Made by a program: the position numbers and the translations under genes. From Hyphomicrobium sp. ghe19 (lineage in GTDB: Bacteria; Pseudomonadota; Alphaproteobacteria; Rhizobiales; Hyphomicrobiaceae), in NCBI RefSeq assembly GCF_902712875.1, contig NZ_LR743509.1, positions 2,556,001 to 2,620,000 on the forward strand: 64,000 nt of DNA. Direction: 5' to 3'. Under the pieces are notes generated by a model. The model did no database searches. It saw only the letters and a program-made list of their open reading frames with translations, and had not been told where the DNA came from. This document shows, piece by piece, positions 1 through 64,000 of this stretch; within the stretch, counting starts at the first letter, position 1, and every line of letters starts with the position of its first letter.

Positions 1-580
1 GGAAAAAAGAGAAGATGCCCGCGGTCAACAGGACGTCGTGGCTCAACGCCACGACGGCGCCCAAAGCAAACTGCCATTCGAAGCGGAACCAGACGTAGCA
101 GACAATTGCCAAGATGCCTGCAGCGACAGCGATAAAGCCGGTCATGCGTAATTCGCTCGACACGGCGGGGCCGACCACCTCGACGCGACGCTGAACATAG
201 TCAGTGCTGGTCGCATCAATCACCTTCTGAACGGCGGGTTGCTGAGCGGCTTCGCCGCCGGGCTGCTCCTCGAGTCGCACGAGCACGTCGTTCGGCGTGC
301 CAAACTCCTGAATCTGGACGTTGCCGAACCCCAGACCGTTGAGCTTGTCGCGCAGCGCCGAGATGTCCGCATTGCCGCTCTTCGTCTGCAGTTCGATCAG
401 CGAGCCGCCCTTGAAGTCGACACCGTAGTTCAGACCGTAGGTCATGCAGAGGATAATGGATCCCAGCATCGCGATAATGGATGCAACGAGCGCCGGCCCT
501 TTGAACTTCATGAAGGGCAAGTTCAAGTCGTGCGGGAAGAAGTCGAACCCCTTGAAGACCGGAATGTATTTCATCAACAC
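1..580 (-). CDS. secF: Protein translocase subunit SecF (3' end cut off by window edge)
   Basis: SecF pairs with SecD in the inner membrane and uses the proton gradient to help exported chains leave the SecYEG channel on the periplasmic side. The visible N-terminal ~190 residues hold a first membrane segment (ALVASIIAMLGSIIL), the conserved NYGVDFKGGSLIEL stretch and the start of the C-terminal membrane block ending ALSHDVLLTAGIFSFF. It lies 12 nt downstream of secD on the same strand, the usual operon order. Of the in-frame starts GTG, TTG and ATG (580, 577, 574), the GTG at 580 has the best spacing from a GGAG at about 590, but ATG at 574 is possible. Family assignment is very secure; the exact start is not. 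Confidence 0.93.
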   Translation of the reverse strand, partial: MLMKYIPVFKGFDFFPHDLNLPFMKFKGPALVASIIAMLGSIILCMTYGLNYGVDFKGGSLIELQTKSGNADISALRDKLNGLGFGNVQIQEFGTPNDVLVRLEEQPGGEAAQQPAVQKVIDATSTDYVQRRVEVVGPAVSSELRMTGFIAVAAGILAIVCYVWFRFEWQFALGAVVALSHDVLLTAGIFSFF

Positions 581-592
581 GGAAGTGGTCTC

Positions 593-2212
593 CTAGACCG
601 GCACGGTTTGGATACGGCCCTTCGGCTGAGCCTTGAGCCAGAACGAGATGAGCAGCCTGACGACCGTCACGGATGCGAAGATCGACGTCAGAATGCCGAT
701 CGTCAGCGTCACGGCGAAGCCGCGGATCGGACCGGAGCCCAGCCAGAACATGATGAGCGCGCAAGCCAGCGTCGTCAGCTGACTGTCGGCGATCGTTATG
801 AATGCGCGCTGGAACCCTTGGTCGATGGCGGAAATGGCAGTTTTGCCCGCCCGCAATTCTTCACGAATGCGCTCGTAGATGAGCACGTTCGCGTCGACGG
901 CCATCGCGACACCCAGGACCAAGCCCGCGATGCCCGGCAGCGTCAATGTCGTGCCGATGAGCGTCATGAGGGCGAGCGTCAAGATCAAGTGCACGACGAG
1001 GCCGACGCAGGCGAAGATCCCGAACGTGCCATAGGCAAGGATCGTCAGCATGACGACCGCGATGCCGCCGATGATGCCGGCGCGCTTGCCGTCGGCAATC
1101 GAGTCGGCGCCGAGCGACGGACCTACGGTTCGCTCTTCGACGATCGTCAGCTTCGCCGGCAGTGAGCCGGACCTCAGCTGAACCGCAAGCCGGTTCGAGC
1201 TGTCGACGTCGAAGCTGCCCGAGATCTGGCCGGAACCGCCGAGGATGGGCTCACGGATAACCGGTGCCGAAAGGACCTTGTTATCGAGAACGATCGCAAA
1301 AGGCTTGCCGACGTTATCTTTGGTGAAGTTGCCGAACTTGCGGGCGCCGCTTTGATTGAAGCGGAAGTTGATCACCGCCTCGTTCGAGCGGTTGTCAAAG
1401 CCCGGCTGCGCGTCGGCGAGGTCGTCGCCCTGCACGACCGGCTGCTCACGCAGCAGATACTCCGACGGGCCCTCGCTCTTGTCACCCGGGTAAATCTTGT
1501 AACCTGCCGGAATGCTCGTCTGCTTGGCCTCTTCGGCACTGAGCGAGGGATGCACTTCGTGGAACGTCAGCTTGGCGGTTTCGCCGATAAGCGCCTTCAG
1601 CTCTTTGGTGTCTTTCAGGCCAGGGAACTGGATCAGGATGCGGTCGGTGCCCTGGCGCACGATCGTCGATTCCGACGTGCCCAAGTTATTGACGCGGCGG
1701 TTGATCGTTTCGATAGATGCGGCCGCGGCGTTGGAAATACGCGCGCGGAGCCCCGCCTCAGTCGGCTTCACGATCACTGTGCCGGGGTCAGTTCCGGCCG
1801 AGACCTCGACATCGTAGCCGCCGGAGCCGAGCACGGCGCTGCCGATCGTCTGCCTGACCTTATCGAGTTGCTTTATCGCCGCGTCGCGCTCTTCGGGCTT
1901 TGCGAGCTTGACGACAAGTTGCGTGCCCTGGATGCCGATGCCGGTGAACCCGATTTTCGCATCGCGGAGAATCTTGCGCGATTCATCGCGCAGGTTGTTC
2001 ATCCAATCCTTCTTGATCTCGTCCTGGTCCATGGCGAGCAGAAGATGCGCGCCGCCCTGAAGGTCGAGACCCAGAGGCAACTGCTTCTTCGGTATGAATG
2101 ATGGCCACGACGCGACCATCTCCTTCGGGAAGAAGTTCGGCATTGCCACTGCGAAACCTGCGAAGCAGGTCAGCAGGATCAGGATGATTTTCGTGCGTGT
2201 GAATTGCAGCAT
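593..2212 (-). CDS. secD: Protein translocase subunit SecD
   Basis: Inner-membrane SecD works with SecF and YajC in the late, proton-driven stage of Sec export. The 539-residue length is normal for an alphaproteobacterial SecD. A first membrane segment lies at about residues 7-29, then the family motif LPLGLDLQGGAHLLL (about residue 45), a long periplasmic region with the conserved VNNLGTSE stretch, and five membrane segments from about residue 385 that include GVAMAVDANVLIYERIREEL. The gene lies between yajC (88 nt upstream) and secF (12 nt downstream), all on the minus strand, as in most proteobacteria. Confidence 0.97.
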   Translation of the reverse strand: MLQFTRTKIILILLTCFAGFAVAMPNFFPKEMVASWPSFIPKKQLPLGLDLQGGAHLLLAMDQDEIKKDWMNNLRDESRKILRDAKIGFTGIGIQGTQLVVKLAKPEERDAAIKQLDKVRQTIGSAVLGSGGYDVEVSAGTDPGTVIVKPTEAGLRARISNAAAASIETINRRVNNLGTSESTIVRQGTDRILIQFPGLKDTKELKALIGETAKLTFHEVHPSLSAEEAKQTSIPAGYKIYPGDKSEGPSEYLLREQPVVQGDDLADAQPGFDNRSNEAVINFRFNQSGARKFGNFTKDNVGKPFAIVLDNKVLSAPVIREPILGGSGQISGSFDVDSSNRLAVQLRSGSLPAKLTIVEERTVGPSLGADSIADGKRAGIIGGIAVVMLTILAYGTFGIFACVGLVVHLILTLALMTLIGTTLTLPGIAGLVLGVAMAVDANVLIYERIREELRAGKTAISAIDQGFQRAFITIADSQLTTLACALIMFWLGSGPIRGFAVTLTIGILTSIFASVTVVRLLISFWLKAQPKGRIQTVPV

Positions 2213-2300
2213 CGGAATAGGGTCTCAGGCGTTAGGAGATGCGCGGATCAAAACTTGCGTATCTGGCGCAGCTACGTTCTCGCACGCGGGCGACGGTCAA

Positions 2301-2639
2301 TCACGTTGCGTCTTTGACAGGTTCGCCCTTGGTGCGCACTTCCAAAAGGGTGCTCTTCACGATGCGGACCTTCAGATTGTCGGCGAGCTCGACCTCGATT
2401 TCGTCGCTCGTGTCGGAAGCTTTCGTGACCTTGCCAAGCATGCCTCCGGCCGTGACGACCGTGTCGCCGCGGCGGACGGCGTTCAAGCGCTCCCGAAGCT
2501 GCTTCGCGCGCTGCGATTGCGGACGGATCAGCAGGAAATAGAAGATCGCCAGCATCGCCAGCATCGGAATCAGAAGGCCGCCCAGTGGGTCCATCGGGCT
2601 GGCGGCGGCGGTCTGCGCGAAGGCGGAAGTCGTAAACAT
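2301..2639 (-). CDS. yajC: Sec translocase accessory protein YajC
   Basis: YajC is a small inner-membrane protein that co-purifies with SecDF. The 112-residue product has one membrane segment (about residues 20-42, ending FYFLLIRPQSQRAKQ) followed by a short cytoplasmic domain with the family pattern RRGDTVVTAGGMLGKV. The ATG at 2639 is preferred over an upstream in-frame start because it begins directly before the membrane segment and has AGAGGA upstream. It is the first gene of yajC-secD-secF. Confidence 0.95.
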   Translation of the reverse strand: MFTTSAFAQTAAASPMDPLGGLLIPMLAMLAIFYFLLIRPQSQRAKQLRERLNAVRRGDTVVTAGGMLGKVTKASDTSDEIEVELADNLKVRIVKSTLLEVRTKGEPVKDAT

Positions 2640-2866
2640 CGGGAAAGATAGTCCTCTGGATGCGATTGAAATAAGCACTACCGCCCCGGATCCCAATGGG
2701 CCGGAGGGATGAGCCCCTCAAATTCGGGCGGACTATAGTGGTCCGAAGCCCTTTTGCAACCTCGCATAGGGTTGTGAAAGACCGTTGGCACTGACTTCCG
2801 CAGCGATTAAACACGCTTTTCCCGGCTTATAACCGGCCGGGCTTTTAGCCCCCTGGAAAACCATTA

Positions 2867-3730
2867 ATGACAGACGCTGATGCCTATCGCCCGCTGCTGG
2901 AGCGGATTGCCGACGCTCTCGAGCGTTTGAGCCCTTCCCCGCTCCGGACCGCCGACTTCACCGCAGCCGACGCGTTCGTGTGGCAAGCCGATACGGCCGG
3001 CTTCGAGCCGGTTCACGAGGTCAGCCGCGTCCCGTTGGCCCTTCTCAAGGGCATCGACAGAACCGCGGGCATTCTCCTCGACAACACACGGCGCTTCGCA
3101 GCTGGCCTACCCGCCAATAACGCCCTGCTCTGGGGCGCACGCGGCATGGGCAAATCGAGCCTCGTAAAAGCGGCGCACGCCGACGCGCTCGGCACGAACG
3201 GCGGCCTGAAGCTCATCGAGATCCACCGCGAGGATATCGGCTCGCTGCCCAAATGCCTCGCCATCCTCAAAGCCGCGCCGTTTCGATTCATCGTCTTCAG
3301 CGACGATCTTTCCTTCGATCATGACGATACGAGCTACAAATCGCTCAAGGCCGTTCTCGACGGCGGGATCGAGGGGCGTCCGAAGAACGTGATCTTCTAC
3401 GCGACATCCAACCGCCGTCACCTCATGCCGCGCGACATGATCGACAACGAGCGGGCGACGGCCATCAATCCCGGCGAAGCGACGGAAGAGAAAGTTTCGC
3501 TTTCGGATCGTTTCGGGCTCTGGCTCGGCTTTCACAACGCGAGCCAGGACGACTATCTCGCGATGGTCAGAGCCTATGTCGAGCACTTCGGCATCAAGGT
3601 CGCGGATGACGAATTGCAACGGGATGCTCTTGAATGGTCGACGACGCGCGGCGCGCGCTCAGGCCGGGTCGCGTGGCAATACGTGCAGGATCTCGCGGGG
3701 CGGACGAAGACTTCGATGGATAGGGTTTAA
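2867..3730 (+). CDS. AAA-type ATPase, DUF815 family
   Basis: This 287-residue protein belongs to the DUF815 family of P-loop ATPases, common next to yajC/secDF in alphaproteobacteria but without an established role. The Walker A motif GARGMGKSS starts at residue 90 (Lys96), and a Walker B-like stretch (RFIVFSDDLSF) follows about 45 residues later. The sequence NVIFYATSNRRHLMPRDM is a typical sensor-1 region of this family. It is transcribed divergently from yajC, with 227 nt between them. The fold is secure; the substrate is unknown. Confidence 0.9.
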   Translation: MTDADAYRPLLERIADALERLSPSPLRTADFTAADAFVWQADTAGFEPVHEVSRVPLALLKGIDRTAGILLDNTRRFAAGLPANNALLWGARGMGKSSLVKAAHADALGTNGGLKLIEIHREDIGSLPKCLAILKAAPFRFIVFSDDLSFDHDDTSYKSLKAVLDGGIEGRPKNVIFYATSNRRHLMPRDMIDNERATAINPGEATEEKVSLSDRFGLWLGFHNASQDDYLAMVRAYVEHFGIKVADDELQRDALEWSTTRGARSGRVAWQYVQDLAGRTKTSMDRV

Positions 3731-3912
3731 GGGTCTCTCGTCGATCCATAAACTCCGTCGTGCCCGCGCAGGCGAGCGTCCGTCCAATGATCGATTCTTG
3801 TTTGTTAATGGGCTTGGATGGATCCCGGCCTTCGCCGGGATGACGTTAAAACCGTTCGCGCCCGCGCGGGCTTGGCGGCCGGCTCGCGGAATGCGTGTCG
3901 TCAGGCGCCAAA
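3731..3912. repeat. Intergenic REP-like palindromic sequence
   Basis: This gene-free stretch holds short dyads of the kind scattered through alphaproteobacterial intergenic DNA: one around GTGCCCGCGCAGGC (about 3762) and CCCGGCCTTCGCCGGGATGA (about 3824). The second folds as CCCGGC/GCCGGG. No coding sequence is apparent. Copy number elsewhere in the genome cannot be judged from this window. Confidence 0.5.
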
Positions 3913-3943
3913 CAAAAAGAGAGCCGGATCGTTTTGATCCGGC
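3913..3943 (-). terminator. Rho-independent terminator of the LysM/LytM gene
   Basis: Read on the minus strand, GCCGGATC (3943-3936) pairs with GATCCGGC (3930-3923) across a 5-nt loop, and a run of five T follows 4 nt later. It lies about 50 nt beyond the stop codon of the minus-strand lipoprotein gene, so it probably ends that transcript. Confidence 0.75.
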
Positions 3944-3995
3944 CCCCAGTTTTCCCTCAGTGCCAGCGCGTTTTCCCCCGCGCTAGATGAAAGCG

Positions 3996-5654
3996 TCAGA
4001 GCTTCTCGAGATACGGCATCGGATCGACCGGTTTCGAGCCTTGACGCAATTCGAAGTGGACTTGCGGCTGATCAACAGAGCCGGTTTTGCCGGCCTTCGC
4101 GATGACCTGTCCCCGCTTGATCTTGTCGCCGCGCTTCACGAGCAGTTCGTCGTTGTGCGCGTAGGCAGTGACCCAGCCGTTATCGTGGCGAAGCAGCACG
4201 AGGTTGCCATAGCCTTTAAGTTCGCTGCCTGCGTAGGCGACGATGCCTGACTCTGCGGCGTGAACTTCCGTTCCGAGCGGCACCTGCAGATTGATGCCGT
4301 CGTTATGGGTTCCGTCGGAGCGGCCGCCAAAGCCCGCTACGATCTTGCCGATCGTCGGCCAACGGAGCTTGCCGGAATTGTTCGCAGAACTTGCCGCGCC
4401 TTCCGCGACTGCGGAGGGAACTGCAACGGCGACCTTTTCTTCCGGCGGCGACGGCTTCTGTTCCGTCGGTGTGGGCCGCGTGGGCTGCGTGGCATTCGCT
4501 TGTACAGGCGCAACGGCCGGCGAAGCATCGGGCGACGCATCCGTCATCTTGTTATCCGAAAGCGATGCAACGCGCTTCTCGCCGTTGATGACGGTCGGCT
4601 GCGCTGTCGTCGAGTCGCCGTAGCGCGCGGGCTCGGAAGGCGTGATCGGTGCGACCACGGCCGGTGTCGATTGAGCGGGCGGGACAGGAGCTGCCGATGC
4701 CGACGCTGGGGCAAGCGGAGGCGCGGTATGCGGCGGCGCATAACTGGGTAGCGCGGGTGTGCTCTCGGCCATGCGGGACGGCGCGCCGTTTGCGCTTTCG
4801 CCCGGCACCTTCAGCACCGTACCGGGCTTCACGCGACGTGGATCGCTGATACCATTGACCTGCTGCAGCTCGGCCAATTTGACATTGTTCGACCGCGCGA
4901 CGCCGTAGAGGGAATCGCCGGGCTTAACGGTGTAAGTGCCATTGTAGTTCGCCACGACTTCGGGAGCGGCCGGCGCAAGCGGCACGGACAACGGCGTTGC
5001 GGCCTCGACGGCCTTCGCCGCAGCAACGCTGCTACGATCGGACGAGGCGCCCGCGGCCGGGAGATAAAGTTTCTGCCCAGGCTTCAAGTTCGGATTGCTC
5101 AGGCCGTTCAGCGAGGTCAATTCGGTCAGCGAGACCTGATGACGTCGCGAAAGCCCATAGAGCGTATCGCCGGGTTGCACCTCGATCATCTCACCCTTGG
5201 CGGCCGGCGTAACCGGCGGCGCAGACGGAACGGTGGCGCTGTCACGGCCGTAGCTCGGCCCGTTTGCCGTACGCGCGAAGGGCTTCGTGGGGCGATAGGA
5301 TGCCGACGGTGAAGTCTGCTGTGGCGACGGAGGCGCATAATAGGAAGTTGAGCCGTGATCGCCGGTCGCCTCGGGAAGCGCCGCGACTTGTACAGACGAT
5401 GCGCCCGCGCCGTAGGGGCCGCGCGGAGTTGAGCCCCCGACGGTTTGGTTATCGGCCAATGAACTTGTGCGCACGGGTTCGGACGGGATCGGCGTCGCGT
5501 CCGGACTATCGTTAAAATTGAAGGACGTGCTGTCGAAGCGCGTAACATCCGCGCTGCAGCCGCTAAGGCCAAGGCTTGCAATTATTAGAGAAACAGCCGT
5601 CGCGGACTTGAGGCTCAAGCGCCCGCATTGGCTAACGCCAAAACAACTCATCAT
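3996..5654 (-). CDS. LysM/LytM (M23) lipoprotein, NlpD/DipM-like murein hydrolase activator
   Basis: Predicted outer-envelope lipoprotein: a signal peptide ends in the lipobox LSGC (acylated Cys33 from the start at 5654). Two LysM peptidoglycan-binding repeats follow (VQPGDTLYGLSRRHQ and VKPGDSLYGVARSNN), then a Pro/Ala-rich linker and a C-terminal LytM domain. The LytM motifs are degenerate: the usual HxxxD reads HNDGIN, and the HxH motif reads QVH. Loss of metal ligands is typical of family members that activate cell-wall amidases instead of cutting murein themselves, so an NlpD/DipM-like role in division is inferred. ATG 5654 is chosen because AGAGGTG lies 9 nt upstream. It follows surE, as nlpD often does. 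Confidence 0.85.
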   Translation of the reverse strand: MMSCFGVSQCGRLSLKSATAVSLIIASLGLSGCSADVTRFDSTSFNFNDSPDATPIPSEPVRTSSLADNQTVGGSTPRGPYGAGASSVQVAALPEATGDHGSTSYYAPPSPQQTSPSASYRPTKPFARTANGPSYGRDSATVPSAPPVTPAAKGEMIEVQPGDTLYGLSRRHQVSLTELTSLNGLSNPNLKPGQKLYLPAAGASSDRSSVAAAKAVEAATPLSVPLAPAAPEVVANYNGTYTVKPGDSLYGVARSNNVKLAELQQVNGISDPRRVKPGTVLKVPGESANGAPSRMAESTPALPSYAPPHTAPPLAPASASAAPVPPAQSTPAVVAPITPSEPARYGDSTTAQPTVINGEKRVASLSDNKMTDASPDASPAVAPVQANATQPTRPTPTEQKPSPPEEKVAVAVPSAVAEGAASSANNSGKLRWPTIGKIVAGFGGRSDGTHNDGINLQVPLGTEVHAAESGIVAYAGSELKGYGNLVLLRHDNGWVTAYAHNDELLVKRGDKIKRGQVIAKAGKTGSVDQPQVHFELRQGSKPVDPMPYLEKL

Positions 5655-5941
5655 GGTACGCACCTCTACTCGCACCATCCATTAACCTTTAACCGGTTAA
5701 CGGAGAGTAAACGTCCAGCTGTGATTTTATGTAGAAGTCTCGAGTTGCATTTGCTTGCGATTGAGGTGGCTTCCCCGCCCTCACAAGAAATACGACCCGA
5801 ATAGGAAAGTAAGTGACCTTCGACGGTGCTTTGCACACCGCCGGAGTTTTTTCGAATTAGATGAGAATTGCGCTCTATTCGCGGACGGATTTCGTCTTTA
5901 TGGCGACTTTCGCGGATGTCGGCCGGCCGAGCAGATGCCGT

Positions 5942-6706
5942 TCAGCTCAGCTTGGCGTTGAGCATTTTCAACGAGCCATGGTTGGTGAGATCGACGCTCA
6001 GTGGCGTGACGGAAATTTTGTTGTCCGCAATTGCCGCAAGATCGCTTCCGGGAACGAGCGTCGATTTCCGCCGTTCGAATCCGAACCAGAAATAGGGCGT
6101 GCCCCACGGATCAATTCGGCTGTCGATATCGAGCAGCGCTTGATCTCTGACGCCCTGCGATGTGACGGCAATGCCTTTCACTTCATGTGGATCGGCGTCG
6201 GGGAAATTGATGTTGATGAGGGTTTTCGGTTCCCATTTCTCTTCGAGCAATTTCTTGATGAGCGATGGCGCGTGCGCGAGCGGCGTTTCCCACAGCGCGC
6301 GCCTTGCGCCTTCCTCAAATCCCATCATCAGCGACAGCGCGATCGAGCGGATACCGAGAAGCGCGCCTTCCATCGCTGCCGCGACGGTGCCGGAATAGGT
6401 GGTGTCCTCGGCGAGGTTCGAGCCGTGATTGACGCCCGATAAAATGAGATCCGGCGGCTGGTCCTTGAGGATGTGGCGCACGGCCATGATTACGCAGTCC
6501 GTGGGCGTACCCGCGATGGCATATGTGCGCTCATCGAGCTTTCGCAGGCGAAGCGGCGTGTGCAGCGTCATCGAATGCGACGTGCCCGATTGGTTCGTCT
6601 CCGGCGCGACCGTCCAGACATCGGGCGAAATGCCGAGCGCAATCGCCTTCAGGATTTCCAATCCCCGCGCATTGATACCGTCGTCGTTGGTAATAAGAAT
6701 TCGCAT
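5942..6706 (-). CDS. surE: 5'/3'-nucleotidase SurE
   Basis: SurE is a metal-dependent phosphatase that removes phosphate from nucleoside 5'- and 3'-monophosphates. The 254-residue product opens with the metal-binding ILITNDDG (Asp8, Asp9) and has the family stretches APETNQSGTSHSMTL and LSGVNHGSNLAEDTTYSGT. The start at 6706 is used because the N-terminal extension upstream of it reads through an intergenic repeat. It lies between serS and the LysM/LytM gene. A pcm gene, which often follows surE, is absent here. Confidence 0.95.
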   Translation of the reverse strand: MRILITNDDGINARGLEILKAIALGISPDVWTVAPETNQSGTSHSMTLHTPLRLRKLDERTYAIAGTPTDCVIMAVRHILKDQPPDLILSGVNHGSNLAEDTTYSGTVAAAMEGALLGIRSIALSLMMGFEEGARRALWETPLAHAPSLIKKLLEEKWEPKTLININFPDADPHEVKGIAVTSQGVRDQALLDIDSRIDPWGTPYFWFGFERRKSTLVPGSDLAAIADNKISVTPLSVDLTNHGSLKMLNAKLS

Positions 6707-6719
6707 TTGTTGTTCCGCC

Positions 6720-6855
6720 GCGTTGTCTCCCTCGCCCCGTCCTTGCGGGGAGAGGGTCGGGGTGAGGGGCCGCAACAGCGATGCGGCAAGCGGCCGCCCC
6801 TCACCCTCACCCTAACCCTCTCCCCATGCGAAGTGCAGGGCATGGGGAGAGGGAA
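6720..6855. repeat. Pair of CCCTC-ACCC/GGGGAGAGGG intergenic palindromes
   Basis: Two related imperfect palindromes sit back to back between surE and serS. One is built from CTCCCTCGCCCCGTCC with GGGGAGAGGGTCGGGGTGAG, and the other from CCTCTCCCCATG with CATGGGGAGAGG. They match the general pattern of the 'CCCTCACCC...CTCTCCCC' repeats found between genes in many Rhizobiales. They may cap the serS transcript or stabilise mRNA. Confidence 0.65.
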
Positions 6856-6857
6856 TT

Positions 6858-8150
<1,293 letters not shown>

Positions 8151-8258
8151 TCACGTGCGGGGTGCGTGGAGCCGTCCTATACGATGCTTTTCGCCCGGTC
8201 CAGGGGCGCAAAGAACGGGGATGACGCCCGGTAATGCAGACGTCATCCCCGAAAGGCC

Positions 8259-8408
8259 TTAGCGGCAGTCCCATAATCCGAACTGGGTGTATTCATGTGC
8301 CTCGCAGGCCGCGACCGAACCCGCGTCACCTGGAGAGGCCATCGCCAGCGTGGTGGCGGCGGAGGATAGCGCAACGGCAGCAACAATAAGCTTTAAAAAT
8401 TTGGTCAT
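8259..8408 (-). CDS. Small secreted peptide of unknown function
   Basis: A 49-residue reading frame starts at ATG 8408 with a TTGGGAG ribosome binding site 8 nt upstream. A cleavable signal peptide is evident (MTKFLKLIVAAVALSSAATT-LAMA), leaving about 25 residues with two cysteines that could form a disulfide (ending YTQFGLWDCR). It lies alone between serS and tatC on the same strand. I recognise no family. The good ribosome binding site and signal peptide make a real gene likely, but it is short. Confidence 0.5.
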   Translation of the reverse strand: MTKFLKLIVAAVALSSAATTLAMASPGDAGSVAACEAHEYTQFGLWDCR

Positions 8409-8556
8409 CAAAAAACTCCCAAGGTTCAACAATGGAAACAACGAACTCCGCTCAAGGATGCGATGCCCGTTGTCTGGAGTATGTTTGACGACCTGGATGC
8501 GTTACTGCGGCATTGTGGAATGCGCGCGTTTCCGTCAGTGCGGAAACGAATGGCTG

Positions 8557-9387
8557 TTATGTCTGTGCCCTGGCTTTGGCCTGCTGTCTCTCAACGAAGC
8601 GGACGGCAAGGATAGACAATTCATAGAGCCCGATGGTCGGGATCGCCATGATGCACATACTCAGGGCATCGGGCGGCGTGAGAAGCGCAGCGGCAGCAAA
8701 GATTCCGACGATGGCGTAGCGACGGCCCTTGGCCAACGCTTCCGACGTCACGATTCCCGTGCGCGCTAGAAGCGTCAGGATGACCGGAAGCTGGAATACG
8801 ATACCGAAGCCGAAGATCAGCGTCATGATCAGCGACAGGTATTCGGACACCTTCGGCAGCAGCTCGATCTCGGGCACGCCCTCACCCGACATATGCGTCA
8901 GGCCGATCGAGAAGCGGATCAGCACCGGCATCGCGATGAAATAGACCATCATCGCGCCGATGACGAAAAGCACGGGCGTCGCGAGCAAGTACGGCAGGAA
9001 AGCGCGGCGTTCGTTTTTGTAGAGACCGGGCGCGACGAACTTATAAATCTGCGTCGCGATCACCGGAAACGACAGGAAGGCCGCGCCGAACATCGCGAGC
9101 TTCACTTGCGTCATGATCTGTTCGAGAAAGTGGGTCGCGATCAACTTCACGTGGTCGCTGCCGGACGCCCACATGTAGGGCCACACGAGCACGTTGTAGA
9201 TGTGGCCGGCAACCGAGAAGCATAGAAAGAACATGACGACGAAAGCGCCGAGCGCCCATATCAGCCGCTGGCGCAGCTCGATCAGGTGATCGAGCAACGG
9301 CGCCTTGCTGGCGTCGATATCATCTTGGCCTTCGCGCACGGGTTCGATACCCGGGGCTGCTGCCGTCGGCGGTAACCGCTCCTGCAT
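8557..9387 (-). CDS. tatC: Sec-independent translocase subunit TatC
   Basis: TatC is the six-span inner-membrane receptor that, with TatB, recognises twin-arginine signal peptides. The 276-residue product shows the conserved LLDHLIELRQRLIWAL at its N-terminus and six hydrophobic segments, with the usual FIAMPVLIRF-like and PPDALSMCIMAIP stretches. The gene follows tatB by 4 nt; order tatA-tatB-tatC on the minus strand. Confidence 0.97.
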   Translation of the reverse strand: MQERLPPTAAAPGIEPVREGQDDIDASKAPLLDHLIELRQRLIWALGAFVVMFFLCFSVAGHIYNVLVWPYMWASGSDHVKLIATHFLEQIMTQVKLAMFGAAFLSFPVIATQIYKFVAPGLYKNERRAFLPYLLATPVLFVIGAMMVYFIAMPVLIRFSIGLTHMSGEGVPEIELLPKVSEYLSLIMTLIFGFGIVFQLPVILTLLARTGIVTSEALAKGRRYAIVGIFAAAALLTPPDALSMCIMAIPTIGLYELSILAVRFVERQQAKARAQT

Positions 9388-9391
9388 CGCG

Positions 9392-9850
9392 TTAGGACTC
9401 CGTCCGCTCTGCGGGAGATGAATATTTCTCCGGGGATGCCGGTAGAGGCGGCGCCGGCAGCGGAGCTGCCGTCATCGGCGGAGATGGCGCCATTTCCGGC
9501 GCTGACGGCAACGGCAGTGGCGGCTGAGGCGAAATCGCTTGCGAAGGCTGCGGCGCGCTCGCGTTCGTTTCTATCTTCGTCGCGGAGCTCGCTTCGTCGA
9601 TCGAGGACTTCGCCTTCATGACTTCCGAGTTGATCGAGTTCTGCATCTGCTCGACTTCCTTGCGCATCGAGTCGAGCTCGGCTTCGCGCATGGCGGCATC
9701 GAATTGGGCCTTGAACTCGTTCGCATGGCGACGCGCGACGCCGGCGTAGCGGCCGAGCGTCCGCATGAAGACCGGCAGTTCCTTCGGGCCGACGAAAACC
9801 AGCGTCACGATCCCGAGGATCAGAAGCTCGCTCCAGCTGATATCAAACAT
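9392..9850 (-). CDS. tatB: Sec-independent translocase subunit TatB
   Basis: TatB is a single-span protein that forms the substrate-binding complex with TatC. The 152-residue product starts MFDISWSELLILGIVTLVFVGPKELP, the TatB type of the Tat hairpin, followed by an amphipathic helix (RTLGRYAGVARRHANEFKA) and a Pro/Ala-rich, poorly conserved tail. It lies between tatA and tatC. Confidence 0.95.
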   Translation of the reverse strand: MFDISWSELLILGIVTLVFVGPKELPVFMRTLGRYAGVARRHANEFKAQFDAAMREAELDSMRKEVEQMQNSINSEVMKAKSSIDEASSATKIETNASAPQPSQAISPQPPLPLPSAPEMAPSPPMTAAPLPAPPLPASPEKYSSPAERTES

Positions 9851-9897
9851 CCAGCAACCTTGTCGGGATCAGCCGCGAACTTATGAGCGTGAAGGGA

Positions 9898-10107
9898 TCA
9901 TCCGACCTTGGTGCGGTCAGGATTCACAGCCTCGTTCTCGATCGTACGCGGCGCAGGCTTAACCGGCTCTTCGTCGTCGGCCATGCCCTTCTTGAAACTC
10001 TTGATGCCCTTGGCGACGTCGCCCATCAACTCCGAAATCTTGCCACGGCCGAAAAGCAGCAGGGCAATCACCAGGAGCAGAAGAATGTGTTGTGCGCTAA
10101 AACCCAT
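9898..10107 (-). CDS. tatA: Sec-independent translocase subunit TatA
   Basis: TatA oligomers form the pore-like element of the twin-arginine translocase. The 69-residue product starts [20 protein letters not shown], with the [23 protein letters not shown] amphipathic region that defines TatA. The start at 10107 (not the longer frame from 10143) gives the standard N-terminus directly before the membrane segment. First gene of tatABC. Confidence 0.95.
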
Positions 10108-10355
10108 TGGAAGACCTCTCGGCGGCAGCACGGCGTTGGCCATTGGCTGAACCGCTTCCTCGTATCTATGTCCTTATCGCAGAACCACCAGTGCGCGGCA
10201 AGGTTTGCGAATGCGCGGCAGACCGGCAGAGGCTGCAAAATTCCTATTCGGGGTGGTGGTTTAGGCCCGCTTCACGGGATGAAGCAGAGAGCCGGGGCTC
10301 AAATTAATGATAAGTAATATTGCCCCCTCCCATCGACCGGCGAACCTGGAGGCGA

Positions 10356-11234
10356 TTAGTCCTCGCCCTCTTTTTTCTCTGGCTCTCCGCTCTCGTCGGG
10401 CTCTTGGGCCTCGCTTCGCTCGTCGCCATCGTCCTCGAGGGGCAGCACCGACTGCTCTTCCTCCTCGTCGCCATCGTCGGTCAGCGGAAGCTCGTCGGGC
10501 ATCAGAGCTGCGACGTCCGTCGGCGACGGCACGGTGAATCCCGGCGGCAGGTTGGCATCGAGAAGGCCCGCCGCCTTGAGATCGGCGAGGCCCGGCAGAT
10601 CCTTGATGGTGTCGAGGCCGAAATGAATGAGGAAATCTTCCGTCGTGCCGTAGGTGAGCGGCCGGCCGGGCGCCCTGCGGCGTCCGCGCGGACGAATCCA
10701 TCCGGCCTCCATCAACACGTCGAGCGTTCCGGGCGAGGTGGATACGCCCCTGATCTCTTCGATCTCTGCCCGCGTAACGGGCTGATGATAGGCGATGATG
10801 GCGAGCGTCTCGAGCGCCGCTTTCGAAAGCTTGCGCTCTTCCTTCTGCTGACGTTCGAGCAGAAACGAGAGGTCGTCAGCGGTGCGGAACTGCCAGCGTC
10901 CCGCGACGCGAACCAGCGTCACGCCGCGATCCTTGTATTCGGCCTGAAGGGCGATCAGCAGGCTATGGACATCGTCGTTGGCATCGAGGCAGCGCGCGAG
11001 AGACTTGGCGTCGAGGGGTTGGGATGAAGCGAAAAGCATGGCTTCGAGCCGGCGCAGCTTCTCGCGCTCGATACTTTTCGAGAGGTGATCGATTGCGGCG
11101 TCGGGGTCGCTTAGAGCGGCGGTTGACCGGCTCGCTGCTCCACCGGCGCGCGCCCCTTCCGCGTCCTCGCCGGGAGCCGTTTCACTTTTCTCGCGCGTGT
11201 TGTCCGACACCAATGTCAGTCTCGGCGGAACCAT
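10356..11234 (-). CDS. scpB: Segregation and condensation protein B
   Basis: ScpB binds ScpA and the Smc ATPase to form the condensin that compacts and separates sister chromosomes. The 292-residue protein has two winged-helix domains (core LRRLEAMLFASSQPLDAKSL and KAALETLAIIAYHQPVTRAE-IEEIRG; later GRPLTYGTTEDFLIHFGL). The acidic Glu/Asp-rich C-terminal tail of about 50 residues is common in Rhizobiales homologues. It follows scpA on the same strand. Confidence 0.95.
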   Translation of the reverse strand: MVPPRLTLVSDNTREKSETAPGEDAEGARAGGAASRSTAALSDPDAAIDHLSKSIEREKLRRLEAMLFASSQPLDAKSLARCLDANDDVHSLLIALQAEYKDRGVTLVRVAGRWQFRTADDLSFLLERQQKEERKLSKAALETLAIIAYHQPVTRAEIEEIRGVSTSPGTLDVLMEAGWIRPRGRRRAPGRPLTYGTTEDFLIHFGLDTIKDLPGLADLKAAGLLDANLPPGFTVPSPTDVAALMPDELPLTDDGDEEEEQSVLPLEDDGDERSEAQEPDESGEPEKKEGED

Positions 11235-11273
11235 GGCTTTTTCGAGCCCCCTTATAGCGGTGTTTCGGCGTAT

Positions 11274-12110
11274 CTAGCCGATCTTTTCCCACGTCGCCCC
11301 TGCTTCGCGTTTGCGCATATAGATCGGCGCGAAAGGTTCATCCTGGCGAAGCTCGATTAACCCTTCGCGCGCCATCTCGAGAGTTGCGCCGAAAGAACTT
11401 GCTAGCGCCGAACGCTCTTCCTCGTTCCTCGGCAGATATTGTTCGAGGAACAGATCAAGTTGCGCCCAGTCGCCGGCGCTTGCTCCGACCAGTCTTTCGA
11501 GACGCTGCCGCGCCTCCTTGATCGACCAGACGCGCCGAGCCTTTACGACGTGGACGACGCGAATGGTGTGCTTTCTCTGGTCGGCGTAGGCCTTGAGCAG
11601 ATCGTAGACCGTCACGGTGTAAGTCGTGTCGCGCGTGACCTTGACGTGCTCCGGCTGGCCGCGCGCAAACACATCTTGGTCAAGACGCCGGCGCGTCAGC
11701 AATATCGCAGCCTTGTCGCGCATCGCTTCGAGCCGCATCAGGCGGAACGACAGGCGCTGCGCCATCTCTTCGGCGGAGGCGGTCTCGGCGTTGTCCTTTT
11801 CCTTCGGCAGCAGAAGACGCGATTTGAGGTAAGCCAGCCATGCCGCCATGACGAGGTAGTCGGCGGCGAGCTCGAGCTTCATGAGCTGCGCTTCGGCGAT
11901 GAAGCCGAGGTATTGTTCGACCAGGGCAAGGATCGAAATCTTCGTCAGGTCGACTTTTTGGGTCCGGGCGAGAGCCAGCAACAGGTCGAGCGGGCCTTCG
12001 AAGCCCTCGATATCGACGACGAAGGCTTCGCCGTCAGCCGGCATGTTTTCAAGGCCTGAAGCGTCCCAGCCGGAGTCACCGCTTTCGCCTTGCGCTGCCG
12101 TCTCGTCCAT
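11274..12110 (-). CDS. scpA: Segregation and condensation protein A
   Basis: ScpA is the kleisin that closes the Smc ring. The 278-residue product has the signature FEGPLDLLLALARTQKVDLT near its N-terminus, the YLVMAAWLAYLKSRLLLP helix, and a C-terminal winged helix. The start at 12110 is preferred to a GTG at 12170, which has no ribosome binding site. It lies between nagZ (upstream) and scpB, a common alphaproteobacterial order. Confidence 0.94.
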   Translation of the reverse strand: MDETAAQGESGDSGWDASGLENMPADGEAFVVDIEGFEGPLDLLLALARTQKVDLTKISILALVEQYLGFIAEAQLMKLELAADYLVMAAWLAYLKSRLLLPKEKDNAETASAEEMAQRLSFRLMRLEAMRDKAAILLTRRRLDQDVFARGQPEHVKVTRDTTYTVTVYDLLKAYADQRKHTIRVVHVVKARRVWSIKEARQRLERLVGASAGDWAQLDLFLEQYLPRNEEERSALASSFGATLEMAREGLIELRQDEPFAPIYMRKREAGATWEKIG

Positions 12111-12179
12111 CGGATCTCGATTTTTTTTCCTGTCTGGCGCCGCTCGCGATCGAAGGCGCGGCGTTGACACTACACTGAT

Positions 12180-13202
12180 TCAGACAGCGGGAGTCTGCTG
12201 GCCCTGGAGGCCCGCCAAGAGTTGCAGCGCCTCCTCTTTATGGTAGGGTTCGATGCGGCTGATGCAAGAGCAAGCGGCCGCGAATCTTTCGGCGGCTCGG
12301 CCTTCGAGGGCCGGCACGCCTTCTGCCGCCGCCCGCATTTCGTCGAGATCGCCGTTGCAATGGAGCGCGAGGTCCGACCCTGCGGCAATTACCGCTTCGG
12401 CCCGCGCTCGCATCGGCCCGCTCAGCGCTTTCATGCTGAGATCGTCGCTCATCAGAAGGTTATCGAAGCCGATTTCGCCGCGGATGATCTCGCGCGTCAC
12501 GATGGCTGACGTGCTTGCCGGATTGGCGGCATCGATTGTCGAATAAACAACGTGGGCCGTCATCGCAGCCGGCAGGCCTGCCAGCGCCTTGAAGGGGGCG
12601 AAGTCCGTCTCCGACAGCGTTTGGCGCGAGGTCGAAACGACGGGCAACGACAGGTGGCTGTCGGCCGTCGCCCGGCCGTGACCGGGAATATGCTTGACGA
12701 CCGGAACGACACCGCTCGCGAGATAGCCCTCCGCAACGGCCTCCGCCAATGCCACGACCTCCGCGACAGTTGAGCCATAAGCGCGGTCGCTGATGATCTC
12801 GTGCGAACCGTCGACGGGAAGGTCGGCCACGGGCGCGCAGTTCATCGTGATGCCGAACGCCCGGAGTTCCTCACCCGTGAGCCTTGCCACCGCGAAGGCT
12901 GCACGTATCGCCCGTTCTGGATCCTGAGCATAGAGCGCCGCGTAGACGGCTGCGGGCGGAAGCGATCGCGCAATCGGGGGCCTCAGGCGCTGGACGCGGC
13001 CGCCTTCCTGATCGATCAGGACGAGAAAATCCTGCCGGCCAACGGCGTCTCGCGCTTCGTCGACCAATCGCTTCAACTGGTCACGATCGGCGACGTTGCG
13101 GGCGAATAGAATCACTCCCGCCGGCTGGACGTCGCGATAGAAGCGCCGTTCGTCGTCCGTCATGGCGATGCCGGAGAGGCCGGCAATCAGGCTTGCGGTC
13201 AT
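12180..13202 (-). CDS. nagZ: Beta-N-acetylhexosaminidase NagZ
   Basis: GH3-family cytoplasmic enzyme that removes N-acetylglucosamine from anhydromuropeptides during cell-wall recycling. The 340-residue protein contains the hallmark KHIPGHGRATADSHLSLP (with the catalytic Asp/His loop) and LLMSDDLSMKAL, which carries the nucleophile Asp. It is upstream of scpA and downstream of the SPOR-domain gene, all on the minus strand. Confidence 0.95.
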   Translation of the reverse strand: MTASLIAGLSGIAMTDDERRFYRDVQPAGVILFARNVADRDQLKRLVDEARDAVGRQDFLVLIDQEGGRVQRLRPPIARSLPPAAVYAALYAQDPERAIRAAFAVARLTGEELRAFGITMNCAPVADLPVDGSHEIISDRAYGSTVAEVVALAEAVAEGYLASGVVPVVKHIPGHGRATADSHLSLPVVSTSRQTLSETDFAPFKALAGLPAAMTAHVVYSTIDAANPASTSAIVTREIIRGEIGFDNLLMSDDLSMKALSGPMRARAEAVIAAGSDLALHCNGDLDEMRAAAEGVPALEGRAAERFAAACSCISRIEPYHKEEALQLLAGLQGQQTPAV

Positions 13203-13259
13203 CGCAACTTGGCCCTCCGGGGCCGATGTCTTGGCGTATCAAACGCCGCTCAAATGCAA

Positions 13260-13285
13260 CCGGCCGGTGCGGGTGCACCAGCCGG
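13260..13285 (-). terminator. Strong hairpin after the SPOR-domain gene
   Basis: On the minus strand an 11-bp stem (CCGGCTGGTGC with GCACCGGCCGG, one G-T pair) closes a 4-nt loop, followed by TTGCATTTG. It starts 25 nt past the stop codon of the SPOR-domain gene. The T-run is weak, so attenuation or mRNA stabilisation is also possible. Confidence 0.5.
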
Positions 13286-13310
13286 GTAAATATCACGGAC
13301 GTTCAGGATA

Positions 13311-15110
13311 TCAGTAAGAGGTGACCCAGCAATCTTTGTAGCCTTGAGCCTTGAGCTGCGAACACACGTTGCTCGCCTCTTCCCGCGATCCCGGCGGCCC
13401 GACGACGAGGCGGTCATAGGGGCCCTTGGCGAGGGTTGCGGACGCGATGTCCGGCGTTTTTCCTGCGAGTGCGCTACCGTATTTCTGCTGCATGTCGGCA
13501 AAGCGCTTCAAAGCGTCGATGCGGCTTGTATCGGAGCGGGGGACGGATGCGAGCACGGCGACGAAGCCGGTCCCCCCTCCTGAAGATGGGATAACCGGGG
13601 GTGCATCCGCCGTAGCGTCCGTTTCGACCGTCGGCTCGGCCCGCGCGACCTTCTTGAGCTTTTTCGGCGGTGCAGCTGGAGCTTCAGCGCTGTCGTCGGC
13701 GCTTCCGGTCGCATCGACGGAATTGATTTTCGCGATTTTGACGGGCTTCACCACCTTCTTGACCGGCGCGGGCGTTGCGGCCTCGGCATTCATTGGTTGG
13801 GGCCGTACGGGCGGGCTATTCATCGTGGGGGCGGTCGCCGGACCGCCCATGCCCACGACCGGGTGCTGCCCGAAGTCCACCAGCGCGGTGCCTGGAACGC
13901 CAGTGTCACCCGGCTGGGGCTGCTGATCAGGTGGGGTGGAAGACTGGATCGACCCGTCGCGGCCGACGACCAAAGTCGAGACTTTGCGTGCGCCGCCATC
14001 GTCGGCGGGCGATGAGTTCGCCGAGTCGCCGGAGCTGTCAGACGGCGCGCCTTGGCCGGAATTGTTTGCCTCATCCGCTTGCGCCGACGATGTGCCGTCG
14101 CCCAGGCGGCCCATGATCTTCGTATCGGAATAGGGAAATTGCTTTCCGCCGGCGTCGGCGGGCTTCGTCTTCGAGGGCAATTCTGCGCTCTTGATGACCG
14201 GCGGATCACCCTGTGGATTGGAGGGGCCCGTGAGTTTTTTGTACCCATAGGCCATGGTGCCGCCGATCACGATGGCGCCGACGAGAGCCGCCACGATCAT
14301 CAACGGCCGGCGGCCGCGGGGCGCCTCTTCTTCGTCCTCGTATTCGACGTCTTCCTCGCCGTAGACGGGCTCCAACTCGCCGCCTTCGGCTTGGCCGAAA
14401 CCGAGTTGTGCATCCCCGTGGTGGGACCCATGATTCTGCTGATACGGGTCGTGCTCAAAACTGTCATGGGGACCTGCCCAGTCGGCCGCGCTCAACTCGT
14501 TGTCGTGATACTGCTGTTGTCCGAAGGTCGGCTGCGCATGCATCGGCTGTGGTGCCGGTTGCGGGGCAAACGAGGGGGCCGCGTAGCTGCCGTTATCAAA
14601 GCCGTGCGGATCTGCGTTCCGGTCTAAATTCCGTGCGGGCCACTGCGGCGCCGGTTGGCTCTGGGCACCGTAGCCCTGCGCCGGCTGCGCCTGCTGGGGG
14701 GCGAAGCTTGGCCGCGACGGCGGCACGTAGGGCTCGAATTGCGGGGCATAAGGGTCAGCCTGCTCGGCGTGGGCCGGCTGTTGATAGCCGCCGTAGCTTC
14801 CGCGGCTCGGGGCTGCAGACGGCTGCAGCTCGCTCCACTGGCCACCGCCGCCATAAGCCTGCGGCTCGGGCGCCTGGGCGCCGAAACCGGGCTCGGGAAA
14901 GGTTGGATACTTCGGCGCGGGCTGCTGGTGCTGACCATGCTGGCGCTGGTCGTGCTGACGCTGGCCTGGCCAGCCATTATCCGATTGCGGCGCGCGCGAT
15001 GGCTGAGGCTGCGGATTGACCCACGGCGGCTGGGAATTTTGCGGTTGCGCGTTGGGGCGGGCAGCCGGCCTGGCGGCGTTCGGCCCGGGAAATGCGTTCT
15101 GCGAGGACAT
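13311..15110 (-). CDS. SPOR-domain envelope protein
   Basis: The 599-residue protein has a long Gln/Pro-rich cytoplasmic N-terminus (about residues 1-260), an acidic patch, a single membrane segment (LMIVAALVGAIVIGGTMAYGY, about residue 270), a disordered periplasmic linker, and a C-terminal SPOR domain (about residues 520-599, ...FVAVLASVPRSD to CWVTSY). SPOR domains bind denuded glycan at division sites. It is next to nagZ and argS, where such genes are commonly found in Rhizobiales. The Cys pair in the SPOR domain is typical. Confidence 0.88.
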   Translation of the reverse strand: MSSQNAFPGPNAARPAARPNAQPQNSQPPWVNPQPQPSRAPQSDNGWPGQRQHDQRQHGQHQQPAPKYPTFPEPGFGAQAPEPQAYGGGGQWSELQPSAAPSRGSYGGYQQPAHAEQADPYAPQFEPYVPPSRPSFAPQQAQPAQGYGAQSQPAPQWPARNLDRNADPHGFDNGSYAAPSFAPQPAPQPMHAQPTFGQQQYHDNELSAADWAGPHDSFEHDPYQQNHGSHHGDAQLGFGQAEGGELEPVYGEEDVEYEDEEEAPRGRRPLMIVAALVGAIVIGGTMAYGYKKLTGPSNPQGDPPVIKSAELPSKTKPADAGGKQFPYSDTKIMGRLGDGTSSAQADEANNSGQGAPSDSSGDSANSSPADDGGARKVSTLVVGRDGSIQSSTPPDQQPQPGDTGVPGTALVDFGQHPVVGMGGPATAPTMNSPPVRPQPMNAEAATPAPVKKVVKPVKIAKINSVDATGSADDSAEAPAAPPKKLKKVARAEPTVETDATADAPPVIPSSGGGTGFVAVLASVPRSDTSRIDALKRFADMQQKYGSALAGKTPDIASATLAKGPYDRLVVGPPGSREEASNVCSQLKAQGYKDCWVTSY

Positions 15111-15172
15111 CGCGGAAACCCCCTTAAAGTGGGGCGCAAGCTGTGGTTGCGCCTAATCGTCGATTCGAGACT

Positions 15173-16930
15173 TTAGCGCATCGCTTCGGGCGCCTCGACG
15201 CCGAGGATTTGGAGTCCCGATCTTATCACCGTCTTTGTCGCGAAAATCAGCCCCAACCTCGCCGAAGTCGCAACCCCGTCATTTGCCTGAATAAATCGTA
15301 AATGTGGCGAATCATTGCCTCGTGTCCATTGGGTGTGGAGAGCGCTCGCGAGGTCGTAGAGATAGAATGCAACCCGATGCGGCTCGTGCGCCGCCGCTGC
15401 TCCCTCGATCAGTCGTGGGAAACTCGCGAGGCGCCGGATCAGATCGAGCTCTCCCGGATCCGTCAGGATCGAGAGGTCGGCCTTCTCGAGAGCTTCAACA
15501 GACACGTCTAATCCGGCAACCTGCTCGACTGCGTTCCGTAGAACACTCGCCGCCCTAGCATGCGCGTATTGCACGTAGAAGACGGGGTTGTCCTTCGACT
15601 GCTCCGTCACTTTGGCGAAATCGAAGTCCAGCGTTTCCTGGTTTTTCCGGTAGAGCATCATGAAGCGAACGGGGTCGCGGCCGACCTCGTCGACAACATC
15701 GCGCAGCGTCACGAAGGTGCCGGCCCGCTTCGACATCTTGTACGGCTCGCCGGCTTTGAAGAGCCGCACGAGTTGCACGACCTTCACGTCGAGGTCTGCC
15801 GTTCCATCGGACAGCGCCGTGACCGCCGCCTTCATTCTCGGGATGTAACCGACGTGATCGGCGCCGAAGACGTTGATCAGGTGGCGGAAGCCACGTTGCA
15901 ACTTGTCGTAGTGGTAGGCGACGTCGCCGGCGAAGTACGTGTAGCTGCCATCGGATTTCTGCAGCGCGCGGTCTTCGTCGTCGCCGAAGGCCGTCGACTT
16001 GAAGAGCGTCTGGACGCGATCTTCCCACTCGGCATCGTCGTGGCCCTTGGGCTTTTCGAGCGTGCCCTCGTAGATCAGGCCCTTCTTCCGCAGCACTTCG
16101 ATCGCGGCCTTGACCTGATCGCGGCCGTCCGTGAGGGATGCTTCCGAGAAAAAGACGTCATGGCGAATGTTGAGCGCGGCCAGATCGTCCTTGATCATCT
16201 CCATCATCCTCGAAATGGCGAAAGAGCGGACGAGCGGCAGCCAGCGCTCTTCGGGCATGTCGAGCAGCGACGTGCCGTGGTCGGCCGCCAGCGCTTCACC
16301 GACCGGCTTCAGGTATTCGCCCGGATAGAGGCCCTCGGGGATCGCGCCGATGTTCTCGCCCAGCGCCTCGCGGTAACGAAGAAACGCGGACCGCGCGAGC
16401 ACGTTCACCTGGCCGCCGGCGTCATTGATGTAATATTCGCGCGCCACGTCGAAGCCCGCGAAGACGAGGAGGTTCGCCAGCGCATCGCCGAATACGGCAC
16501 CGCGGCAATGCCCGACGTGCATCGGACCGGTCGGGTTTGCCGAAACGTATTCGACGTCGAGTTTCTCGCCGTGGCCGGCTGCGCCGCGGCCGAAGGCCGA
16601 TCCCTCTTTCAGAATCGTGCGGACCAGCGACTGCCAGACGCCGGTCTTGAAGGTGATGTTCAAGAAGCCTGGTCCGGCGACGTCGATCTTGGCGACGTCG
16701 GGCGCAGTTTCGAGCTTGGCTTTCAAAGCTTCCGCGATGTCGCGCGGCTTCATCTTTGCAGACTTCGCGAGAACCATCGCGGCGTTGACGGCGACATCGC
16801 CGTGGCTCGGATCGCGCGGAGGCTCGGCGTCGAACGCCGGAAGGTCGATGTCCTTGGGGAGAAATCCCTCGGACTGAAGATCTGTCAGCGCAGTGCGGAC
16901 CCGGGCAACGACGTCAGCGAAAACGTTCAT
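15173..16930 (-). CDS. argS: Arginyl-tRNA synthetase
   Basis: Class I synthetase for tRNA-Arg. Starting at ATG 16930 ([15 protein letters not shown]) the product has 585 residues, the usual length. It contains the HIGH motif as HVGH in [15 protein letters not shown], the MSK element as [15 protein letters not shown], and an anticodon-binding domain ending [18 protein letters not shown] and [13 protein letters not shown]. The frame stays open upstream into dgt, but that extension is a shadow of dgt. Confidence 0.96.
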
Positions 16931-16952
16931 AGGAATCCTTTTAATTCGCGCG

Positions 16953-16980
16953 GGCGACTCTCCTTCGTCGAGCCGGCCGC
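16953..16980. repeat. 28-bp interspersed repeat, copy 1
   Basis: A 28-bp sequence starting GGCGACTCTCCTTCGTCGAG and ending CCGGCCGC lies between argS and dgt. An identical copy lies at 19592-19619, in another intergenic gap. It contains an inner dyad CGAC...GTCG. Confidence 0.75.
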
Positions 16981-17006
16981 AAGCGCGGGAATGCGAAGCC
17001 TCGCGC

Positions 17007-18233
17007 CTAGCCCAGTTCCGGGGTGGCGTCAAACAGGCGGCGATGTTCCGCGAGCGCGTAGCGGTCGGTCTGTCCCGCCAGAAAGTCGCAAGCGACGCGC
17101 GCCCGGTGACGGTCATCAAGGCCCCGCAGCGCCTCGCGCCAGCCAGCGGGCAGCGTACCGGCATCGGAATAGTATTTCCTAAACAGGTCGCGAACCACGT
17201 TTTCGGCCTTCTCCATGACGTCGAGAACCCGCCGATGGTGATAGACGGCACCGAAGAGAAAGTTCTTCAGGTGCGCGAGGTCGAGCGTCATGGCGTCCGA
17301 AAAAGCAATTGCCGCGTTGCCCGCGGCGCGGATGTCGTCGGGGGAGCCTGGAGCTAACCCCGCAAGCCGCCGCCGGCTTTCGGTCACGACGTCACCGACC
17401 ATCGCGGTGATCATGCGCCGGGTCACTTCGTAGATGGCGCGGCCACTCTCGGCGCCCTGTGCGACAGCCTTCACCTCGCCCGCGATCGGTCCGGCGAGCG
17501 GTGCTCCATGGAGCGTATCGAATGTGATCAGCCCGGCGCGAAGCCCGTCGTCGACGTCGTGCGAGAGGTAGGCAATATCGTCGGCGAGACTCGCGACTTG
17601 CGCTTCGGCGGAGGGCCATTGATCGAGCTTCAGGGAGCACCAGGCTTCGATGTGGCGCGCGACCTTGGCGACGGCGGACGCGCTCCGCACGGGGCCATTG
17701 TGTTTTGCCAGGCCTTCGAGCGTTTCCCAGGTGAGGTTCAGACCATCGAACGACAGATACTTCCGTTCGAGCGTGGTCACGACGCGAAGCGACTGCGCGT
17801 TGTGATCGAAGCCGCCGAAGGGGCGCATCTCGGTATCGAGCGCGCGCTCGCCCGCATGTCCGAACGGCGAGTGTCCGAGATCGTGGGCGAGCGCGATCGT
17901 TTCCGCGAGGTCTTCGTCGAGCCGAAGCTGCCGTGCAATCGTGCGGGCGATCTGCGCCACTTCCAGTGAATGGGTCAGGCGCGTTCGAAAGTGATCGCCC
18001 TCGTGCGGCAAGAAGACTTGCGTCTTATAGGTCAAACGGCGGAAGGCGGTCGAATGGAGCACCCGGTCGCGGTCGCGCTGGAATGGACCGCGTGCGCCGC
18101 ATTCCGATTCGGCATGGTAGCGGCCGCGGGATGGAACTCCGCTCGCGGCATAGGGGGCCGGAGAGCGTTCTCCCGGCCTTAGGCTCAGCCCGTAATCCAG
18201 GGTCTCGGAGACCGGTTTAAGGCTCGCTATCAT
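17007..18233 (-). CDS. dgt: Deoxyguanosinetriphosphate triphosphohydrolase-like HD protein
   Basis: HD-domain hydrolase that releases triphosphate from dGTP or other dNTPs. The 408-residue protein has the metal-binding pattern H...[21 protein letters not shown], then [16 protein letters not shown], and [15 protein letters not shown], as in the type-2 dGTPase group. It lies upstream of argS, a stable neighbour in this group of bacteria. Confidence 0.94.
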
Positions 18234-18330
18234 TGTTCGATGCGCTTAGCATTTGACTTCGTCAGCCGCTTTCCTATCTCTTGCGTACGGCCGCCGCTAG
18301 TGGTGGTGGTTGGATAACTGTCTGCAACCG

Positions 18331-18663
18331 ATGACACAAATGACCATTACCGTCACAGAGCGCGCCGCGACCCGAATTTCCGAGATAACCGCGACCGAGG
18401 CGGAAGCGCCGATTTTGCGCGTTTCGGTCGAGGGCGGCGGTTGCTCCGGTTTTCAATATAAGTTCGATCTGGTCGGCGCCCGAACCGATGACGACCTCGT
18501 CATCGAACGAAACGGCGCAATCGTCGTCATTGACCCGGTTTCGGCGCAATACATGGAGGGCGCCCAGATCGATTTCGTCGACGATCTCATCGGCGCCGCT
18601 TTCAAGATCACCAACCCGGTCGCCACCGCCTCATGCGGTTGCGGGACCAGTTTTTCGATCTGA
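18331..18663 (+). CDS. erpA: A-type iron-sulfur cluster carrier (ErpA/IscA family)
   Basis: Small (110-residue) scaffold that passes Fe-S clusters to target enzymes. The three conserved cysteines are present in GGGCSGFQYKF and the C-terminal CGCGTSFSI. ATG 18331 or 18340 are both possible starts. It is transcribed divergently from dgt. Whether it is functionally ErpA, IscA or SufA cannot be told from sequence; ErpA is the most common annotation in this position. Confidence 0.88.
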   Translation: MTQMTITVTERAATRISEITATEAEAPILRVSVEGGGCSGFQYKFDLVGARTDDDLVIERNGAIVVIDPVSAQYMEGAQIDFVDDLIGAAFKITNPVATASCGCGTSFSI

Positions 18664-18772
18664 ATCATCCCGATTTGATTTGTCGCTGATTGAGTGGCAC
18701 ATCTGGTTTTCGGTTCATCGCATCTCGTGCACGCGAACCGGTGCTCCCTTCGCTTGAAATCGCCCCCTCGCC

Positions 18773-19555
18773 ATGATCATCGCAACTTGGAACATAAACG
18801 GCGTCAAGGCGCGGCTTGAATCGGCGCTCGCATACCTGCGCCAGCATTCCCCCGACGTCGTGTGTCTTCAGGAAATCAAGTCGGTCGACGAAGGCTTCCC
18901 GACTTCGGCTTTTCAGGATCTCGGCTACAACGTCGAGACCAATGGGCAGAAGGGCTTCAACGGCGTCGCCATTCTCTCGAAGTCGCCGCTCGAAGATGTG
19001 ACGCGCGGTTTGCCCGGCGATGAACTCGACCAACATGCGCGCTGGATCGAAGCGTCGGTCGCGCTCGGCGACAGCATGGTTCGCGTCGTTTCCCTTTATC
19101 TGCCGAACGGCAATCCGATCGGCACCGAGAAGTTCGCCTACAAGCTCGCATGGATGAAGCGGATGCAGGCCCGGGCAGCCGCTCTGCTCGAAGACGAGAT
19201 GCCACTTGTGCTCGCGGGTGACTTCAATGTCATTCCGGAAAATGAAGATGCGAAGCGTCCTCAGGCTTGGGTCAACGACGCGCTGTTTCAGCCTGAGAGC
19301 CGCGCCGCTTGGCGCACGCTCGTCAATCTCGGTTTTACGGATGCGACGCGCGCCTGCCATCCTGGGCCCGGCGTTTACACGTTCTGGGATTATCAGGCCG
19401 GGGCGTTTCAGAAGGACGACGGCATCCGGATCGACCACATGCTGCTGTCGAGCCAAGCCGCCGATCTCTTGCGCTCGTCAGGCATAGATCGCGATACGCG
19501 GGCGCAGGAAAAGCCGTCGGATCACGTGCCGGTCTGGATCAAGCTGAATTCTTGA
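18773..19555 (+). CDS. xthA: Exodeoxyribonuclease III
   Basis: Repair nuclease that cuts at abasic sites and degrades 3' ends. The 260-residue protein of the EEP fold begins MIIATWNINGVKARL and contains CLQEIKS (metal-binding Glu), LAGDFNVIPENEDAK, GIRIDHMLLS and the C-terminal catalytic SDHVPVWIKL. It follows the Fe-S carrier gene on the same strand. Confidence 0.96.
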   Translation: MIIATWNINGVKARLESALAYLRQHSPDVVCLQEIKSVDEGFPTSAFQDLGYNVETNGQKGFNGVAILSKSPLEDVTRGLPGDELDQHARWIEASVALGDSMVRVVSLYLPNGNPIGTEKFAYKLAWMKRMQARAAALLEDEMPLVLAGDFNVIPENEDAKRPQAWVNDALFQPESRAAWRTLVNLGFTDATRACHPGPGVYTFWDYQAGAFQKDDGIRIDHMLLSSQAADLLRSSGIDRDTRAQEKPSDHVPVWIKLNS

Positions 19556-19591
19556 GGCGTTTCGCGGCCGGCAAACATTCTCGATGCGTTT

Positions 19592-19619
19592 GGCGACTCT
19601 CCTTCGTCGAGCCGGCCGC
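19592..19619. repeat. 28-bp interspersed repeat, copy 2
   Basis: Exact copy of the 28 bp at 16953-16980, here between the convergent xthA and exoR-like genes. Its end GCCGGCCGC also pairs with GCGGCCGGC at 19564-19572, giving a 9-bp inverted repeat that may act as a bidirectional terminator. Confidence 0.75.
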
Positions 19620-19639
19620 CAAACGAAAATCGAAAACTC

Positions 19640-20734
19640 TTAGCGAGCCGTGGACTCGCCGGCTCCAAAGCCGAGCATTGGGGCTGACGACGACAAAGCG
19701 GGCGCTGACGGCGACGCGGCTGAGGGCTGCAACGAGGTCGCCGCCGGAATGACCGCGTTTCGCTGAGGCGAAGCCGACGGTGCCGACGTGATGACTTGCG
19801 TCCCGGCGGCAGGCGTGACGACGCCCATTGGACGTACCAGTTCGCCGTTCGAGCACGTTCTCACAGGTTCGGCCGCTAAATTATCGAGACCGTCCTTGCT
19901 GTCGCGCGCCGCGGGGCTGCGGCCATAGAGGTTATGCCATTCGGCGACGCGTCCCGTCGCTTGCAGGCGGACGCCCTCGCCCGCGTTGCAGAAGATGTTC
20001 TGATAGATGTCCTCGATCCACACGCGCTCGCTCAGCGGCGCGTTGGCGACGGCAACGTCGATGAGGTTCAGCGCGGCGGTCGGGTTCTTCTCGACGAACT
20101 TTCCGCGCCACATCAAATCGGCGAGGAACGCCTGAGCGCCGGGATGACCGGCCTGCGACAGGCGCGACAGCCAATGGCGGCCGTTCGCAATTTTGCTCGA
20201 CGGGTCTTCGAAGCCGGCGACCGAAATGTCCGGCCCCTCGCCTCTCAGAAACACCTTGGCGAGTTCAAACTGCGCGTCCTCGTCGTTGAAGGTCAGCGCG
20301 GCTCGTTGCAAAGCACGATTCGCTGCTTCGACGTCCGGCTTCACGCCTGCATTGGTAACACCATTTCTCAGATATGTCGAAACGGCTGTCAGGGATTTCG
20401 CGGCGATCGGCGCAAGATTGTCGTCGTCCGGATCGACATCTTGCAGATCGTCCGCAAGCGACTTGTACAAGCGGAAAGCTTTACCGTGGTCGGTGTAGGC
20501 ACCTTCGTTATCGCCATAGATGCGCGCCATGTAATAGCGCGCGATCTGCGGTTTCGAAGCCTCGAGCGCTTCGAATGCGGGCAACGCCAGTTCGTAGTAA
20601 CCGCCGTTGAACGCCGATATTCCTTGCTTCATCGCATCGTCCGGCGAGCGGAAGACAATGTCTCCCGCCATCGCCGAACCCAGCATCAGAAGGGTCGCAA
20701 CGCTTCCCGCAAGTGCAAGCCTAAATGTCCGCAT
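19640..20734 (-). CDS. ExoR-like periplasmic Sel1-repeat protein
   Basis: A signal peptide ([23 protein letters not shown]) is followed by Sel1/TPR-like helical repeats, e.g. [37 protein letters not shown] and [17 protein letters not shown], then a low-complexity Ser/Pro/Ala tail of about 90 residues. The arrangement and wording resemble ExoR of Rhizobium/Sinorhizobium, the periplasmic repressor of the ChvG-ChvI two-component system; function is inferred from that similarity. ATG 20734 lies inside the end of ilvD (14-nt overlap), so the two genes are translationally coupled. Confidence 0.7.
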
Positions 20735-22445
20735 AGCAGAGAACTTCCGCCTTTCCTCCCGCATGGGTGACAGCGCCATAGCGCGCCGGTCCCACTTGGT
20801 CCGCAAATTTCCTCAGTGCCCCCGACTGATACATGTTCGGCGGCGCCTTCCAGGTCTTGCGACGCCGTTCCAGCTCTTCCTCACTGACCTCGAGGTCGAG
20901 CGTCCCCTTTTCAGCGTCGATCGTGATGATGTCGCCATCCTGAACCAGCGCAATCGGACCACCAACGGCTGCTTCCGGTCCGACATGACCGATGCAGAGC
21001 CCGCGTGTGCCGCCCGAAAAGCGTCCGTCCGTTATGAGTGCTACGTTATCGCCAGCGCCTTGGCCGTAAAGTGCGGCCGTCGTCGACAGCATTTCGCGCA
21101 TGCCCGGACCGCCCTTCGGTCCCTCGTAACGGATGATGATCACATCGCCAGCCTTGTACTTTCGATCTTCAACCGCCTGGAATGCATCTTCCTCACAGTT
21201 GAAGCACAATGCCGTGCCGCGGAATTTCTGCGTCTTCAGACCCGCGACTTTCACAATCGCGCCGTCGGGAGCGAGCGTGCCCTTAAGGCCCACGACGCCG
21301 CCCGTCGGCGTGATCGGATTGGAAACCGGAAATACGACTTTCTGATCGTGATTGAATTTCACGCTCTCGAGATTTTGCGCGAGTGTCTTACCGGTCACGG
21401 TGATGCAATCGCCGTGCAAAATTCCGCCCTCGAGCAGAGCCTTCAGGATCTGCTGAACGCCGCCGATGTCGTAGACGTCCTTGGCGACGTATTTTCCGCC
21501 CGGCTTCAAGTCGGCGATATAAGGCGTCCGCTTGAAGATCTCGGCGACGTCGAACAGATCGAAATCGATGCCGACCTCGTGAGCCATGGCGGGCAAATGC
21601 AGCGCGCCGTTGGTCGAGCCGCCGGTTGCCGCAACGATGATGGCCGCGTTCTCGAAGGCCTTGCGCGTGCAGATTTCGCGCGGACGAAGGCCATCGGCGA
21701 TGAGACGCATGACGGCCTTGCCGCTTTCGTGCGCGTAGGCATCGCGGCTTTCGAACGGAGCAGGCGCACCGGCCGAACCCGGAAGCGCCAAGCCGATGGC
21801 TTCCGAAACGCAGGCCATCGTGTTCGCCGTGAACTGGCCACCGCAAGAACCGGCCGATGGGCAGGCGACGCATTCAAGCTCGTGGAGTTCCTCCGCCGAC
21901 ATTTTGCCGGCGTTATGCATGCCGACGCCCTCGAAGACGTCGACGACGGTGACGTCGCGGTCCTTGAAGCGGCCGGGCAGAATCGATCCGCCGTACATGA
22001 AGACGCTCGGCACGTTGAGCCGCAGCATCGACATCATCATGCCGGGCAAGCTCTTATCGCAGCCGGCGATGCCGACGAGAGCATCATAGGAATGGCCGCG
22101 CATCGTGAGCTCGATCGAATCGGCGATGACTTCGCGCGAGACGAGGCTCGACTTCATACCCTGGTGGCCCATGGCGATGCCGTCGGTGACGGTGATGGTG
22201 CAGAATTCGCGCGGCGTGCCGCCTGCTTCCTTGACGCCGGTCTTCACAGCTTGCGCCTGGCGCATCAGCGAAATGTTGCACGGCGCGGCTTCGTTCCAGC
22301 ACGATGCGACGCCGACGAACGGGCGGTTGATCTCCTCCTCGGTCAGGCCCATCGCATAATAATACGAACGGTGCGGCGCCCTCGAGGGGCCCTGCGTCAC
22401 GTGACGGCTCGGAAGCTTCGATTTATCGAACGTCTTGGCGTCCAT
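20721..22445 (-). CDS. ilvD: Dihydroxy-acid dehydratase
   Basis: Fe-S dehydratase of the valine/isoleucine pathway, converting 2,3-dihydroxy-acids to 2-oxo-acids. The 574-residue protein carries the cluster cysteines in [22 protein letters not shown] and [16 protein letters not shown], plus the C-terminal [20 protein letters not shown]. It overlaps the ExoR-like gene by 14 nt. The 417 nt upstream probably hold its promoter. Confidence 0.96.
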
Positions 22446-22862
22446 TTATTCCTCTTTGGGCATCCTTGCCCTTGTCAAACCACCCGGATTCGGATGGCGC
22501 AGGGATGCCAGTCGCGTGGGCTCGGCGAAAGTGCTCTGCCTGATAAAAAATGACGCTGCATAAGCCAACGCCGGACGTCAGCAGGTGCGCGGTCATTGTG
22601 GCTCGAAAGTGGCGCGGTGGCTCCAGAAAGTTGCTTAACCGCCACATCAGCTATGCAACCCACCGATCATCGTTAACGGGTGCGCTGACTGTGTCGAAAA
22701 TCGTGGCCCCGCGCGTTGCATCGACGACGGCCGCTGGCTGTGCCATTTGGGCTGAGATTTCGACGCGACAAGGGCCCGAGTTTGTCGTCCGGGAGACATT
22801 TCTTTACGGGCAGCCATGCTTAAATGTGGGCGGTCGCGCTCCAACCCAAGCGGAATTCTTCG
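22446..22862. other. Gene-free gap between ilvD and the M48 peptidase gene
   Basis: This divergent intergenic region of 417 nt holds open frames on both strands, but none has a ribosome binding site, a recognisable protein or a codon pattern like the neighbours. It presumably contains the promoters of ilvD and the peptidase gene. I could not identify -35/-10 boxes with confidence. Confidence 0.5.
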
Positions 22863-23984
22863 ATGACTTCAGCCCCGGCGGCCAATCCGGCCTTCCCGAG
22901 TTATTGCCGCTTTATCGCTCGCCGCGGCGCTACCCCTGTCGACGGCACCGTGTCCCTCGGGGCGTCCGGCATCGAGATCGACCTCCCCGGCGGTTCTCGG
23001 CATACCTGGCCGTACGCCAAACTCCGCTCCGAGGAGCCTATCCGGCGAAACGCCATCGACGTTCTGCTGACGTCCGGCGATGAGCCGGGCGCATCGCTCT
23101 TCGTCCAGGGAGGGGGCTTTGCCGCGGCGCTCAGGGAGCGCGCGCCGCGTCTGTCGGTCCGCGCAGCTTGGCTTCGCGAGAAGCGCATGTGGTTTTTTAT
23201 TCTCGCGTTCATGGCGGGGCTGATCGCTGCGGTCTACCTGCTCGGCTTCAGTCCGTCGAAATCGATCGCGCAACACCTTCCCAACAGCTGGCGCGAGCGG
23301 CTCGGCGATGCCACCCGTTCATCGATGACCAAGGGCCATAAGGAGTGCGTCGACCCTGCCGGTCTCGCGGCTCTCACGCGGTTGACCGAGCGGCTTTCGC
23401 AAGGCGCGTCGGGAAACGTCCCGTTCCATATCCACGTTTACGACTGGCCTTTGATGAATGCCTTTGCCGTGCCGGGCGGCCAGATCGTCCTGACCAGCGG
23501 CTTGCTCGACAAATCGGAAAGCCCGGATGAGGCTGCTGGCGTCCTCGCCCATGAAATGGGTCACGGGATCGAACTCCATCCGGAATCTGCGATCATTCGC
23601 GGCGTCGGTCTTGGCGCGACGCTCGAAGTCATGCTTGGGAACACGACCGGCGGAGGGCTCGCCAACGTCGGGCTCATGCTGGCGCAGCTGGGCTATTCCC
23701 GCGACGCCGAACGGGAGGCCGACAAGCATGCGCTCGAATTACTCAAGGCGGCCGATATTTCGCCGAAGGGGCTCGGTAACTTCTTCACGCGCGTCACGAA
23801 GATGGAAGCCGAAGACGGCGACGAAGGTCCGGGCGCCTTCAGCTGGTTTCGCACGCACCCTCCGGCCGCCGAACGCGCGCGTGTCGTCAGCGAGCAGAAG
23901 GACTATCCTTCCAGCCCGGCGCTCAGCGCGGAAGCCTGGCAAAGTCTGAAATCGGTGTGCAAGAAAACGCGCGACCCGGAATAG
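22863..23984 (+). CDS. Membrane-anchored M48-family metalloprotease
   Basis: The 373-residue protein has an N-terminal ~100-residue domain with a beta-rich look, one membrane segment (MWFFILAFMAGLIAAVYLLGF), and a C-terminal zinc protease domain with HEMGH (zinc ligands and catalytic Glu) and SRDAEREADKHALELL (third ligand Glu), as in Oma1/BepA-like M48C enzymes. The active site should face the periplasm if the N-terminus is cytoplasmic. ATG 22863 is used because the frame upstream has no ribosome binding site. Confidence 0.88.
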   Translation: MTSAPAANPAFPSYCRFIARRGATPVDGTVSLGASGIEIDLPGGSRHTWPYAKLRSEEPIRRNAIDVLLTSGDEPGASLFVQGGGFAAALRERAPRLSVRAAWLREKRMWFFILAFMAGLIAAVYLLGFSPSKSIAQHLPNSWRERLGDATRSSMTKGHKECVDPAGLAALTRLTERLSQGASGNVPFHIHVYDWPLMNAFAVPGGQIVLTSGLLDKSESPDEAAGVLAHEMGHGIELHPESAIIRGVGLGATLEVMLGNTTGGGLANVGLMLAQLGYSRDAEREADKHALELLKAADISPKGLGNFFTRVTKMEAEDGDEGPGAFSWFRTHPPAAERARVVSEQKDYPSSPALSAEAWQSLKSVCKKTRDPE

Positions 23985-24093
23985 TCGCAATCGCGCTGCG
24001 GAGCGCGGCATGCTTAGCCCGAAGTTCGTCAGATTTTGTCCGTAAGAGGACGATGACGGCGCGAACCAATCGCGTGCTGCAACGGAACTCTGC

Positions 24094-24699
24094 ATGAAGC
24101 CGGTTTCAATCGTATTCGGATTTTTTCTCGTTGCCGCAGCGATTTACATCGGCTCGCCCTTCGCGACGGCCTGGGGCATTCGCGAAGCGGTTCGCAACGG
24201 CGATTCGGACTACCTCGCCACCGCCATCGAGTGGCCCACGGTTCGCGAAACGCTGAAGCCCTCGATTGCGCGGATCGCGCTCAATCTTCCCGATGCCAAT
24301 GTCGATCCGGCAGCGAGCAACGGGCTCTGGACGCGCTTCAAAGCCTATTGGGGCCAAAGCGCCGTCGACGGCATCATCGAAACGTACGTGACGCCCGAGG
24401 GACTGCCGCAGCTTTTCACGCTGCGCAATAAGTACCGCGATCTGGTCGCCAGCGATGCCGACGAAGCGAAGACGACGCCCATTCTCGATCGGATCCAGCG
24501 CGCATGGGCTCGCGTGAAGCGCGCGGAGTTCACGAGCCCGACGAGCTTCGAAATCGACATGGAAGACAAGTACGACCCGACGCGGATTTATCTCGGCAAG
24601 CTCGAGCTACGATCCGTCGGATGGAAGCTCACGGAGCTCCGCGTCAAGTTTCTGACGACCGCGAAGAACGCGGTGCAGCGCTTTACGAGCACGGAATAG
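24094..24699 (+). CDS. DUF2939 family protein
   Basis: The 201-residue product begins with a signal peptide or membrane anchor (SIVFGFFLVAAAIYIGSP) and then AWGIREAVRNGDSDYLATAIEWPTVRETLK, the typical opening of DUF2939. The family has no known function. It stands alone, 109 nt after the M48 gene and convergent with the EamA transporter gene. Confidence 0.85.
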   Translation: MKPVSIVFGFFLVAAAIYIGSPFATAWGIREAVRNGDSDYLATAIEWPTVRETLKPSIARIALNLPDANVDPAASNGLWTRFKAYWGQSAVDGIIETYVTPEGLPQLFTLRNKYRDLVASDADEAKTTPILDRIQRAWARVKRAEFTSPTSFEIDMEDKYDPTRIYLGKLELRSVGWKLTELRVKFLTTAKNAVQRFTSTE

Positions 24700-24730
24700 G
24701 GTGGCTCTAGAACACCCCGTTCTCGCGTCG

Positions 24731-25654
24731 TCATCCTCTGTTTGCCCTCTCCACACCGGCTGCGGCGATAATCGGTTTCCGGAAAGCTTGTGCACACGCG
24801 ACTCCCGCAAGGGTCAGAGCTGCGCCGATGACGTGGAAGAACTTCACCGGCTCTCCTAACATCACGATCGCCGCCGCTGCGGTTAGAACCGGCAGCAGGT
24901 TCATGAACACGGCGCAACGATTCGGTCCGAGTTGTTGCACGCCGCGGATCCAAAGGAATGGCAGCACGACCGACGCGAGGCCGCCCGCATAGGCGATCAG
25001 CGGTAGAGTTTCGGCATTCAACTGACGAAGAGGCGCGGGCGTCGCAAGCAGTGCAGGAAACATCGCTGCCAGCGCGCATAGCGCCTGCATATAAGTCGAT
25101 TGCCAACCTGTAATCGGCAAATTCCAGCGCTTCAGCAGTACGCCGTAGAGTGCGTAGACGAATGCCGCCATGAGCATCAGCGCGTCACCGGGGTGGATGC
25201 CATTTCTCGGCAAAGCGGAGATGTCGCCTCCGCTCACGAGATAAAGAAGCCCTCCGAAAGAAATAGCGCCGCCGAAAACCACGCCATACGTCGGCGGTTC
25301 GCCAAGCAGCGCTGCACTTAGCGCTACTGTCAACAACGGGGTCAGTGCCGTGAACACAGCCATGTTCGTCGCTGTCGTCGTCTCGGCCGCGAGATACGAA
25401 AGACTTTGAAACAAGCACATCGCAAGGAATCCGAGGATTGCGAACTCGCCGAGATGTGGCCAGATCGCGGCTCGGTTCCGCCACGCCGGCCGGGCGACGA
25501 ATGCGCTCATAAGCATGACCGCAAACAACAGCCGATAAAACGTGATCGCCTGCGGTCCTATCGTGTGCGCCGACAAGCGCGAAACGATGACGTTGCCGGC
25601 CCACAGAACGATGGCGAGGAACGGATAGAGGAAGGCGAGTCTTTGGTTGAGCAT
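24731..25654 (-). CDS. EamA-family (DMT) transporter
   Basis: The 307-residue protein shows ten hydrophobic segments in two EamA repeats, with AGNVIVSRLSAHTIGPQAITFYRLLFA early in repeat 1 and GGLASVVLPFLWIRGVQQLGPNRCAVF in repeat 2. Such carriers export amino acids or other small metabolites; the substrate is unknown. It is divergent from the AraC-type regulator gene, 93 nt away, which suggests that the regulator controls it. Confidence 0.9.
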   Translation of the reverse strand: MLNQRLAFLYPFLAIVLWAGNVIVSRLSAHTIGPQAITFYRLLFAVMLMSAFVARPAWRNRAAIWPHLGEFAILGFLAMCLFQSLSYLAAETTTATNMAVFTALTPLLTVALSAALLGEPPTYGVVFGGAISFGGLLYLVSGGDISALPRNGIHPGDALMLMAAFVYALYGVLLKRWNLPITGWQSTYMQALCALAAMFPALLATPAPLRQLNAETLPLIAYAGGLASVVLPFLWIRGVQQLGPNRCAVFMNLLPVLTAAAAIVMLGEPVKFFHVIGAALTLAGVACAQAFRKPIIAAAGVERANRG

Positions 25655-25747
25655 GATGTCCGAGGTCCTACGAATGCGCCTCTCGTCGTAGGGGTTTCGG
25701 AACCGTCAGTCTCACGCTAGAGTGACCAATCTTGTCGAGATCGGGAC

Positions 25748-26521
25748 ATGCTCGAAGATTTGCTTTCACGCCACTTGGATTTTCACGCAACCGCCCGCCC
25801 TGTGGCCGCGATGGAGGTCGACTACCCGAGCGGTTCTTCGACTGGACTGCACAGCCATCCGCGCGCCCAGCTTCTCTTCGCCGTTTCGGGCGTCATGATC
25901 GTTCGCTCGCCTGCGGGCTCCTGGGTTGTTCCGTCTAACCGTGCGGTCTGGCTTGCGGCGGGGCTCGAGCACGAAGTGGAGATGCGCGGAGAGGTGAAGA
26001 TCCGCACCGTTTTTGTGGATCAGGACGCCTCCCCTCACCTGCCCCGGGGCAACTGCGTGATTGCGGTAAGTCCGCTGTTGCGCGAACTGATCGTCGCTGC
26101 GGTCAAGGTTCCTGTCGATTACGAAAGCGGCTCGCGCGACGAGTGCCTCATGCAGCTTCTCCTCTATGAGCTGCGCGAGCTGGACGTGTTGCCGTTGCAT
26201 CTTCCGATGCCCGACGACACGCGGTTGCGCACGATTTGCGAAGCTCTACTGCTGTCCCCTAACGACACCAGCACGGCAGGGGATTGGGCTGATCGCTTCG
26301 GCGTGACGTCTAAAACCGTTCATCGACTGTTTTTGAAGGAAACGGGTCTCACGTTCGGACAGTGGCGTCAGCAGGCGCGTTTGCTCTCAGCGCTCGAACG
26401 TCTCGCGCGTGGCGATAAAATCATCGATGTTGCGGTGGACAACGGCTACGCGAGCCAGAGCGCGTTCACCGCGATGTTCAGAAAGCACTTCGGCACGACG
26501 CCGAGCGCTTTCTATAAGTAA
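25748..26521 (+). CDS. AraC-family transcriptional regulator
   Basis: The 257-residue protein joins an N-terminal cupin sensor (about residues 20-110, with STGLHSHPRAQLLFAVSG) to a C-terminal pair of helix-turn-helix motifs (DWADRFGVTSKTVHRLFLKE and IIDVAVDNGYASQSAFTAMF ending KHFGTTPSAFYK). This layout matches regulators that control a divergent efflux gene. The effector cannot be told from sequence. Confidence 0.93.
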   Translation: MLEDLLSRHLDFHATARPVAAMEVDYPSGSSTGLHSHPRAQLLFAVSGVMIVRSPAGSWVVPSNRAVWLAAGLEHEVEMRGEVKIRTVFVDQDASPHLPRGNCVIAVSPLLRELIVAAVKVPVDYESGSRDECLMQLLLYELRELDVLPLHLPMPDDTRLRTICEALLLSPNDTSTAGDWADRFGVTSKTVHRLFLKETGLTFGQWRQQARLLSALERLARGDKIIDVAVDNGYASQSAFTAMFRKHFGTTPSAFYK

Positions 26522-26543
26522 CCCGCAAAATCGGAAGTGCTGC

Positions 26544-29309
26544 TTAGACGCTTTCCATACGCCGGAGGGCTGCCGAGAAGCGGATGATCTCGGCCTCGAG
26601 TTCGGCCTTGCGCTCCTTGGCTTCCTCGATCGCTTCCTCTTTGGCGCGCTCGATGAATTGCGGATTGGAGAGTTTGGCGTCCATCTTCTTCAAGTCGCCT
26701 TCGGCGCCTTCGATGGCCTTGGCGAGGCGACGCTTCTCGGCGGCCATGTCGATGATGCCAGCGAGCGGCAACGCCGCCGTCGTCTCTCCGGCGACGACCA
26801 GTGCCGCGCCTTTGGGTGCCGAATCTTCGAAGTCGATCTCGTCGATGCGGGCGACGCGCTTCAGCGTCTCCTCGTTGCGGCGGACGCGCTCGCGGATCAC
26901 ATCATCAGCGCCGACGATGACGAGCGGAATCTTGGCGCCGGCCGGCACGCTCATTTCCGTCCGCACCGAGCGGATCTCGGAGATGAGGTTCACCAGCCAG
27001 TTCACTTCTTCGACCGCGTCGATCTCGACGAGGCCATTGAGCTGCGGCCACTGGCTGAGGACGAGAAGGCTGTCGCGCTTCACGCCGTATTCGACCATGT
27101 GGTCCCAAAGCTCTTCGGTGATGAAGGGCATGAACGGGTGCAGCATCTTCAGAATCTGATCGAGCGTCCAAGCAGTGACGGCGCGCGTTTCAGCCTTCGC
27201 GGCTTCATCTTCTCCAGCGAGAAGCGGCTTGATCAATTCAAGGTACCAATCGCAGAACTGACCCCAGACGAAGTCGTAGATGGCAGCAGCCGCTTCGTTG
27301 AACTTGTAGGCTTCGAGCGCAGCGGTGACCGCCTTTGCCGTCAGCTCCGTTTCGCCGATGATCCATTTGTTGAATGTCTGCGACGCCGACTTCGGATTGA
27401 AGTCGCGCTGGCGCACGCATTCGTTCATCTCCGAAAAGCGAGCCGCGTTCCAGAGCTTTGTTGCGAAGTTGCGATAGCCTTCGACGCGCGATTTCGCGAG
27501 CTTGATGTCGCGGCCCTGCGCCGCCATCGCGGCAAGCGTGAAGCGCAGTGCGTCGGCGCCGAACTCGTCGATCAGGACGAGCGGGTCCATGACGTTGCCC
27601 TTCGACTTCGACATCTTCTGCCCCTTCTCGTCGCGGACGAGGGCGTGGATGTAGACGTCCTTAAAGGGGACTTCCTTCATGAAGTGGATGCCCATCATCA
27701 TCATGCGGGCGACCCAGAAGAAGATGATGTCGAAGCCCGTGACGAGAACGCTCGTCGGATAATAACGCTCGAGTTCCGGCGTATCTTCGGGCCAGCCGAG
27801 CGTCGAGAACGGCCAGAGCGCGGAGGAGAACCACGTGTCGAGAACGTCCTCGTCGCGCGTCAACGGAACATCCTTGCCGTAGTGCTTATCGGCCAGAGCC
27901 TTTGCTTCTGCCTCCTCGGCGGCAACAAAGTATTCGCCGTCCGGGCCATACCACGCCGGGATTTGATGCCCCCACCAGAGCTGGCGCGAAATGCACCAGG
28001 GCTGGATGTTGCGCATCCATTCGAAGTAGGTCTTCTCCCAGTTCTTCGGGACGAAGTCGGTCTTGCCGCTTTCGACAGCGGCGATCGCGGGCTTGGCCAG
28101 CTCTTCGGCGTTGACGTACCACTGGTCCGTCAGCCACGGCTCGATGACAACGCCGGAACGATCGCCGTGCGGTACCGTATGGCTTGTCGGCTCGATCTTT
28201 TCGAGAAGACCCAGCGCGTCGATATCGGAAACGACCTTCTTCCTCGCGTCGAAGCGATCGAGGCCGCGGTAGGCTTCGGGCGCTTCGTCGTTGATCTTGC
28301 CGTAGGCGTCGAGAATGTTGATCTGCGCAAGATCGTGGCGCTTGCCGACTTCGAAGTCGTTGAAGTCGTGCGCGGGGGTGATCTTCACCGCGCCGGTTCC
28401 CTTCTCGGGATCGGAATATTCGTCGCCAACGATCGGGATCTCGCGGCCGACGAGCGGCAGCTTCACCTTGGCGCCCGCTTTGATCAGCGCCGCGTAGCGT
28501 TCGTCATCTGGATGCACGGCGACGCCGGTGTCACCCAGCATGGTCTCAGGCCGCGTCGTCGCGACGACGATGTAGTCCTTGTCGTAGCCCGGCACCTTTG
28601 CCGCCAACGGATAGCGGAAGTGGTACATGTGGCCGCTCGGATCTTTCGCGAGGACCTTTGCGAGTGCGGCCGCGTCAAACGGTTCGCCGCTCTCTTTCGA
28701 CCACGTGAATTTTCCGCGCGCCTCAACCTGCACGACCTCGAGATCCGAGATCGCGGTCTGGAACTTCGGGTCCCAGTTGACGAGGCGCTTGTCCTTGTAG
28801 ATGAGCCCTTCGTTGTAGAGCTGCACGAAGACTTTCACGACGGCCTTCGACAGGCCTTCATCCATCGTGAAGCGTTCGCGGCTCCAGTCGCAGGACGCGC
28901 CCAGACGCTTCAACTGCGTGACGATGGTGCCGCCCGATTCTTCCTTCCACGTCCAAACGCGCTTCAAGAATTCCTCGCGGCCGAGTTCGCGGCGCGACGG
29001 TTGCTTCTCCGCTGCGAGCTGGCGTTCGACGACCATCTGCGTCGCGATGCCGGCATGGTCGGTGCCGGGCTGCCAGAGCACGTCACGGCCGCGCATACGC
29101 TCGAAGCGGACAAGAATGTCCTGCAGCGTATTGTTCAGAGCATGCCCCATGTGGAGCGAGCCCGTGACGTTGGGCGGTGGGATGACGATCGAATAGGCGG
29201 CATTCTTGCCGCCGGACGCGCTCCGTCCGGCCTGGAAGGCGTTGGCCTTCTCCCATTCGGAATTGATACGCGGCTCGATTTCGGCCGGTCGAAAAGTCTT
29301 TTCAAGCAT
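26544..29309 (-). CDS. valS: Valyl-tRNA synthetase
   Basis: Class I synthetase with editing domain. The 921-residue product contains the HIGH motif as HMGH in [17 protein letters not shown], the editing-domain stretch [17 protein letters not shown], the second active-site motif [13 protein letters not shown], and a C-terminal coiled coil (about residues 855-921) that is typical of ValRS. It is convergent with the AraC gene, 22 nt away. Confidence 0.97.
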
Positions 29310-29437
29310 CTGAGGGAGCGTCGCTTATCAGCTATCTGGCCGGGGTTTTGGACCCCGGTCGTACGGCCGACCTTCGCCGGCTGTCAACCTTCGCTCCCTA
29401 ATGTCCGGATATTCTCCGGTTGCAGGCACCCTTCGCG

Positions 29438-30178
29438 TCAACGACGCGAAGGTCCGTTGAGCGGTCCGTTGAGCCCGGAGCCAGCCTCGTTCATGAGGGC
29501 CTTCTCGACGATTTTGGGCATATTCTCGGTTAGCCACTGTCTCAGGATCGGCCGCAAAAGCTGGGCGGCCACGTCCTCAGCGCCATCGGCCGGTTCCGCG
29601 GAGGCGTAAAGCTCGGGGAGGCGCGGCGGTTGCGGGCGCTGCGGTTGCGCGCGCTGTGGCAGTTCGGCTTTGGGTGCGGGGGCCGGTGCCGGCTCGGGCT
29701 GCGGCTCTTGGACCGGCCGCGACATCGCGCTCATGCGATTGAGGCGGGTGTCGAAGAAGGTCGGCATGTTCCGCTTCTGGCTGTCGTTTTCGGCGGCAAT
29801 CTTCTCGGCTGCGGCCGCAGAGTCTTCCGAGACCTCAACCAGGGTGACCGGCGGCGGTTCGATCATACGGCCGTGCGCCGGCTCGAACGGTATTACCGTG
29901 CGGGAGCGGTCGCGCTCCTGATGTCCACTTGACGCCAATGCTTCACTCAGCCTCCCAAGTAAATTGGGCCGCTCAGAGGTCTGTTGCACCGCCGTCTTGA
30001 ATATGGCCGGCAGTTCGAACTCCGCGGCTTCATCTGCAATCGTGCTACGGCCGCGCAGAGTTGTGATGCGGACCTCGCGCTTTTCACTTTCAAACATCGG
30101 AGATCGATCGGCGATGCTGGTTCGGATCGATGCCAGAATGTCTTCGACGTCGTGCTTCGCACCATTCATCATTGTCAT
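29438..30178 (-). CDS. PopZ-like DUF2497 protein, short paralogue
   Basis: The 246-residue product has a short N-terminal helix (HDVEDILASIRTSIAD), a Pro-rich disordered middle, and a C-terminal DUF2497 helical block (VAAQLLRPILRQWLTENMPKIVEKAL). This is the layout of PopZ, the polar scaffold that holds the chromosome origin at the cell pole in alphaproteobacteria. ATG 30178 gives the conserved N-terminus. A larger paralogue lies directly upstream. Which one is the true PopZ is unknown. Confidence 0.82.
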   Translation of the reverse strand: MTMMNGAKHDVEDILASIRTSIADRSPMFESEKREVRITTLRGRSTIADEAAEFELPAIFKTAVQQTSERPNLLGRLSEALASSGHQERDRSRTVIPFEPAHGRMIEPPPVTLVEVSEDSAAAAEKIAAENDSQKRNMPTFFDTRLNRMSAMSRPVQEPQPEPAPAPAPKAELPQRAQPQRPQPPRLPELYASAEPADGAEDVAAQLLRPILRQWLTENMPKIVEKALMNEAGSGLNGPLNGPSRR

Positions 30179-30510
30179 GACGCTTCCTCTTCTGCGTACG
30201 AACTTCAAATTCGCAGAACCGCGTCGGCAGCCCCGTGTTGCCCCTCCGGTTCGTCGTTTCTGGACAGATGAGGAAGTGTCTCAACGCGCCCCCATCACCC
30301 CAGTGACGTCGCGGGCGTCCCGATCATTCACGCTATGATCGATGCGTCCCCCCGCAGACACCAAACTAGGAGCAGGTCGAGGCAGCCGTGTGGCGAAAGC
30401 CACGCGCAAGAAAAAAATTTGTTGTAGCGGCTTAGCGTGTGGATGCGCAGCCGTGATCGATCTCCAAGACAAACGTCATGGAGCTGCGTTTTCCGGCGCT
30501 GATCAAGACC
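30179..30510. other. Gap between the two DUF2497 genes with a GNRA hairpin
   Basis: The 332-nt gap holds no convincing gene. At 30387-30406 an 8-bp stem closed by a GAAA tetraloop (CGTGTGGC/GCCACGCG) can form in + strand RNA. The A-run that follows it rules out a + strand terminator. The rest is probably promoter and leader DNA of the shorter DUF2497 gene. Confidence 0.45.
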
Positions 30511-32175
30511 CTAGTCGCGGGGGTTCTTCTGACCTGGCAACAGCCGCTCGGACATTTCGCGGCGGAGCGCACGCTCGAGAATCTTCGGCATGTTCTCGGC
30601 GAGCCAAGTTTTGAGCAGCGGCCGCAGCAGATCGGCGACCGCGTCTTCCATCGGCCGATCGCCGCTGATCAATTCGTTCGACGGCGATGTGGCCTCGAGA
30701 GCGGATTCGGTGCTCTCGCTGCGAAGCGCGGGCGCAGCCGAGGGCTCCTGACGGGTGCGATCGGGCTCAACTGAGCGAACAGGTTGCTGAGGCTCGGGCG
30801 CGAGTTCCGCTGTCGGGATCGTTCTTTCCGGCACGCTCAATCCGAACGACGGCCGGAACGCTTCCGACAGAGGCTCGAGCTTGCGCGATGGCCCAAGCGT
30901 CGCGGAAACGCTTGGGACGACGAAGGTTTGACGCGGCTTCGGTGCGGACACCGGTGCTTCCGAGTTTCCGAAACCGGCGCTCTTCGGGACCTCGAAGGCA
31001 TGGCTTGCATAAGAGCCGTTGGCTGCGCCATTCACTGGCATTTCATTGACGGCCGGCCGAGCGCTCGCGAACGGCGCCTCGAATGGTGTCATCGCCGGCT
31101 GGGGCGCCGGTGCGGCTTCGATTGGCCGGGCTGCTTCAACCTTCGGTTCGAATTTAGATTCGAATTTCGGTTCAGCCTTGGCTTCGAATTTCGGTTCGAT
31201 CTTGGGTTCGAGCTTCGGCTCGATCTTGGGCTCAAACTTCGGCTCGAACTTCGGCTCGAACTTCGGCTCGAACTTCGGCTCGAACTTCGGCTCAATCTTC
31301 AGATCAGCCCTGACTTCGGGTTGCGGCTCAACCTTTGCCGCACTCTTCGCGAACGGCGACGGTCCAAGATCGAAGGCAAACGGATCGGCGCTGTCGGCCG
31401 GCTCGCCGGACGGAAACTCATCAGATGGCGCTTTGCCCGAGGATGCTGCGGGCTCTGCGGGCACTTCCGCTTTGCCAACCGTATCGTGAGGCGACGCGCT
31501 GCGGCCCTGACGTAGAGCATTCAGATCATCATTGAGCAGCTCAGCAAGCTGCGCCTCGATCCGTGCGGTATCGCTTTCGACAACTGGATGAACGTCGACG
31601 GGCGTCGCTTCAATGACCACGGCCGGTTCGACAGGTTTAGGTTCTGCCGCGATCGTTTCGATCGAGATCGACTCGATCGTGATCGATTCAACCGACACCG
31701 ATTTTAGCGACGCTTCCGGCGACACGTTTCCGTTGCGCTCTTTCGGTGCGGGCTCCGCGGCCGGGAAATCATTTTTCTCGATCGGCGTGAACGATGGCGT
31801 CCGCTGCTCGGCTTTGCCCGCTGCAGTTCCTGCTTCCCTGCTATCTTCCGAGGGGCGCGACCTCAACGTCGACGGCTTTTCCGCATCGAGGGACGGGGCC
31901 GGATTTGAGAAACCGTGCGCCTGCTTGATCTCAGGCTCGGGATCAGCCGGCTGCGAGGATTTCAGAAAAGCCTCTCGCGACATGAAACCACGCTGAGGCG
32001 TGGGTGCGGACGGCGACGGCGCGGGCGACGTCTTCATGGCTGGGGAAAATGGAGCGCCCGGTCTCGGCGAAGTCGAAGGTGATCTCAGGCCGGACGAATC
32101 CTCCGCGATGATCTTGCGGATCGAGGCGAGGATTTCCTCCATGCTCGGCTCGGCTGTGGATTCCAGTCTCGACAT
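30511..32175 (-). CDS. PopZ-like DUF2497 protein, long paralogue with EPKF repeats
   Basis: The 554-residue protein begins with the conserved PopZ helix (EPSMEEILASIRKIIAEDSS) and ends with DUF2497 (VADLLRPLLKTWLAENMPKILERALRREM). Between them lie about 430 disordered residues rich in Pro, Glu, Ala and Ser. They include about twelve tandem four-residue units (EPKF and variants) coded at about 31140-31304. PopZ condenses at cell poles through its helical C-terminus while the acidic/Pro-rich linker tunes fluidity; that is known for Caulobacter and inferred here. Confidence 0.85.
   Translation of the reverse strand: MSRLESTAEPSMEEILASIRKIIAEDSSGLRSPSTSPRPGAPFSPAMKTSPAPSPSAPTPQRGFMSREAFLKSSQPADPEPEIKQAHGFSNPAPSLDAEKPSTLRSRPSEDSREAGTAAGKAEQRTPSFTPIEKNDFPAAEPAPKERNGNVSPEASLKSVSVESITIESISIETIAAEPKPVEPAVVIEATPVDVHPVVESDTARIEAQLAELLNDDLNALRQGRSASPHDTVGKAEVPAEPAASSGKAPSDEFPSGEPADSADPFAFDLGPSPFAKSAAKVEPQPEVRADLKIEPKFEPKFEPKFEPKFEPKFEPKIEPKLEPKIEPKFEAKAEPKFESKFEPKVEAARPIEAAPAPQPAMTPFEAPFASARPAVNEMPVNGAANGSYASHAFEVPKSAGFGNSEAPVSAPKPRQTFVVPSVSATLGPSRKLEPLSEAFRPSFGLSVPERTIPTAELAPEPQQPVRSVEPDRTRQEPSAAPALRSESTESALEATSPSNELISGDRPMEDAVADLLRPLLKTWLAENMPKILERALRREMSERLLPGQKNPRD
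31140..31304 (-). repeat. 12-bp tandem repeat coding for EPKF units
   Basis: The 12-bp unit AACTTCGGCTCG (+ strand) and close variants are repeated about twelve times, with the central five copies nearly identical. All changes keep the frame. Such an array is prone to copy-number change by slippage. Confidence 0.85.
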
Positions 32176-32428
32176 ACCCTACCTTTTTCGCAAACAAGCC
32201 GCTTTCACCGAAAGCGTAGCGAACTCACCGCACCCAACCGCCCTTGCCTTCCGTAGGACTCATTGAGGACCCTCGGAGATCCAGCATGGTGGCAGGTTGC
32301 GGGAAAACCGCAACGATCCCACGAGCAGTTATCCCCGGAGAGAGGCACTCTCAAGGCGACGGGGCACAACGAAATTTAATTCTTTCGGGCAAAAAATCCA
32401 GCCCTGGCAAAGCATAAGTTGCGGCCGC

Positions 32429-33892
32429 TCACTTGATCGGCGCGACTTCCATGTGCTCCTGGCGCCCATCGTCGTGGGTGATGTCCAAGCCGAACCACTT
32501 GTTCCGGACTTCGAGGTAATGCACTTCCGGATTATAAACTGCGGTGGCGGCGCCGACCTCGGAAACGCTGAGGCGCCCGATGGCCGAGACCAGCGTGTAT
32601 GACGCCACCAGAATGTTCCGCTTCGTTGTTTCCAGGTTCACCTGGGACTGAAGCAATTCCTGCTGGGCGTTCAAAACGTCGAGAACGGTCCGCTGGCCGA
32701 CCCGCTCTTCTTCGCGAACGCCATTGAGGGCCGTGGTGTTGGCGACGATCGACGCCTTGTCGGATTCCGACTGGGCCTTGAAGCCTTGCAGCTGCGCCCA
32801 GGCCTGAACGACCTGGGATTGGGAGGCCGCGCGCGCCACCTCGATCTGCTGAAGCGCTGCGATTTGATTGTGTTTGGCCTGCCGCACGCGGGCATAGACT
32901 TCGCCGCCTGCTGGATAGATCGGAACGGTTACACGCCCGACGATCGACGCCGATGTGGCCTCGTCGATGCCGTCCGACGGATCGAACTGATCGGTGTAAT
33001 TTGCCTCAAGTTGTGCCTGAGGAAGCAATGCGCCCCGGATCTGATCGACCGTAAACCGCTGAGCCTGCTCGAGATAGAGAGCCTGCACGACCTGGGGATT
33101 CTCTTTCACGCCGATCGCAATTGCATCTTCAAGCGTCCGCGGGACGAGCTTCGTATTCGGATTTGCTTCGATCAGCCCCGTGGGCGGATGGCCGACGACC
33201 TGCTCGAAGATGGCGCGGCTCGACTTGAGATTGGCTTTGGCCTGATCAAGGTCCGATTGGCCGAGGGCGCGCCGGGCTTCCGACTGCGCAACGTCAGTTC
33301 TCGTCACTTCGCCGACGCTGAAGCGGTCCCGCTGGGCTTTCAATTCAGCATCGAGAAACTTCAAGTTGTTCTCGTTCAACTTAACGATGGCCTGGTCACG
33401 GGTCACATCGCCGAACGCCGTTACGGCGTCGAGCAAAACCTGCTGTTCCGTCTGCCTCAGCGTCTCGCGCCCGGCGCGGTCGTTGGCTTCGGCGGCGTTG
33501 ACCGCGTTCGTGACTTGAAAGCCAGTGAAGAGAGGCTGCACGAGATCGAGTGCATAGCCGCGCGGGGACGTAATCGCGCGATTAGATTGTCCAACGAGCG
33601 GTGAGATGGTCGTGCTTTTCTCGCGGCCGACATTGGCGGAAGCGTTGATATCCGGCCGGTAGCCGGCATTGGCTCTCGAGATATCCTCGTCCCGCGCCCT
33701 TTGCGTCGCGCGGGCGGAATCGAGCGTCGGACTGTATTGGTAAGTTGCCGTCAGGGCGTCGAGCAGCGTTTCTGCGCGCGCTGTTGCAGTCATCGCGACG
33801 CCAACGGCCAAGGCCAGGAAGGCTTTGGCCGTGTAACGGCCGACCGAGATCGCGCCGTTGCGTGACGATACTTTGACGTTGGAATTAGCCAA
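32429..33892 (-). CDS. tolC: TolC-family outer membrane efflux protein
   Basis: The 487-residue protein begins with a signal peptide (LALAVGVAMTATARA) and then has the doubled coiled-coil/beta pattern of TolC: LLDALTATYQYSPTLDSARA early in repeat 1 and AVVGRVTVPIYPAGGEVYARVRQ-like in repeat 2. It forms the trimeric outer-membrane tunnel shared by type I secretion and RND pumps. A pcm-like gene lies upstream on the same strand, as in many Rhizobiales. Confidence 0.93.
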   Translation of the reverse strand: MANSNVKVSSRNGAISVGRYTAKAFLALAVGVAMTATARAETLLDALTATYQYSPTLDSARATQRARDEDISRANAGYRPDINASANVGREKSTTISPLVGQSNRAITSPRGYALDLVQPLFTGFQVTNAVNAAEANDRAGRETLRQTEQQVLLDAVTAFGDVTRDQAIVKLNENNLKFLDAELKAQRDRFSVGEVTRTDVAQSEARRALGQSDLDQAKANLKSSRAIFEQVVGHPPTGLIEANPNTKLVPRTLEDAIAIGVKENPQVVQALYLEQAQRFTVDQIRGALLPQAQLEANYTDQFDPSDGIDEATSASIVGRVTVPIYPAGGEVYARVRQAKHNQIAALQQIEVARAASQSQVVQAWAQLQGFKAQSESDKASIVANTTALNGVREEERVGQRTVLDVLNAQQELLQSQVNLETTKRNILVASYTLVSAIGRLSVSEVGAATAVYNPEVHYLEVRNKWFGLDITHDDGRQEHMEVAPIK

Positions 33893-34181
33893 TTGAATTC
33901 ACCTGCGCACCACTCAGTCGCGACTGAAAGAGTGGTCCCCCAATTATTCCCGTCTAGCCGATTCGATCTGGATCGACTAAGCGGTTTCACTTCCCCGTAG
34001 ACCGGCTGTTAACTTATGGCGGTATTCGCGCCACGCCAGAGCCCTTCGCTAAATTCTTCGAAAGAGTTGCTTTTTTCGCGCTTCCCCCGAAGCTCCCCCG
34101 TAAACGTCTTAACTTGCAAATCCCGTCTGCGACGGTCGTGTGCAGCTACGTGTGTCTGGTTTGCCGCACACAGAACGCGAC

Positions 34182-34835
34182 TTAGAAGACAAAAGCAGGC
34201 CGCGCCTCCGCAAAACCGGAAATCAAAGGTGCGGCAGCCTGGAATGCGTCTCGCCGGGCAAAGATGCTGGCGCGCTTATGCAGGACGACCGCCCGTCCTA
34301 TTTTGTCATTTATCGCAATCGAGACCAACCGGCCGTTTTCGCGTATCTGATCCTTGATTGTGTCGGGTATCTTTTCGATGCCGCCTTCGATCAGCACGAC
34401 GTCATAGGGGCCCCTCGCCGGCCAACCCGATGCGGCCGCACCCGAGACAGCGACGACATTTCCGATCGCAAGCGACGCAAATGCTTCAGTGGCAGCCTTC
34501 GCCCCGTGGTCGTCGGCAAAAAGTGCAACGACCTTCTTTGCCATCTCAGCCACAACGGCCGCGGCATAGCCCGACTCGCTTATCACGAGAACATTGTCGC
34601 CAGCCTCGAACTCGGCGAGCTGGATGAGTTTGGCGAGCACCACCGGCGGCAAGGTTTCCCGCCCCGGCGCGATCATTAAGCTCTCATCGCTATAAGCGAG
34701 GCTTGCGAGGCGAGCGGGCAGAAATTTTTCGCGCGGGATGGCCGTCATGGCTGTCGTGATCCGCCGATCCGTCACGTCGCTTGGACGGATCTGACTTTCG
34801 ACCATGTTCTTGCGCTGCAATGCCACGTCTGCCAT
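34182..34835 (-). CDS. Protein-L-isoaspartate O-methyltransferase-like protein, degenerate
   Basis: The 217 residues align end to end with the PCM family (MVESQIRPSDVTDRRI; AIPREKFLP; APGRETLPPVVLAKLIQLAE), but the SAM-binding loop, normally GxGSGY, reads VLVISESGYAAAVVAEM and has lost its first glycines. Methyl transfer is therefore doubtful. This diverged form is regularly found just before tolC in alphaproteobacteria, so it may have another role. It is the last host gene before the phage. Confidence 0.82.
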   Translation of the reverse strand: MADVALQRKNMVESQIRPSDVTDRRITTAMTAIPREKFLPARLASLAYSDESLMIAPGRETLPPVVLAKLIQLAEFEAGDNVLVISESGYAAAVVAEMAKKVVALFADDHGAKAATEAFASLAIGNVVAVSGAAASGWPARGPYDVVLIEGGIEKIPDTIKDQIRENGRLVSIAINDKIGRAVVLHKRASIFARRDAFQAAAPLISGFAEARPAFVF

Positions 34836-35096
34836 CGCTTCTCTCCCCGCCCCCGAGATTTGCCGCCGATGAGACCTCTATAGACGACGCGCTAACCGAG
34901 TGCGACGGGAACGCCGTCGCATGTGGAAATTTCGTTCGTGGCCGTAACGGCTTGTAAGGAGAGACTGGTGTATGGTAGATGCCCGGTCGGTCGACGGGCG
35001 TCTCGTCTTGGTCCAGTGGAAGCTTTTCCGAAACTTTCGGAACAGCGTTTCATTTAAGGTCCGATTCCGATAAAGACGGCCGCACGATCGCAGAGA

Positions 35097-35133
35097 GGCC
35101 ACGTGTCAGAGTGGCTATGAAGCGGACTGCAAA
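35097..35133 (+). pseudogene. 5' half of tRNA-Cys(GCA), candidate attL
   Basis: GGCCACG (35097-35103) can be the acceptor 5' strand. A D-stem TCA/TGA (35106-35108, 35118-35120) encloses GAGTGGCTA, then comes GCGGA-CTGCAAA, with anticodon GCA at 35129-35131. The block strongly resembles bacterial tRNA-Cys. From 35134 on, the anticodon stem fails (TACCC) and no T arm or matching acceptor strand follows, so the gene is broken here. The break coincides with the switch from host to phage sequence. This fits integration in the anticodon loop of tRNA-Cys; the intact gene should then lie at the far end of the prophage. Confidence 0.6.
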
Positions 35134-35150
35134 TACCCTGCCCGAACTCT

Positions 35151-35161
35151 CCACCTAGTCA
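35151..35161 (+). promoter_or_regulatory. CCACCTAGTCA box, left-end copy
   Basis: This 11-mer recurs exactly at 50030-50040, and with one change (CCCCCTAGTCA) at 37841-37851. Here it lies between the tRNA fragment and the terminator hairpin. It may be a phage RNA polymerase promoter element or an integrase arm site. Confidence 0.4.
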
Positions 35162-35181
35162 ACAACTCCAGAATGATCAGT

Positions 35182-35209
35182 AAAGACGGGCTGTTTCAGG
35201 CTCGTCTTT
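35182..35209 (+). terminator. Rho-independent terminator near the phage left end
   Basis: AAAGACGGGC (35182-35191) pairs with GCTCGTCTTT (35200-35209) over 10 bp with one G-T pair; TTTT closes the 3' side. It would stop host transcription entering from the tRNA-Cys promoter, or a short phage leader RNA. Confidence 0.75.
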
Positions 35210-35223
35210 TCGTTTCTGCTGTT

Positions 35224-35239
35224 ATCTCACACGTGTGAG
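35224..35239 (+). promoter_or_regulatory. Palindromic site CTCACACGTGTGAG, copy 1
   Basis: The 14 bp at 35226-35239 form a perfect palindrome, preceded by TAT. It lies 47 nt before the RNA polymerase start codon and is the first of four sites with the consensus TAGCTCAC-N3-TGTGAG. Its place suggests control of the polymerase gene. Confidence 0.6.
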
Positions 35240-35285
35240 GGATATTTAGACAAACCCCTTCGTGTGACAAATCTGGAGACAATCG

Positions 35286-37799
35286 GTGACAATTCAAAAT
35301 ACCCAGGCCCTAAGCAGGCAGTTGGCGCTTGAGAATGAGATGCGTGAGTACGGTGCTCAACGCTTCCGTAGGAGCATGGAGAAGGCGACCAAGAACAAGC
35401 GCGGTGCCGAAACCGAGCCGGGAATGGCACTCATCCGGGAGGCCATCCTTCCCCTCTCCAAGGAGATCGAAGCGTGGCGTGAGGAGTGTGCTTCAGGGAG
35501 GGCTGGACGGAGGCATGCTGCCTACAAGCTGGTGGAGATACTGCCAGCCGATGTCATCGCCTTCGTCACCATCAAGGTTCTAATCAATTCCGCCATAAGT
35601 GGCTCCCCTCTGACCTACAGCTACACGTCCATAGGGACAGCGCTGGAGGATGAGGCTTGGTGCAAGGAGCTTGCGACGAAGGACCGTGGCCTGATGGACA
35701 ACATGGTCAAGAACCTGAAGCGACGCGGCGTGACCACTAGGAAGAACCGTAGGGCGATGCTGAAGGTTGCTCCCAAGATCAAGGACATCGAACTCAAGAC
35801 CAACTGGGGGAACCGTCAGACGGTGATCGTAGGGTCTCTCTTTGCTCACATGGCGTTCACTGTGACCGGCTTCTTCGAGACGCCTACCCTGTCCAAGGGA
35901 AAGCGGGAGCAGCTGGTCCTGAGGTTCTCAGAGAAGGCTAACGAGTGGTTCGAGAAGCGGAAGGAGTTTGGTGAACTACTGCACCCTTTAGCACTGCCTA
36001 TGATCGTACCTCCTAGTCCTCGCACAGGTGACCTCACGTCAGGTCCGTACTTCTCAGCAATGAAGAGACCACACACCCTCGTGAAGCGACTGCGCAAGGA
36101 TCACGTGAAGACGCTCGAAGGTGCAAACCTCACCAAGGTTGTAAAAGCCATCAACCACCTGGATCAGACCTCATGGAAAATCTCAACGCCCGTCCTGGAT
36201 GCACTAGCTGCACTCTGGCAGGCCGGTCATCCCATTGCAGGGCTTCCAGCACGTGAGGAGCTTCCACTCCCTGAGCGTCTCTCCTGGATGATCGAAGAGG
36301 ATAAGCGACTAGGGAAACGCAGCAAGGCACAGCTGAAGAAGACCAAGAAGCGCCTCACCAAGAAGCAGGAGAAAGAACTCAAAGAATGGAAGGTCGCTAG
36401 CGTTCGCGTTCGCGAGAAGAACAACCTAAGCCGGTCTAAGCGTATCTCGATTGAGAGGCTGATGGAGGTAGCTCAGAAGTTCCGTAACGAGAAGGCGCTG
36501 TACTTCCCACATGACCTAGACTTCCGTGGTCGCATCTATGACATCCCGACGGGACTGCACCCACAAGGCGCTGACTATGCACGTGGGATGCTGGTGTTCG
36601 CTGAAGGTAAGTATGTGCGCAACACTGAGGCGATGCACTGGCTGATGATCCATGGTGCCAACACCTACGGCTACGACAAGGTTGGCTTTCCAGATCGCGT
36701 ACAGTGGGTGAAAGACCACATGAAGCAGATAGCTGCGACGGTCGAAGACCCTATTGGCAATCTCTGGTGGGCTGAAGCGGACAAACCATTCTGCTTCCTC
36801 GCATGGTGCTTCGACTACATGGGTGTTCTGTCAGGTGAACCGTCCTACATCCCGGTAGCGATGGATGGAAGCTGCAATGGTCTACAGCACTTCAGCGCGA
36901 TGCTACGTGACGAGATTGGAGGACGTGCAGTCAATCTGGTTCCTGGTGACGTACCCTCGGACATCTACGCGGAAGTAGCCAAGCTGGTCACCACCAAGTT
37001 GGAGCGTGAGGTGGAGGAGGAACTTGCTGATCACTGGATGGCGGAAGAGTGGCTGAAGCTAGGTATCAACAGGAAGCTCACTAAGCGTCCTACTATGGTG
37101 ATGCCTTATGGTGGTCAGCTTACAGCTACCATGCAGTACGTCGAAGATGCCTACAGGGAGTCTATGGATGGGAAGGAGTCACCCTTTGGCCATGACGAGA
37201 GACGTGCCTGTGTGCATCTCGGTAAGCACGTCCACCACGGTATCCGTGAGGTCGTCATAAAAGCTGCTGAGGCTATGAAGTGGCTACAGCAGGTAGCACG
37301 CGTCATCGCTAGCAACGATCTCCCTATCAAGTGGACAACACCTTCAGGCTTCATCTGCTACCAAGCCTACCGCAATACCAAGTTGCTATCCATTGAGACG
37401 TACCTCAGTGGACGCATCAAGAAGAAGATTTACATCCGGGAAGACCAACCAGGGATGTCAGTCAACAAGATGTCTACAGGTATCGCTCCCAACTTCGTGC
37501 ACTCCCTGGACGCAACAGCGTTGATCCTCACGGTCAACTCAGCAGCGAAAGAAGGAGTTACTCACTTCGCTATGATCCACGACAGCTACGGGACGCACGC
37601 TGCTGATACCGCTCAGTTGGCGTACACACTCCGTGAGCAGTTCGTGAAGATGTACTCTAAGCACGATGTGCTGAAGGACTTCCTGGACGAAGTGAAGACG
37701 TACCTTCCTGAAAAGGAATGGGAGAAACTACCGCCACTACCAAGCAAGGGAATGTTGGACCTCCGACAGGTGTTGGACTCTGAGTTCTTCTTTGCCTGA
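35286..37799 (+). CDS. Phage single-subunit DNA-directed RNA polymerase (T7 gp1-like)
   Basis: The 837-residue enzyme transcribes the phage middle and late genes from its own promoters. It is close to T7 gp1 in length (883) and similar along its whole span. The catalytic residues are conserved: Asp527 in MDGSCNGLQHFSAMLRDE, Lys600 and Tyr608 in TKRPTMVMPYGG, Asp766 in HDSYGTHA. The C-terminus LDLRQVLDSEFFFA matches the T7 'foot'. Start GTG 35286 has TGGAGA upstream. It is the first gene of the phage, next to the attachment site. Confidence 0.98.
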   Translation: MTIQNTQALSRQLALENEMREYGAQRFRRSMEKATKNKRGAETEPGMALIREAILPLSKEIEAWREECASGRAGRRHAAYKLVEILPADVIAFVTIKVLINSAISGSPLTYSYTSIGTALEDEAWCKELATKDRGLMDNMVKNLKRRGVTTRKNRRAMLKVAPKIKDIELKTNWGNRQTVIVGSLFAHMAFTVTGFFETPTLSKGKREQLVLRFSEKANEWFEKRKEFGELLHPLALPMIVPPSPRTGDLTSGPYFSAMKRPHTLVKRLRKDHVKTLEGANLTKVVKAINHLDQTSWKISTPVLDALAALWQAGHPIAGLPAREELPLPERLSWMIEEDKRLGKRSKAQLKKTKKRLTKKQEKELKEWKVASVRVREKNNLSRSKRISIERLMEVAQKFRNEKALYFPHDLDFRGRIYDIPTGLHPQGADYARGMLVFAEGKYVRNTEAMHWLMIHGANTYGYDKVGFPDRVQWVKDHMKQIAATVEDPIGNLWWAEADKPFCFLAWCFDYMGVLSGEPSYIPVAMDGSCNGLQHFSAMLRDEIGGRAVNLVPGDVPSDIYAEVAKLVTTKLEREVEEELADHWMAEEWLKLGINRKLTKRPTMVMPYGGQLTATMQYVEDAYRESMDGKESPFGHDERRACVHLGKHVHHGIREVVIKAAEAMKWLQQVARVIASNDLPIKWTTPSGFICYQAYRNTKLLSIETYLSGRIKKKIYIREDQPGMSVNKMSTGIAPNFVHSLDATALILTVNSAAKEGVTHFAMIHDSYGTHAADTAQLAYTLREQFVKMYSKHDVLKDFLDEVKTYLPEKEWEKLPPLPSKGMLDLRQVLDSEFFFA

Positions 37800-37803
37800 T
37801 TAG

Positions 37804-37817
37804 CTCACTGCTGTGAG
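37804..37817 (+). promoter_or_regulatory. Palindromic site CTCACTGCTGTGAG, copy 2
   Basis: Preceded by TAG and placed 5 nt after the polymerase stop codon. CTCAC and GTGAG form the arms around TGCT. A second dyad (GGGGGT/ACCCCC, about 37825-37845) follows at once. It lies at the boundary between the polymerase gene and the DNA-metabolism genes. Confidence 0.6.
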
Positions 37818-37836
37818 ATTCTCATGGGGGTGAGCA

Positions 37837-37859
37837 ATTACCCCCTAGTCATGCAAGAC
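37837..37859 (+). promoter_or_regulatory. ATTACC(C)CCTAGTCATG(C)AAGAC box
   Basis: Of 23 nt, 21 are shared with 50026-50048, and both lie a short way downstream of a CTCAC/GTGAG palindrome and just before a start codon (here 22 nt from ATG 37882). With no coding role and two well-conserved copies at transcription-unit boundaries, it is a good candidate for the promoter read by the phage polymerase. Confidence 0.5.
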
Positions 37860-37881
37860 CACACAAACGAGGGATTGAAAG

Positions 37882-38226
37882 ATGAAAGCTAAGCCGACAA
37901 TGACGCTCCGCTTTGGAGCAGGTCACAATTCACTGACCATCACTGAAGCGAATGGTGAAACCACCTTCGACTTTAATGGAATGCACCGAGACCGTACCGC
38001 TCAAGTGAAACGTATGGCAGTGGAGGCATGGTGCAAGGTGAATGGCGTACCGAATGAAACTTGGTCACGTCAGAGGCTTACGCGTCGTCACTCTTCAAGT
38101 GGGTCTTCTGTAAAACCATCCCACAAGAAGAAAGCTGTTAATGGCAGACGAAAAGCAGAAGTATGTGCGAACCAAAACTCCGAAGGGCATCGCTCAGTAT
38201 CCGTGGATCAACACCCCGGACACTAA
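37882..38226 (+). CDS. Hypothetical phage protein
   Basis: A 114-residue frame with a good start (GAGGGA 8 nt upstream of ATG). The first ~60 residues (GAGHNSLTITEANGETTFDFNG...) look like a compact small domain; the basic C-terminal part runs 86 nt into the SSB gene and may be less constrained. I recognise no family. Confidence 0.55.
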   Translation: MKAKPTMTLRFGAGHNSLTITEANGETTFDFNGMHRDRTAQVKRMAVEAWCKVNGVPNETWSRQRLTRRHSSSGSSVKPSHKKKAVNGRRKAEVCANQNSEGHRSVSVDQHPGH

Positions 38227-38818
38227 GTTCAGCGCTGACGGTGACTTCAAGTGCAACCTCATTGTTCCTGCAAAGGAAGCCAAATCGTTCATTAAGCTGA
38301 TCGATGAGGAAGCGAAGAAGGCCGTTGAATCCTTCAAGGCTAAGGAGAAGAAGCCCACAAAGGGCAAGAAGCCAAAGCCTATTGTCGAAGGTGATAAGCC
38401 CTACTTCGAAGAGCTTGACGATGACGGTGAGCCGACAGGCAACATCATCTTCCGTACTAAGCAGCGTGCGAAGATCACGACGAAGAAGGGTGACGTAATC
38501 GAGAAGTCGATTGTCATCTACGACGCTAAGGGCAAGCGCATACAAGCTAACGTGGGTGGTGGTTCAACGGTCATCTTGGGTGTTGAACTGCCTCACTACT
38601 TTGTTCCCGCGTCCAATGCAGCGGGTGTCTCCCTGCGTCTCCAAGCTGTGCAGGTTCTTGACCTCGTAGAGTTCGGTGGCAACAGCGCCTCAAGCTACGG
38701 CTTTGGCGAAGAAGACGGCTATGAGGGTGAAGCCTACAAACCCTCCAAGTCCAAAAACAATAAGAAAGACTCGGATGACTCGGAAGATGAGTCGGACGAG
38801 GACGAGGAAGTCTACTGA
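38141..38818 (+). CDS. Single-stranded DNA-binding protein (T7 gp2.5-like)
   Basis: The 225-residue protein is placed, sized and built like T7 gp2.5: an OB-type core (GIAQYPWINTPDTKF..., FKCNLIVPAKEAKSFI, GVELPHYFVPASNAAGVSLRLQAVQVL) and a strongly acidic C-terminal tail (KDSDDSEDESDEDEEVY). In T7 this tail binds the polymerase and helicase. It should coat single-stranded phage DNA during replication and recombination. Confidence 0.85.
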   Translation: MADEKQKYVRTKTPKGIAQYPWINTPDTKFSADGDFKCNLIVPAKEAKSFIKLIDEEAKKAVESFKAKEKKPTKGKKPKPIVEGDKPYFEELDDDGEPTGNIIFRTKQRAKITTKKGDVIEKSIVIYDAKGKRIQANVGGGSTVILGVELPHYFVPASNAAGVSLRLQAVQVLDLVEFGGNSASSYGFGEEDGYEGEAYKPSKSKNNKKDSDDSEDESDEDEEVY

Positions 38819-39275
38819 TAGGCAACGGTATCTAACCGACGCCGGTCATCGTTCTGGACTTGAAGACAAGGTGGCAGATCAGTTGGCTCGAAAGGGTCAG
38901 CCGGTCTGCTACGAACTCTTCAAGATCAAATACGATCCCCCCGCTAAGACGCGAACGTACACTCCCGACTTCGTTCTAATTAACGGCATCATCGTAGAAA
39001 CGAAGGGCCGTTTCGTTACTGCTGACAGGCAGAAGCATAAGTTCATCAAAGCGCAGTATCCCAACTTGGTGATCCGCTTTGTATTCTCAAATCCAAATCA
39101 GCGAATCTCGAAGAAGTCTCAGACCACCTACGCAATGTGGTGCGATCAATATGGCTTCGAGTATGCCGCTAAACTAATCCCTGACGCTTGGTTCAAAGAA
39201 AGCCTCACGCCTTCTCAGGTGGAAGCTACCAAGACTGTGTTGGGATGGACCGTGCCACTCAAACGTAAGAGCTAA
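38787..39275 (+). CDS. Endonuclease I, Holliday-junction resolvase (T7 gp3-like)
   Basis: T7 gp3 cuts branched DNA and host DNA. The core matches closely: HRSGLEDKVADQL, YTPDFVLINGIIVETKG (catalytic Asp/Glu/Lys of the PD-(D/E)XK fold), FVFSNPNQRI, CDQYGFEYAAKLIPDAWFKE. Several in-frame ATGs precede the core; 38787 gives 162 residues and a 32-nt overlap with the SSB gene. A longer start at 38676 would lie deep inside SSB and is unlikely. Confidence 0.93.
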   Translation: MSRTRTRKSTDRQRYLTDAGHRSGLEDKVADQLARKGQPVCYELFKIKYDPPAKTRTYTPDFVLINGIIVETKGRFVTADRQKHKFIKAQYPNLVIRFVFSNPNQRISKKSQTTYAMWCDQYGFEYAAKLIPDAWFKESLTPSQVEATKTVLGWTVPLKRKS

Positions 39276-39276
39276 C

Positions 39277-39609
39277 ATGCGAGAACCCGGACTGACGACT
39301 GAAGCCGCAAAGCAAGTAGTTGCTGAGAAGTGCGTCTTCCCCAAGGTCACAGAGAACAGCATAAAAGATCACATCAAAGCTGCTCGTTACCTAGCTGATG
39401 GTTCAACCACCATCTGCATCTTGGAGATGTACAACGGCTTCAAAGTCATTGGTCACAGCACACCTGCTGACATCCGAAACTTCAATGAAGAAGTAGGACG
39501 ACGTTTCGCTTTCGACAACGCCTTCAGACAACTCTGGCAACTCGAAGGGTATCTCCTAAGGGATAAACTTTGGAGCAACCAAGGTCAGAGTTACCAAGGT
39601 GGTCTGTAA
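39277..39609 (+). CDS. Phage gp49/66-family protein (N4 gp49 / Sf6 gene 66)
   Basis: The 110-residue product has the family pattern TTICILEMYNGFKVIGHSTP followed by FDNAFRQLWQLEGYLLRDKL. The family is widespread in podophages and siphophages and has no known function. It starts 2 nt after the endonuclease stop and is followed by a terminator. Confidence 0.75.
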   Translation: MREPGLTTEAAKQVVAEKCVFPKVTENSIKDHIKAARYLADGSTTICILEMYNGFKVIGHSTPADIRNFNEEVGRRFAFDNAFRQLWQLEGYLLRDKLWSNQGQSYQGGL

Positions 39610-39633
39610 GCTACAGGCACACAAACTACCCAA

Positions 39634-39663
39634 GGGGTCATCAGAAATGGTGGCCCCTTTTTT
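39634..39663 (+). terminator. Rho-independent terminator after the gp49/66 gene
   Basis: GGGGTCATC (39634-39642) pairs with GGTGGCCCC (39649-39657), with two G-T pairs, and a run of six T follows. It splits the DNA-metabolism genes into two transcripts, or sets a lower level downstream. Confidence 0.8.
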
Positions 39664-39680
39664 GTCGTCAGGGAGATCGA

Positions 39681-39848
39681 ATGGACATCATCAAGTCTCT
39701 TACCGCAATCGAACAACAGGCCCTCAAGGAACTAGCTGAAGAGAACTTCCGAGAAGCCGTTGAGGCCGTAAAGGCCAAACTGAGAGAGAAGAAGCCGTGG
39801 TGGCATCGTCTCCTCCCCTTCACTGTAACCGTTAAATGGAGAACCTAA
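39681..39848 (+). CDS. Small phage protein, 55 residues
   Basis: Starts at ATG 39681 with GGGAGA 6 nt upstream. The N-terminal two thirds are a charged helix (AIEQQALKELAEENFREAVE), followed by the basic-hydrophobic REKKPWWHRLLPFTVTVKW. No family recognised. It is followed immediately by another short gene. Confidence 0.55.
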   Translation: MDIIKSLTAIEQQALKELAEENFREAVEAVKAKLREKKPWWHRLLPFTVTVKWRT

Positions 39849-40022
39849 ATGTTTGACATCAAGGCCGTCGAAGCAGAGGCCCGCAAGGAAGTTGCTGAAG
39901 AGCAGTCGAAGGCAGCTAAGGAGAAGATCAAGGCATCCCTCAAGACGATTGAGAACGCCAAGAAAGTCCTCACCAACGCTCAGCTGGCACACGAAGTCCT
40001 CCTTAGGGACATCGGAGCTTAA
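39849..40022 (+). CDS. Small coiled-coil phage protein, 57 residues
   Basis: ATG 39849 overlaps nothing and lies directly after the previous stop. The product is almost wholly helical and charged (ARKEVAEEQSKAAKEKIKAS), suggesting a coiled coil. It shares this character with the preceding 55-residue protein. Function unknown. Confidence 0.5.
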   Translation: MFDIKAVEAEARKEVAEEQSKAAKEKIKASLKTIENAKKVLTNAQLAHEVLLRDIGA

Positions 40023-40610
40023 GTGTTTTCCTCACAGAGATTACTTTCGGAACCCGTCCGCGTTCGTTGGGCGGGCTTCGAGAGTGACACCTTACGCCTA
40101 CAACAGAGTGGGTGGTCTATCTCAGCGTGGCAAGATGTAATGCGTGATGGGATGCAGCTGATGCTGAAGCATGATGGTGCTCAGATGCAGGCTGTGTCTC
40201 AACTCATCACGTGGCCTTACAGAGAATACGCCATGCGCCACACGAATATGAGTTTTCGTGAGCTTCCACCAATACACTTCCATCTCATCGGCAAGTCTAT
40301 CACCTACCACATTCATGGTGAGGTCGATTACTCAAACTTCAATCCGATCGATGCAACGCCTCAGTTCATCAATCGTGAAGTGAGGAAGTTGGAAGACCTA
40401 GTTCACTTTGCTCCAGCGTTAGTACGCACCAAGGAGATCATCCTCCCTGAAGAGAGTGTTCCAGAATTGATGGAACGCATCCTGAAGCTTCAACAGCCGG
40501 GACGCGAAGCAGAACTCAAAAGACAGCTACAGGCAGACCGTGAAGGACAGATAGCCGGGACACATCCTAGGCAGAAGTTTCACGCTCAAATCCTCAGCAT
40601 CGCAGCCTAA
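40023..40610 (+). CDS. Hypothetical phage protein, 195 residues
   Basis: GTG start directly after the previous stop codon. The sequence (VRWAGFESDTLRLQQSGWSI, ...PPIHFHLIGKSITYHI..., FAPALVRTKEIILPEESVPE) looks like a folded alpha/beta protein without motifs I recognise. Its position between DNA-binding and nucleotide genes suggests an early or middle function. Confidence 0.65.
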   Translation: MFSSQRLLSEPVRVRWAGFESDTLRLQQSGWSISAWQDVMRDGMQLMLKHDGAQMQAVSQLITWPYREYAMRHTNMSFRELPPIHFHLIGKSITYHIHGEVDYSNFNPIDATPQFINREVRKLEDLVHFAPALVRTKEIILPEESVPELMERILKLQQPGREAELKRQLQADREGQIAGTHPRQKFHAQILSIAA

Positions 40611-40617
40611 GGAACCA

Positions 40618-40722
40618 ATGCACGAACGCTTCTTGTTCGGGCTCATGCTCCTCACCTTCACGGCGTGGGCAGCATTCTCCCTGAACGCAATCACCAACAC
40701 ATTCACAGGAGTCATTCCGTGA
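40618..40722 (+). CDS. 34-residue membrane peptide
   Basis: ATG 40618 follows AAGGAACC. The product is one hydrophobic helix (FLFGLMLLTFTAWAAFSL) and a short tail. Its stop codon overlaps the GTG start of the lipoprotein gene (GTGA), so the two are probably co-translated and may work together at the membrane. Confidence 0.45.
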   Translation: MHERFLFGLMLLTFTAWAAFSLNAITNTFTGVIP

Positions 40723-41000
40723 AGATTCTCATGGTCACCCTTGCAGCATTCATTCTTGCAGGTTGTGACGAACCCAAAGACTTCATCGTTGCATCCCCTG
40801 CTGACCGGGGACCTTATGAGGTCAAGTTCCTCCTGGAGCATGACGGTTGTAAGGTCTTTCGCTTCCGTGACTACGAATACCGATACTTCGTGCGCTGTGA
40901 CGGTGCTTCTTCATCTGGAGCAAGTTGGTCTGAGACGCACCGTGCAGGTAAGACATCACACACAGAGCACTACAGCATCCCGACAGAGGAAAAGAATTGA
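40719..41000 (+). CDS. Small phage lipoprotein, DUF4884-like
   Basis: From GTG 40719 the product has 93 residues with a lipoprotein signal peptide, MKILMVTLAAFILAGC (acylated Cys16). The mature part contains LEHDGCKVFRFRDYEYRYFVRC, the Cys-rich wording of DUF4884 phage lipoproteins. It should be attached to the inner or outer membrane from inside the infected cell or lysogen. Possible roles include superinfection exclusion or lysis; neither is shown. Confidence 0.6.
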   Translation: MKILMVTLAAFILAGCDEPKDFIVASPADRGPYEVKFLLEHDGCKVFRFRDYEYRYFVRCDGASSSGASWSETHRAGKTSHTEHYSIPTEEKN

Positions 41001-41413
41001 AGCACACCCTACATATGTCGCTGGTCCGTAACTTTCATCGGGCCTTTGACATCTCCCCTCCATCAGCACTGACCGTTGATGATGTCCTGAAGCTCCGTGA
41101 CAAGCTCATCGCTGAAGAGACATTGGAAGTACACGGCGCAGTTGAAGAACTCAGGAACGCTCGTAGTCCTGAAGAACTCCTCGAAGCGAAAGCTCACCTT
41201 CTCAAGGAACTTGCAGACCTCCTGTATGTCACCTTTGGATTTGCCGAACTCTTCAACCTTCCATTGGATGAAGCCTTCGTTGAAGTCCATCTGAACAACA
41301 TGAGCAAGCTTGGTCCTAGCGGCAAGCCGATCCGCAGAGAAGACGGCAAAGTTCTCAAGCCTGAAGGTTTCAAAGAGTGTGACCTCAGGCCACTAATTCA
41401 AGGAAGACTATGA
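40997..41413 (+). CDS. MazG/PRA-PH-like nucleoside triphosphate pyrophosphohydrolase
   Basis: The 138-residue all-helical protein has the metal-binding pattern of this superfamily: EETLEVHGAVEEL (ExxxxxxE) and LLKELADLLYVTFGFAELF (ExxD). Such phage enzymes hydrolyse (d)NTPs or alarmones and may shape nucleotide pools. TTG start with GAGGAAAA upstream; it overlaps the lipoprotein stop, and its own stop overlaps the reductase start (ATGA). Confidence 0.85.
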   Translation: MKHTLHMSLVRNFHRAFDISPPSALTVDDVLKLRDKLIAEETLEVHGAVEELRNARSPEELLEAKAHLLKELADLLYVTFGFAELFNLPLDEAFVEVHLNNMSKLGPSGKPIRREDGKVLKPEGFKECDLRPLIQGRL

Positions 41414-43392
41414 CTGCATCCTTCAGGTCTCAGCTTCTAACGAGGCGGACCTACTCACGAAAGAAAGACAACGGTAAGCACGAGACTTGGGAAGAGATCG
41501 TAGACCGCGTTATCATGCACCAGAATTGGCTATGGTATCGTGCTCTCGGTCGTGAACTTAATTGGACAGAGATGGAGGAGCTTGAGGAGCTTAGCCATCT
41601 TATGTTGGACCGCAAGGTTCTCTGCTCAGGTCGCACGCTGTGGCTTGGAGGAACGAACACCGCGAAGACCAAGGAAGCCTCACAGTTCAACTGTAGCTTT
41701 CTCAAAGTCGAAAGCGTCTATGACGTAGTGGATGCCTATTGGCTTCTGCTCCAGGGCTGCGGCGTTGGCTTCGAGCCTGTAACTGGTACGCTCAGTGGCT
41801 TCTCCAAGCCTGTGAAGGTTAGGAGTGTGCGGTCTTATAGGACTGAGGGTGATCTCGGATACGAGAACAACACTGCTGGTTATGCTGGCAGTACCTTTGT
41901 TCTCGAAGTAGGCGATAGCTCTAAGGCGTGGGCGAAATCCGCTGGCAAGTTGCTGGCAATGAAGACGCCGGTTGATGAGATCGTCTTGGACTTCCGCCAA
42001 ATCCGTAAGGCTGGTTCAGGGATGTCTCAGTATGGATGGACCTCAGACGGTGACTTGCGTATTCGTCCAGCGTTCGAAGCCATCTGTGGGATACTCAATG
42101 ATCGTGCAGGGGAACTCCTAACTCGTCTCGACATTATGGACATCCTCAATCATCTCGGCACAACCCTGTCCTCAAGACGGGCTGCTGAGATTTGCATGAT
42201 GCCAGTCGAAGATGATGAGGCGTTGGACTTCGCTCAGGCAAAGCTGAAGATCAACGAAGCGGGATACTATCACCGCACACAGAGTAACAACTCTCTGGTG
42301 TTCTGGCACAAGCCTTCCAAGCTTGAGCTTACAGGTCTCTTCCATACGATGCTCTCGAATGGAGGCAGTGAACCTGGATTCATCAACGGCGTTGAAGCTA
42401 AGCGGCGTGCTCCGTGGTTCAAGGGTGTCAATCCTTGTGCGGAAATCCTGCTAGGCAACAAGTCCTTCTGCAATCTCTTCGAGGTTGATCTGAAGAAGTT
42501 CCCTGAGGAAGACGAAGACCTCTATCGCGCAGTGTACCTAGCAGGCCGTGCTAACTATCGGCAGACGTGTGTCAACCTCCGGGATGGCGTGCTCTCTGAT
42601 CAGTGGCATGAGACCAATGAGTACCTCCGTCTGTGTGGCGTTGGTCTGACTGGCATCGTTGCTTGGTTGGACCGTAGGCAAGAGTTCTTCGACATTGAAG
42701 AGACACCCTCTGAAGTCCTTGATGGTCTCCGTCTGAATGCTCAGCATGGCGCTTGCCTAATGGCTGAAGACCTTGGGCTCCCTATGCCCAAGGCAGTAAC
42801 CACGGTCAAACCTAGCGGTACGCTTGGTAAGATCATGGATACGACTGAAGGTCTACATCGCCCTATCGCGAAGTACATCTTCAACAACGTCAACTTCTCG
42901 AAGCTTGACCCTATCATCCCTGTGCTGAAGGAGGCTGGCTATCACATCTTTGATAATCCCTACGATGCCAACTCGGCACTGGTACGCATCCCTGTTGCAC
43001 ATGAGGGAGTGCGCTTCTGTTCCGTTGGTGGACTCCTTGTCGATACGGAGCCCGCCGTTTCGCAACTTGATCGCTACGCCCTACTCATGCGCAACTATGT
43101 CGATCACAATGCCAGTATCACCATCAGCTATTCGCCTAATGAGATACCTGCAATCGTTGAATGGCTGGACCGTAACTGGTCTACCTACGTTGGAGTGAGC
43201 TTCCTGCTTCGTCAGGACGTAACGAAGACCGCTGCTGATCTAGGCTACGGCTACCTGCCTCAGGAAGTCGTGACCGAAGAGCGGTGGAAGGAATACGTTG
43301 CAGGTCTCAAGCCTGTAGACCTGGACGCTGACGAAGGTGACGACATGGTAGCTGGCGATGAATGCGCTGGTGGTGCATGTCCGGTAAGGTAA
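41410..43392 (+). CDS. nrdJ: Class II (adenosylcobalamin-dependent) monomeric ribonucleotide reductase
   Basis: Makes deoxynucleotides for phage replication with a B12 radical, so it needs no oxygen or second subunit. The 660 residues keep every catalytic residue of the Lactobacillus enzyme with correct spacing: Cys95 (FNCSF) and Cys354 for the redox pair, Asn341, Cys343 (thiyl) and Glu345 in NPCAEI, and a C-terminal CxxxxC (Cys652, Cys657) that relays electrons. It follows the MazG-like gene with a 4-nt overlap. The cofactor must come from the host. Confidence 0.92.
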   Translation: MTASFRSQLLTRRTYSRKKDNGKHETWEEIVDRVIMHQNWLWYRALGRELNWTEMEELEELSHLMLDRKVLCSGRTLWLGGTNTAKTKEASQFNCSFLKVESVYDVVDAYWLLLQGCGVGFEPVTGTLSGFSKPVKVRSVRSYRTEGDLGYENNTAGYAGSTFVLEVGDSSKAWAKSAGKLLAMKTPVDEIVLDFRQIRKAGSGMSQYGWTSDGDLRIRPAFEAICGILNDRAGELLTRLDIMDILNHLGTTLSSRRAAEICMMPVEDDEALDFAQAKLKINEAGYYHRTQSNNSLVFWHKPSKLELTGLFHTMLSNGGSEPGFINGVEAKRRAPWFKGVNPCAEILLGNKSFCNLFEVDLKKFPEEDEDLYRAVYLAGRANYRQTCVNLRDGVLSDQWHETNEYLRLCGVGLTGIVAWLDRRQEFFDIEETPSEVLDGLRLNAQHGACLMAEDLGLPMPKAVTTVKPSGTLGKIMDTTEGLHRPIAKYIFNNVNFSKLDPIIPVLKEAGYHIFDNPYDANSALVRIPVAHEGVRFCSVGGLLVDTEPAVSQLDRYALLMRNYVDHNASITISYSPNEIPAIVEWLDRNWSTYVGVSFLLRQDVTKTAADLGYGYLPQEVVTEERWKEYVAGLKPVDLDADEGDDMVAGDECAGGACPVR

Positions 43393-43450
43393 GTTGGTGG
43401 TTAGCGGTAACAACTCACAGCGGTAAGCTTGTGATGACACCGCTCCCTGA

Positions 43451-44158
43451 TTGGCACCCCATGTCACCTTCATGTTCAGACTTCGATGCTGGACTCAGGA
43501 GGCTTTCATCGGCCGCCAACGAGAACAACAGGTAAGCTTCACGTTTTGCGAGTGGCAACTAATCATATGGGCATACTCGTATGAGTTTGAGCACGACTCG
43601 TTAGTCAGTGATCAAAGCTTCGATGCAGCCTGTGAACGGCTACAGCTTCCAACAGCAATACCTGACTTCGATCCTGCCACAGGGATGTGGGTGCAGGACG
43701 TGGTGAAACACGTTGGGCATGACTTCCTACGTGGAGCGACCAAGAAGCTCAGGGCGATTGGAAGAGGAGCATCGATAACACACTTAAAGTTCCCCAAGGG
43801 GTGGCTCTCAGGGCCTCCCCTTATGTATCCACCAACTGCATACGACCACATTGAACAAGAGGGACTTGTGAAAACAGACTTTCAACTCACCATTCACCAC
43901 ACCGATGGCTCAACCTACTGGAAGGTAATGCAGAGCGAGACGCTTGATCGCATTCGCTTGGCAATCGTGAAGATGACCCTTGAAGGGTACTCATATGCCG
44001 ATGGAGAAGAGAAGATTTTTGTCTCGCCCCACTACATCACGAAGGTTGCGCTGAAGGACGTCGGTGAAAAGATCGAGGTCAAGACCAAGACCAATGACAA
44101 AACTGCCGCCGTTCCCACTAACAGCAAGCGGAAAGCTACCAAACCCAAAGCTAAGTAA
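43451..44158 (+). CDS. Hypothetical phage protein with weak DNA-ligase-adenylation-domain-like N-terminus
   Basis: From TTG 43451 (or ATG 43472) the product has 228-235 residues. The stretch TFCEWQLIIWAYSYEFEHDSLVSDQSFDAACERL resembles the N-terminal Ia segment of NAD-dependent DNA ligases (YYxxDxPxISDxEYDxL), but no adenylation lysine motif follows. The C-terminus is basic (SKRKATKPKAK). The resemblance is weak and the function unknown. It overlaps the next small gene. Confidence 0.6.
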   Translation: MAPHVTFMFRLRCWTQEAFIGRQREQQVSFTFCEWQLIIWAYSYEFEHDSLVSDQSFDAACERLQLPTAIPDFDPATGMWVQDVVKHVGHDFLRGATKKLRAIGRGASITHLKFPKGWLSGPPLMYPPTAYDHIEQEGLVKTDFQLTIHHTDGSTYWKVMQSETLDRIRLAIVKMTLEGYSYADGEEKIFVSPHYITKVALKDVGEKIEVKTKTNDKTAAVPTNSKRKATKPKAK

Positions 44159-44393
44159 CATCATCCCGTTCAAGCTAGGCTCAGTCTTAGACTGTCCAGA
44201 CGACGTTCAGCTTTGCCTGAACCTAGCTACGGGAAAGCGTCCAACTGATATTGTTGTCGTAGGCTATGACCAAGAGGGAGTGATCTTCACCTTGGCCACA
44301 CCAGACCTCAGCGTTGCTGACGCGTACATCCTTTTGGAGCGTGCTCAGCACATCATCAACAATCAAGACTTGCTGGATGATGTACCCCAATGA
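44094..44393 (+). CDS. Hypothetical phage protein, 99 residues
   Basis: ATG 44094 lies inside the previous gene (65-nt overlap). The part after residue 25 (NIIPFKLGSVLDCPDDVQLCLNLATG...VVGYDQEGVIFTLATPD) looks like a compact alpha/beta domain ending in a helix. No family recognised. A later start is possible. Confidence 0.55.
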   Translation: MTKLPPFPLTASGKLPNPKLSNIIPFKLGSVLDCPDDVQLCLNLATGKRPTDIVVVGYDQEGVIFTLATPDLSVADAYILLERAQHIINNQDLLDDVPQ

Positions 44394-44542
44394 CGCGTGA
44401 AGAAGAAAAGCTCACCAAGAAATTACAGAAGCTACTTGAGAAGCGCTTCCACCTTGAGAAGCAGATCACAGCGGTGAAGTTCAAGCTAGGTAAGGCGTCC
44501 ACCAAAGCGGATGACCAACCTCTCTGGAAGAACTTCCTGTGA
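44390..44542 (+). CDS. Small helical phage protein, 50 residues
   Basis: ATG 44390 overlaps the previous stop (ATGA). The product is a Lys/Glu/Leu-rich helix (EEEKLTKKLQKLLEKRFHLE) with a short tail, and its stop overlaps the primase-helicase GTG start (GTGA). Placement suggests translation coupled to the helicase gene. Confidence 0.5.
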   Translation: MTREEEKLTKKLQKLLEKRFHLEKQITAVKFKLGKASTKADDQPLWKNFL

Positions 44543-46230
44543 CCGATAGTGACAGTGAGTTCATCGAGAAGGGGCCGTGCCCAAAGTGCGGCTCCTCCGA
44601 TGCCAACGCTATCTACGATGACGGTCACACCTACTGCTTCTCCTGTGGCAAACCTGGAAGACAAGAGGGATTTGAAGACGTGGCTAAAAAGCCAACGAAG
44701 AACACGATAGGCAAGACAGCCACGGCTACGAAGACCACCACCAAGAAGGCCGTTGGACTGCTACCCGCTGGTGAAGACCAAGGGTGGAAAGCAAGGAACC
44801 TCTCAGAGGCTACCTGCAAGAAGTGGGGCATCACACTCTCAGAGATGTCAGGCAATCCCGTTCGCGTGTTTGCTTATAAGAACCGTAAGAACCAGACCAT
44901 CGCTCAGAAGGTCAGACCTCCCAAGAAGGAGGACATGAGATTCCTAGGAGACGCCAAAGAGGCAGGCCTGTACGGTCAGCATCTCTGGAGAGACAAAGGT
45001 AAGAAGGTAGTCATCACTGAAGGTGAGATCGATGCTGCCTCTGTGTCTCAGGTGCAGAACCATAAGTGGCCGGTGGTCTCAGTCCCTACTGGATCACAAG
45101 GTGCAAGGAAGGCGCTTCAGAAGTCTCTCGACTGGTTGAACGGATACGATGAGGTCATCCTCTACTTCGACAACGATGAGCCTGGACAGGCTGCTGCTGT
45201 TGAATGCGCGTCTCTCTTCAAACCCGGTCAATGCAAGATTGCAAAGACTGACCTGAAGGATGCTAACGAGATGCTCAAGGCCGGTCGTGGCAGTGAGATC
45301 GTTGACGCAATCTTCGGAGCTAAAGAGTATCGCCCTGACGGTATCGTTATGGGGTCTGAGCTTTGGGGTGCACTTCAAGAAGACGTTGTAGCATCTCCGT
45401 ATAGCTACCCCTGGACTACCATGCAGAGTAAGACGCTTGGTCCTCAGCTTGGCCAAGTCATCACGCTCACCGCTGGTTCAGGTATTGGTAAGTCCTCAAT
45501 CGTCAGAGAGATGGCTCACCACTTCCACTCCACTGGTACGACAATTGGAATGATGATGTTCGAAGAGACTGTGAGGCGTACTGCCTTGGGTCTCATCAGC
45601 GTAGCCATGTCCAAAAACCTCACACTTGTCAACAATCCTGCAAAGCTCAAGGGCTTTAAGCAGGCCTTTGATGCAACGATGGGTTCAGGGCGGATCGCTC
45701 TCTATGATCACTTCGGCTCAACCTCTATCGACAACGTACTAGATCGTATCCGGTACATGGCGAAGAGCTTGGATTGCAAGATGATCTTCGTAGACCACTT
45801 ATCCATTCTCATTTCTGGAATGGGTGAAGGTGACGAACGCCGATTGATCGATAACGCTATGACGGCACTGAAGACACTGGCGATGGAATGCAACATCTGC
45901 ATCTTCCTAGTGTCTCACCTGAAGCGTCCTGAAGGTAAGGCCCATGAGAATGGTGCTGAGACCTCGCTCGGTCAGCTTCGTGGTTCAGCCGCTATCGCTC
46001 AGTTGTCAGACATCGTTCTTGGTGTTGAGCGCAATCAGCAAGACGAGAAGCTGAAGAACTTCACACGCCTTCGTATCCTGAAGAACCGTTACACTGGTGA
46101 GACTGGTGTGTGCGGATGGCTCAAGTACGACAAGGAAAGTGGTCGCTTAACTGAACTCCTCGAAGACCCATTCTCTGATGACTACGACTTCGCAGATGAA
46201 ACGGAAGGAGACGATGCTTCGCCCTACTGA
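44539..46230 (+). CDS. Bifunctional DNA primase-helicase (T7 gp4-like)
   Basis: Unwinds phage DNA and makes primers. The 563 residues hold a zinc-binding domain (Cys14, Cys17, Cys33, Cys36, with DDGHTYCFSCG), a TOPRIM primase domain (VVITEGEIDAASV..., VILYFDNDEPGQ) and a RecA-like helicase with Walker A GSGIGKS (Lys318), Walker B FVDHLSIL and ETSLGQLRGSAAIAQLSD. T7 gp4 has 566 residues. GTG start overlaps the previous gene. Confidence 0.97.
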   Translation: MTDSDSEFIEKGPCPKCGSSDANAIYDDGHTYCFSCGKPGRQEGFEDVAKKPTKNTIGKTATATKTTTKKAVGLLPAGEDQGWKARNLSEATCKKWGITLSEMSGNPVRVFAYKNRKNQTIAQKVRPPKKEDMRFLGDAKEAGLYGQHLWRDKGKKVVITEGEIDAASVSQVQNHKWPVVSVPTGSQGARKALQKSLDWLNGYDEVILYFDNDEPGQAAAVECASLFKPGQCKIAKTDLKDANEMLKAGRGSEIVDAIFGAKEYRPDGIVMGSELWGALQEDVVASPYSYPWTTMQSKTLGPQLGQVITLTAGSGIGKSSIVREMAHHFHSTGTTIGMMMFEETVRRTALGLISVAMSKNLTLVNNPAKLKGFKQAFDATMGSGRIALYDHFGSTSIDNVLDRIRYMAKSLDCKMIFVDHLSILISGMGEGDERRLIDNAMTALKTLAMECNICIFLVSHLKRPEGKAHENGAETSLGQLRGSAAIAQLSDIVLGVERNQQDEKLKNFTRLRILKNRYTGETGVCGWLKYDKESGRLTELLEDPFSDDYDFADETEGDDASPY

Positions 46231-46453
46231 CACTCACATCATCATCCCCACTTACGACACCACTTGCAGGCTCCTCAAAGGAGTACGCGAGAGTACCAAA
46301 CAGGAAGTGTGGGTTCTGACTAATGAGCACGGAGACCGTGTAGCTCTCACCACCCAACTGATCCAACTCATTGCTGACATCTACCTTGATGAAGTCCAGG
46401 AAGACATTGATGAGATTGCTCGTCAGGTGCAGACCAATGGTGGTCTCTCGTGA
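46214..46453 (+). CDS. Hypothetical phage protein, 79 residues
   Basis: ATG 46214 has AAGGAGAC 5 nt upstream and overlaps the end of the primase-helicase gene. The product (RLLKGVRESTKQEVWVLTNEHG...) appears soluble and folded, with an acidic helix near the end. No family recognised. Confidence 0.55.
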   Translation: MLRPTDTHIIIPTYDTTCRLLKGVRESTKQEVWVLTNEHGDRVALTTQLIQLIADIYLDEVQEDIDEIARQVQTNGGLS

Positions 46454-46716
46454 CGCACCACGTCAGTCCCTTCATGCAGCACACTCTGTATCTTTCTCAG
46501 TCCTTCGATGAAGCAGCGCAACGGGAGAGTCCTGAGGTAACACTATGGTTCAAGACTGAGTCCGCTCGGATGAGCTATTACCTTTGGCTTCACAGTCAGT
46601 TCAATAACAATCGGATGATGTCTTACGACTACAAGGTAGGCAGCTTTGGACCTGACTCATTCCATCGCTTTCAACTATTAGGCATCAAGTACACTCTCGA
46701 AGTGGACCCTGAATGA
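46450..46716 (+). CDS. Hypothetical phage protein, 88 residues
   Basis: GTG start overlaps the previous stop by 4 nt, and its own stop overlaps the polymerase ATG (ATGA). Product rich in aromatic residues (ESARMSYYLWLHSQFNNNRM), no recognised motif. The tight overlaps on both sides support a real gene. Confidence 0.6.
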   Translation: MTHHVSPFMQHTLYLSQSFDEAAQRESPEVTLWFKTESARMSYYLWLHSQFNNNRMMSYDYKVGSFGPDSFHRFQLLGIKYTLEVDPE

Positions 46717-48539
46717 AGCAGTACGCCTTCGACATTGAGTCGGATGGCTTGCTTCCTGAGATCACAAAAATCCACTCCCTGGTGCTCAAAGACTTGGACA
46801 CTGGGGAGACCATCTCCTGCACTGGTAAGAGGACTAAAGGGTATCAGACCCTAGAGTTCGGCTTAAAGAAGCTGAGTGATGCTGACCTCATCGTTGGTCA
46901 CAACATTATCACCTTCGACTTACCTGCAATCCGCAAGCTCTATCCAAAGTGGAAGACCAAGGCGGTAGCAAGAGACACCATCCTTCTCTCACGACTGATA
47001 TTCGCTGACCTCAAGGACAGAGACTTCAGGTACGCGAAGAAGAATAAGTTCCCCCTCCAGTTCGCAGGCCGTCACTCTCTTGAGAGTTGGGGTCATCGAA
47101 TAGGGAACTACAAAGGTGACTTCAAAGGTCCATGGGAAACCTGGACTAAGGAGATGCAGGACTACTGTGAGCAGGACGTAAATGTCACCGCTCAGCTTTG
47201 GCACAAGCTCAAAGCAAAAGGACTACCGGAAGACGCTATCGATATGGAGCACCGCGTTGGTGCAATCGTCTTCAGGCAGGAACAATATGGATGGTCGTTC
47301 GATGAGGTAGCTGCTGGCAAGCTCTATGCGAGACTACTCAAGAGACGCGATGAGATTAATGCTGAGCTGCAGGAGGTCTTCCCTCCTCTCACTCTCAAGA
47401 TTCCATTCCTGCCAAAGGTCAACAACAAGAAGTACGGCTACATCAAGGGAGAGTGGTGCGAGAAGACTAAGATCATTGAGTTCAATCCAGGCTCACGTGA
47501 TCACATCGCACAGCGCCTTCAGAAGCTCGGGTGGAAACCTAGAGCATTTGGCAAGGACGGAAAGCCCACAGTTGACGAAGAGGTCTTAGAGCCTCTCCAG
47601 AAGCGCTACCCTCAGGTCAAGCTCCTACTTGAATACCTAATGATCGATAAGCGTATCGGTCAGTTGGCTGAAGGTAAGGAAGCTTGCCTCAAGAAGCTTG
47701 CCACTGATGGCGCAATACACGGTCGCGTAGACAGCGTTGGTGCTGTTACCAGACGCATGACCCATAGCAAGCCTAACGTCGCTCAGACGCCTGCTATTGG
47801 TGTTCCTTACGGGAAAGAGTTCAGAGCACTCTACGTCGCTCGAAGGAAGAAAAAGAAGAAGTTAGTCGGATGTGACGCCGCTGCGTTGGAGCTTCGTTGT
47901 CTCGCTGGTTACATGGCGAAGTACGATGGTGGGGCTTATATCGATGTCGTCCTCCGTTCTGATGATGAAGAAGAAAAGAAAGCAGGGCGCGATCTCCACT
48001 CACTGAACGCCAAAGTCCTTGGATGTTCACGTGCAGACGCGAAGACCTGGTTCTACGCCTTCATCTACGGTTCTGGTGACGCAAACCTCGGGCGCATTCT
48101 TGGTAAGAACAAGAAGGCTGGTGAGGAGTCGCGTGCCAAGTTCCTGAAGTCTCTCCCTGCACTTGAGAAGATCATCAAGGGTGTGAAGGGAGATGTGAGG
48201 AAGCGTGGTCACATCATCTCAATCGATGGTGTTCCGCTTCATAGTCGTTCTGAACATTCCGCTTTGAACACGCTCCTGCAATCAGCGGGCGCAATCTTCA
48301 TGAAGCGTGCTCAGGTGATCCTCGATGACCAACTCCAAAAGAAGTGGAAGCCGGGAGTTCACTACGAGTTCGTTGGAACTATTCACGACGAATGGCAAAT
48401 CGAAGTTGATGAGGAAATAGCGGATGAAGTCGGAAGACTCGCAGCCGGAGCAATTGCCCTTGCTGGAGACTACTACAAATTCAAATGCCCTCTCGCAGGG
48501 AACTACGTCACTGGAAACAACTGGGCTGACACCCACTGA
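46713..48539 (+). CDS. Family A DNA polymerase with 3'-5' exonuclease (T7 gp5-like)
   Basis: Replicates phage DNA. The 608 residues contain the proofreading motifs FDIESDG (Asp7, Glu9) and HNIITFDLPAI, and the polymerase motifs A (GCDAAALELR, Asp388), B (RADAKTWFYAFIYGSGDANLG region) and C (TIHDEWQIE, Asp559/Glu560). It is about 95 residues shorter than T7 gp5. The missing part probably includes the thumb insertion that binds host thioredoxin, so a different processivity mode is likely (inference). Confidence 0.96.
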   Translation: MKQYAFDIESDGLLPEITKIHSLVLKDLDTGETISCTGKRTKGYQTLEFGLKKLSDADLIVGHNIITFDLPAIRKLYPKWKTKAVARDTILLSRLIFADLKDRDFRYAKKNKFPLQFAGRHSLESWGHRIGNYKGDFKGPWETWTKEMQDYCEQDVNVTAQLWHKLKAKGLPEDAIDMEHRVGAIVFRQEQYGWSFDEVAAGKLYARLLKRRDEINAELQEVFPPLTLKIPFLPKVNNKKYGYIKGEWCEKTKIIEFNPGSRDHIAQRLQKLGWKPRAFGKDGKPTVDEEVLEPLQKRYPQVKLLLEYLMIDKRIGQLAEGKEACLKKLATDGAIHGRVDSVGAVTRRMTHSKPNVAQTPAIGVPYGKEFRALYVARRKKKKKLVGCDAAALELRCLAGYMAKYDGGAYIDVVLRSDDEEEKKAGRDLHSLNAKVLGCSRADAKTWFYAFIYGSGDANLGRILGKNKKAGEESRAKFLKSLPALEKIIKGVKGDVRKRGHIISIDGVPLHSRSEHSALNTLLQSAGAIFMKRAQVILDDQLQKKWKPGVHYEFVGTIHDEWQIEVDEEIADEVGRLAAGAIALAGDYYKFKCPLAGNYVTGNNWADTH

Positions 48540-48627
48540 GGAAGATGACGAAGACCAACTCGACTTTGACGCCAACTGGGCAAAGGCCCTGAGAAAGAAG
48601 TATGGCATCGCAGAGCCCGTCCAATAG
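48424..48627 (+). CDS. Small acidic phage protein overlapping the polymerase end
   Basis: A 67-residue frame begins in another frame inside the polymerase gene (116-nt overlap) after AGGAAA. The part beyond the overlap (EEDDEDQLDFDANWAKALRKKYGIAEP) has the look of a real acidic-then-helical protein and no alternative start. Function unknown. Confidence 0.45.
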   Translation: MKSEDSQPEQLPLLETTTNSNALSQGTTSLETTGLTPTEEDDEDQLDFDANWAKALRKKYGIAEPVQ

Positions 48628-48787
48628 CGGTCCTGTGCCTATAAAGCTGACACTTGTCATAAGCTCCGAATTGTCACTCACGGTGGACACGGTAGCTCGT
48701 GACGAGTGTCACGCTAAGGCAATCATCGCAGCAGCGCACGAAAAGGCAGAACGCCTCAAGGAACTTGAATGGCAAAGAAGCCAGTAA
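48602..48787 (+). CDS. Hypothetical phage protein, 61 residues
   Basis: ATG 48602 follows AGAAAGAAG. The product ends in a charged helix (AKAIIAAAHEKAERLKELEW). It overlaps both neighbours slightly and is one of a chain of short genes before the exonuclease. No family recognised. Confidence 0.45.
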   Translation: MASQSPSNSGPVPIKLTLVISSELSLTVDTVARDECHAKAIIAAAHEKAERLKELEWQRSQ

Positions 48788-49557
48788 CAAAAGCCGTGAA
48801 AGCGGCGACCAAGAAGACGACAAAGAAGCCTACCACTCTCCTAATCGATGGTGACGAGATCATCTGGAAAGTTGGGACTGTGTGTGAGGTAGCCTTCGAC
48901 TGGGGCGATGGTATCTGGACGCTTCATTCCGATGAGGCTGAGGGCATCAAGACCCTGGTGGATACCATCGAAGGTCTAAAGAAGAAGCTAGAAGCGGATA
49001 GCGTAATCATCTGCCTCTCGTCACCTACGAACTTCCGGAAGAAACTTGATGAGACCTACAAGGGCAATCGCAAGGATGTCCGCAAGCCTCTCCTCTTCAA
49101 AGCCCTCAGGAATTACCTTCTCCGGACCTACGTTTGTAACGAAGTCAAAGACTGGGAAGCTGATGACGTTATGGGAACCTTAGCTACACATCCAGAGAAC
49201 CAAGGCAAGGTCATCATCGTCTCTCAGGACAAGGACATGAAGACTATCCCCTGCAAGCTCTACCGTGAAGGTAAGCTGAGAGACATCTCAGTGGAGGAAG
49301 CTCACAGGTTCCATATGTGGCAGACCCTAGTGGGAGACCGCGCGGATGGCTTCTCAGGTTGCCCTAAGGTTGGTGAAGCTACAGCAGATAAAATCCTCGA
49401 CTGTGATGTTGAGGAGATGTGGCCACGAGTCGTTGAGGCGTTCGTGAAGGCAGGTCTCACCAAGAAGGATGCACTCCTTCAGGCACGCCTTGCACGGATA
49501 CTTCAACACGGTGACTACAATCAGAAAACTAAGAAGGTGAAACTTTGGACCAAGTGA
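48769..49557 (+). CDS. 5'-3' exonuclease (T7 gp6-like)
   Basis: Removes primers and helps recombination and packaging. The 262-residue protein has a basic Lys-rich N-terminus, then the PIN/FEN-type acidic motifs LLIDGDEIIWK, VIICLSSPTNFRKKLDETYKGNRK, EADDVMGTLA, VIVSQDKDMKTI and LVGDRADGFSGCPKVGEATA (H3TH region). Length and order match T7 gp6 (300 residues). Confidence 0.94.
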   Translation: MAKKPVTKAVKAATKKTTKKPTTLLIDGDEIIWKVGTVCEVAFDWGDGIWTLHSDEAEGIKTLVDTIEGLKKKLEADSVIICLSSPTNFRKKLDETYKGNRKDVRKPLLFKALRNYLLRTYVCNEVKDWEADDVMGTLATHPENQGKVIIVSQDKDMKTIPCKLYREGKLRDISVEEAHRFHMWQTLVGDRADGFSGCPKVGEATADKILDCDVEEMWPRVVEAFVKAGLTKKDALLQARLARILQHGDYNQKTKKVKLWTK

Positions 49558-50009
49558 AATACTGCACGTTCTGTGGGATGAAGGATTCCCAATGTGAAGG
49601 TGCTGTTGTGGAAATCGAGGGCTGCATCAAGGCCGGTGTCTATGGCATGACGCGTACACAGGCTATGCGTAATCTTCACTCCGCTCCTAAGTGTGTCCAT
49701 GGTTATGTCAGTGAATGTGATCAGTGCGGTAATCCCCCTCAGGTCTCTCACTGCGGACTTGACGCAACTCTCGAAGCTCGTGGCAATCGCTATGGTGAGT
49801 TCAGGGACAACGCTGCTGTAGCTCAGGCTCTCAAGAGGGTCTTCCGTCGCTCAGTCAAATGGGATGACTTGGAAGATCATCAGAAGGAAGCGTTGGACAT
49901 CATCGCTAGCAAGATTAGTCGTCTGCTCAGTGGTGACCCTAACTACCCCGACAACTGGCATGACATCCAGGGCTTCGCAAAGCTTGTGGAAGAACGCTTG
50001 TCTAAATAG
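49545..50009 (+). CDS. Zinc-finger plus DUF6378-like phage protein
   Basis: The 154 residues start from TTG with AAGGTG upstream. The N-terminus has CxxC pairs (YCTFCGMKDSQC, CDQCGNPPQVSHC) that may bind zinc. The C-terminal ~80 residues (RGNRYGEFRDNAAVAQALKR ... HQKEALDIIASKISRLLSGD, NWHDIQGFAKLVEERL) match the DUF6378 pattern, related to nucleotide-modification/MazG-like helical folds. Exact role unknown. It is the last gene before the second palindrome-plus-box boundary. Confidence 0.72.
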   Translation: MDQVKYCTFCGMKDSQCEGAVVEIEGCIKAGVYGMTRTQAMRNLHSAPKCVHGYVSECDQCGNPPQVSHCGLDATLEARGNRYGEFRDNAAVAQALKRVFRRSVKWDDLEDHQKEALDIIASKISRLLSGDPNYPDNWHDIQGFAKLVEERLSK

Positions 50010-50023
50010 CTCACACTTGTGAG
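50008..50023 (+). promoter_or_regulatory. Palindromic site CTCACACTTGTGAG, copy 3
   Basis: The 14 bp at 50010-50023 begin right after the DUF6378 gene stop codon (TAG, part of the consensus TAGCTCAC-N3-TGTGAG). It marks the boundary between replication genes and virion genes. Confidence 0.6.
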
Positions 50024-50025
50024 TG

Positions 50026-50048
50026 ATTACCACCTAGTCATGGAAGAC
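50026..50048 (+). promoter_or_regulatory. ATTACC(A)CCTAGTCATG(G)AAGAC box, copy before the virion genes
   Basis: Differs from 37837-37859 at two of 23 positions, and its core CCACCTAGTCA equals 35151-35161. It ends 7 nt before the ATG at 50056. A natural place for a phage-polymerase late promoter. Confidence 0.5.
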
Positions 50049-50055
50049 TTCGCAA

Positions 50056-50250
50056 ATGATCAAGGCCAAAAAGCCAGCAATTAGCGCAGACCTCCTTGAG
50101 TATCTCGATCACTACTTCCCCAACGCTTGCCCTGACATCAGCACTCCTGATCGTCACGTATGGGCAGCTGTTGGTCAGAGGAACGTAGTTGATCATCTCA
50201 AGTCGCTCCACCAATCGCAGCTGAAGGAAGCTCTGGCTGCGAAGAACTAA
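50056..50250 (+). CDS. Hypothetical phage protein, 64 residues
   Basis: First gene after the late-region box. The product (LLEYLDHYFPNACPDISTPD..., NVVDHLKSLHQSQLKEAL) is probably helical. Small proteins of this type precede gp7.3 in many T7-like phages, but the function is unknown. Confidence 0.6.
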   Translation: MIKAKKPAISADLLEYLDHYFPNACPDISTPDRHVWAAVGQRNVVDHLKSLHQSQLKEALAAKN

Positions 50251-50265
50251 TTGGAGACTTCTCTG

Positions 50266-50493
50266 ATGTGCCTTGGTGCACCGAGAGTGAAATCAACACC
50301 GCCGCCTGCTGCACCTGCACCTGCTCCTGGTGAGTCCGCTCCTACGACGCTGAAGTTTAACGAGGCGTCACAGGATGCAACGAATGCAGAGAACGCACTT
50401 GCGTCTAAACGAAGAGGCCGGAAGGCGTTGCGCATTGACAAGAGTTCTTCTTCGTCAATGGGAGCATCGTCGGGCCTTAACATCCCTAGCTAA
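50266..50493 (+). CDS. T7 gp7.3-like virion protein
   Basis: The 75-residue product (ATG 50266, GGAG 10 nt upstream) has a Pro/Ala-rich N-terminus and the C-terminal pattern RRGRKALRID...GASSGLNIPS, like the GGKKSLSVARSSGGGINI end of T7 gp7.3. It also sits in the same place, directly before the portal gene. In T7 this protein is needed for adsorption/tail assembly. Confidence 0.65.
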   Translation: MCLGAPRVKSTPPPAAPAPAPGESAPTTLKFNEASQDATNAENALASKRRGRKALRIDKSSSSSMGASSGLNIPS

Positions 50494-50507
50494 CTCTTAG
50501 GATACAT

Positions 50508-52091
50508 TTGAGTACCACACAGGGTGTGGCTATGGCTCGTTACGAGGAACTGACGGCTGAAAGGTCGCCAGTCCTCGCTCGGGCACGTCAAGCCGCAACG
50601 CTGACCGTTCCACACCTTCTTCCCCCTGAAGGTCACTCTGGAGCGACGGAGTTGCCAACACCGTTTCAATCAATGGGGGCACGTGGTGTCAGAAACCTTT
50701 CCAGCAAACTTCTTCTAACTCAGTTCCCGCCTAATGTTCCCTTCTTCAAGTATGATCCTGACGAATACATCGTTGAGGCAATCGTACAGAAGGCTGGCAT
50801 TGAAGGACGTGGCGAAGTTGAGAAGGCGCTCTCACGAAGAGAACGTAGCGTCTGTAAAGAGTCTGATAAACTTCAATTCCGTCCAGCAGCATTCGAAGCA
50901 TTCCGCCAACTTCTAGTGGCCGGTAACGTCCTGCTTCATACTCCTGAGGACGGCATCGCACAAACATTCCGCCTAGATCGCTTTGTTGTTAAGCGCGACT
51001 GGGGAGGCAAGGTTCTTGAGATCGTACTTAAGCAGACCTTCTCACCTTCCTCATTACCGCTAGATGCACAAGCCATCATCCAAGGCCAAGACGGCAAGCC
51101 TACGCTTAAGACGGTAGACCTCTATACCTACATCAAGTGGGATGGGAAGAAATTCTATGAGGTCTTCCAGGAAGTCGAAGGTCACGTAATTCCTAGCTCA
51201 CGCGGCAAGTACAAAGAAGACCGCTGCCCGTGGCTTGCACTCAGACTCTCCAAGATCGATGGCGAAGACTACGGTCGTGGCTATGTCGAAGAGTGCTTAG
51301 GAGACCTCATCTCTCTCGAAGGTCTCTCTCAGACTATGGTCGAAGGTTCCGCCGCCGCTGCGAAGATCGTCATCCTTGTGAACCCCAATGGTGTCACGCG
51401 TGAAGATGACATTTCGCAAGCTGAGAATGGCGACGTTAAGACCGGAAAGGCCGATGACGTTCACGTCCTTCAGGCTGACAAGCGCGGTGACTTCGCAGTT
51501 GTCGAAAGTCAGATTGAGAAGTTGGAACAGCGTCTCGCTTATATGTTCCTCCTCAACGCTTCTGTTCAGCGGCAAGGTGAACGCGTCACCGCAGAAGAAA
51601 TTCGTTACATGGCGCAGGACTTGGAAGATGCCCTTGGAGGCATGTACACGGTCCTAGCTCAAGAGTTCCAGCTTCCCCTGGTGTCGTTGTTCTCTGCTCG
51701 AATGGAGAAGCGCAAGGGTGTTCCTAAGCTGCCAAAGGAACTCAACAACCCAACTATTACGACGGGCGTTGATGCTCTTGGCCGTGGTCAAGACCTCAAG
51801 AACCTGGACAACTTCCTTATCGGCCTTGGTGAGAACTTTGGTCCGGAAGTTATCGGGCGCTACGTCAACTTCAGTGAAGCGATTAAGCGGCGTGCTGCTG
51901 CTCTCGGTATTGATACTGAAGGTCTGATCAAATCGGAACAAGAGGTACAGCAAGCAGAGCAGCAAGCTCAGATGACTGACCTCGCAACTAACCTTGGCCC
52001 TGATGCAATCAAGGCTATGGCAAACGTAGGTGGCAATCAACTTCAGGCAGACGCCAAAGTGAAAGCCGCTCAGCTGACCAAGAGGAAGTAA
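50508..52091 (+). CDS. Portal (head-tail connector) protein, T7 gp8-like
   Basis: The 527-residue protein should form the dodecameric portal through which DNA is packaged. It matches gp8 in length (536) and in segments such as ARYEELTAERSPVLARARQAA, GARGVRNLSSKLLLTQFPP, QRQGERVTAEEIRYMAQDLED and PTITTGVDALGRGQDL. TTG start. First large gene of the virion block. Confidence 0.96.
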   Translation: MSTTQGVAMARYEELTAERSPVLARARQAATLTVPHLLPPEGHSGATELPTPFQSMGARGVRNLSSKLLLTQFPPNVPFFKYDPDEYIVEAIVQKAGIEGRGEVEKALSRRERSVCKESDKLQFRPAAFEAFRQLLVAGNVLLHTPEDGIAQTFRLDRFVVKRDWGGKVLEIVLKQTFSPSSLPLDAQAIIQGQDGKPTLKTVDLYTYIKWDGKKFYEVFQEVEGHVIPSSRGKYKEDRCPWLALRLSKIDGEDYGRGYVEECLGDLISLEGLSQTMVEGSAAAAKIVILVNPNGVTREDDISQAENGDVKTGKADDVHVLQADKRGDFAVVESQIEKLEQRLAYMFLLNASVQRQGERVTAEEIRYMAQDLEDALGGMYTVLAQEFQLPLVSLFSARMEKRKGVPKLPKELNNPTITTGVDALGRGQDLKNLDNFLIGLGENFGPEVIGRYVNFSEAIKRRAAALGIDTEGLIKSEQEVQQAEQQAQMTDLATNLGPDAIKAMANVGGNQLQADAKVKAAQLTKRK

Positions 52092-52100
52092 ACTCTCTGT

Positions 52101-52910
52101 ATGACAACTAACAGTTCGCAGGTTCCAGCATCTGAAGGTCTAAGCCCTGGATACACTCCAGCGCCTGACCCCAACAGCCTCGCAGCCGCACAGGCTAAGG
52201 CTGGTATGACGCCTGCAAACAACGCTGAACGTCCAGCATGGCTCCCGCCGAACTTCAACACGCCGGAAGACTTCGTGAAGTCCCATGAGGAACTTCGCGC
52301 TGATCACACTCGCAAGGCTCAAGAACTTGCCGCCCTGAAGAAGGACGGTGACAAAAGCAAGGAACCTCCCACAGATGACAAAGCTGCTAAGGCTCTCACT
52401 GATGCAGGCATTCCTGAAGCTGACATGCAGCAATGGTCCGAGACTTTCTGGAAAACCGGAGAAGTCCCAGCCGATGCTTATGAGAAGCTTGCCGCTGTAG
52501 GTATCTCGAAAGAGATCATTGACGACTACGCTGCTTCACGTTCGCACTTTGTGGAATCTCAGAACACCACATTGCTTAATGCAGGTGGTGGCGAAGAGAA
52601 CGTCAACAAGATGTTCGCGTGGGCTGAGGAGAACCTCAATGAACAGCAGAAGGCCGTATATAACAGAGCATTCGATGGTAATGACTTGAACGCCAAGATC
52701 ATCGCTATGGAAGGACTCAAGTCTAAGTACGAAGCTTCTGAAGGTTTCAACCCTAGCCTCATCAATGGTGGCAACACACCTAATGGTGCTGGTGGCGTTT
52801 ATACGTCTGTTGCTCAGATGCAGGCAGACATGAGTGATGCCCGCTACGCCCTCGACCCTGCGTTCCGCGCACAAGTCGAAGCTAAGCTTGGACGTTCAAA
52901 CATCCTCTAA
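52101..52910 (+). CDS. Capsid assembly scaffolding protein (T7 gp9-like)
   Basis: The 269-residue protein is acidic and mainly helical with a long disordered N-terminus (about residues 1-110), the usual make-up of T7-like scaffolds. The conserved part runs from LPPNFNTPEDFVKSHEEL to the C-terminal YALDPAFRAQVEAKLGRS. It guides capsid assembly and is then released. Confidence 0.88.
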   Translation: MTTNSSQVPASEGLSPGYTPAPDPNSLAAAQAKAGMTPANNAERPAWLPPNFNTPEDFVKSHEELRADHTRKAQELAALKKDGDKSKEPPTDDKAAKALTDAGIPEADMQQWSETFWKTGEVPADAYEKLAAVGISKEIIDDYAASRSHFVESQNTTLLNAGGGEENVNKMFAWAEENLNEQQKAVYNRAFDGNDLNAKIIAMEGLKSKYEASEGFNPSLINGGNTPNGAGGVYTSVAQMQADMSDARYALDPAFRAQVEAKLGRSNIL

Positions 52911-52920
52911 TCAGACTACG

Positions 52921-52948
52921 GAGGGAGTGGCTTCACGGCTGCTCCCTC
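52921..52948 (+). terminator. Hairpin between scaffold and endolysin genes
   Basis: GAGGGAG (52921-52927) pairs with CTCCCTC (52942-52948), with an inner GC/GC pair. The following TCATTCTATTCTT is only weakly T-rich, so this could be a weak terminator or an mRNA processing site. Confidence 0.45.
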
Positions 52949-52968
52949 ATTCTATTCTTGGAGTATCA

Positions 52969-53742
52969 ATGGCTAACAAGACCGGCGCAAAGGGTCTTGA
53001 TCTAATCAAAGTATCTGAAGGCTACCACACTAAGCTTCCTAACGGAGACTGTCTGGCATACCTAGACAAGCTCCCGCGTCCCGTATTCTGGAGCAAAGGC
53101 TATAATGGTCTTTGGACAATCGGATACGGAAGTACCGGCCCTGGCATCACCAAGGGAACCGTGTGGACCAAGGCACAAGCTGAAGCTAACCTTCGTAAAC
53201 GCTTGAAGGAACACGAGGCTGCTCTCAACGCAAAGCAGAAGCAGTATCGCGTCAAACTAGATCAGAACCAATACGATGCTTGCATTAGCGCAAGTTGGAA
53301 TCTCGGACATGCGTCCTCTCTATTCACTGAAGTATTCACACGTCTCAAAGCTGGCGACGAAGACGGCGCTGCTAACGCATTCCTGAAGTACGACCATGCA
53401 GGTGGAGTAAAGGTGAGAGGTCTCACTACCCGCCGCAAGGCTGAGCGCAAGCTCTTCCTGGAGCACACCGAAGACACCCTCTACGAAGCCTCACCTAGAC
53501 TTACTTGGATGAGACGCATTCGTAACTTCGTTGGGTCTCTTGGTATTGGAGCGTACTTCACGTGGGACACCCTCACTCAGGTCAAGGCGTTCACGTCTGA
53601 CCATGCAGGATTGATGCTGCTCATCACTGCGGCACTCCTCTACGTGAGCTTCAAGGCAATCGAATACTTCACTGTACAGGATCACTTCAAAGGGCTGTGG
53701 ACGCCCTCTGGTGATGTCACTACCACAGGAGAAACTGATTGA
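52969..53742 (+). CDS. GH24 endolysin with C-terminal membrane segment
   Basis: A lysozyme-fold (T4-type) muramidase: catalytic Glu17 in VSEGYH, Asp33 in AYLD and Thr56 in WTIGYGST, then the C-terminal signature GGVKVRGLTTRRKAERKLF. After the ~170-residue enzyme follows a ~75-residue extension with a hydrophobic helix (AGLMLLITAALLYVSFKAI). Most GH24 endolysins lack this anchor. ATG 52969 has TTGGAG upstream. T7 itself uses an amidase in the early region; here the enzyme lies between scaffold and capsid. Confidence 0.9.
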   Translation: MANKTGAKGLDLIKVSEGYHTKLPNGDCLAYLDKLPRPVFWSKGYNGLWTIGYGSTGPGITKGTVWTKAQAEANLRKRLKEHEAALNAKQKQYRVKLDQNQYDACISASWNLGHASSLFTEVFTRLKAGDEDGAANAFLKYDHAGGVKVRGLTTRRKAERKLFLEHTEDTLYEASPRLTWMRRIRNFVGSLGIGAYFTWDTLTQVKAFTSDHAGLMLLITAALLYVSFKAIEYFTVQDHFKGLWTPSGDVTTTGETD

Positions 53743-54131
53743 GCTTTATCACTCAATACTTCCCGTGGGTTGGCGGACTATCGCTGACGGCAGTCCTGCT
53801 GTTGGCAACGTTTGCTCCGTCCACTCTTAAGTTCGCTTTCACGATTGCCGCTGAGTTTCTCACTCCCGTCGCCAAGAAGGTAGGCGAGAAGTTTGCTGCG
53901 TATCTTGATGCTGTGTTGGAAGGTGCTGCTGATTGCCTCGACAATTGGAAGAGCATCCTCTTCGTGGCTACCGTCGCAGGTTTCTCTGGATGGTACTTTC
54001 ACACGTCAACTGAGAGGTGCTTCGATATGGTCCGCAAGGACTGGAAGCTCACTCCACGAACTAACGTGACTAAGGTTGTGAAAGAGGAAGACCCTCTCAC
54101 CACTTTCTTCCGAAACTTCGGACTACGCTAA
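53739..54131 (+). CDS. Small membrane protein, holin or spanin candidate
   Basis: The 130-residue product (TTG start overlapping the endolysin stop) has an N-terminal hydrophobic region (GGLSLTAVLLLATFAP, then LKFAFTIAAEFL) and a second segment (SILFVATVAGFSGWYF), with a charged C-terminus. Position directly after the endolysin suggests a lysis role such as holin. Topology alone cannot tell holin from spanin. Confidence 0.6.
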   Translation: MSFITQYFPWVGGLSLTAVLLLATFAPSTLKFAFTIAAEFLTPVAKKVGEKFAAYLDAVLEGAADCLDNWKSILFVATVAGFSGWYFHTSTERCFDMVRKDWKLTPRTNVTKVVKEEDPLTTFFRNFGLR

Positions 54132-54204
54132 GTCACTCTAGTACGCACTCTAGAGCGTGACCGGGCGTTATCTGGCGACGTTGGGGAGAGACCCATACAG
54201 CAAG

Positions 54205-54289
54205 GAGGCAGGGGCCTCGACCATCGACGGCACATCGGTAAGACTCGGGTGTGTACGTCAGATTGTTGTAGCACACCAAACCCTGCCTC
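54205..54289 (+). ncRNA. Possible structured RNA in the gap after the lysis cassette
   Basis: In a ~200-nt gene-free gap, GAGGCAGGG (54205-54213) pairs perfectly with CCCTGCCTC (54281-54289). Inside, GGTGTG (54248-54253) pairs with CACACC (54272-54277). The long-range closing stem suggests a folded RNA element or processing site. No known RNA family is recognised. Confidence 0.35.
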
Positions 54290-54328
54290 TACGCCCACTC
54301 CAAGATCAACCAAGAGGGAACTGTTGCA

Positions 54329-54592
54329 ATGAGCTTAGCTCTCGCTAAGTCGCACCGCTTTGTCATTCGCAATGAATACAACAACTACGTTGCTCATCGC
54401 GGCCATGACTCATTTGGAACTTTCAGAAACTACACGGGCAAACTCTCAGAGGCCCGCATCTACATTCGTGAGAGTGATGCTTCACGCGTCGCCTCTCTGC
54501 TGGACCACGACTATGGCGGCAAGCACACGCTGGTGCCCCTCACGCTCGTGATGATCGAAGAAAACAAATCCGGTGAAGCCGGTAACACCTGA
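54329..54592 (+). CDS. Hypothetical phage protein, 87 residues
   Basis: The product (FVIRNEYNNYVAHRGHDSFG..., SEARIYIRESDASRVASLL) looks soluble and folded. No family recognised. It follows the structured gap and precedes a membrane protein gene. Confidence 0.6.
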   Translation: MSLALAKSHRFVIRNEYNNYVAHRGHDSFGTFRNYTGKLSEARIYIRESDASRVASLLDHDYGGKHTLVPLTLVMIEENKSGEAGNT

Positions 54593-54613
54593 AGTCAAAC
54601 AAGAGGTACTAAC

Positions 54614-54790
54614 TTGAAAATGGGTTTCCTGAACATTCTCACGCTGATCTTTGTAACGCTCAAGCTGCTAGCAGTTGGGGTGGTCGCAACGTGGTCATGG
54701 TGGTTAGTGTTCGCTCCTACGCTGCTCAGCATAGGTGTCTCCATTCTCGTTCTCTTTGTCGTGCTCATCATCGCATGGTGGGCTGACTAG
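54614..54790 (+). CDS. Two-span membrane protein, 'Fragile-X-F'-like phage family
   Basis: The 58-residue product (TTG 54614 after AAGAGGT; ATG 54620 also possible) is nearly all hydrophobic: ILTLIFVTLKLLAVGVVATW, a WSWWLVFAPTLLS turn, and ISILVLFVVLIIAWW. This wording matches small phage 'transmembrane Fragile-X-F' proteins. A second holin or an inner-membrane accessory are both possible. Confidence 0.6.
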   Translation: MKMGFLNILTLIFVTLKLLAVGVVATWSWWLVFAPTLLSIGVSILVLFVVLIIAWWAD

Positions 54791-54796
54791 CAGGTT

Positions 54797-54820
54797 GCCT
54801 GAAGTGAAATACCTTCAGGC
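54797..54820 (+). promoter_or_regulatory. Hairpin upstream of the major capsid gene
   Basis: GCCTGAAG (54797-54804) pairs with CTTCAGGC (54813-54820). No T-run follows, so it is not a simple terminator. In T7, hairpins in such places are cut by RNase III and stabilise the capsid mRNA; the same is inferred here. Confidence 0.4.
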
Positions 54821-54883
54821 TCCCCATTCGGTCTTGCTCAAGTCCGTTCCCGGAAATGCGTTGCCTCTCACTAGAGGGGCGCA

Positions 54884-54988
54884 ATGGGAACCACGGAACG
54901 TACTGCAAGAACCGTGACCCTCAAGCTTAAGGCTCCACAAGTAGGACGCACAGAGCTTGAGGACAATCCGTGTTCTTCGACGGTCTGA
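54884..54988 (+). CDS. Possible 34-residue peptide before the capsid gene
   Basis: ATG 54884 has AGAGGGG 5 nt upstream, and the frame ends 33 nt before the capsid start. Product is basic-polar (TTERTARTVTLKLKAPQVGR). It could be a leader peptide coupled to capsid translation or chance. No family recognised. Confidence 0.3.
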   Translation: MGTTERTARTVTLKLKAPQVGRTELEDNPCSSTV

Positions 54989-55020
54989 GGTCAAAAACCT
55001 CACTCCACGGAGACACACAA

Positions 55021-56016
55021 GTGGCTAACGCTACTCCTACCCGCCTTGGTGCAATTAACGGCACCGTTGGCAACTACGCTAATGAAAACGCCCTCTTCCT
55101 CAAAGTGTTCTCTGGTGAAGTCCTAACGGCCTTCGCCAACAAGACCGTGACTGCTGACAAGCACATGGTCCGAACGATCACTTCCGGCAAGTCCGCACAG
55201 TTCCCGCGAACTGGCCGCACTGGTGCTGGTTATCACACCCCCGGTGCTGAGATTGTTGGCCGCATTATCAAAGGCAACGAGAAGATTATCACGATCAATG
55301 ATCTTCTCCTCTCTGACATCTTCATCTCGAATATCGATGAGGCCAAGAACCACTATGACGTTCGTTCGATCTATTCGAGCGAAATGGGTATCGCGCTTGC
55401 AAATCAGATGGACAAGCACGTGCTCCAGACTTTCATTCAGGCTGCTCTGGTAACCACTCCGGACATCACTGGTGAGTCTGACATGGTGGGTACTGTCATT
55501 GACAACGCCTATCTTGGCGGTTCCGCTAACATGGCGACTAATGTTGATGACTTGATCGCTGCCATCTTTGAAGCTGCCGAAGCACTTGACGTTAAGAACG
55601 TCCCTGAAGAGGGTCGAAACATCTTCGTCAAACCGGATACGTATTACCGTCTTGCGAATAGCTCGAAGGTAATTCACGGCGACTTCGGCAACGCCGGTAA
55701 CGGCTCGACTGCTTCAGGTAAGGTGTTCCGCGTTGCGGGTATGCCTATCGTGAAGACCAATAACCTCCCGTCTAGCAACATCACCACTGGTGTTGAGGCA
55801 GGCTCGGAGAACCGTCAAGCTGTGGACGCCCGTAATACGGTCGCCGTCATTGCTCATCCTTCTGCGGTGGGCACGGTCAAGCTGATGGACCTCAGCACTG
55901 AAATGGAATGGGACATCCGCCGTCAGGGAACCCTGATGGTTGCGAAGTACGCCGTTGGACATGGTGTCCTCCGTCCTGAAGCATCCGTGCTTCTGCGAAC
56001 GGCAACGCCTGTCTAA
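55021..56016 (+). CDS. Major capsid protein (T7 gp10-like)
   Basis: The 331-residue HK97-fold protein begins MANATPTRLGAINGTVGNYA from GTG 55021 (GGAG 11 nt upstream); the longer frame from 54970 is not needed. Typical stretches are ALFLKVFSGEVLTAF, HTPGAEIVGRI and EMEWDIRRQGTLMVAKYAVGHGVLRPEA. T7 gp10A has 345 residues. The gene is followed by a terminator, as in T7. Confidence 0.95.
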   Translation: MANATPTRLGAINGTVGNYANENALFLKVFSGEVLTAFANKTVTADKHMVRTITSGKSAQFPRTGRTGAGYHTPGAEIVGRIIKGNEKIITINDLLLSDIFISNIDEAKNHYDVRSIYSSEMGIALANQMDKHVLQTFIQAALVTTPDITGESDMVGTVIDNAYLGGSANMATNVDDLIAAIFEAAEALDVKNVPEEGRNIFVKPDTYYRLANSSKVIHGDFGNAGNGSTASGKVFRVAGMPIVKTNNLPSSNITTGVEAGSENRQAVDARNTVAVIAHPSAVGTVKLMDLSTEMEWDIRRQGTLMVAKYAVGHGVLRPEASVLLRTATPV

Positions 56017-56018
56017 TT

Positions 56019-56034
56019 AGCTCACCCCTGTGAG
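56019..56034 (+). promoter_or_regulatory. Palindromic site CTCACCCCTGTGAG, copy 4
   Basis: The 14 bp at 56021-56034, preceded by TAG, begin 4 nt after the capsid stop codon and 22 nt before the terminator hairpin. It lies on the boundary between capsid and tail genes. Confidence 0.6.
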
Positions 56035-56056
56035 TTAATTTGCTGAGTAACTCAAA

Positions 56057-56088
56057 GGGAGAGGCTGAAAGGTCTCTCCCTATTTTTT
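56057..56088 (+). terminator. Rho-independent terminator after the capsid gene (T-phi-like)
   Basis: GGGAGAG (56057-56063) pairs with CTCTCCC (56074-56080), followed by TATTTTTT. It occupies the same place as the T-phi terminator after T7 gene 10, which lowers tail-gene expression relative to capsid. Confidence 0.85.
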
Positions 56089-56119
56089 CACTCCAATAAG
56101 AACAAGAAAGGGGAACACG

Positions 56120-56719
56120 GTGCCTACGCCCGTAACACCCACAACTGAACTAGAAGCAGTCAACACTATGCTGGCTGCTATCAGCGAGAGTCCTGTCTCT
56201 ACGCTGGATGACGACACGGTTGTTGACGCCGCAATGGCGCGGGACACTCTCCGCAATGAGATGAGAGGTCTCCAGTCAGAGGGCTGGCAGTGGAACACTG
56301 ACTATGAGTACGTCCTCACCCCTAACGCCAACAACGAAATTGAAATCCCCGCTACCGCCGCCTTCATTGATCCGTCTGCCTCAGAAGGCAAGGACTACGT
56401 TTGGCGCGGAACACGGCTCTACGATAGGGCTGGCAAGACCTACACAATAACGAAGTCGGTCAAGGTAGACATCATTTGGATGCTCGGCTTCGATGAGATG
56501 CCTGAGCCCTTCCGGCGCTACTGCTACATCAAAGCCATCCGCAAGTTTGTGGATGAACAGATGGGTGACCAAGCTCTCCATCAGTTCACTGAAATGGATG
56601 AAGCTAAAGCTGCCGCTGCTTTCCGCCGAATGGAAAACAAGACGGCAAACTTCAACATCCTTCGTGACAGCTATTCGACCGCACGCATTCTGATGAGGCG
56701 TCCAGCATGGCGCGGGTAA
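56120..56719 (+). CDS. Tail tubular protein A (T7 gp11-like)
   Basis: The 199-residue adaptor joins the portal to the nozzle. Typical: ELEAVNTMLAAISESPVSTL, GWQWNTDYEYVLTPNANNEI, YCYIKAIRKFVDEQMGD and the Arg-rich end. GTG start with AGAAAGGGG upstream. Overlaps gp12 by 13 nt. Confidence 0.94.
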   Translation: MPTPVTPTTELEAVNTMLAAISESPVSTLDDDTVVDAAMARDTLRNEMRGLQSEGWQWNTDYEYVLTPNANNEIEIPATAAFIDPSASEGKDYVWRGTRLYDRAGKTYTITKSVKVDIIWMLGFDEMPEPFRRYCYIKAIRKFVDEQMGDQALHQFTEMDEAKAAAAFRRMENKTANFNILRDSYSTARILMRRPAWRG

Positions 56720-59151
56720 GCGGGCAAATCCCGAACCTCGTCAATGGCGTCTCTCAACAACCTCCAGCACTCAGACTAGCAACTCAGGCAGACCTCCAGG
56801 TCAACTGCTACTCGACTGTTGTGAAGGGTCTGACGAACCGTCCGCCTGTTGAGCACATCGCACGTATTGCAGATGTCGTTGAAGAGAACGCCTTCGTCCA
56901 CATCATCAATAGAGACGTTGATGAAAGATACGTACTAGTTGCCACTTCGACAAACCTCAGGGTCTTCGACTTCGCCGGTAACGAGAAGACAGTCAACTTC
57001 CCGAATGGCAAAGCGTACCTAAGCACACTCAATCCAGCTGAGCGCTTAGCTGCACTCACTGTTGCTGACTACACGTTCTTGATCAACAAGGACAAGGTTG
57101 TTGGTAAGCTGGCAGCGCTTTCCCCTGACTACGGATCACAGGGTCTGGTAGTCATCCGCTCGGGCAACTATGGCCGAACCTATCGGCTCTATGTGGATGG
57201 CACTCTCAAGGTCTCCTTGAAGACGCCTGATGGTTCTCTAGCAGCGCACACTTCTGACATCGATACCACCACCATGGCTGATATCATGGTCAAGGTGTTG
57301 ACGGGTGTAACCTACGCCGCTGGAGCAAGTACGGTATCAGGAACCTCTCTAGGAACTGGATGGACAGTCTCTAGGAACAACTCAACGATCTACATCAAGA
57401 AGAACGATGGCACTGCCTTCACACTCAAAGTGGAAGACGGCCAAAACGGCAACGCTATGTTTGCCATCAAGGATGCTACAGCGCAGTTCGAAGACTTGCC
57501 GCTCTATGGCTTCCAGAACTTCCATGTGAAGATTCAGGGCCGGTCTGCATCTGGTGATGGCGACTACTACGCACTGTGTCAGAGCAATGAGCAGAACGTC
57601 TGGAAGGAGTCTTTGGCTGAAGGTATTCAGACCTCAATAGACCCAATGACGATGCCCTTCTCCCTAGTACGCGAAGCCAATGGATCGTTCACGTTCAGGC
57701 AGAACACTTGGAACTCTCGTGAGGTCGGTGACGACAACAGTAACCCGTTCTCATCGTTTGTTGGCCGGTCCATCAATGACGTGTTCTTCCATAAGAACCG
57801 ACTAGGGTTCCTCTCGGATGAAAACTGCATCCTCTCCTCAGGTGGTGACTACTTCAAGTATTGGAGAACGACCGTCCTGAGCTTGCTAGATGATGATCCT
57901 ATCGACATCGCTGCGTCTCACGACAAGGTTTCTATTCTGAGAAGTGCGATTCCCTATCAGGAGAATTTGCTCCTCTTCTCGGATCAGACACAGTTCCGCT
58001 TGGAGGGTGGTGACATCCTCACTCCGCAGACTGCTTCTCTTCCCGCAACGACTGAGTTCCAGGCATCAACCAAGGCTAAGCCTGTGGGTGCTGGCACGTC
58101 AGTCTTCTTCGCTGTTGAGAAGAACGACTATTCAGCCATCCAGGAATACTTCGTAGACAGCGACACACGGACAAATGACGCCCGTGACGTTACTGCTCAC
58201 GTTCCTGAGTATGTCCCTGCTGGCATCTTTAAGCTGGCGGCAACGTCAAACGAAAGCGTCCTGGTGGTCCTGTCTAAGAATGATCAGGACTCCCTGTATA
58301 TCTACAAGTACCTCTATGACGATGCTGGACAGGCTAAGCTCCAGTCCTCGTGGTCGCGTTGGGACTTCCCTAACGTCATTCGTATTCACTCCTTTGCGTT
58401 CATTCAGTCAGACCTCTACTGGGTAGTGACGAGAACATCAGGGGTCTTCCTTGAGAAGATCACCTTCGAACAAGGTGTGATTGGCGATGATGATTTAGGA
58501 TTCCGCATTCACTTGGATCAGAAGATCAGAAGTGACAACGCGAAAGTTACCAAGAGTTACAACGCCACGACTAACCAGACCACATTCACCTTCCCGTTCG
58601 TATGGAAGTCTATGCCTAAGGCAGTGGTCTCTGTCCCTGTGAACTACGATCCTGGTTATGATGTCGAAGTCATTGGTGATCCTGCAAGCTACAACAGCAA
58701 CAAGATCATCCTTGAGGGAGACTTCAGAAGCGAGACAATGATCTTCGGCACTCCCTACGAGTGTCTCTATGACTTGTCCATCTTCCAGATCAGACAGGAG
58801 TCAACTGGTGGCGGTATCTCAGTAGTCTCTGAGGGTCGCCTACAGGTTCAACGCTTGACGCTCCAGTATGCCAACTCTGGCTACTTCGAGGTCATCGTAA
58901 AGCCGACTGGTAGGTTGCCGTGGGTCTATAACCCTAACTCGTATATGTACGGGTTCAACGGTCGTAACCTCGGTGAGCAAGAGAACCTCATCTCTGCACC
59001 TGCCATTGACACAGGTGAATACCAAGTACCGATATTCTCTCGTAATGACCGTGTGAAGATCACCATCAGGTCTGACAGTCATCTCCCGTTCTGCATCCTC
59101 TCAGCTGAGTGGATTGGGCTTCACGTTATGAAGTCGAAGCGGGTGTCTTAA
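56707..59151 (+). CDS. Tail tubular protein B (T7 gp12-like nozzle)
   Basis: The 814-residue protein starts with the standard QIPNLVNGVSQQPPALRLAT and matches gp12 (794 residues) throughout, e.g. YVLVATSTNLRVFDFAG, VFFHKNRLGFLSDENCILSS and LLLFSDQTQFRLEGGDILTP. It forms the hexameric beta-propeller nozzle of the short tail. Confidence 0.96.
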   Translation: MARVSGQIPNLVNGVSQQPPALRLATQADLQVNCYSTVVKGLTNRPPVEHIARIADVVEENAFVHIINRDVDERYVLVATSTNLRVFDFAGNEKTVNFPNGKAYLSTLNPAERLAALTVADYTFLINKDKVVGKLAALSPDYGSQGLVVIRSGNYGRTYRLYVDGTLKVSLKTPDGSLAAHTSDIDTTTMADIMVKVLTGVTYAAGASTVSGTSLGTGWTVSRNNSTIYIKKNDGTAFTLKVEDGQNGNAMFAIKDATAQFEDLPLYGFQNFHVKIQGRSASGDGDYYALCQSNEQNVWKESLAEGIQTSIDPMTMPFSLVREANGSFTFRQNTWNSREVGDDNSNPFSSFVGRSINDVFFHKNRLGFLSDENCILSSGGDYFKYWRTTVLSLLDDDPIDIAASHDKVSILRSAIPYQENLLLFSDQTQFRLEGGDILTPQTASLPATTEFQASTKAKPVGAGTSVFFAVEKNDYSAIQEYFVDSDTRTNDARDVTAHVPEYVPAGIFKLAATSNESVLVVLSKNDQDSLYIYKYLYDDAGQAKLQSSWSRWDFPNVIRIHSFAFIQSDLYWVVTRTSGVFLEKITFEQGVIGDDDLGFRIHLDQKIRSDNAKVTKSYNATTNQTTFTFPFVWKSMPKAVVSVPVNYDPGYDVEVIGDPASYNSNKIILEGDFRSETMIFGTPYECLYDLSIFQIRQESTGGGISVVSEGRLQVQRLTLQYANSGYFEVIVKPTGRLPWVYNPNSYMYGFNGRNLGEQENLISAPAIDTGEYQVPIFSRNDRVKITIRSDSHLPFCILSAEWIGLHVMKSKRVS

Positions 59152-59624
59152 TGGCTATAGTCAGATCAGTGGTGCCTGGAGATATTCCAGACATCCTCCC
59201 GCGTTTGCGAGAAGCTGACATACAGGAATGGGAGGCATTCGCAGGGGTTCACCCTCGGATGCTTCTCCCCCTGTTGGCGTATGATCCGAACACCTACACC
59301 ATCGTAACTGATGACGGTGTTCCTGTGGGTCTCTTTGGTGCGTCCCCTGTTGAAGGGACAAACGGACTAATAGGGACAGTGTGGATGATAGCGACGCCCC
59401 AACTCGAAGACATGCAAATCGAGTTTCTCAGAAAGTGCCGTACCGTTGTGACCATGTTGAATGATCGCTACCCGATATTGTGGAACCATGTTGATTGTCG
59501 AAATACGGTGCACCTGAAGTGGCTCGAATGGTGTGGCTTTAAGTTCATCTCCCGCAAGGAGAAGTGGGGGGCACAATCGTTACCCTTCTACGAAATCATA
59601 AGGATCAAATCGCAATGTGCGTAG
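59151..59624 (+). CDS. Internal virion protein, T7 gp13-like with acetyltransferase-like fold
   Basis: The 157-residue protein (ATG 59151) shows a GNAT-like pattern (DDGVPVGLFGASPV..., TVWMIATPQLEDMQIEF, NTVHLKWLEWCGFKFISR) shared by gp13-type proteins of T7-like phages. In T7, gp13 is needed for core assembly. Acetyltransferase activity is not implied. Confidence 0.75.
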   Translation: MAIVRSVVPGDIPDILPRLREADIQEWEAFAGVHPRMLLPLLAYDPNTYTIVTDDGVPVGLFGASPVEGTNGLIGTVWMIATPQLEDMQIEFLRKCRTVVTMLNDRYPILWNHVDCRNTVHLKWLEWCGFKFISRKEKWGAQSLPFYEIIRIKSQCA

Positions 59625-60136
59625 CAGCAATGCCGCTACTGATGTTTGGCCTATCAGCCGCTTCTGCGGTCGTGGGCTACATGGGCCAACAGCAACAGTA
59701 TGCAGCAGCAGCCGCTCAGAAGTCAGAGAATGACCGTGCAGCAGCCGACGCGGCTCGTAACCGCTACGAGTCTATTAGCAAGTCACTTTCCTCTGAGCAG
59801 AAGAAAGCTTCCAGTGAATCAATGGATGCACAGACTGAGGCCCTCAAGGCTAGGTCGAAGGCACGCGTTGCCGCTGGTGAAGCTGGCGTATCCGGCTTGT
59901 CTGTTGATGCTCTCTTGAGCGACTTCAGCAATCAGGAAGAACGTTACCTTGGTCGTATTGACCAGAACTACCAGACTACGAGGGCTGCTTATCAGGATGA
60001 ACGTACTGGTGCTTACGACACCGCACGTGCACGCATCAACTCAATGGCAACGCCTGTGAAGCCTAGCTTCGCTGGTGCTGCTCTCCGCATAGGCCAAGCG
60101 GGAGTTGATTCCTATTCGCAGTACCTAAGAGGCTGA
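59615..60136 (+). CDS. Internal virion protein B (T7 gp14-like)
   Basis: From ATG 59615 the product has 173 residues: a hydrophobic N-terminus (PLLMFGLSAASAVVGYMG) and an Ala/Gln-rich coiled coil (QQQYAAAAAQKSENDRAAAD, EEQ/NQEERYLGRIDQNYQT). In T7 gp14 enters the outer membrane during infection to build the DNA channel. It overlaps gp13 by 10 nt. Confidence 0.88.
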   Translation: MCVAAMPLLMFGLSAASAVVGYMGQQQQYAAAAAQKSENDRAAADAARNRYESISKSLSSEQKKASSESMDAQTEALKARSKARVAAGEAGVSGLSVDALLSDFSNQEERYLGRIDQNYQTTRAAYQDERTGAYDTARARINSMATPVKPSFAGAALRIGQAGVDSYSQYLRG

Positions 60137-60154
60137 TAAAAGGATTATCACTTA

Positions 60155-62365
60155 ATGGCACGAACTAAACAACGCGTTCAGGTTGATGATCCGCTGAGGC
60201 GGACACCTGAGCGTAAGGTCCAGCCTTTGGCTCCGGATGTGTTCGTTGGTGCCCCTAGAGTGTCGGGAGCTGGGGCGGGCATGGCAGATATTGCTGATGC
60301 CCTCTCCGGCTTCTCCGGCTCCCTTGGTGGCCTAGCAAAAGTAAGAGCAGCAGCAGACAAAGAACGGGCTGATGCCGCCGCTGTAGAATTTAACGCCCGT
60401 CCACTAGATCAACGTACTCAGATGATTGCTTCAGGCATTGGACCTGATGGCAATCCTCTTCCAGACCATCCAGCAGTCTCGAAGGTCTATGGTGCCGATG
60501 TAGGTACTCAGACCTCCCTGCGTATCAACGGCGAGATTGATGGAGGCAAGTTCGACTACCTAGGACCAAAGCCTGTAGACCAATATATCTGGGAGGAGGC
60601 ACAGCCTGATCTCGAAGCTATTGGTGACGATAAGCTTAAGCGTGCAGGCTTCCTAGGTGAACTCAAGAAGTACACTGAAGGACAGATCAAGAAGCAAGCT
60701 GAGGTACGGGAAGCTGACCGTGTGAATAGGAGTAAGGACGCGTTCTTTCTCTCCATAGGTCAGACCGTAAAGGAAGCTGAGGAGCAGGGTGTCAAAGACA
60801 CTGAAGGTCTCTATCAGCGTATCCAAAAGACTCGTGGTGCACTTCAGGATGGTCCGCTGAAGTTGAACATTCCTAAACAGGAGTTTGACAATCAGGTCTT
60901 AGCCTATGCGGACAAGATCGCTGACAGTGAAGACCCTGAATTTGCCAAGCTTGCTGTGAGGCTCATCTCTGATCCGCGCGACGGCATTGGACCTATTGGC
61001 TTCAAGCAAGAGAACCTCAACAAGTCTCTCGACATCGCTAAGCGTGCTAAGACCGCCATCGATAAGGCTGAGGTCAAGACTGTCACTGAGAAGTACGCCA
61101 CTGCCGCTCTAGTAGCTGGACTCGGTGGCGCAAACCTTGGCGGCATCGTAGACCACGAAGAGAAGCACTCTGATGGTTCCACCTTCACTGTCAAAGCTGA
61201 AGATGTTCGCAAGTCGGTATTCAATAAGTGGCAGCTTAACAGCGCTGAAGTCGCCAACAGGCTCAAGGAGAATCCTGAGCAGACGATGAAGCGGGAGGTC
61301 TCTGAGCTTAAGAGTATGGGCCTAGTCAATGAGTCCTGGAAGGGAATGTTCAAATCATTCGCGGACGGTCTCACTGAGCAAGACATCCAGAACCCTCAGA
61401 AGCTCCAGGAGTTGCAGAAGGTCGCCTCCCTCTACGACACCATGAAATCTCAGTCCACGTTCTTCCTTGAGCGTCACCTTGACGACAACTCTAAGAAGCT
61501 GATGGACCGCTATTGGGTGGCCCGCAATCGCCTAGGAGTTCAAGCACAGGACGTTGCTCTGACTATGGCCGTCCACTCTCTTGACCCAACGTCTGAGCAA
61601 GCGGAAGGTTCTGCCTCCCGTGCTGTGAAGGACAAGGTTGAGAAGGAGTATGACAACGGCTCACAGTACGCTTCCCTCCTCAAGGAGACTGCTACCGGAT
61701 ACGTTCGGATGGGTGGTGTCTCTGCTGAGAAAGCTGTTGAGCTTGCCGCTGAGCGTTTGAAGTCTCAAGGTGCCAACGTGAATGGGAGCTTCGTTCCTAT
61801 TCCTGTGGACAAGAACGGCAACCAAATTGCTGTGCCTGAAGACTTCGCTGACCTAGCAGAACTCACAGTCCAGCGTTGGGCTGATGAGCACGCTCCTCCT
61901 GGTATCAAATCCTCTGATCTCACCCTTCGAGGGTACAGTAATGGAACCTTCGAGATCGTAGATAAGCGCAACGGTATCCCCGTCATTGGGATAAATATCG
62001 GTGACGCTTCATCCGCGAAGCCTGTGCTCACATCTCAGGACTTTATTGATACCGAGAAGATTGAGCAGGCCAAGAAGCTAAAGGGCGATGTCCGGGAGCA
62101 GAACATCAACGCTCTAATCCGGCAGAACGACTACAGCGGCGCAATGAAGATGATAGACGAAGGCAACAGCAAACCTCCTAAGAGGACTGTTGCTTCCAAG
62201 GGTGGTGCTCGTGCAAGCGATGTCTCCACTGTGGAAATCGGACCATTCATCAACATGCTCACGCGTCGCGCCTTCTGGATGAGTGGCGGCAATCACAATC
62301 AGATACTTCCTCCAGAGCTATCCCGGTCAAACTCGGACGGCACGCTGAAGGAACCTAAGAAGTAA
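60155..62365 (+). CDS. Internal virion protein C (T7 gp15-like)
   Basis: The 736-residue protein occupies the gp15 slot (T7: 747 residues) between gp14 and gp16. It is highly helical and charged, beginning RVQVDDPLRRTPERKVQPLA. It should form part of the ejected periplasmic channel. A terminator follows. Confidence 0.85.
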   Translation: MARTKQRVQVDDPLRRTPERKVQPLAPDVFVGAPRVSGAGAGMADIADALSGFSGSLGGLAKVRAAADKERADAAAVEFNARPLDQRTQMIASGIGPDGNPLPDHPAVSKVYGADVGTQTSLRINGEIDGGKFDYLGPKPVDQYIWEEAQPDLEAIGDDKLKRAGFLGELKKYTEGQIKKQAEVREADRVNRSKDAFFLSIGQTVKEAEEQGVKDTEGLYQRIQKTRGALQDGPLKLNIPKQEFDNQVLAYADKIADSEDPEFAKLAVRLISDPRDGIGPIGFKQENLNKSLDIAKRAKTAIDKAEVKTVTEKYATAALVAGLGGANLGGIVDHEEKHSDGSTFTVKAEDVRKSVFNKWQLNSAEVANRLKENPEQTMKREVSELKSMGLVNESWKGMFKSFADGLTEQDIQNPQKLQELQKVASLYDTMKSQSTFFLERHLDDNSKKLMDRYWVARNRLGVQAQDVALTMAVHSLDPTSEQAEGSASRAVKDKVEKEYDNGSQYASLLKETATGYVRMGGVSAEKAVELAAERLKSQGANVNGSFVPIPVDKNGNQIAVPEDFADLAELTVQRWADEHAPPGIKSSDLTLRGYSNGTFEIVDKRNGIPVIGINIGDASSAKPVLTSQDFIDTEKIEQAKKLKGDVREQNINALIRQNDYSGAMKMIDEGNSKPPKRTVASKGGARASDVSTVEIGPFINMLTRRAFWMSGGNHNQILPPELSRSNSDGTLKEPKK

Positions 62366-62394
62366 CTACCCACGTCATAGATCAAAACAAGAAG

Positions 62395-62426
62395 GCCTCA
62401 TCATCTGCGGATGGTGGGGCTTTTTT
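62395..62426 (+). terminator. Rho-independent terminator between gp15- and gp16-like genes
   Basis: GCCTCATCATC (62395-62405) pairs with GATGGTGGGGC (62410-62420), an 11-bp stem with two G-T pairs, a TGCG loop and six T. A terminator inside the internal-core gene block is unexpected. Confidence 0.82.
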
Positions 62427-62439
62427 CTTTGGAGAACTA

Positions 62440-64000
62440 ATGAACGACAACCCACTATTCACTACGGACGAAGAAGCCAAGAAGAACAGCACACAGGTCA
62501 ACCCTGTAGCTCAGGCTGCTGAGGCGGCAGACGCAGCTGTGAACACTCCGTCCGATCAACCGGCTACTGTTACAACTCCTGAACCTGAACTGACAGGAAG
62601 AGACCTGAACAAGTATGTCAAGGTCGTCACAAGCCTCACTGATGGCAACGTAGACCACAACGTTGATATGCTTCAGAAGCCGTTCATCGGCTCCCTGAGC
62701 AAAGCTCTTCAGGCAATGCCAGAGGACTTGCGTGCTGCCATCCAGGTAGAGCAAGCCGGTCGCTCCAGGGCATACCAAACGCGACTCTATCAGCGTCACA
62801 AGCTGGGCGGACCTCTCGCGGCTCCTCCAGGTCACTCACGGCATGAGACAGGTAACGCTGTAGACATCGGTCCTACTAGTGGCACTGAGAGAGACCCTAA
62901 GTTCCAAGCTGCACTCAACTGGCTCTACCAGAACGGTGAGGCTTACGGGATTCTCAATCCCCCCTCTATTCGCAATCGCGATAGTGGACACTTCCAGTGG
63001 GTAGGTCAGCCTAAGGTGGCTGGACCTGACAAATCACTCCGTACCAATACCATTCCCTACGAAGTGAAGAACGCCATTGAACTTACCGCACACAAGTACG
63101 GTCTCGATCGCAGGATGCTGTACTCCATCGCGTATGGTGAAAGCACGTATGGAATCGCCCCTCCATCATCGGTCGGCGCTACTGGACTATTCCAGATGAC
63201 GGCTGAAACTTGGGGAGACCTGGTTAAACGTAACGGCAAGAACTTTCCTGAGATCACAAATTGGGACCGCAACAATCCTCTTCACAATGCACTTATGATG
63301 GGAGCGTTCACGCGAGAGAACCAAGCAATCCTTCACGAGAAGCTTGGCCGTGACCCTACCCCTGGTGAGGTCTACGGTGCACACTTCTTAGGTGCTTCGG
63401 GTTACAGCCGCTTTGTTGACTACGCGAAGAATAACCCCCATGCGCCGGCAGCTGATGGTGTTGGTGCAAAGTCCGTAGCAGCCAACAAGACAGTGTTCTT
63501 CCGCAAGGACGGCGTTGCTCGTACCGCTGAAGAAGTTCAGATGTGGATGGACCGCAAGGCCTCCACGGCTCCCGGCTTCAATGACGACAATGAGAAGGTG
63601 AAAGCTCTCATCGATAAGTCACAGGAAGGCTACAAGTCTATCCCTGGAGTTGGTGAAGCCGTGGCTCTTTCCGAAGGTAAGGTGAGCGAGGCGACTGCTG
63701 GTGCCAACCTCGCTCTAGCTGCTCAGGTAGAGAATGCACGTCGCAACTCTCGTAAGAATGCCTCTCAAAACGGCGTAGCTGCTGAACCTAACCTTGGTGT
63801 TGGTTACAAGAAGATAGACCTGGAGGACATCTATGCTCCTCCTTCCATCAACTCTCGTGACATCTCGAAGAAGATCGAAGAGCAGATGAACCATCGCGAA
63901 GAGGTTGCTTCTCTTAGCACGCTTGCGCTGGACGCCTTCAGAGACACTCAGACCCTCTCGTGGATGTTCGCTGGTGCTCCAGGCATGAGGCCTGATCCGA
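62440..64000 (+). CDS. Internal virion protein D (T7 gp16-like) with M15-peptidase-like and transglycosylase domains, C-terminus outside window
   Basis: The visible 520 residues start at ATG 62440 with GGAG upstream. About residues 70-190 resemble a VanY/M15 DD-peptidase: SRHETGNAVDI gives His135 and Asp142, and GHFQW gives His184. A lytic transglycosylase (SLT) domain follows, with catalytic Glu234 in AYGESTYG and VGATGLFQMT. In T7 gp16 the SLT domain opens murein during DNA ejection; the extra peptidase-like domain would cut cross-links as well. The frame is open at the window edge. Confidence 0.88.
   Translation, partial: MNDNPLFTTDEEAKKNSTQVNPVAQAAEAADAAVNTPSDQPATVTTPEPELTGRDLNKYVKVVTSLTDGNVDHNVDMLQKPFIGSLSKALQAMPEDLRAAIQVEQAGRSRAYQTRLYQRHKLGGPLAAPPGHSRHETGNAVDIGPTSGTERDPKFQAALNWLYQNGEAYGILNPPSIRNRDSGHFQWVGQPKVAGPDKSLRTNTIPYEVKNAIELTAHKYGLDRRMLYSIAYGESTYGIAPPSSVGATGLFQMTAETWGDLVKRNGKNFPEITNWDRNNPLHNALMMGAFTRENQAILHEKLGRDPTPGEVYGAHFLGASGYSRFVDYAKNNPHAPAADGVGAKSVAANKTVFFRKDGVARTAEEVQMWMDRKASTAPGFNDDNEKVKALIDKSQEGYKSIPGVGEAVALSEGKVSEATAGANLALAAQVENARRNSRKNASQNGVAAEPNLGVGYKKIDLEDIYAPPSINSRDISKKIEEQMNHREEVASLSTLALDAFRDTQTLSWMFAGAPGMRPDP

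Follow-up and report, generated by a model that had tools for sequence, protein, structure and literature searches.

T7 serves as the paradigm of an obligately lytic phage, and how its temperate relatives silence a self-amplifying polymerase is the question on which the locus described here bears. For two temperate T7-like phages, LUZ100 and Pasto, control by a MarR-type regulator near the polymerase promoter has already been proposed, with binding sites suggested to flank the promoter ahead of the polymerase gene (excerpts of PMC10134795). As in the prophage described here, their regulator gene precedes that of a tyrosine integrase and lies upstream of the T7-like polymerase gene (PMC10134795). 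In prophages of Helicobacter pylori, which belong to another phage group, MarR-like regulators have been proposed to hold the lysogenic state by acting on palindromic motifs near promoters; those palindromes are AT-rich, and binding is likewise a proposal in the accessible part of that report (PMC11321410). The repressor of mycobacteriophage L5 binds as a monomer to more than 20 asymmetric 13-mers, which occur, as do the sites here, in promoter regions and in short gaps between genes throughout the phage genome (PMC9283540, in part).

We analyzed a window of 64,000 nucleotides from Hyphomicrobium sp. ghe19 (contig NZ_LR743509.1, positions 2,556,001 to 2,620,000), together with the DNA to its right, which is numbered in continued window coordinates. 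Six near-symmetric palindromes are found in a T7-like prophage and are probably operators of the prophage's own MarR-type repressor. This reading is based on the sites themselves, their clustering in the prophage, the alteration of both palindrome arms in a relative, a promoter motif distinct from the palindromes, and a gene for a regulator with a predicted MarR fold, all of which were established directly. Unlike in LUZ100 and Pasto, further sites follow the polymerase and capsid genes and precede the virion genes and the terminase gene. The late-gene sites appear to be new; Boeckman et al. (2022) may already describe part of this system.

Palindromic sites in a T7-like prophage

The prophage of ~45 kb is integrated in a tRNA-Cys gene. 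It combines a T7-like polymerase and a T7-like gene order with an integrase and att sites, as found in temperate T7-like phages (Autographiviridae). On the gene map, which was built from tblastn matches, all six palindromes are intergenic. Some of them are overlapped by short unassigned open reading frames: on the plus strand, one of 52 codons at 50010 and two of 84 and 46 codons at 74803, and on the reverse strand, those at 35226, 50010, and 70715.

Searching the window with the 17-mer returned matches without mismatch at 37801, 50007, and 56018, and one with a single mismatch at 35223 (TATCTCAC). These are the four palindromes of the original prediction, the numbers of which denote the start of the 14-bp core, three bases further to the right. 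As it had stated, each of the four adjoins a stop codon or is located in a leader. With up to three mismatches on both strands, the window contained 14 matches, including several palindromes counted on both strands, against 4.69 expected (sd 2.21; 0 of 100 shuffles reached 14). Two further sites are located to the right of the window at 70715 (site 5) and 74803 (site 6), the latter flanked by two weaker copies at 74754 and 74833. A motif search over the whole phage had been proposed together with the original prediction; in the genome of 4,616,147 bases, the exact core CTCAC-N3-TGTGAG occurs at seven places on the plus strand, comprising the six prophage sites and a single host position (667295). 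The four exact matches on the minus strand are each the opposite strand of one prophage site, and the pattern read backwards, as a control, gave two matches in the genome.

In all six sites, the 14-bp core is symmetric in its five outer base pairs, in contrast to the asymmetric 13-bp sites of L5, so that the suggested comparison with L5 stoperators holds as an analogy but not for the type of site or protein. A TA precedes the core on the left in every site, and each of these two bases is mirrored on the right in four of the six. The same orientation that had been ascribed to the sites is therefore a weak feature, because the core is nearly symmetric and the direction comes from the left TA only.

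A scan of IMG/VR with the 17-mer returned 72 stretches with one match each, as a raw count.

Table 1. Features of the prophage in window coordinates, continued beyond the right end of the window for the last two entries
Feature	Position	Strand	Remarks
attL core, 38 bp	35097..35134	+	same sequence as the 5' half of tRNA-Cys(GCA), which is intact at attR
Terminator-like hairpin	35182..35209	+	upstream of operator 1; scan found 3 against 2.3 expected, weak alone
Operator 1 (putative)	35226..35239	none	17-mer search, genome-wide core search, site alignment
Possible degenerate phage promoter, ACAAACCCCTTCGTGTG	35250..35266	+	10 nt past operator 1; 3 mismatches; weak
T7-like single-subunit RNA polymerase gene	35286..37799	+	
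Operator 2 (putative), CTCACTGCTGTGAG	37804..37817	none	directly 3' of the polymerase gene
Phage promoter (-16 to +1), ATTACCCCCTAGTCATG	37837..37853	+	19 nt past operator 2
Operator 3 (putative), CTCACACTTGTGAG	50010..50023	none	immediately 3' of a stop codon, ahead of the virion genes
Phage promoter, ATTACCACCTAGTCATG	50026..50042	+	2 nt past operator 3
Major capsid gene	54970..56016	+	
Operator 4 (putative), CTCACCCCTGTGAG	56021..56034	none	between the capsid stop codon and the terminator
Terminator-like hairpin with T run	56057..56088	+	after operator 4; GGGAGAG...CTCTCCC, then T6; read by eye
MarR-type regulator gene, 121 residues	78564-78929		just ahead of the integrase gene
attR, intact tRNA-Cys(GCA)	80262-80335		

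A relative with altered sites and a candidate repressor

In the nearest relative, G060, both palindrome arms differ at four matching places, and the changes are mostly mirrored, which is the pattern expected if a dimer binds the sites. The scan of G060 with up to two mismatches gave 12 matches, of which seven were used, one of them (1154) lying just inside the start of a 99-codon open reading frame. We left out 938 and 3640 (2 mismatches), 16558 and 19477, which lie inside homologues of phage genes, and 41752, where the conserved coding letters of a frame judged by eye to be HNH-like make the palindrome; a site at 2254 was also left out as too weak. Because the seven were found by palindrome matching, the symmetry of the wider list is partly built in, and only the four sites located through gene order can fairly be counted as evidence of it. 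Several observations in this relative speak against the operator reading. In two of the four right arms, the last base is T, whereas mirroring of the left arm would require C, and one arm carries an internal G in place of T; no clear counterpart of site 5 is present at the corresponding position; and one third of the residues differ between the two regulators, not only near the recognition helix.

A small repressor gene had been predicted to the right of the window, and a MarR-type gene is indeed found there. Its 121-residue product, the candidate for binding the palindromes as judged from sequence, is predicted to adopt the winged-helix MarR fold. Profile A2, built from nine regulators, matches MarR chains with a best E of 8e-6, and the regulator matches phrog_9665 with an E of 1.6e-21; its score for Pfam MarR_2 is 14.5 bits, below the curated cut-off of 27 bits, which is a point against the reading. 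A first AlphaFold model from three sequences had a pLDDT of 47.1 and was not used. Together with the two-arm change in the relative and the near-absence of the sites from the host, this gene supports the operator or stoperator option of the original prediction.

Another dimeric protein, of phage or host origin, might bind the sites instead of the MarR-type regulator, since we infer the link between regulator and palindrome and no function is known for several of the early phage proteins. We regard this as unlikely: a host regulator should have host targets, but just one exact site lies outside the prophage, and the MarR-type protein is the sole transcription-regulation match among the seven right-hand proteins scanned, a subset of the phage proteins that includes the integrase and the terminase.

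Phage promoters, RNA folding, and the proposed repression

The prophage contains a promoter motif, ATTACCCCCTAGTCATG, which is distinct from the palindromes, resembles promoters of LUZ100 that have been mapped by sequencing, changes together with residue 758 of the polymerase, and occurs at places comparable to T7 phi1.1A, phi6.5, phi17, and phiOR. Such phage promoters lie beside sites 2 and 3 and, weakly, beside sites 1 and 5; a search for the motif in the surroundings of operator 4 found none. With three mismatches allowed, the pattern also hits unrelated positions as well as the minus strand. The 10-mer AACCCCTTCG is common to the stretches after operators 1 and 5, which is only suggestive, as 17 of 300 random draws shared at least 10 letters. 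Scanning IMG/VR with the promoter pattern gave three stretches, of which two belong to G060 and the third to another contig.

We initially favored the palindromes themselves as promoters of the phage's T7-like RNA polymerase, the other option of the original prediction, because CTCAC-N3T-GTGAG aligns with the T7 core. The alignment of CTCAC-N4-GTGAG with the T7 promoter core CTCAC-TATA-GGGAG has equal spacing, a dyad search detects T7's own promoters as a pseudo-dyad, the promoters of T7 and gh-1 share some genome positions with the palindromes, and the two relatives differ in the specificity loop of the RNAP. However, judged by variation with the RNAP specificity residues and by fit to the mapped promoters of relatives, the separate motif behaves as a T7-family promoter and the palindromes do not. 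The loss of the CTCAC core in G060, with change of both arms, is unexplained by binding of a monomeric polymerase, and a start at site 4 would meet the terminator-like hairpin within ~60 nt. We therefore dropped the promoter reading, given the separate motif and the two-arm change, as very improbable, and the likeness of the palindromes to CTCAC-TATA-GGGAG is taken for chance. We also considered SP6-like and N4-hairpin interpretations of the sites in the relative and set them aside on the same grounds. Function of the palindromes in RNA, as terminators or processing hairpins, is hardly credible and was rejected: site 4 folds well (-12 kcal/mol) and precedes a terminator-like hairpin, and site 6 was the one flagged among the three of six sites covered by the terminator pattern scans, but only one of the six z-scores (-0.93, -1.49, -2.24, -5.84, -0.83, and -0.47 for sites 1-6) is below -3, and no consistent U run follows the stem.

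For the palindromes as operators of the MarR-type repressor, we infer binding of the regulator as a dimer, and every regulatory effect that follows. The half-sites contacted by a repressor dimer would be CTCACA and TGTGAG. Silencing of the early region in the lysogen would be the role of site 6 and of its weaker copies at 74754 and 74833, site 1 would block expression of the phage RNA polymerase, and sites 2 and 3, perhaps also site 5, would hinder the phage promoters heading the middle and late blocks. At site 4, there is no promoter that could be repressed, which counts against the operator reading; ahead of the capsid terminator, this site could act only as a roadblock to passing polymerases. 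A more general scheme is possible, though rather doubtful, in which a genome-wide array of MarR-dimer operators silences temperate T7-like phages by shutting host-type and phage-type promoters and by placing roadblocks at the ends of gene blocks. One small repressor would thereby restrain both the host polymerase and leaked single-subunit phage polymerase, in a stoperator-like manner of independent origin, and immunity types would diverge by paired changes of half-site and recognition helix. Tests of specificity and of roadblocks are direct in this system, which combines candidate operators with a candidate repressor gene, promoters that were assigned because they resemble mapped ones, and a relative in which operators and regulator have shifted.

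Dyad families among T7-like phages

A dyad common to both flanks of the polymerase gene was detected in 2 of 38 loci, those of the window phage and Pasto, by a strict test that G060 itself failed. A first test for dyad families in the non-coding DNA of six annotated phages, with 5-bp arms and 60 shuffles, gave counts (null maximum in brackets) of 10 (7) for Pasto, 5 (4) for RHEph21, 2 (4) for LUZ100, 4 (6) for Lo5R7ANS, 5 (9) for HTVC021P, and 4 (4) for CRP-804. In a second test of ten genomes, with 6-bp arms, up to two mismatches, and 40 shuffles, the corresponding numbers were 11 (4) for the window phage, 10 (5) for G060, 11 (5) for Pasto, 6 (5) for LUZ100, 6 (4) for RHEph21, 5 (4) for CRP-804, 4 (4) for Lo5R7ANS, and 4 (6) for HTVC021P, with 10 (5) for T7 and 6 (3) for gh-1 as lytic controls. 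The second test is not specific because eight of the ten genomes exceed every shuffle, both lytic controls among them. Lo5R7ANS and HTVC021P have the regulator and showed no clear dyad family in these tests. This, the result for the lytic controls, and the outcome of the strict test count against the operator reading.

The dyad family of T7 consists of that pseudo-dyad of its promoters, and that of gh-1 is another family. The top family of G060 is TGACAA-N0-TTGTCA, with two terminal-repeat copies counted, and GTGACA-N2-TGTCAC reaches 8 in the same phage. For CRP-804, the top family of the second test differs from the earlier TTACG family. When whole genomes including coding DNA were searched, the highest-ranking entries for G060, Lo5R7ANS, and LUZ100 were unrelated dyad clusters of 13 to 15.

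Palindromic sites of the prophage

The T7-like phage starts at about 35 kb in the window, where the G+C content changes from ~60% to ~52%, and genes for ribonucleotide reductase, primase/helicase, DNA polymerase, portal and capsid are also found there. Because a 38-bp sequence recurs at two attachment sites (see the table), the prophage spans ~45.2 kb of the 4.6 Mb host chromosome. The right copy makes up the 5' half of a complete tRNA-Cys(GCA), and a small regulator gene immediately precedes the integrase. Phage-borne DNA stands ahead of the restored tRNA gene; by eye it contains TTGACA, where the relative (stretch L008) has TTGACT, and may provide the tRNA with a promoter. A T7-like polymerase gene also occurs in a second genome of the family (G028:C1:225734-228208), with 41% identity over its C-terminal part, and possibly belongs to a second prophage.

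The original prediction described four 17-bp palindromes as either promoters of the phage polymerase or operator/stoperator sites. A motif search recovered all four and, across the whole phage, two further exact 14-bp cores (operators 5 and 6). The exact core CTCAC-N3-TGTGAG occurs at seven places genome-wide, six of them inside the prophage. With up to two mismatches, CTCACA-N2-TGTGAG was found 11 times in non-coding prophage DNA, as defined by a gene map built from tblastn matches, against a maximum of 4 in 40 dinucleotide shuffles. This dyad-family test was also positive in both lytic controls, T7 and gh-1, and therefore indicates non-randomness rather than function. The T7 promoter core, as seen at the annotated promoters of T7, is itself a pseudo-palindrome (CTCACTATAGGGAG), which is why dyad searches pick up T7 promoters.

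Features of the prophage (window numbering, continued rightward beyond 64000) and candidate dyads in two other phages; T7 promoters are compared by position only
Feature	Position	Remark
Attachment sites, 38 bp	35097-35134, 80262-80299	repeated
T7-like RNA polymerase gene	35286-37799	
Candidate repressor gene	78564-78929	MarR-type
Integrase	78933-80033	PF00589
Candidate operators 1-6	35226, 37804, 50010, 56021, 70715, 74803	
ATTACCCCCTAGTCATG	37837	after polymerase gene; cf. T7 phi1.1A
ATTACCCCCTAGTCATG	50026	ahead of first virion genes; cf. phi6.5
ATTACCCCCTAGTCATG	67109	near 3' end of long gene 62440-67407, in T7 gene 16 position; cf. phi17
ATTACCCCCTAGTCATG	73000	right of terminase gene; cf. 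phiOR
ATCCAC-N2-GTGGAT, LUZ100	378, 579, 6691	
ATCCAC-N2-GTGGAT, RHEph21	8382, 13867, 18692, 24421, 37114	

Probable operators and promoters

The palindromes are real features, best interpreted as operators for a MarR-type regulator in a temperate T7-like prophage. This reading draws on the closest relative, G060 (IMGVR_UViG_3300037466_000534; polymerase 79% identical), which has GTGACAGGTGTCAT, GTGACAACTGGCAC, GTGACAACTGTCAT and GTGACAACTGTCAC at the four places matched by gene order. In each of the four, half-site position 3 has G in place of C on either arm; at position 1, the left arm has G for C every time, and the right arm carries the mirrored base in two and T in the other two. Seven listed G060 sites, taken from 12 matches and including one just within an ORF start (1154), have G or A at position 1 and G at position 3 on both arms, a symmetry partly built in since palindrome matching found them. 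Such a paired change would be predicted by a symmetric dimer, not by an asymmetric polymerase promoter. Two weak early-region copies, CTCACAACTGTCAT and CTCACTCTTGTCAG at 76188 and 76861 (L071:12688, 13361), combine a left arm of the window-phage type with a right arm nearer the relative's type. A series of short repeats resembling ACCTAGCAGCGC lies at about 115-245 in the relative's genome (L008), close to its left end.

The alternative role as polymerase promoters falls instead to a second motif, ATTACCCCCTAGTCATG. Residues 756 and 758 of T7 RNA polymerase read promoter positions -9 and -8. All four G060 promoters have T at -8, and the window phage has C; the polymerase residue aligned with T7 758 is Q in G060 and K in the window phage. 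Where a promoter was assigned (seven phages), the pairs are Q-T in T7, gh-1, RHEph21 and G060, K-C in the window phage, L-A in LUZ100 and D-G in Pasto. The RHEph21 (six copies) and Pasto (two copies) promoters are unannotated and were identified here through this motif; the alignment also held the CRP-804, Lo5R7ANS and HTVC021P polymerases, without an assigned promoter. The motif is of the same kind as ATTACCACACAG-K-Y-H-TGG, present in seven of the eight LUZ100 phage promoters mapped by ONT-cappable-seq (available text of PMC10134795), phi5 being the exception. Because of this likeness and the residue 758/-8 pairing, we assign the promoter role to the second motif. The 12-mer AACCCCTTCGWG has exactly two copies in the prophage (35253 and 70745), 13 and 16 nt past operators 1 and 5, and is possibly a second promoter type.

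Proposed control by a MarR-type repressor

For LUZ100, a MarR-like protein was proposed to repress the phage promoter before the polymerase gene, with binding sites flanking that promoter (available text of PMC10134795, the latter citing Boeckman et al.). Operator 1 occupies the corresponding place, preceded by a terminator-like hairpin and followed after 10 nt by a degenerate promoter match; a repressor bound there would shut the promoter ahead of the polymerase gene. Operators 2 and 3, with clear phage promoters 19 and 2 nt past them (2 and 4 nt in G060), may control these adjoining promoters. Operator 5 precedes the terminase gene and stands immediately ahead of an unassigned ORF. Operator 6 is an early-region site, accompanied by two weaker copies (74754 and 74833). 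It may control an early promoter; no sigma-70-like promoter was found in that part.

Operator 4 comes after the capsid stop codon and ahead of a terminator-like hairpin. No promoter-motif match was found in this interval; the operator, if functional, would have to act on elongating polymerase. Here the predicted parallel to L5 stoperators may hold for the mode of action; it fails for the sites, which in L5 are asymmetric, monomer-bound 13-mers (available text of PMC9283540).

MarR-type control of this kind has already been proposed. This analysis adds the sites at late boundaries, the distinction between palindrome and promoter, and the paired change in the two arms; no earlier report of these was found in a search that did not extend to Boeckman et al.

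Other temperate T7-like phages

The non-coding DNA of Pasto contains 11 copies of GTCACT-N4-AGTGAC at up to two mismatches, against a null maximum of 5; they lie in the early region and on either side of the polymerase gene, one of them (5035) just ahead of the regulator gene. The distantly related LUZ100 and RHEph21 have smaller, marginal families with a common dyad, ATCCAC-N2-GTGGAT, whose LUZ100 copies include one in each of the mapped early host promoters P1 and P2 and one immediately ahead of phi2. The same search gave no dyad family in Lo5R7ANS and HTVC021P, and a strict dyad common to both polymerase-gene flanks was present at 2 of the 38 loci having both flanks (G060 not among them); a general rule for temperate T7-like phages is therefore no more than possible. 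In RHEph21, one copy comes after the capsid gene and another is ahead of the terminase gene; a further exact copy, at 16299, lies inside a gene.
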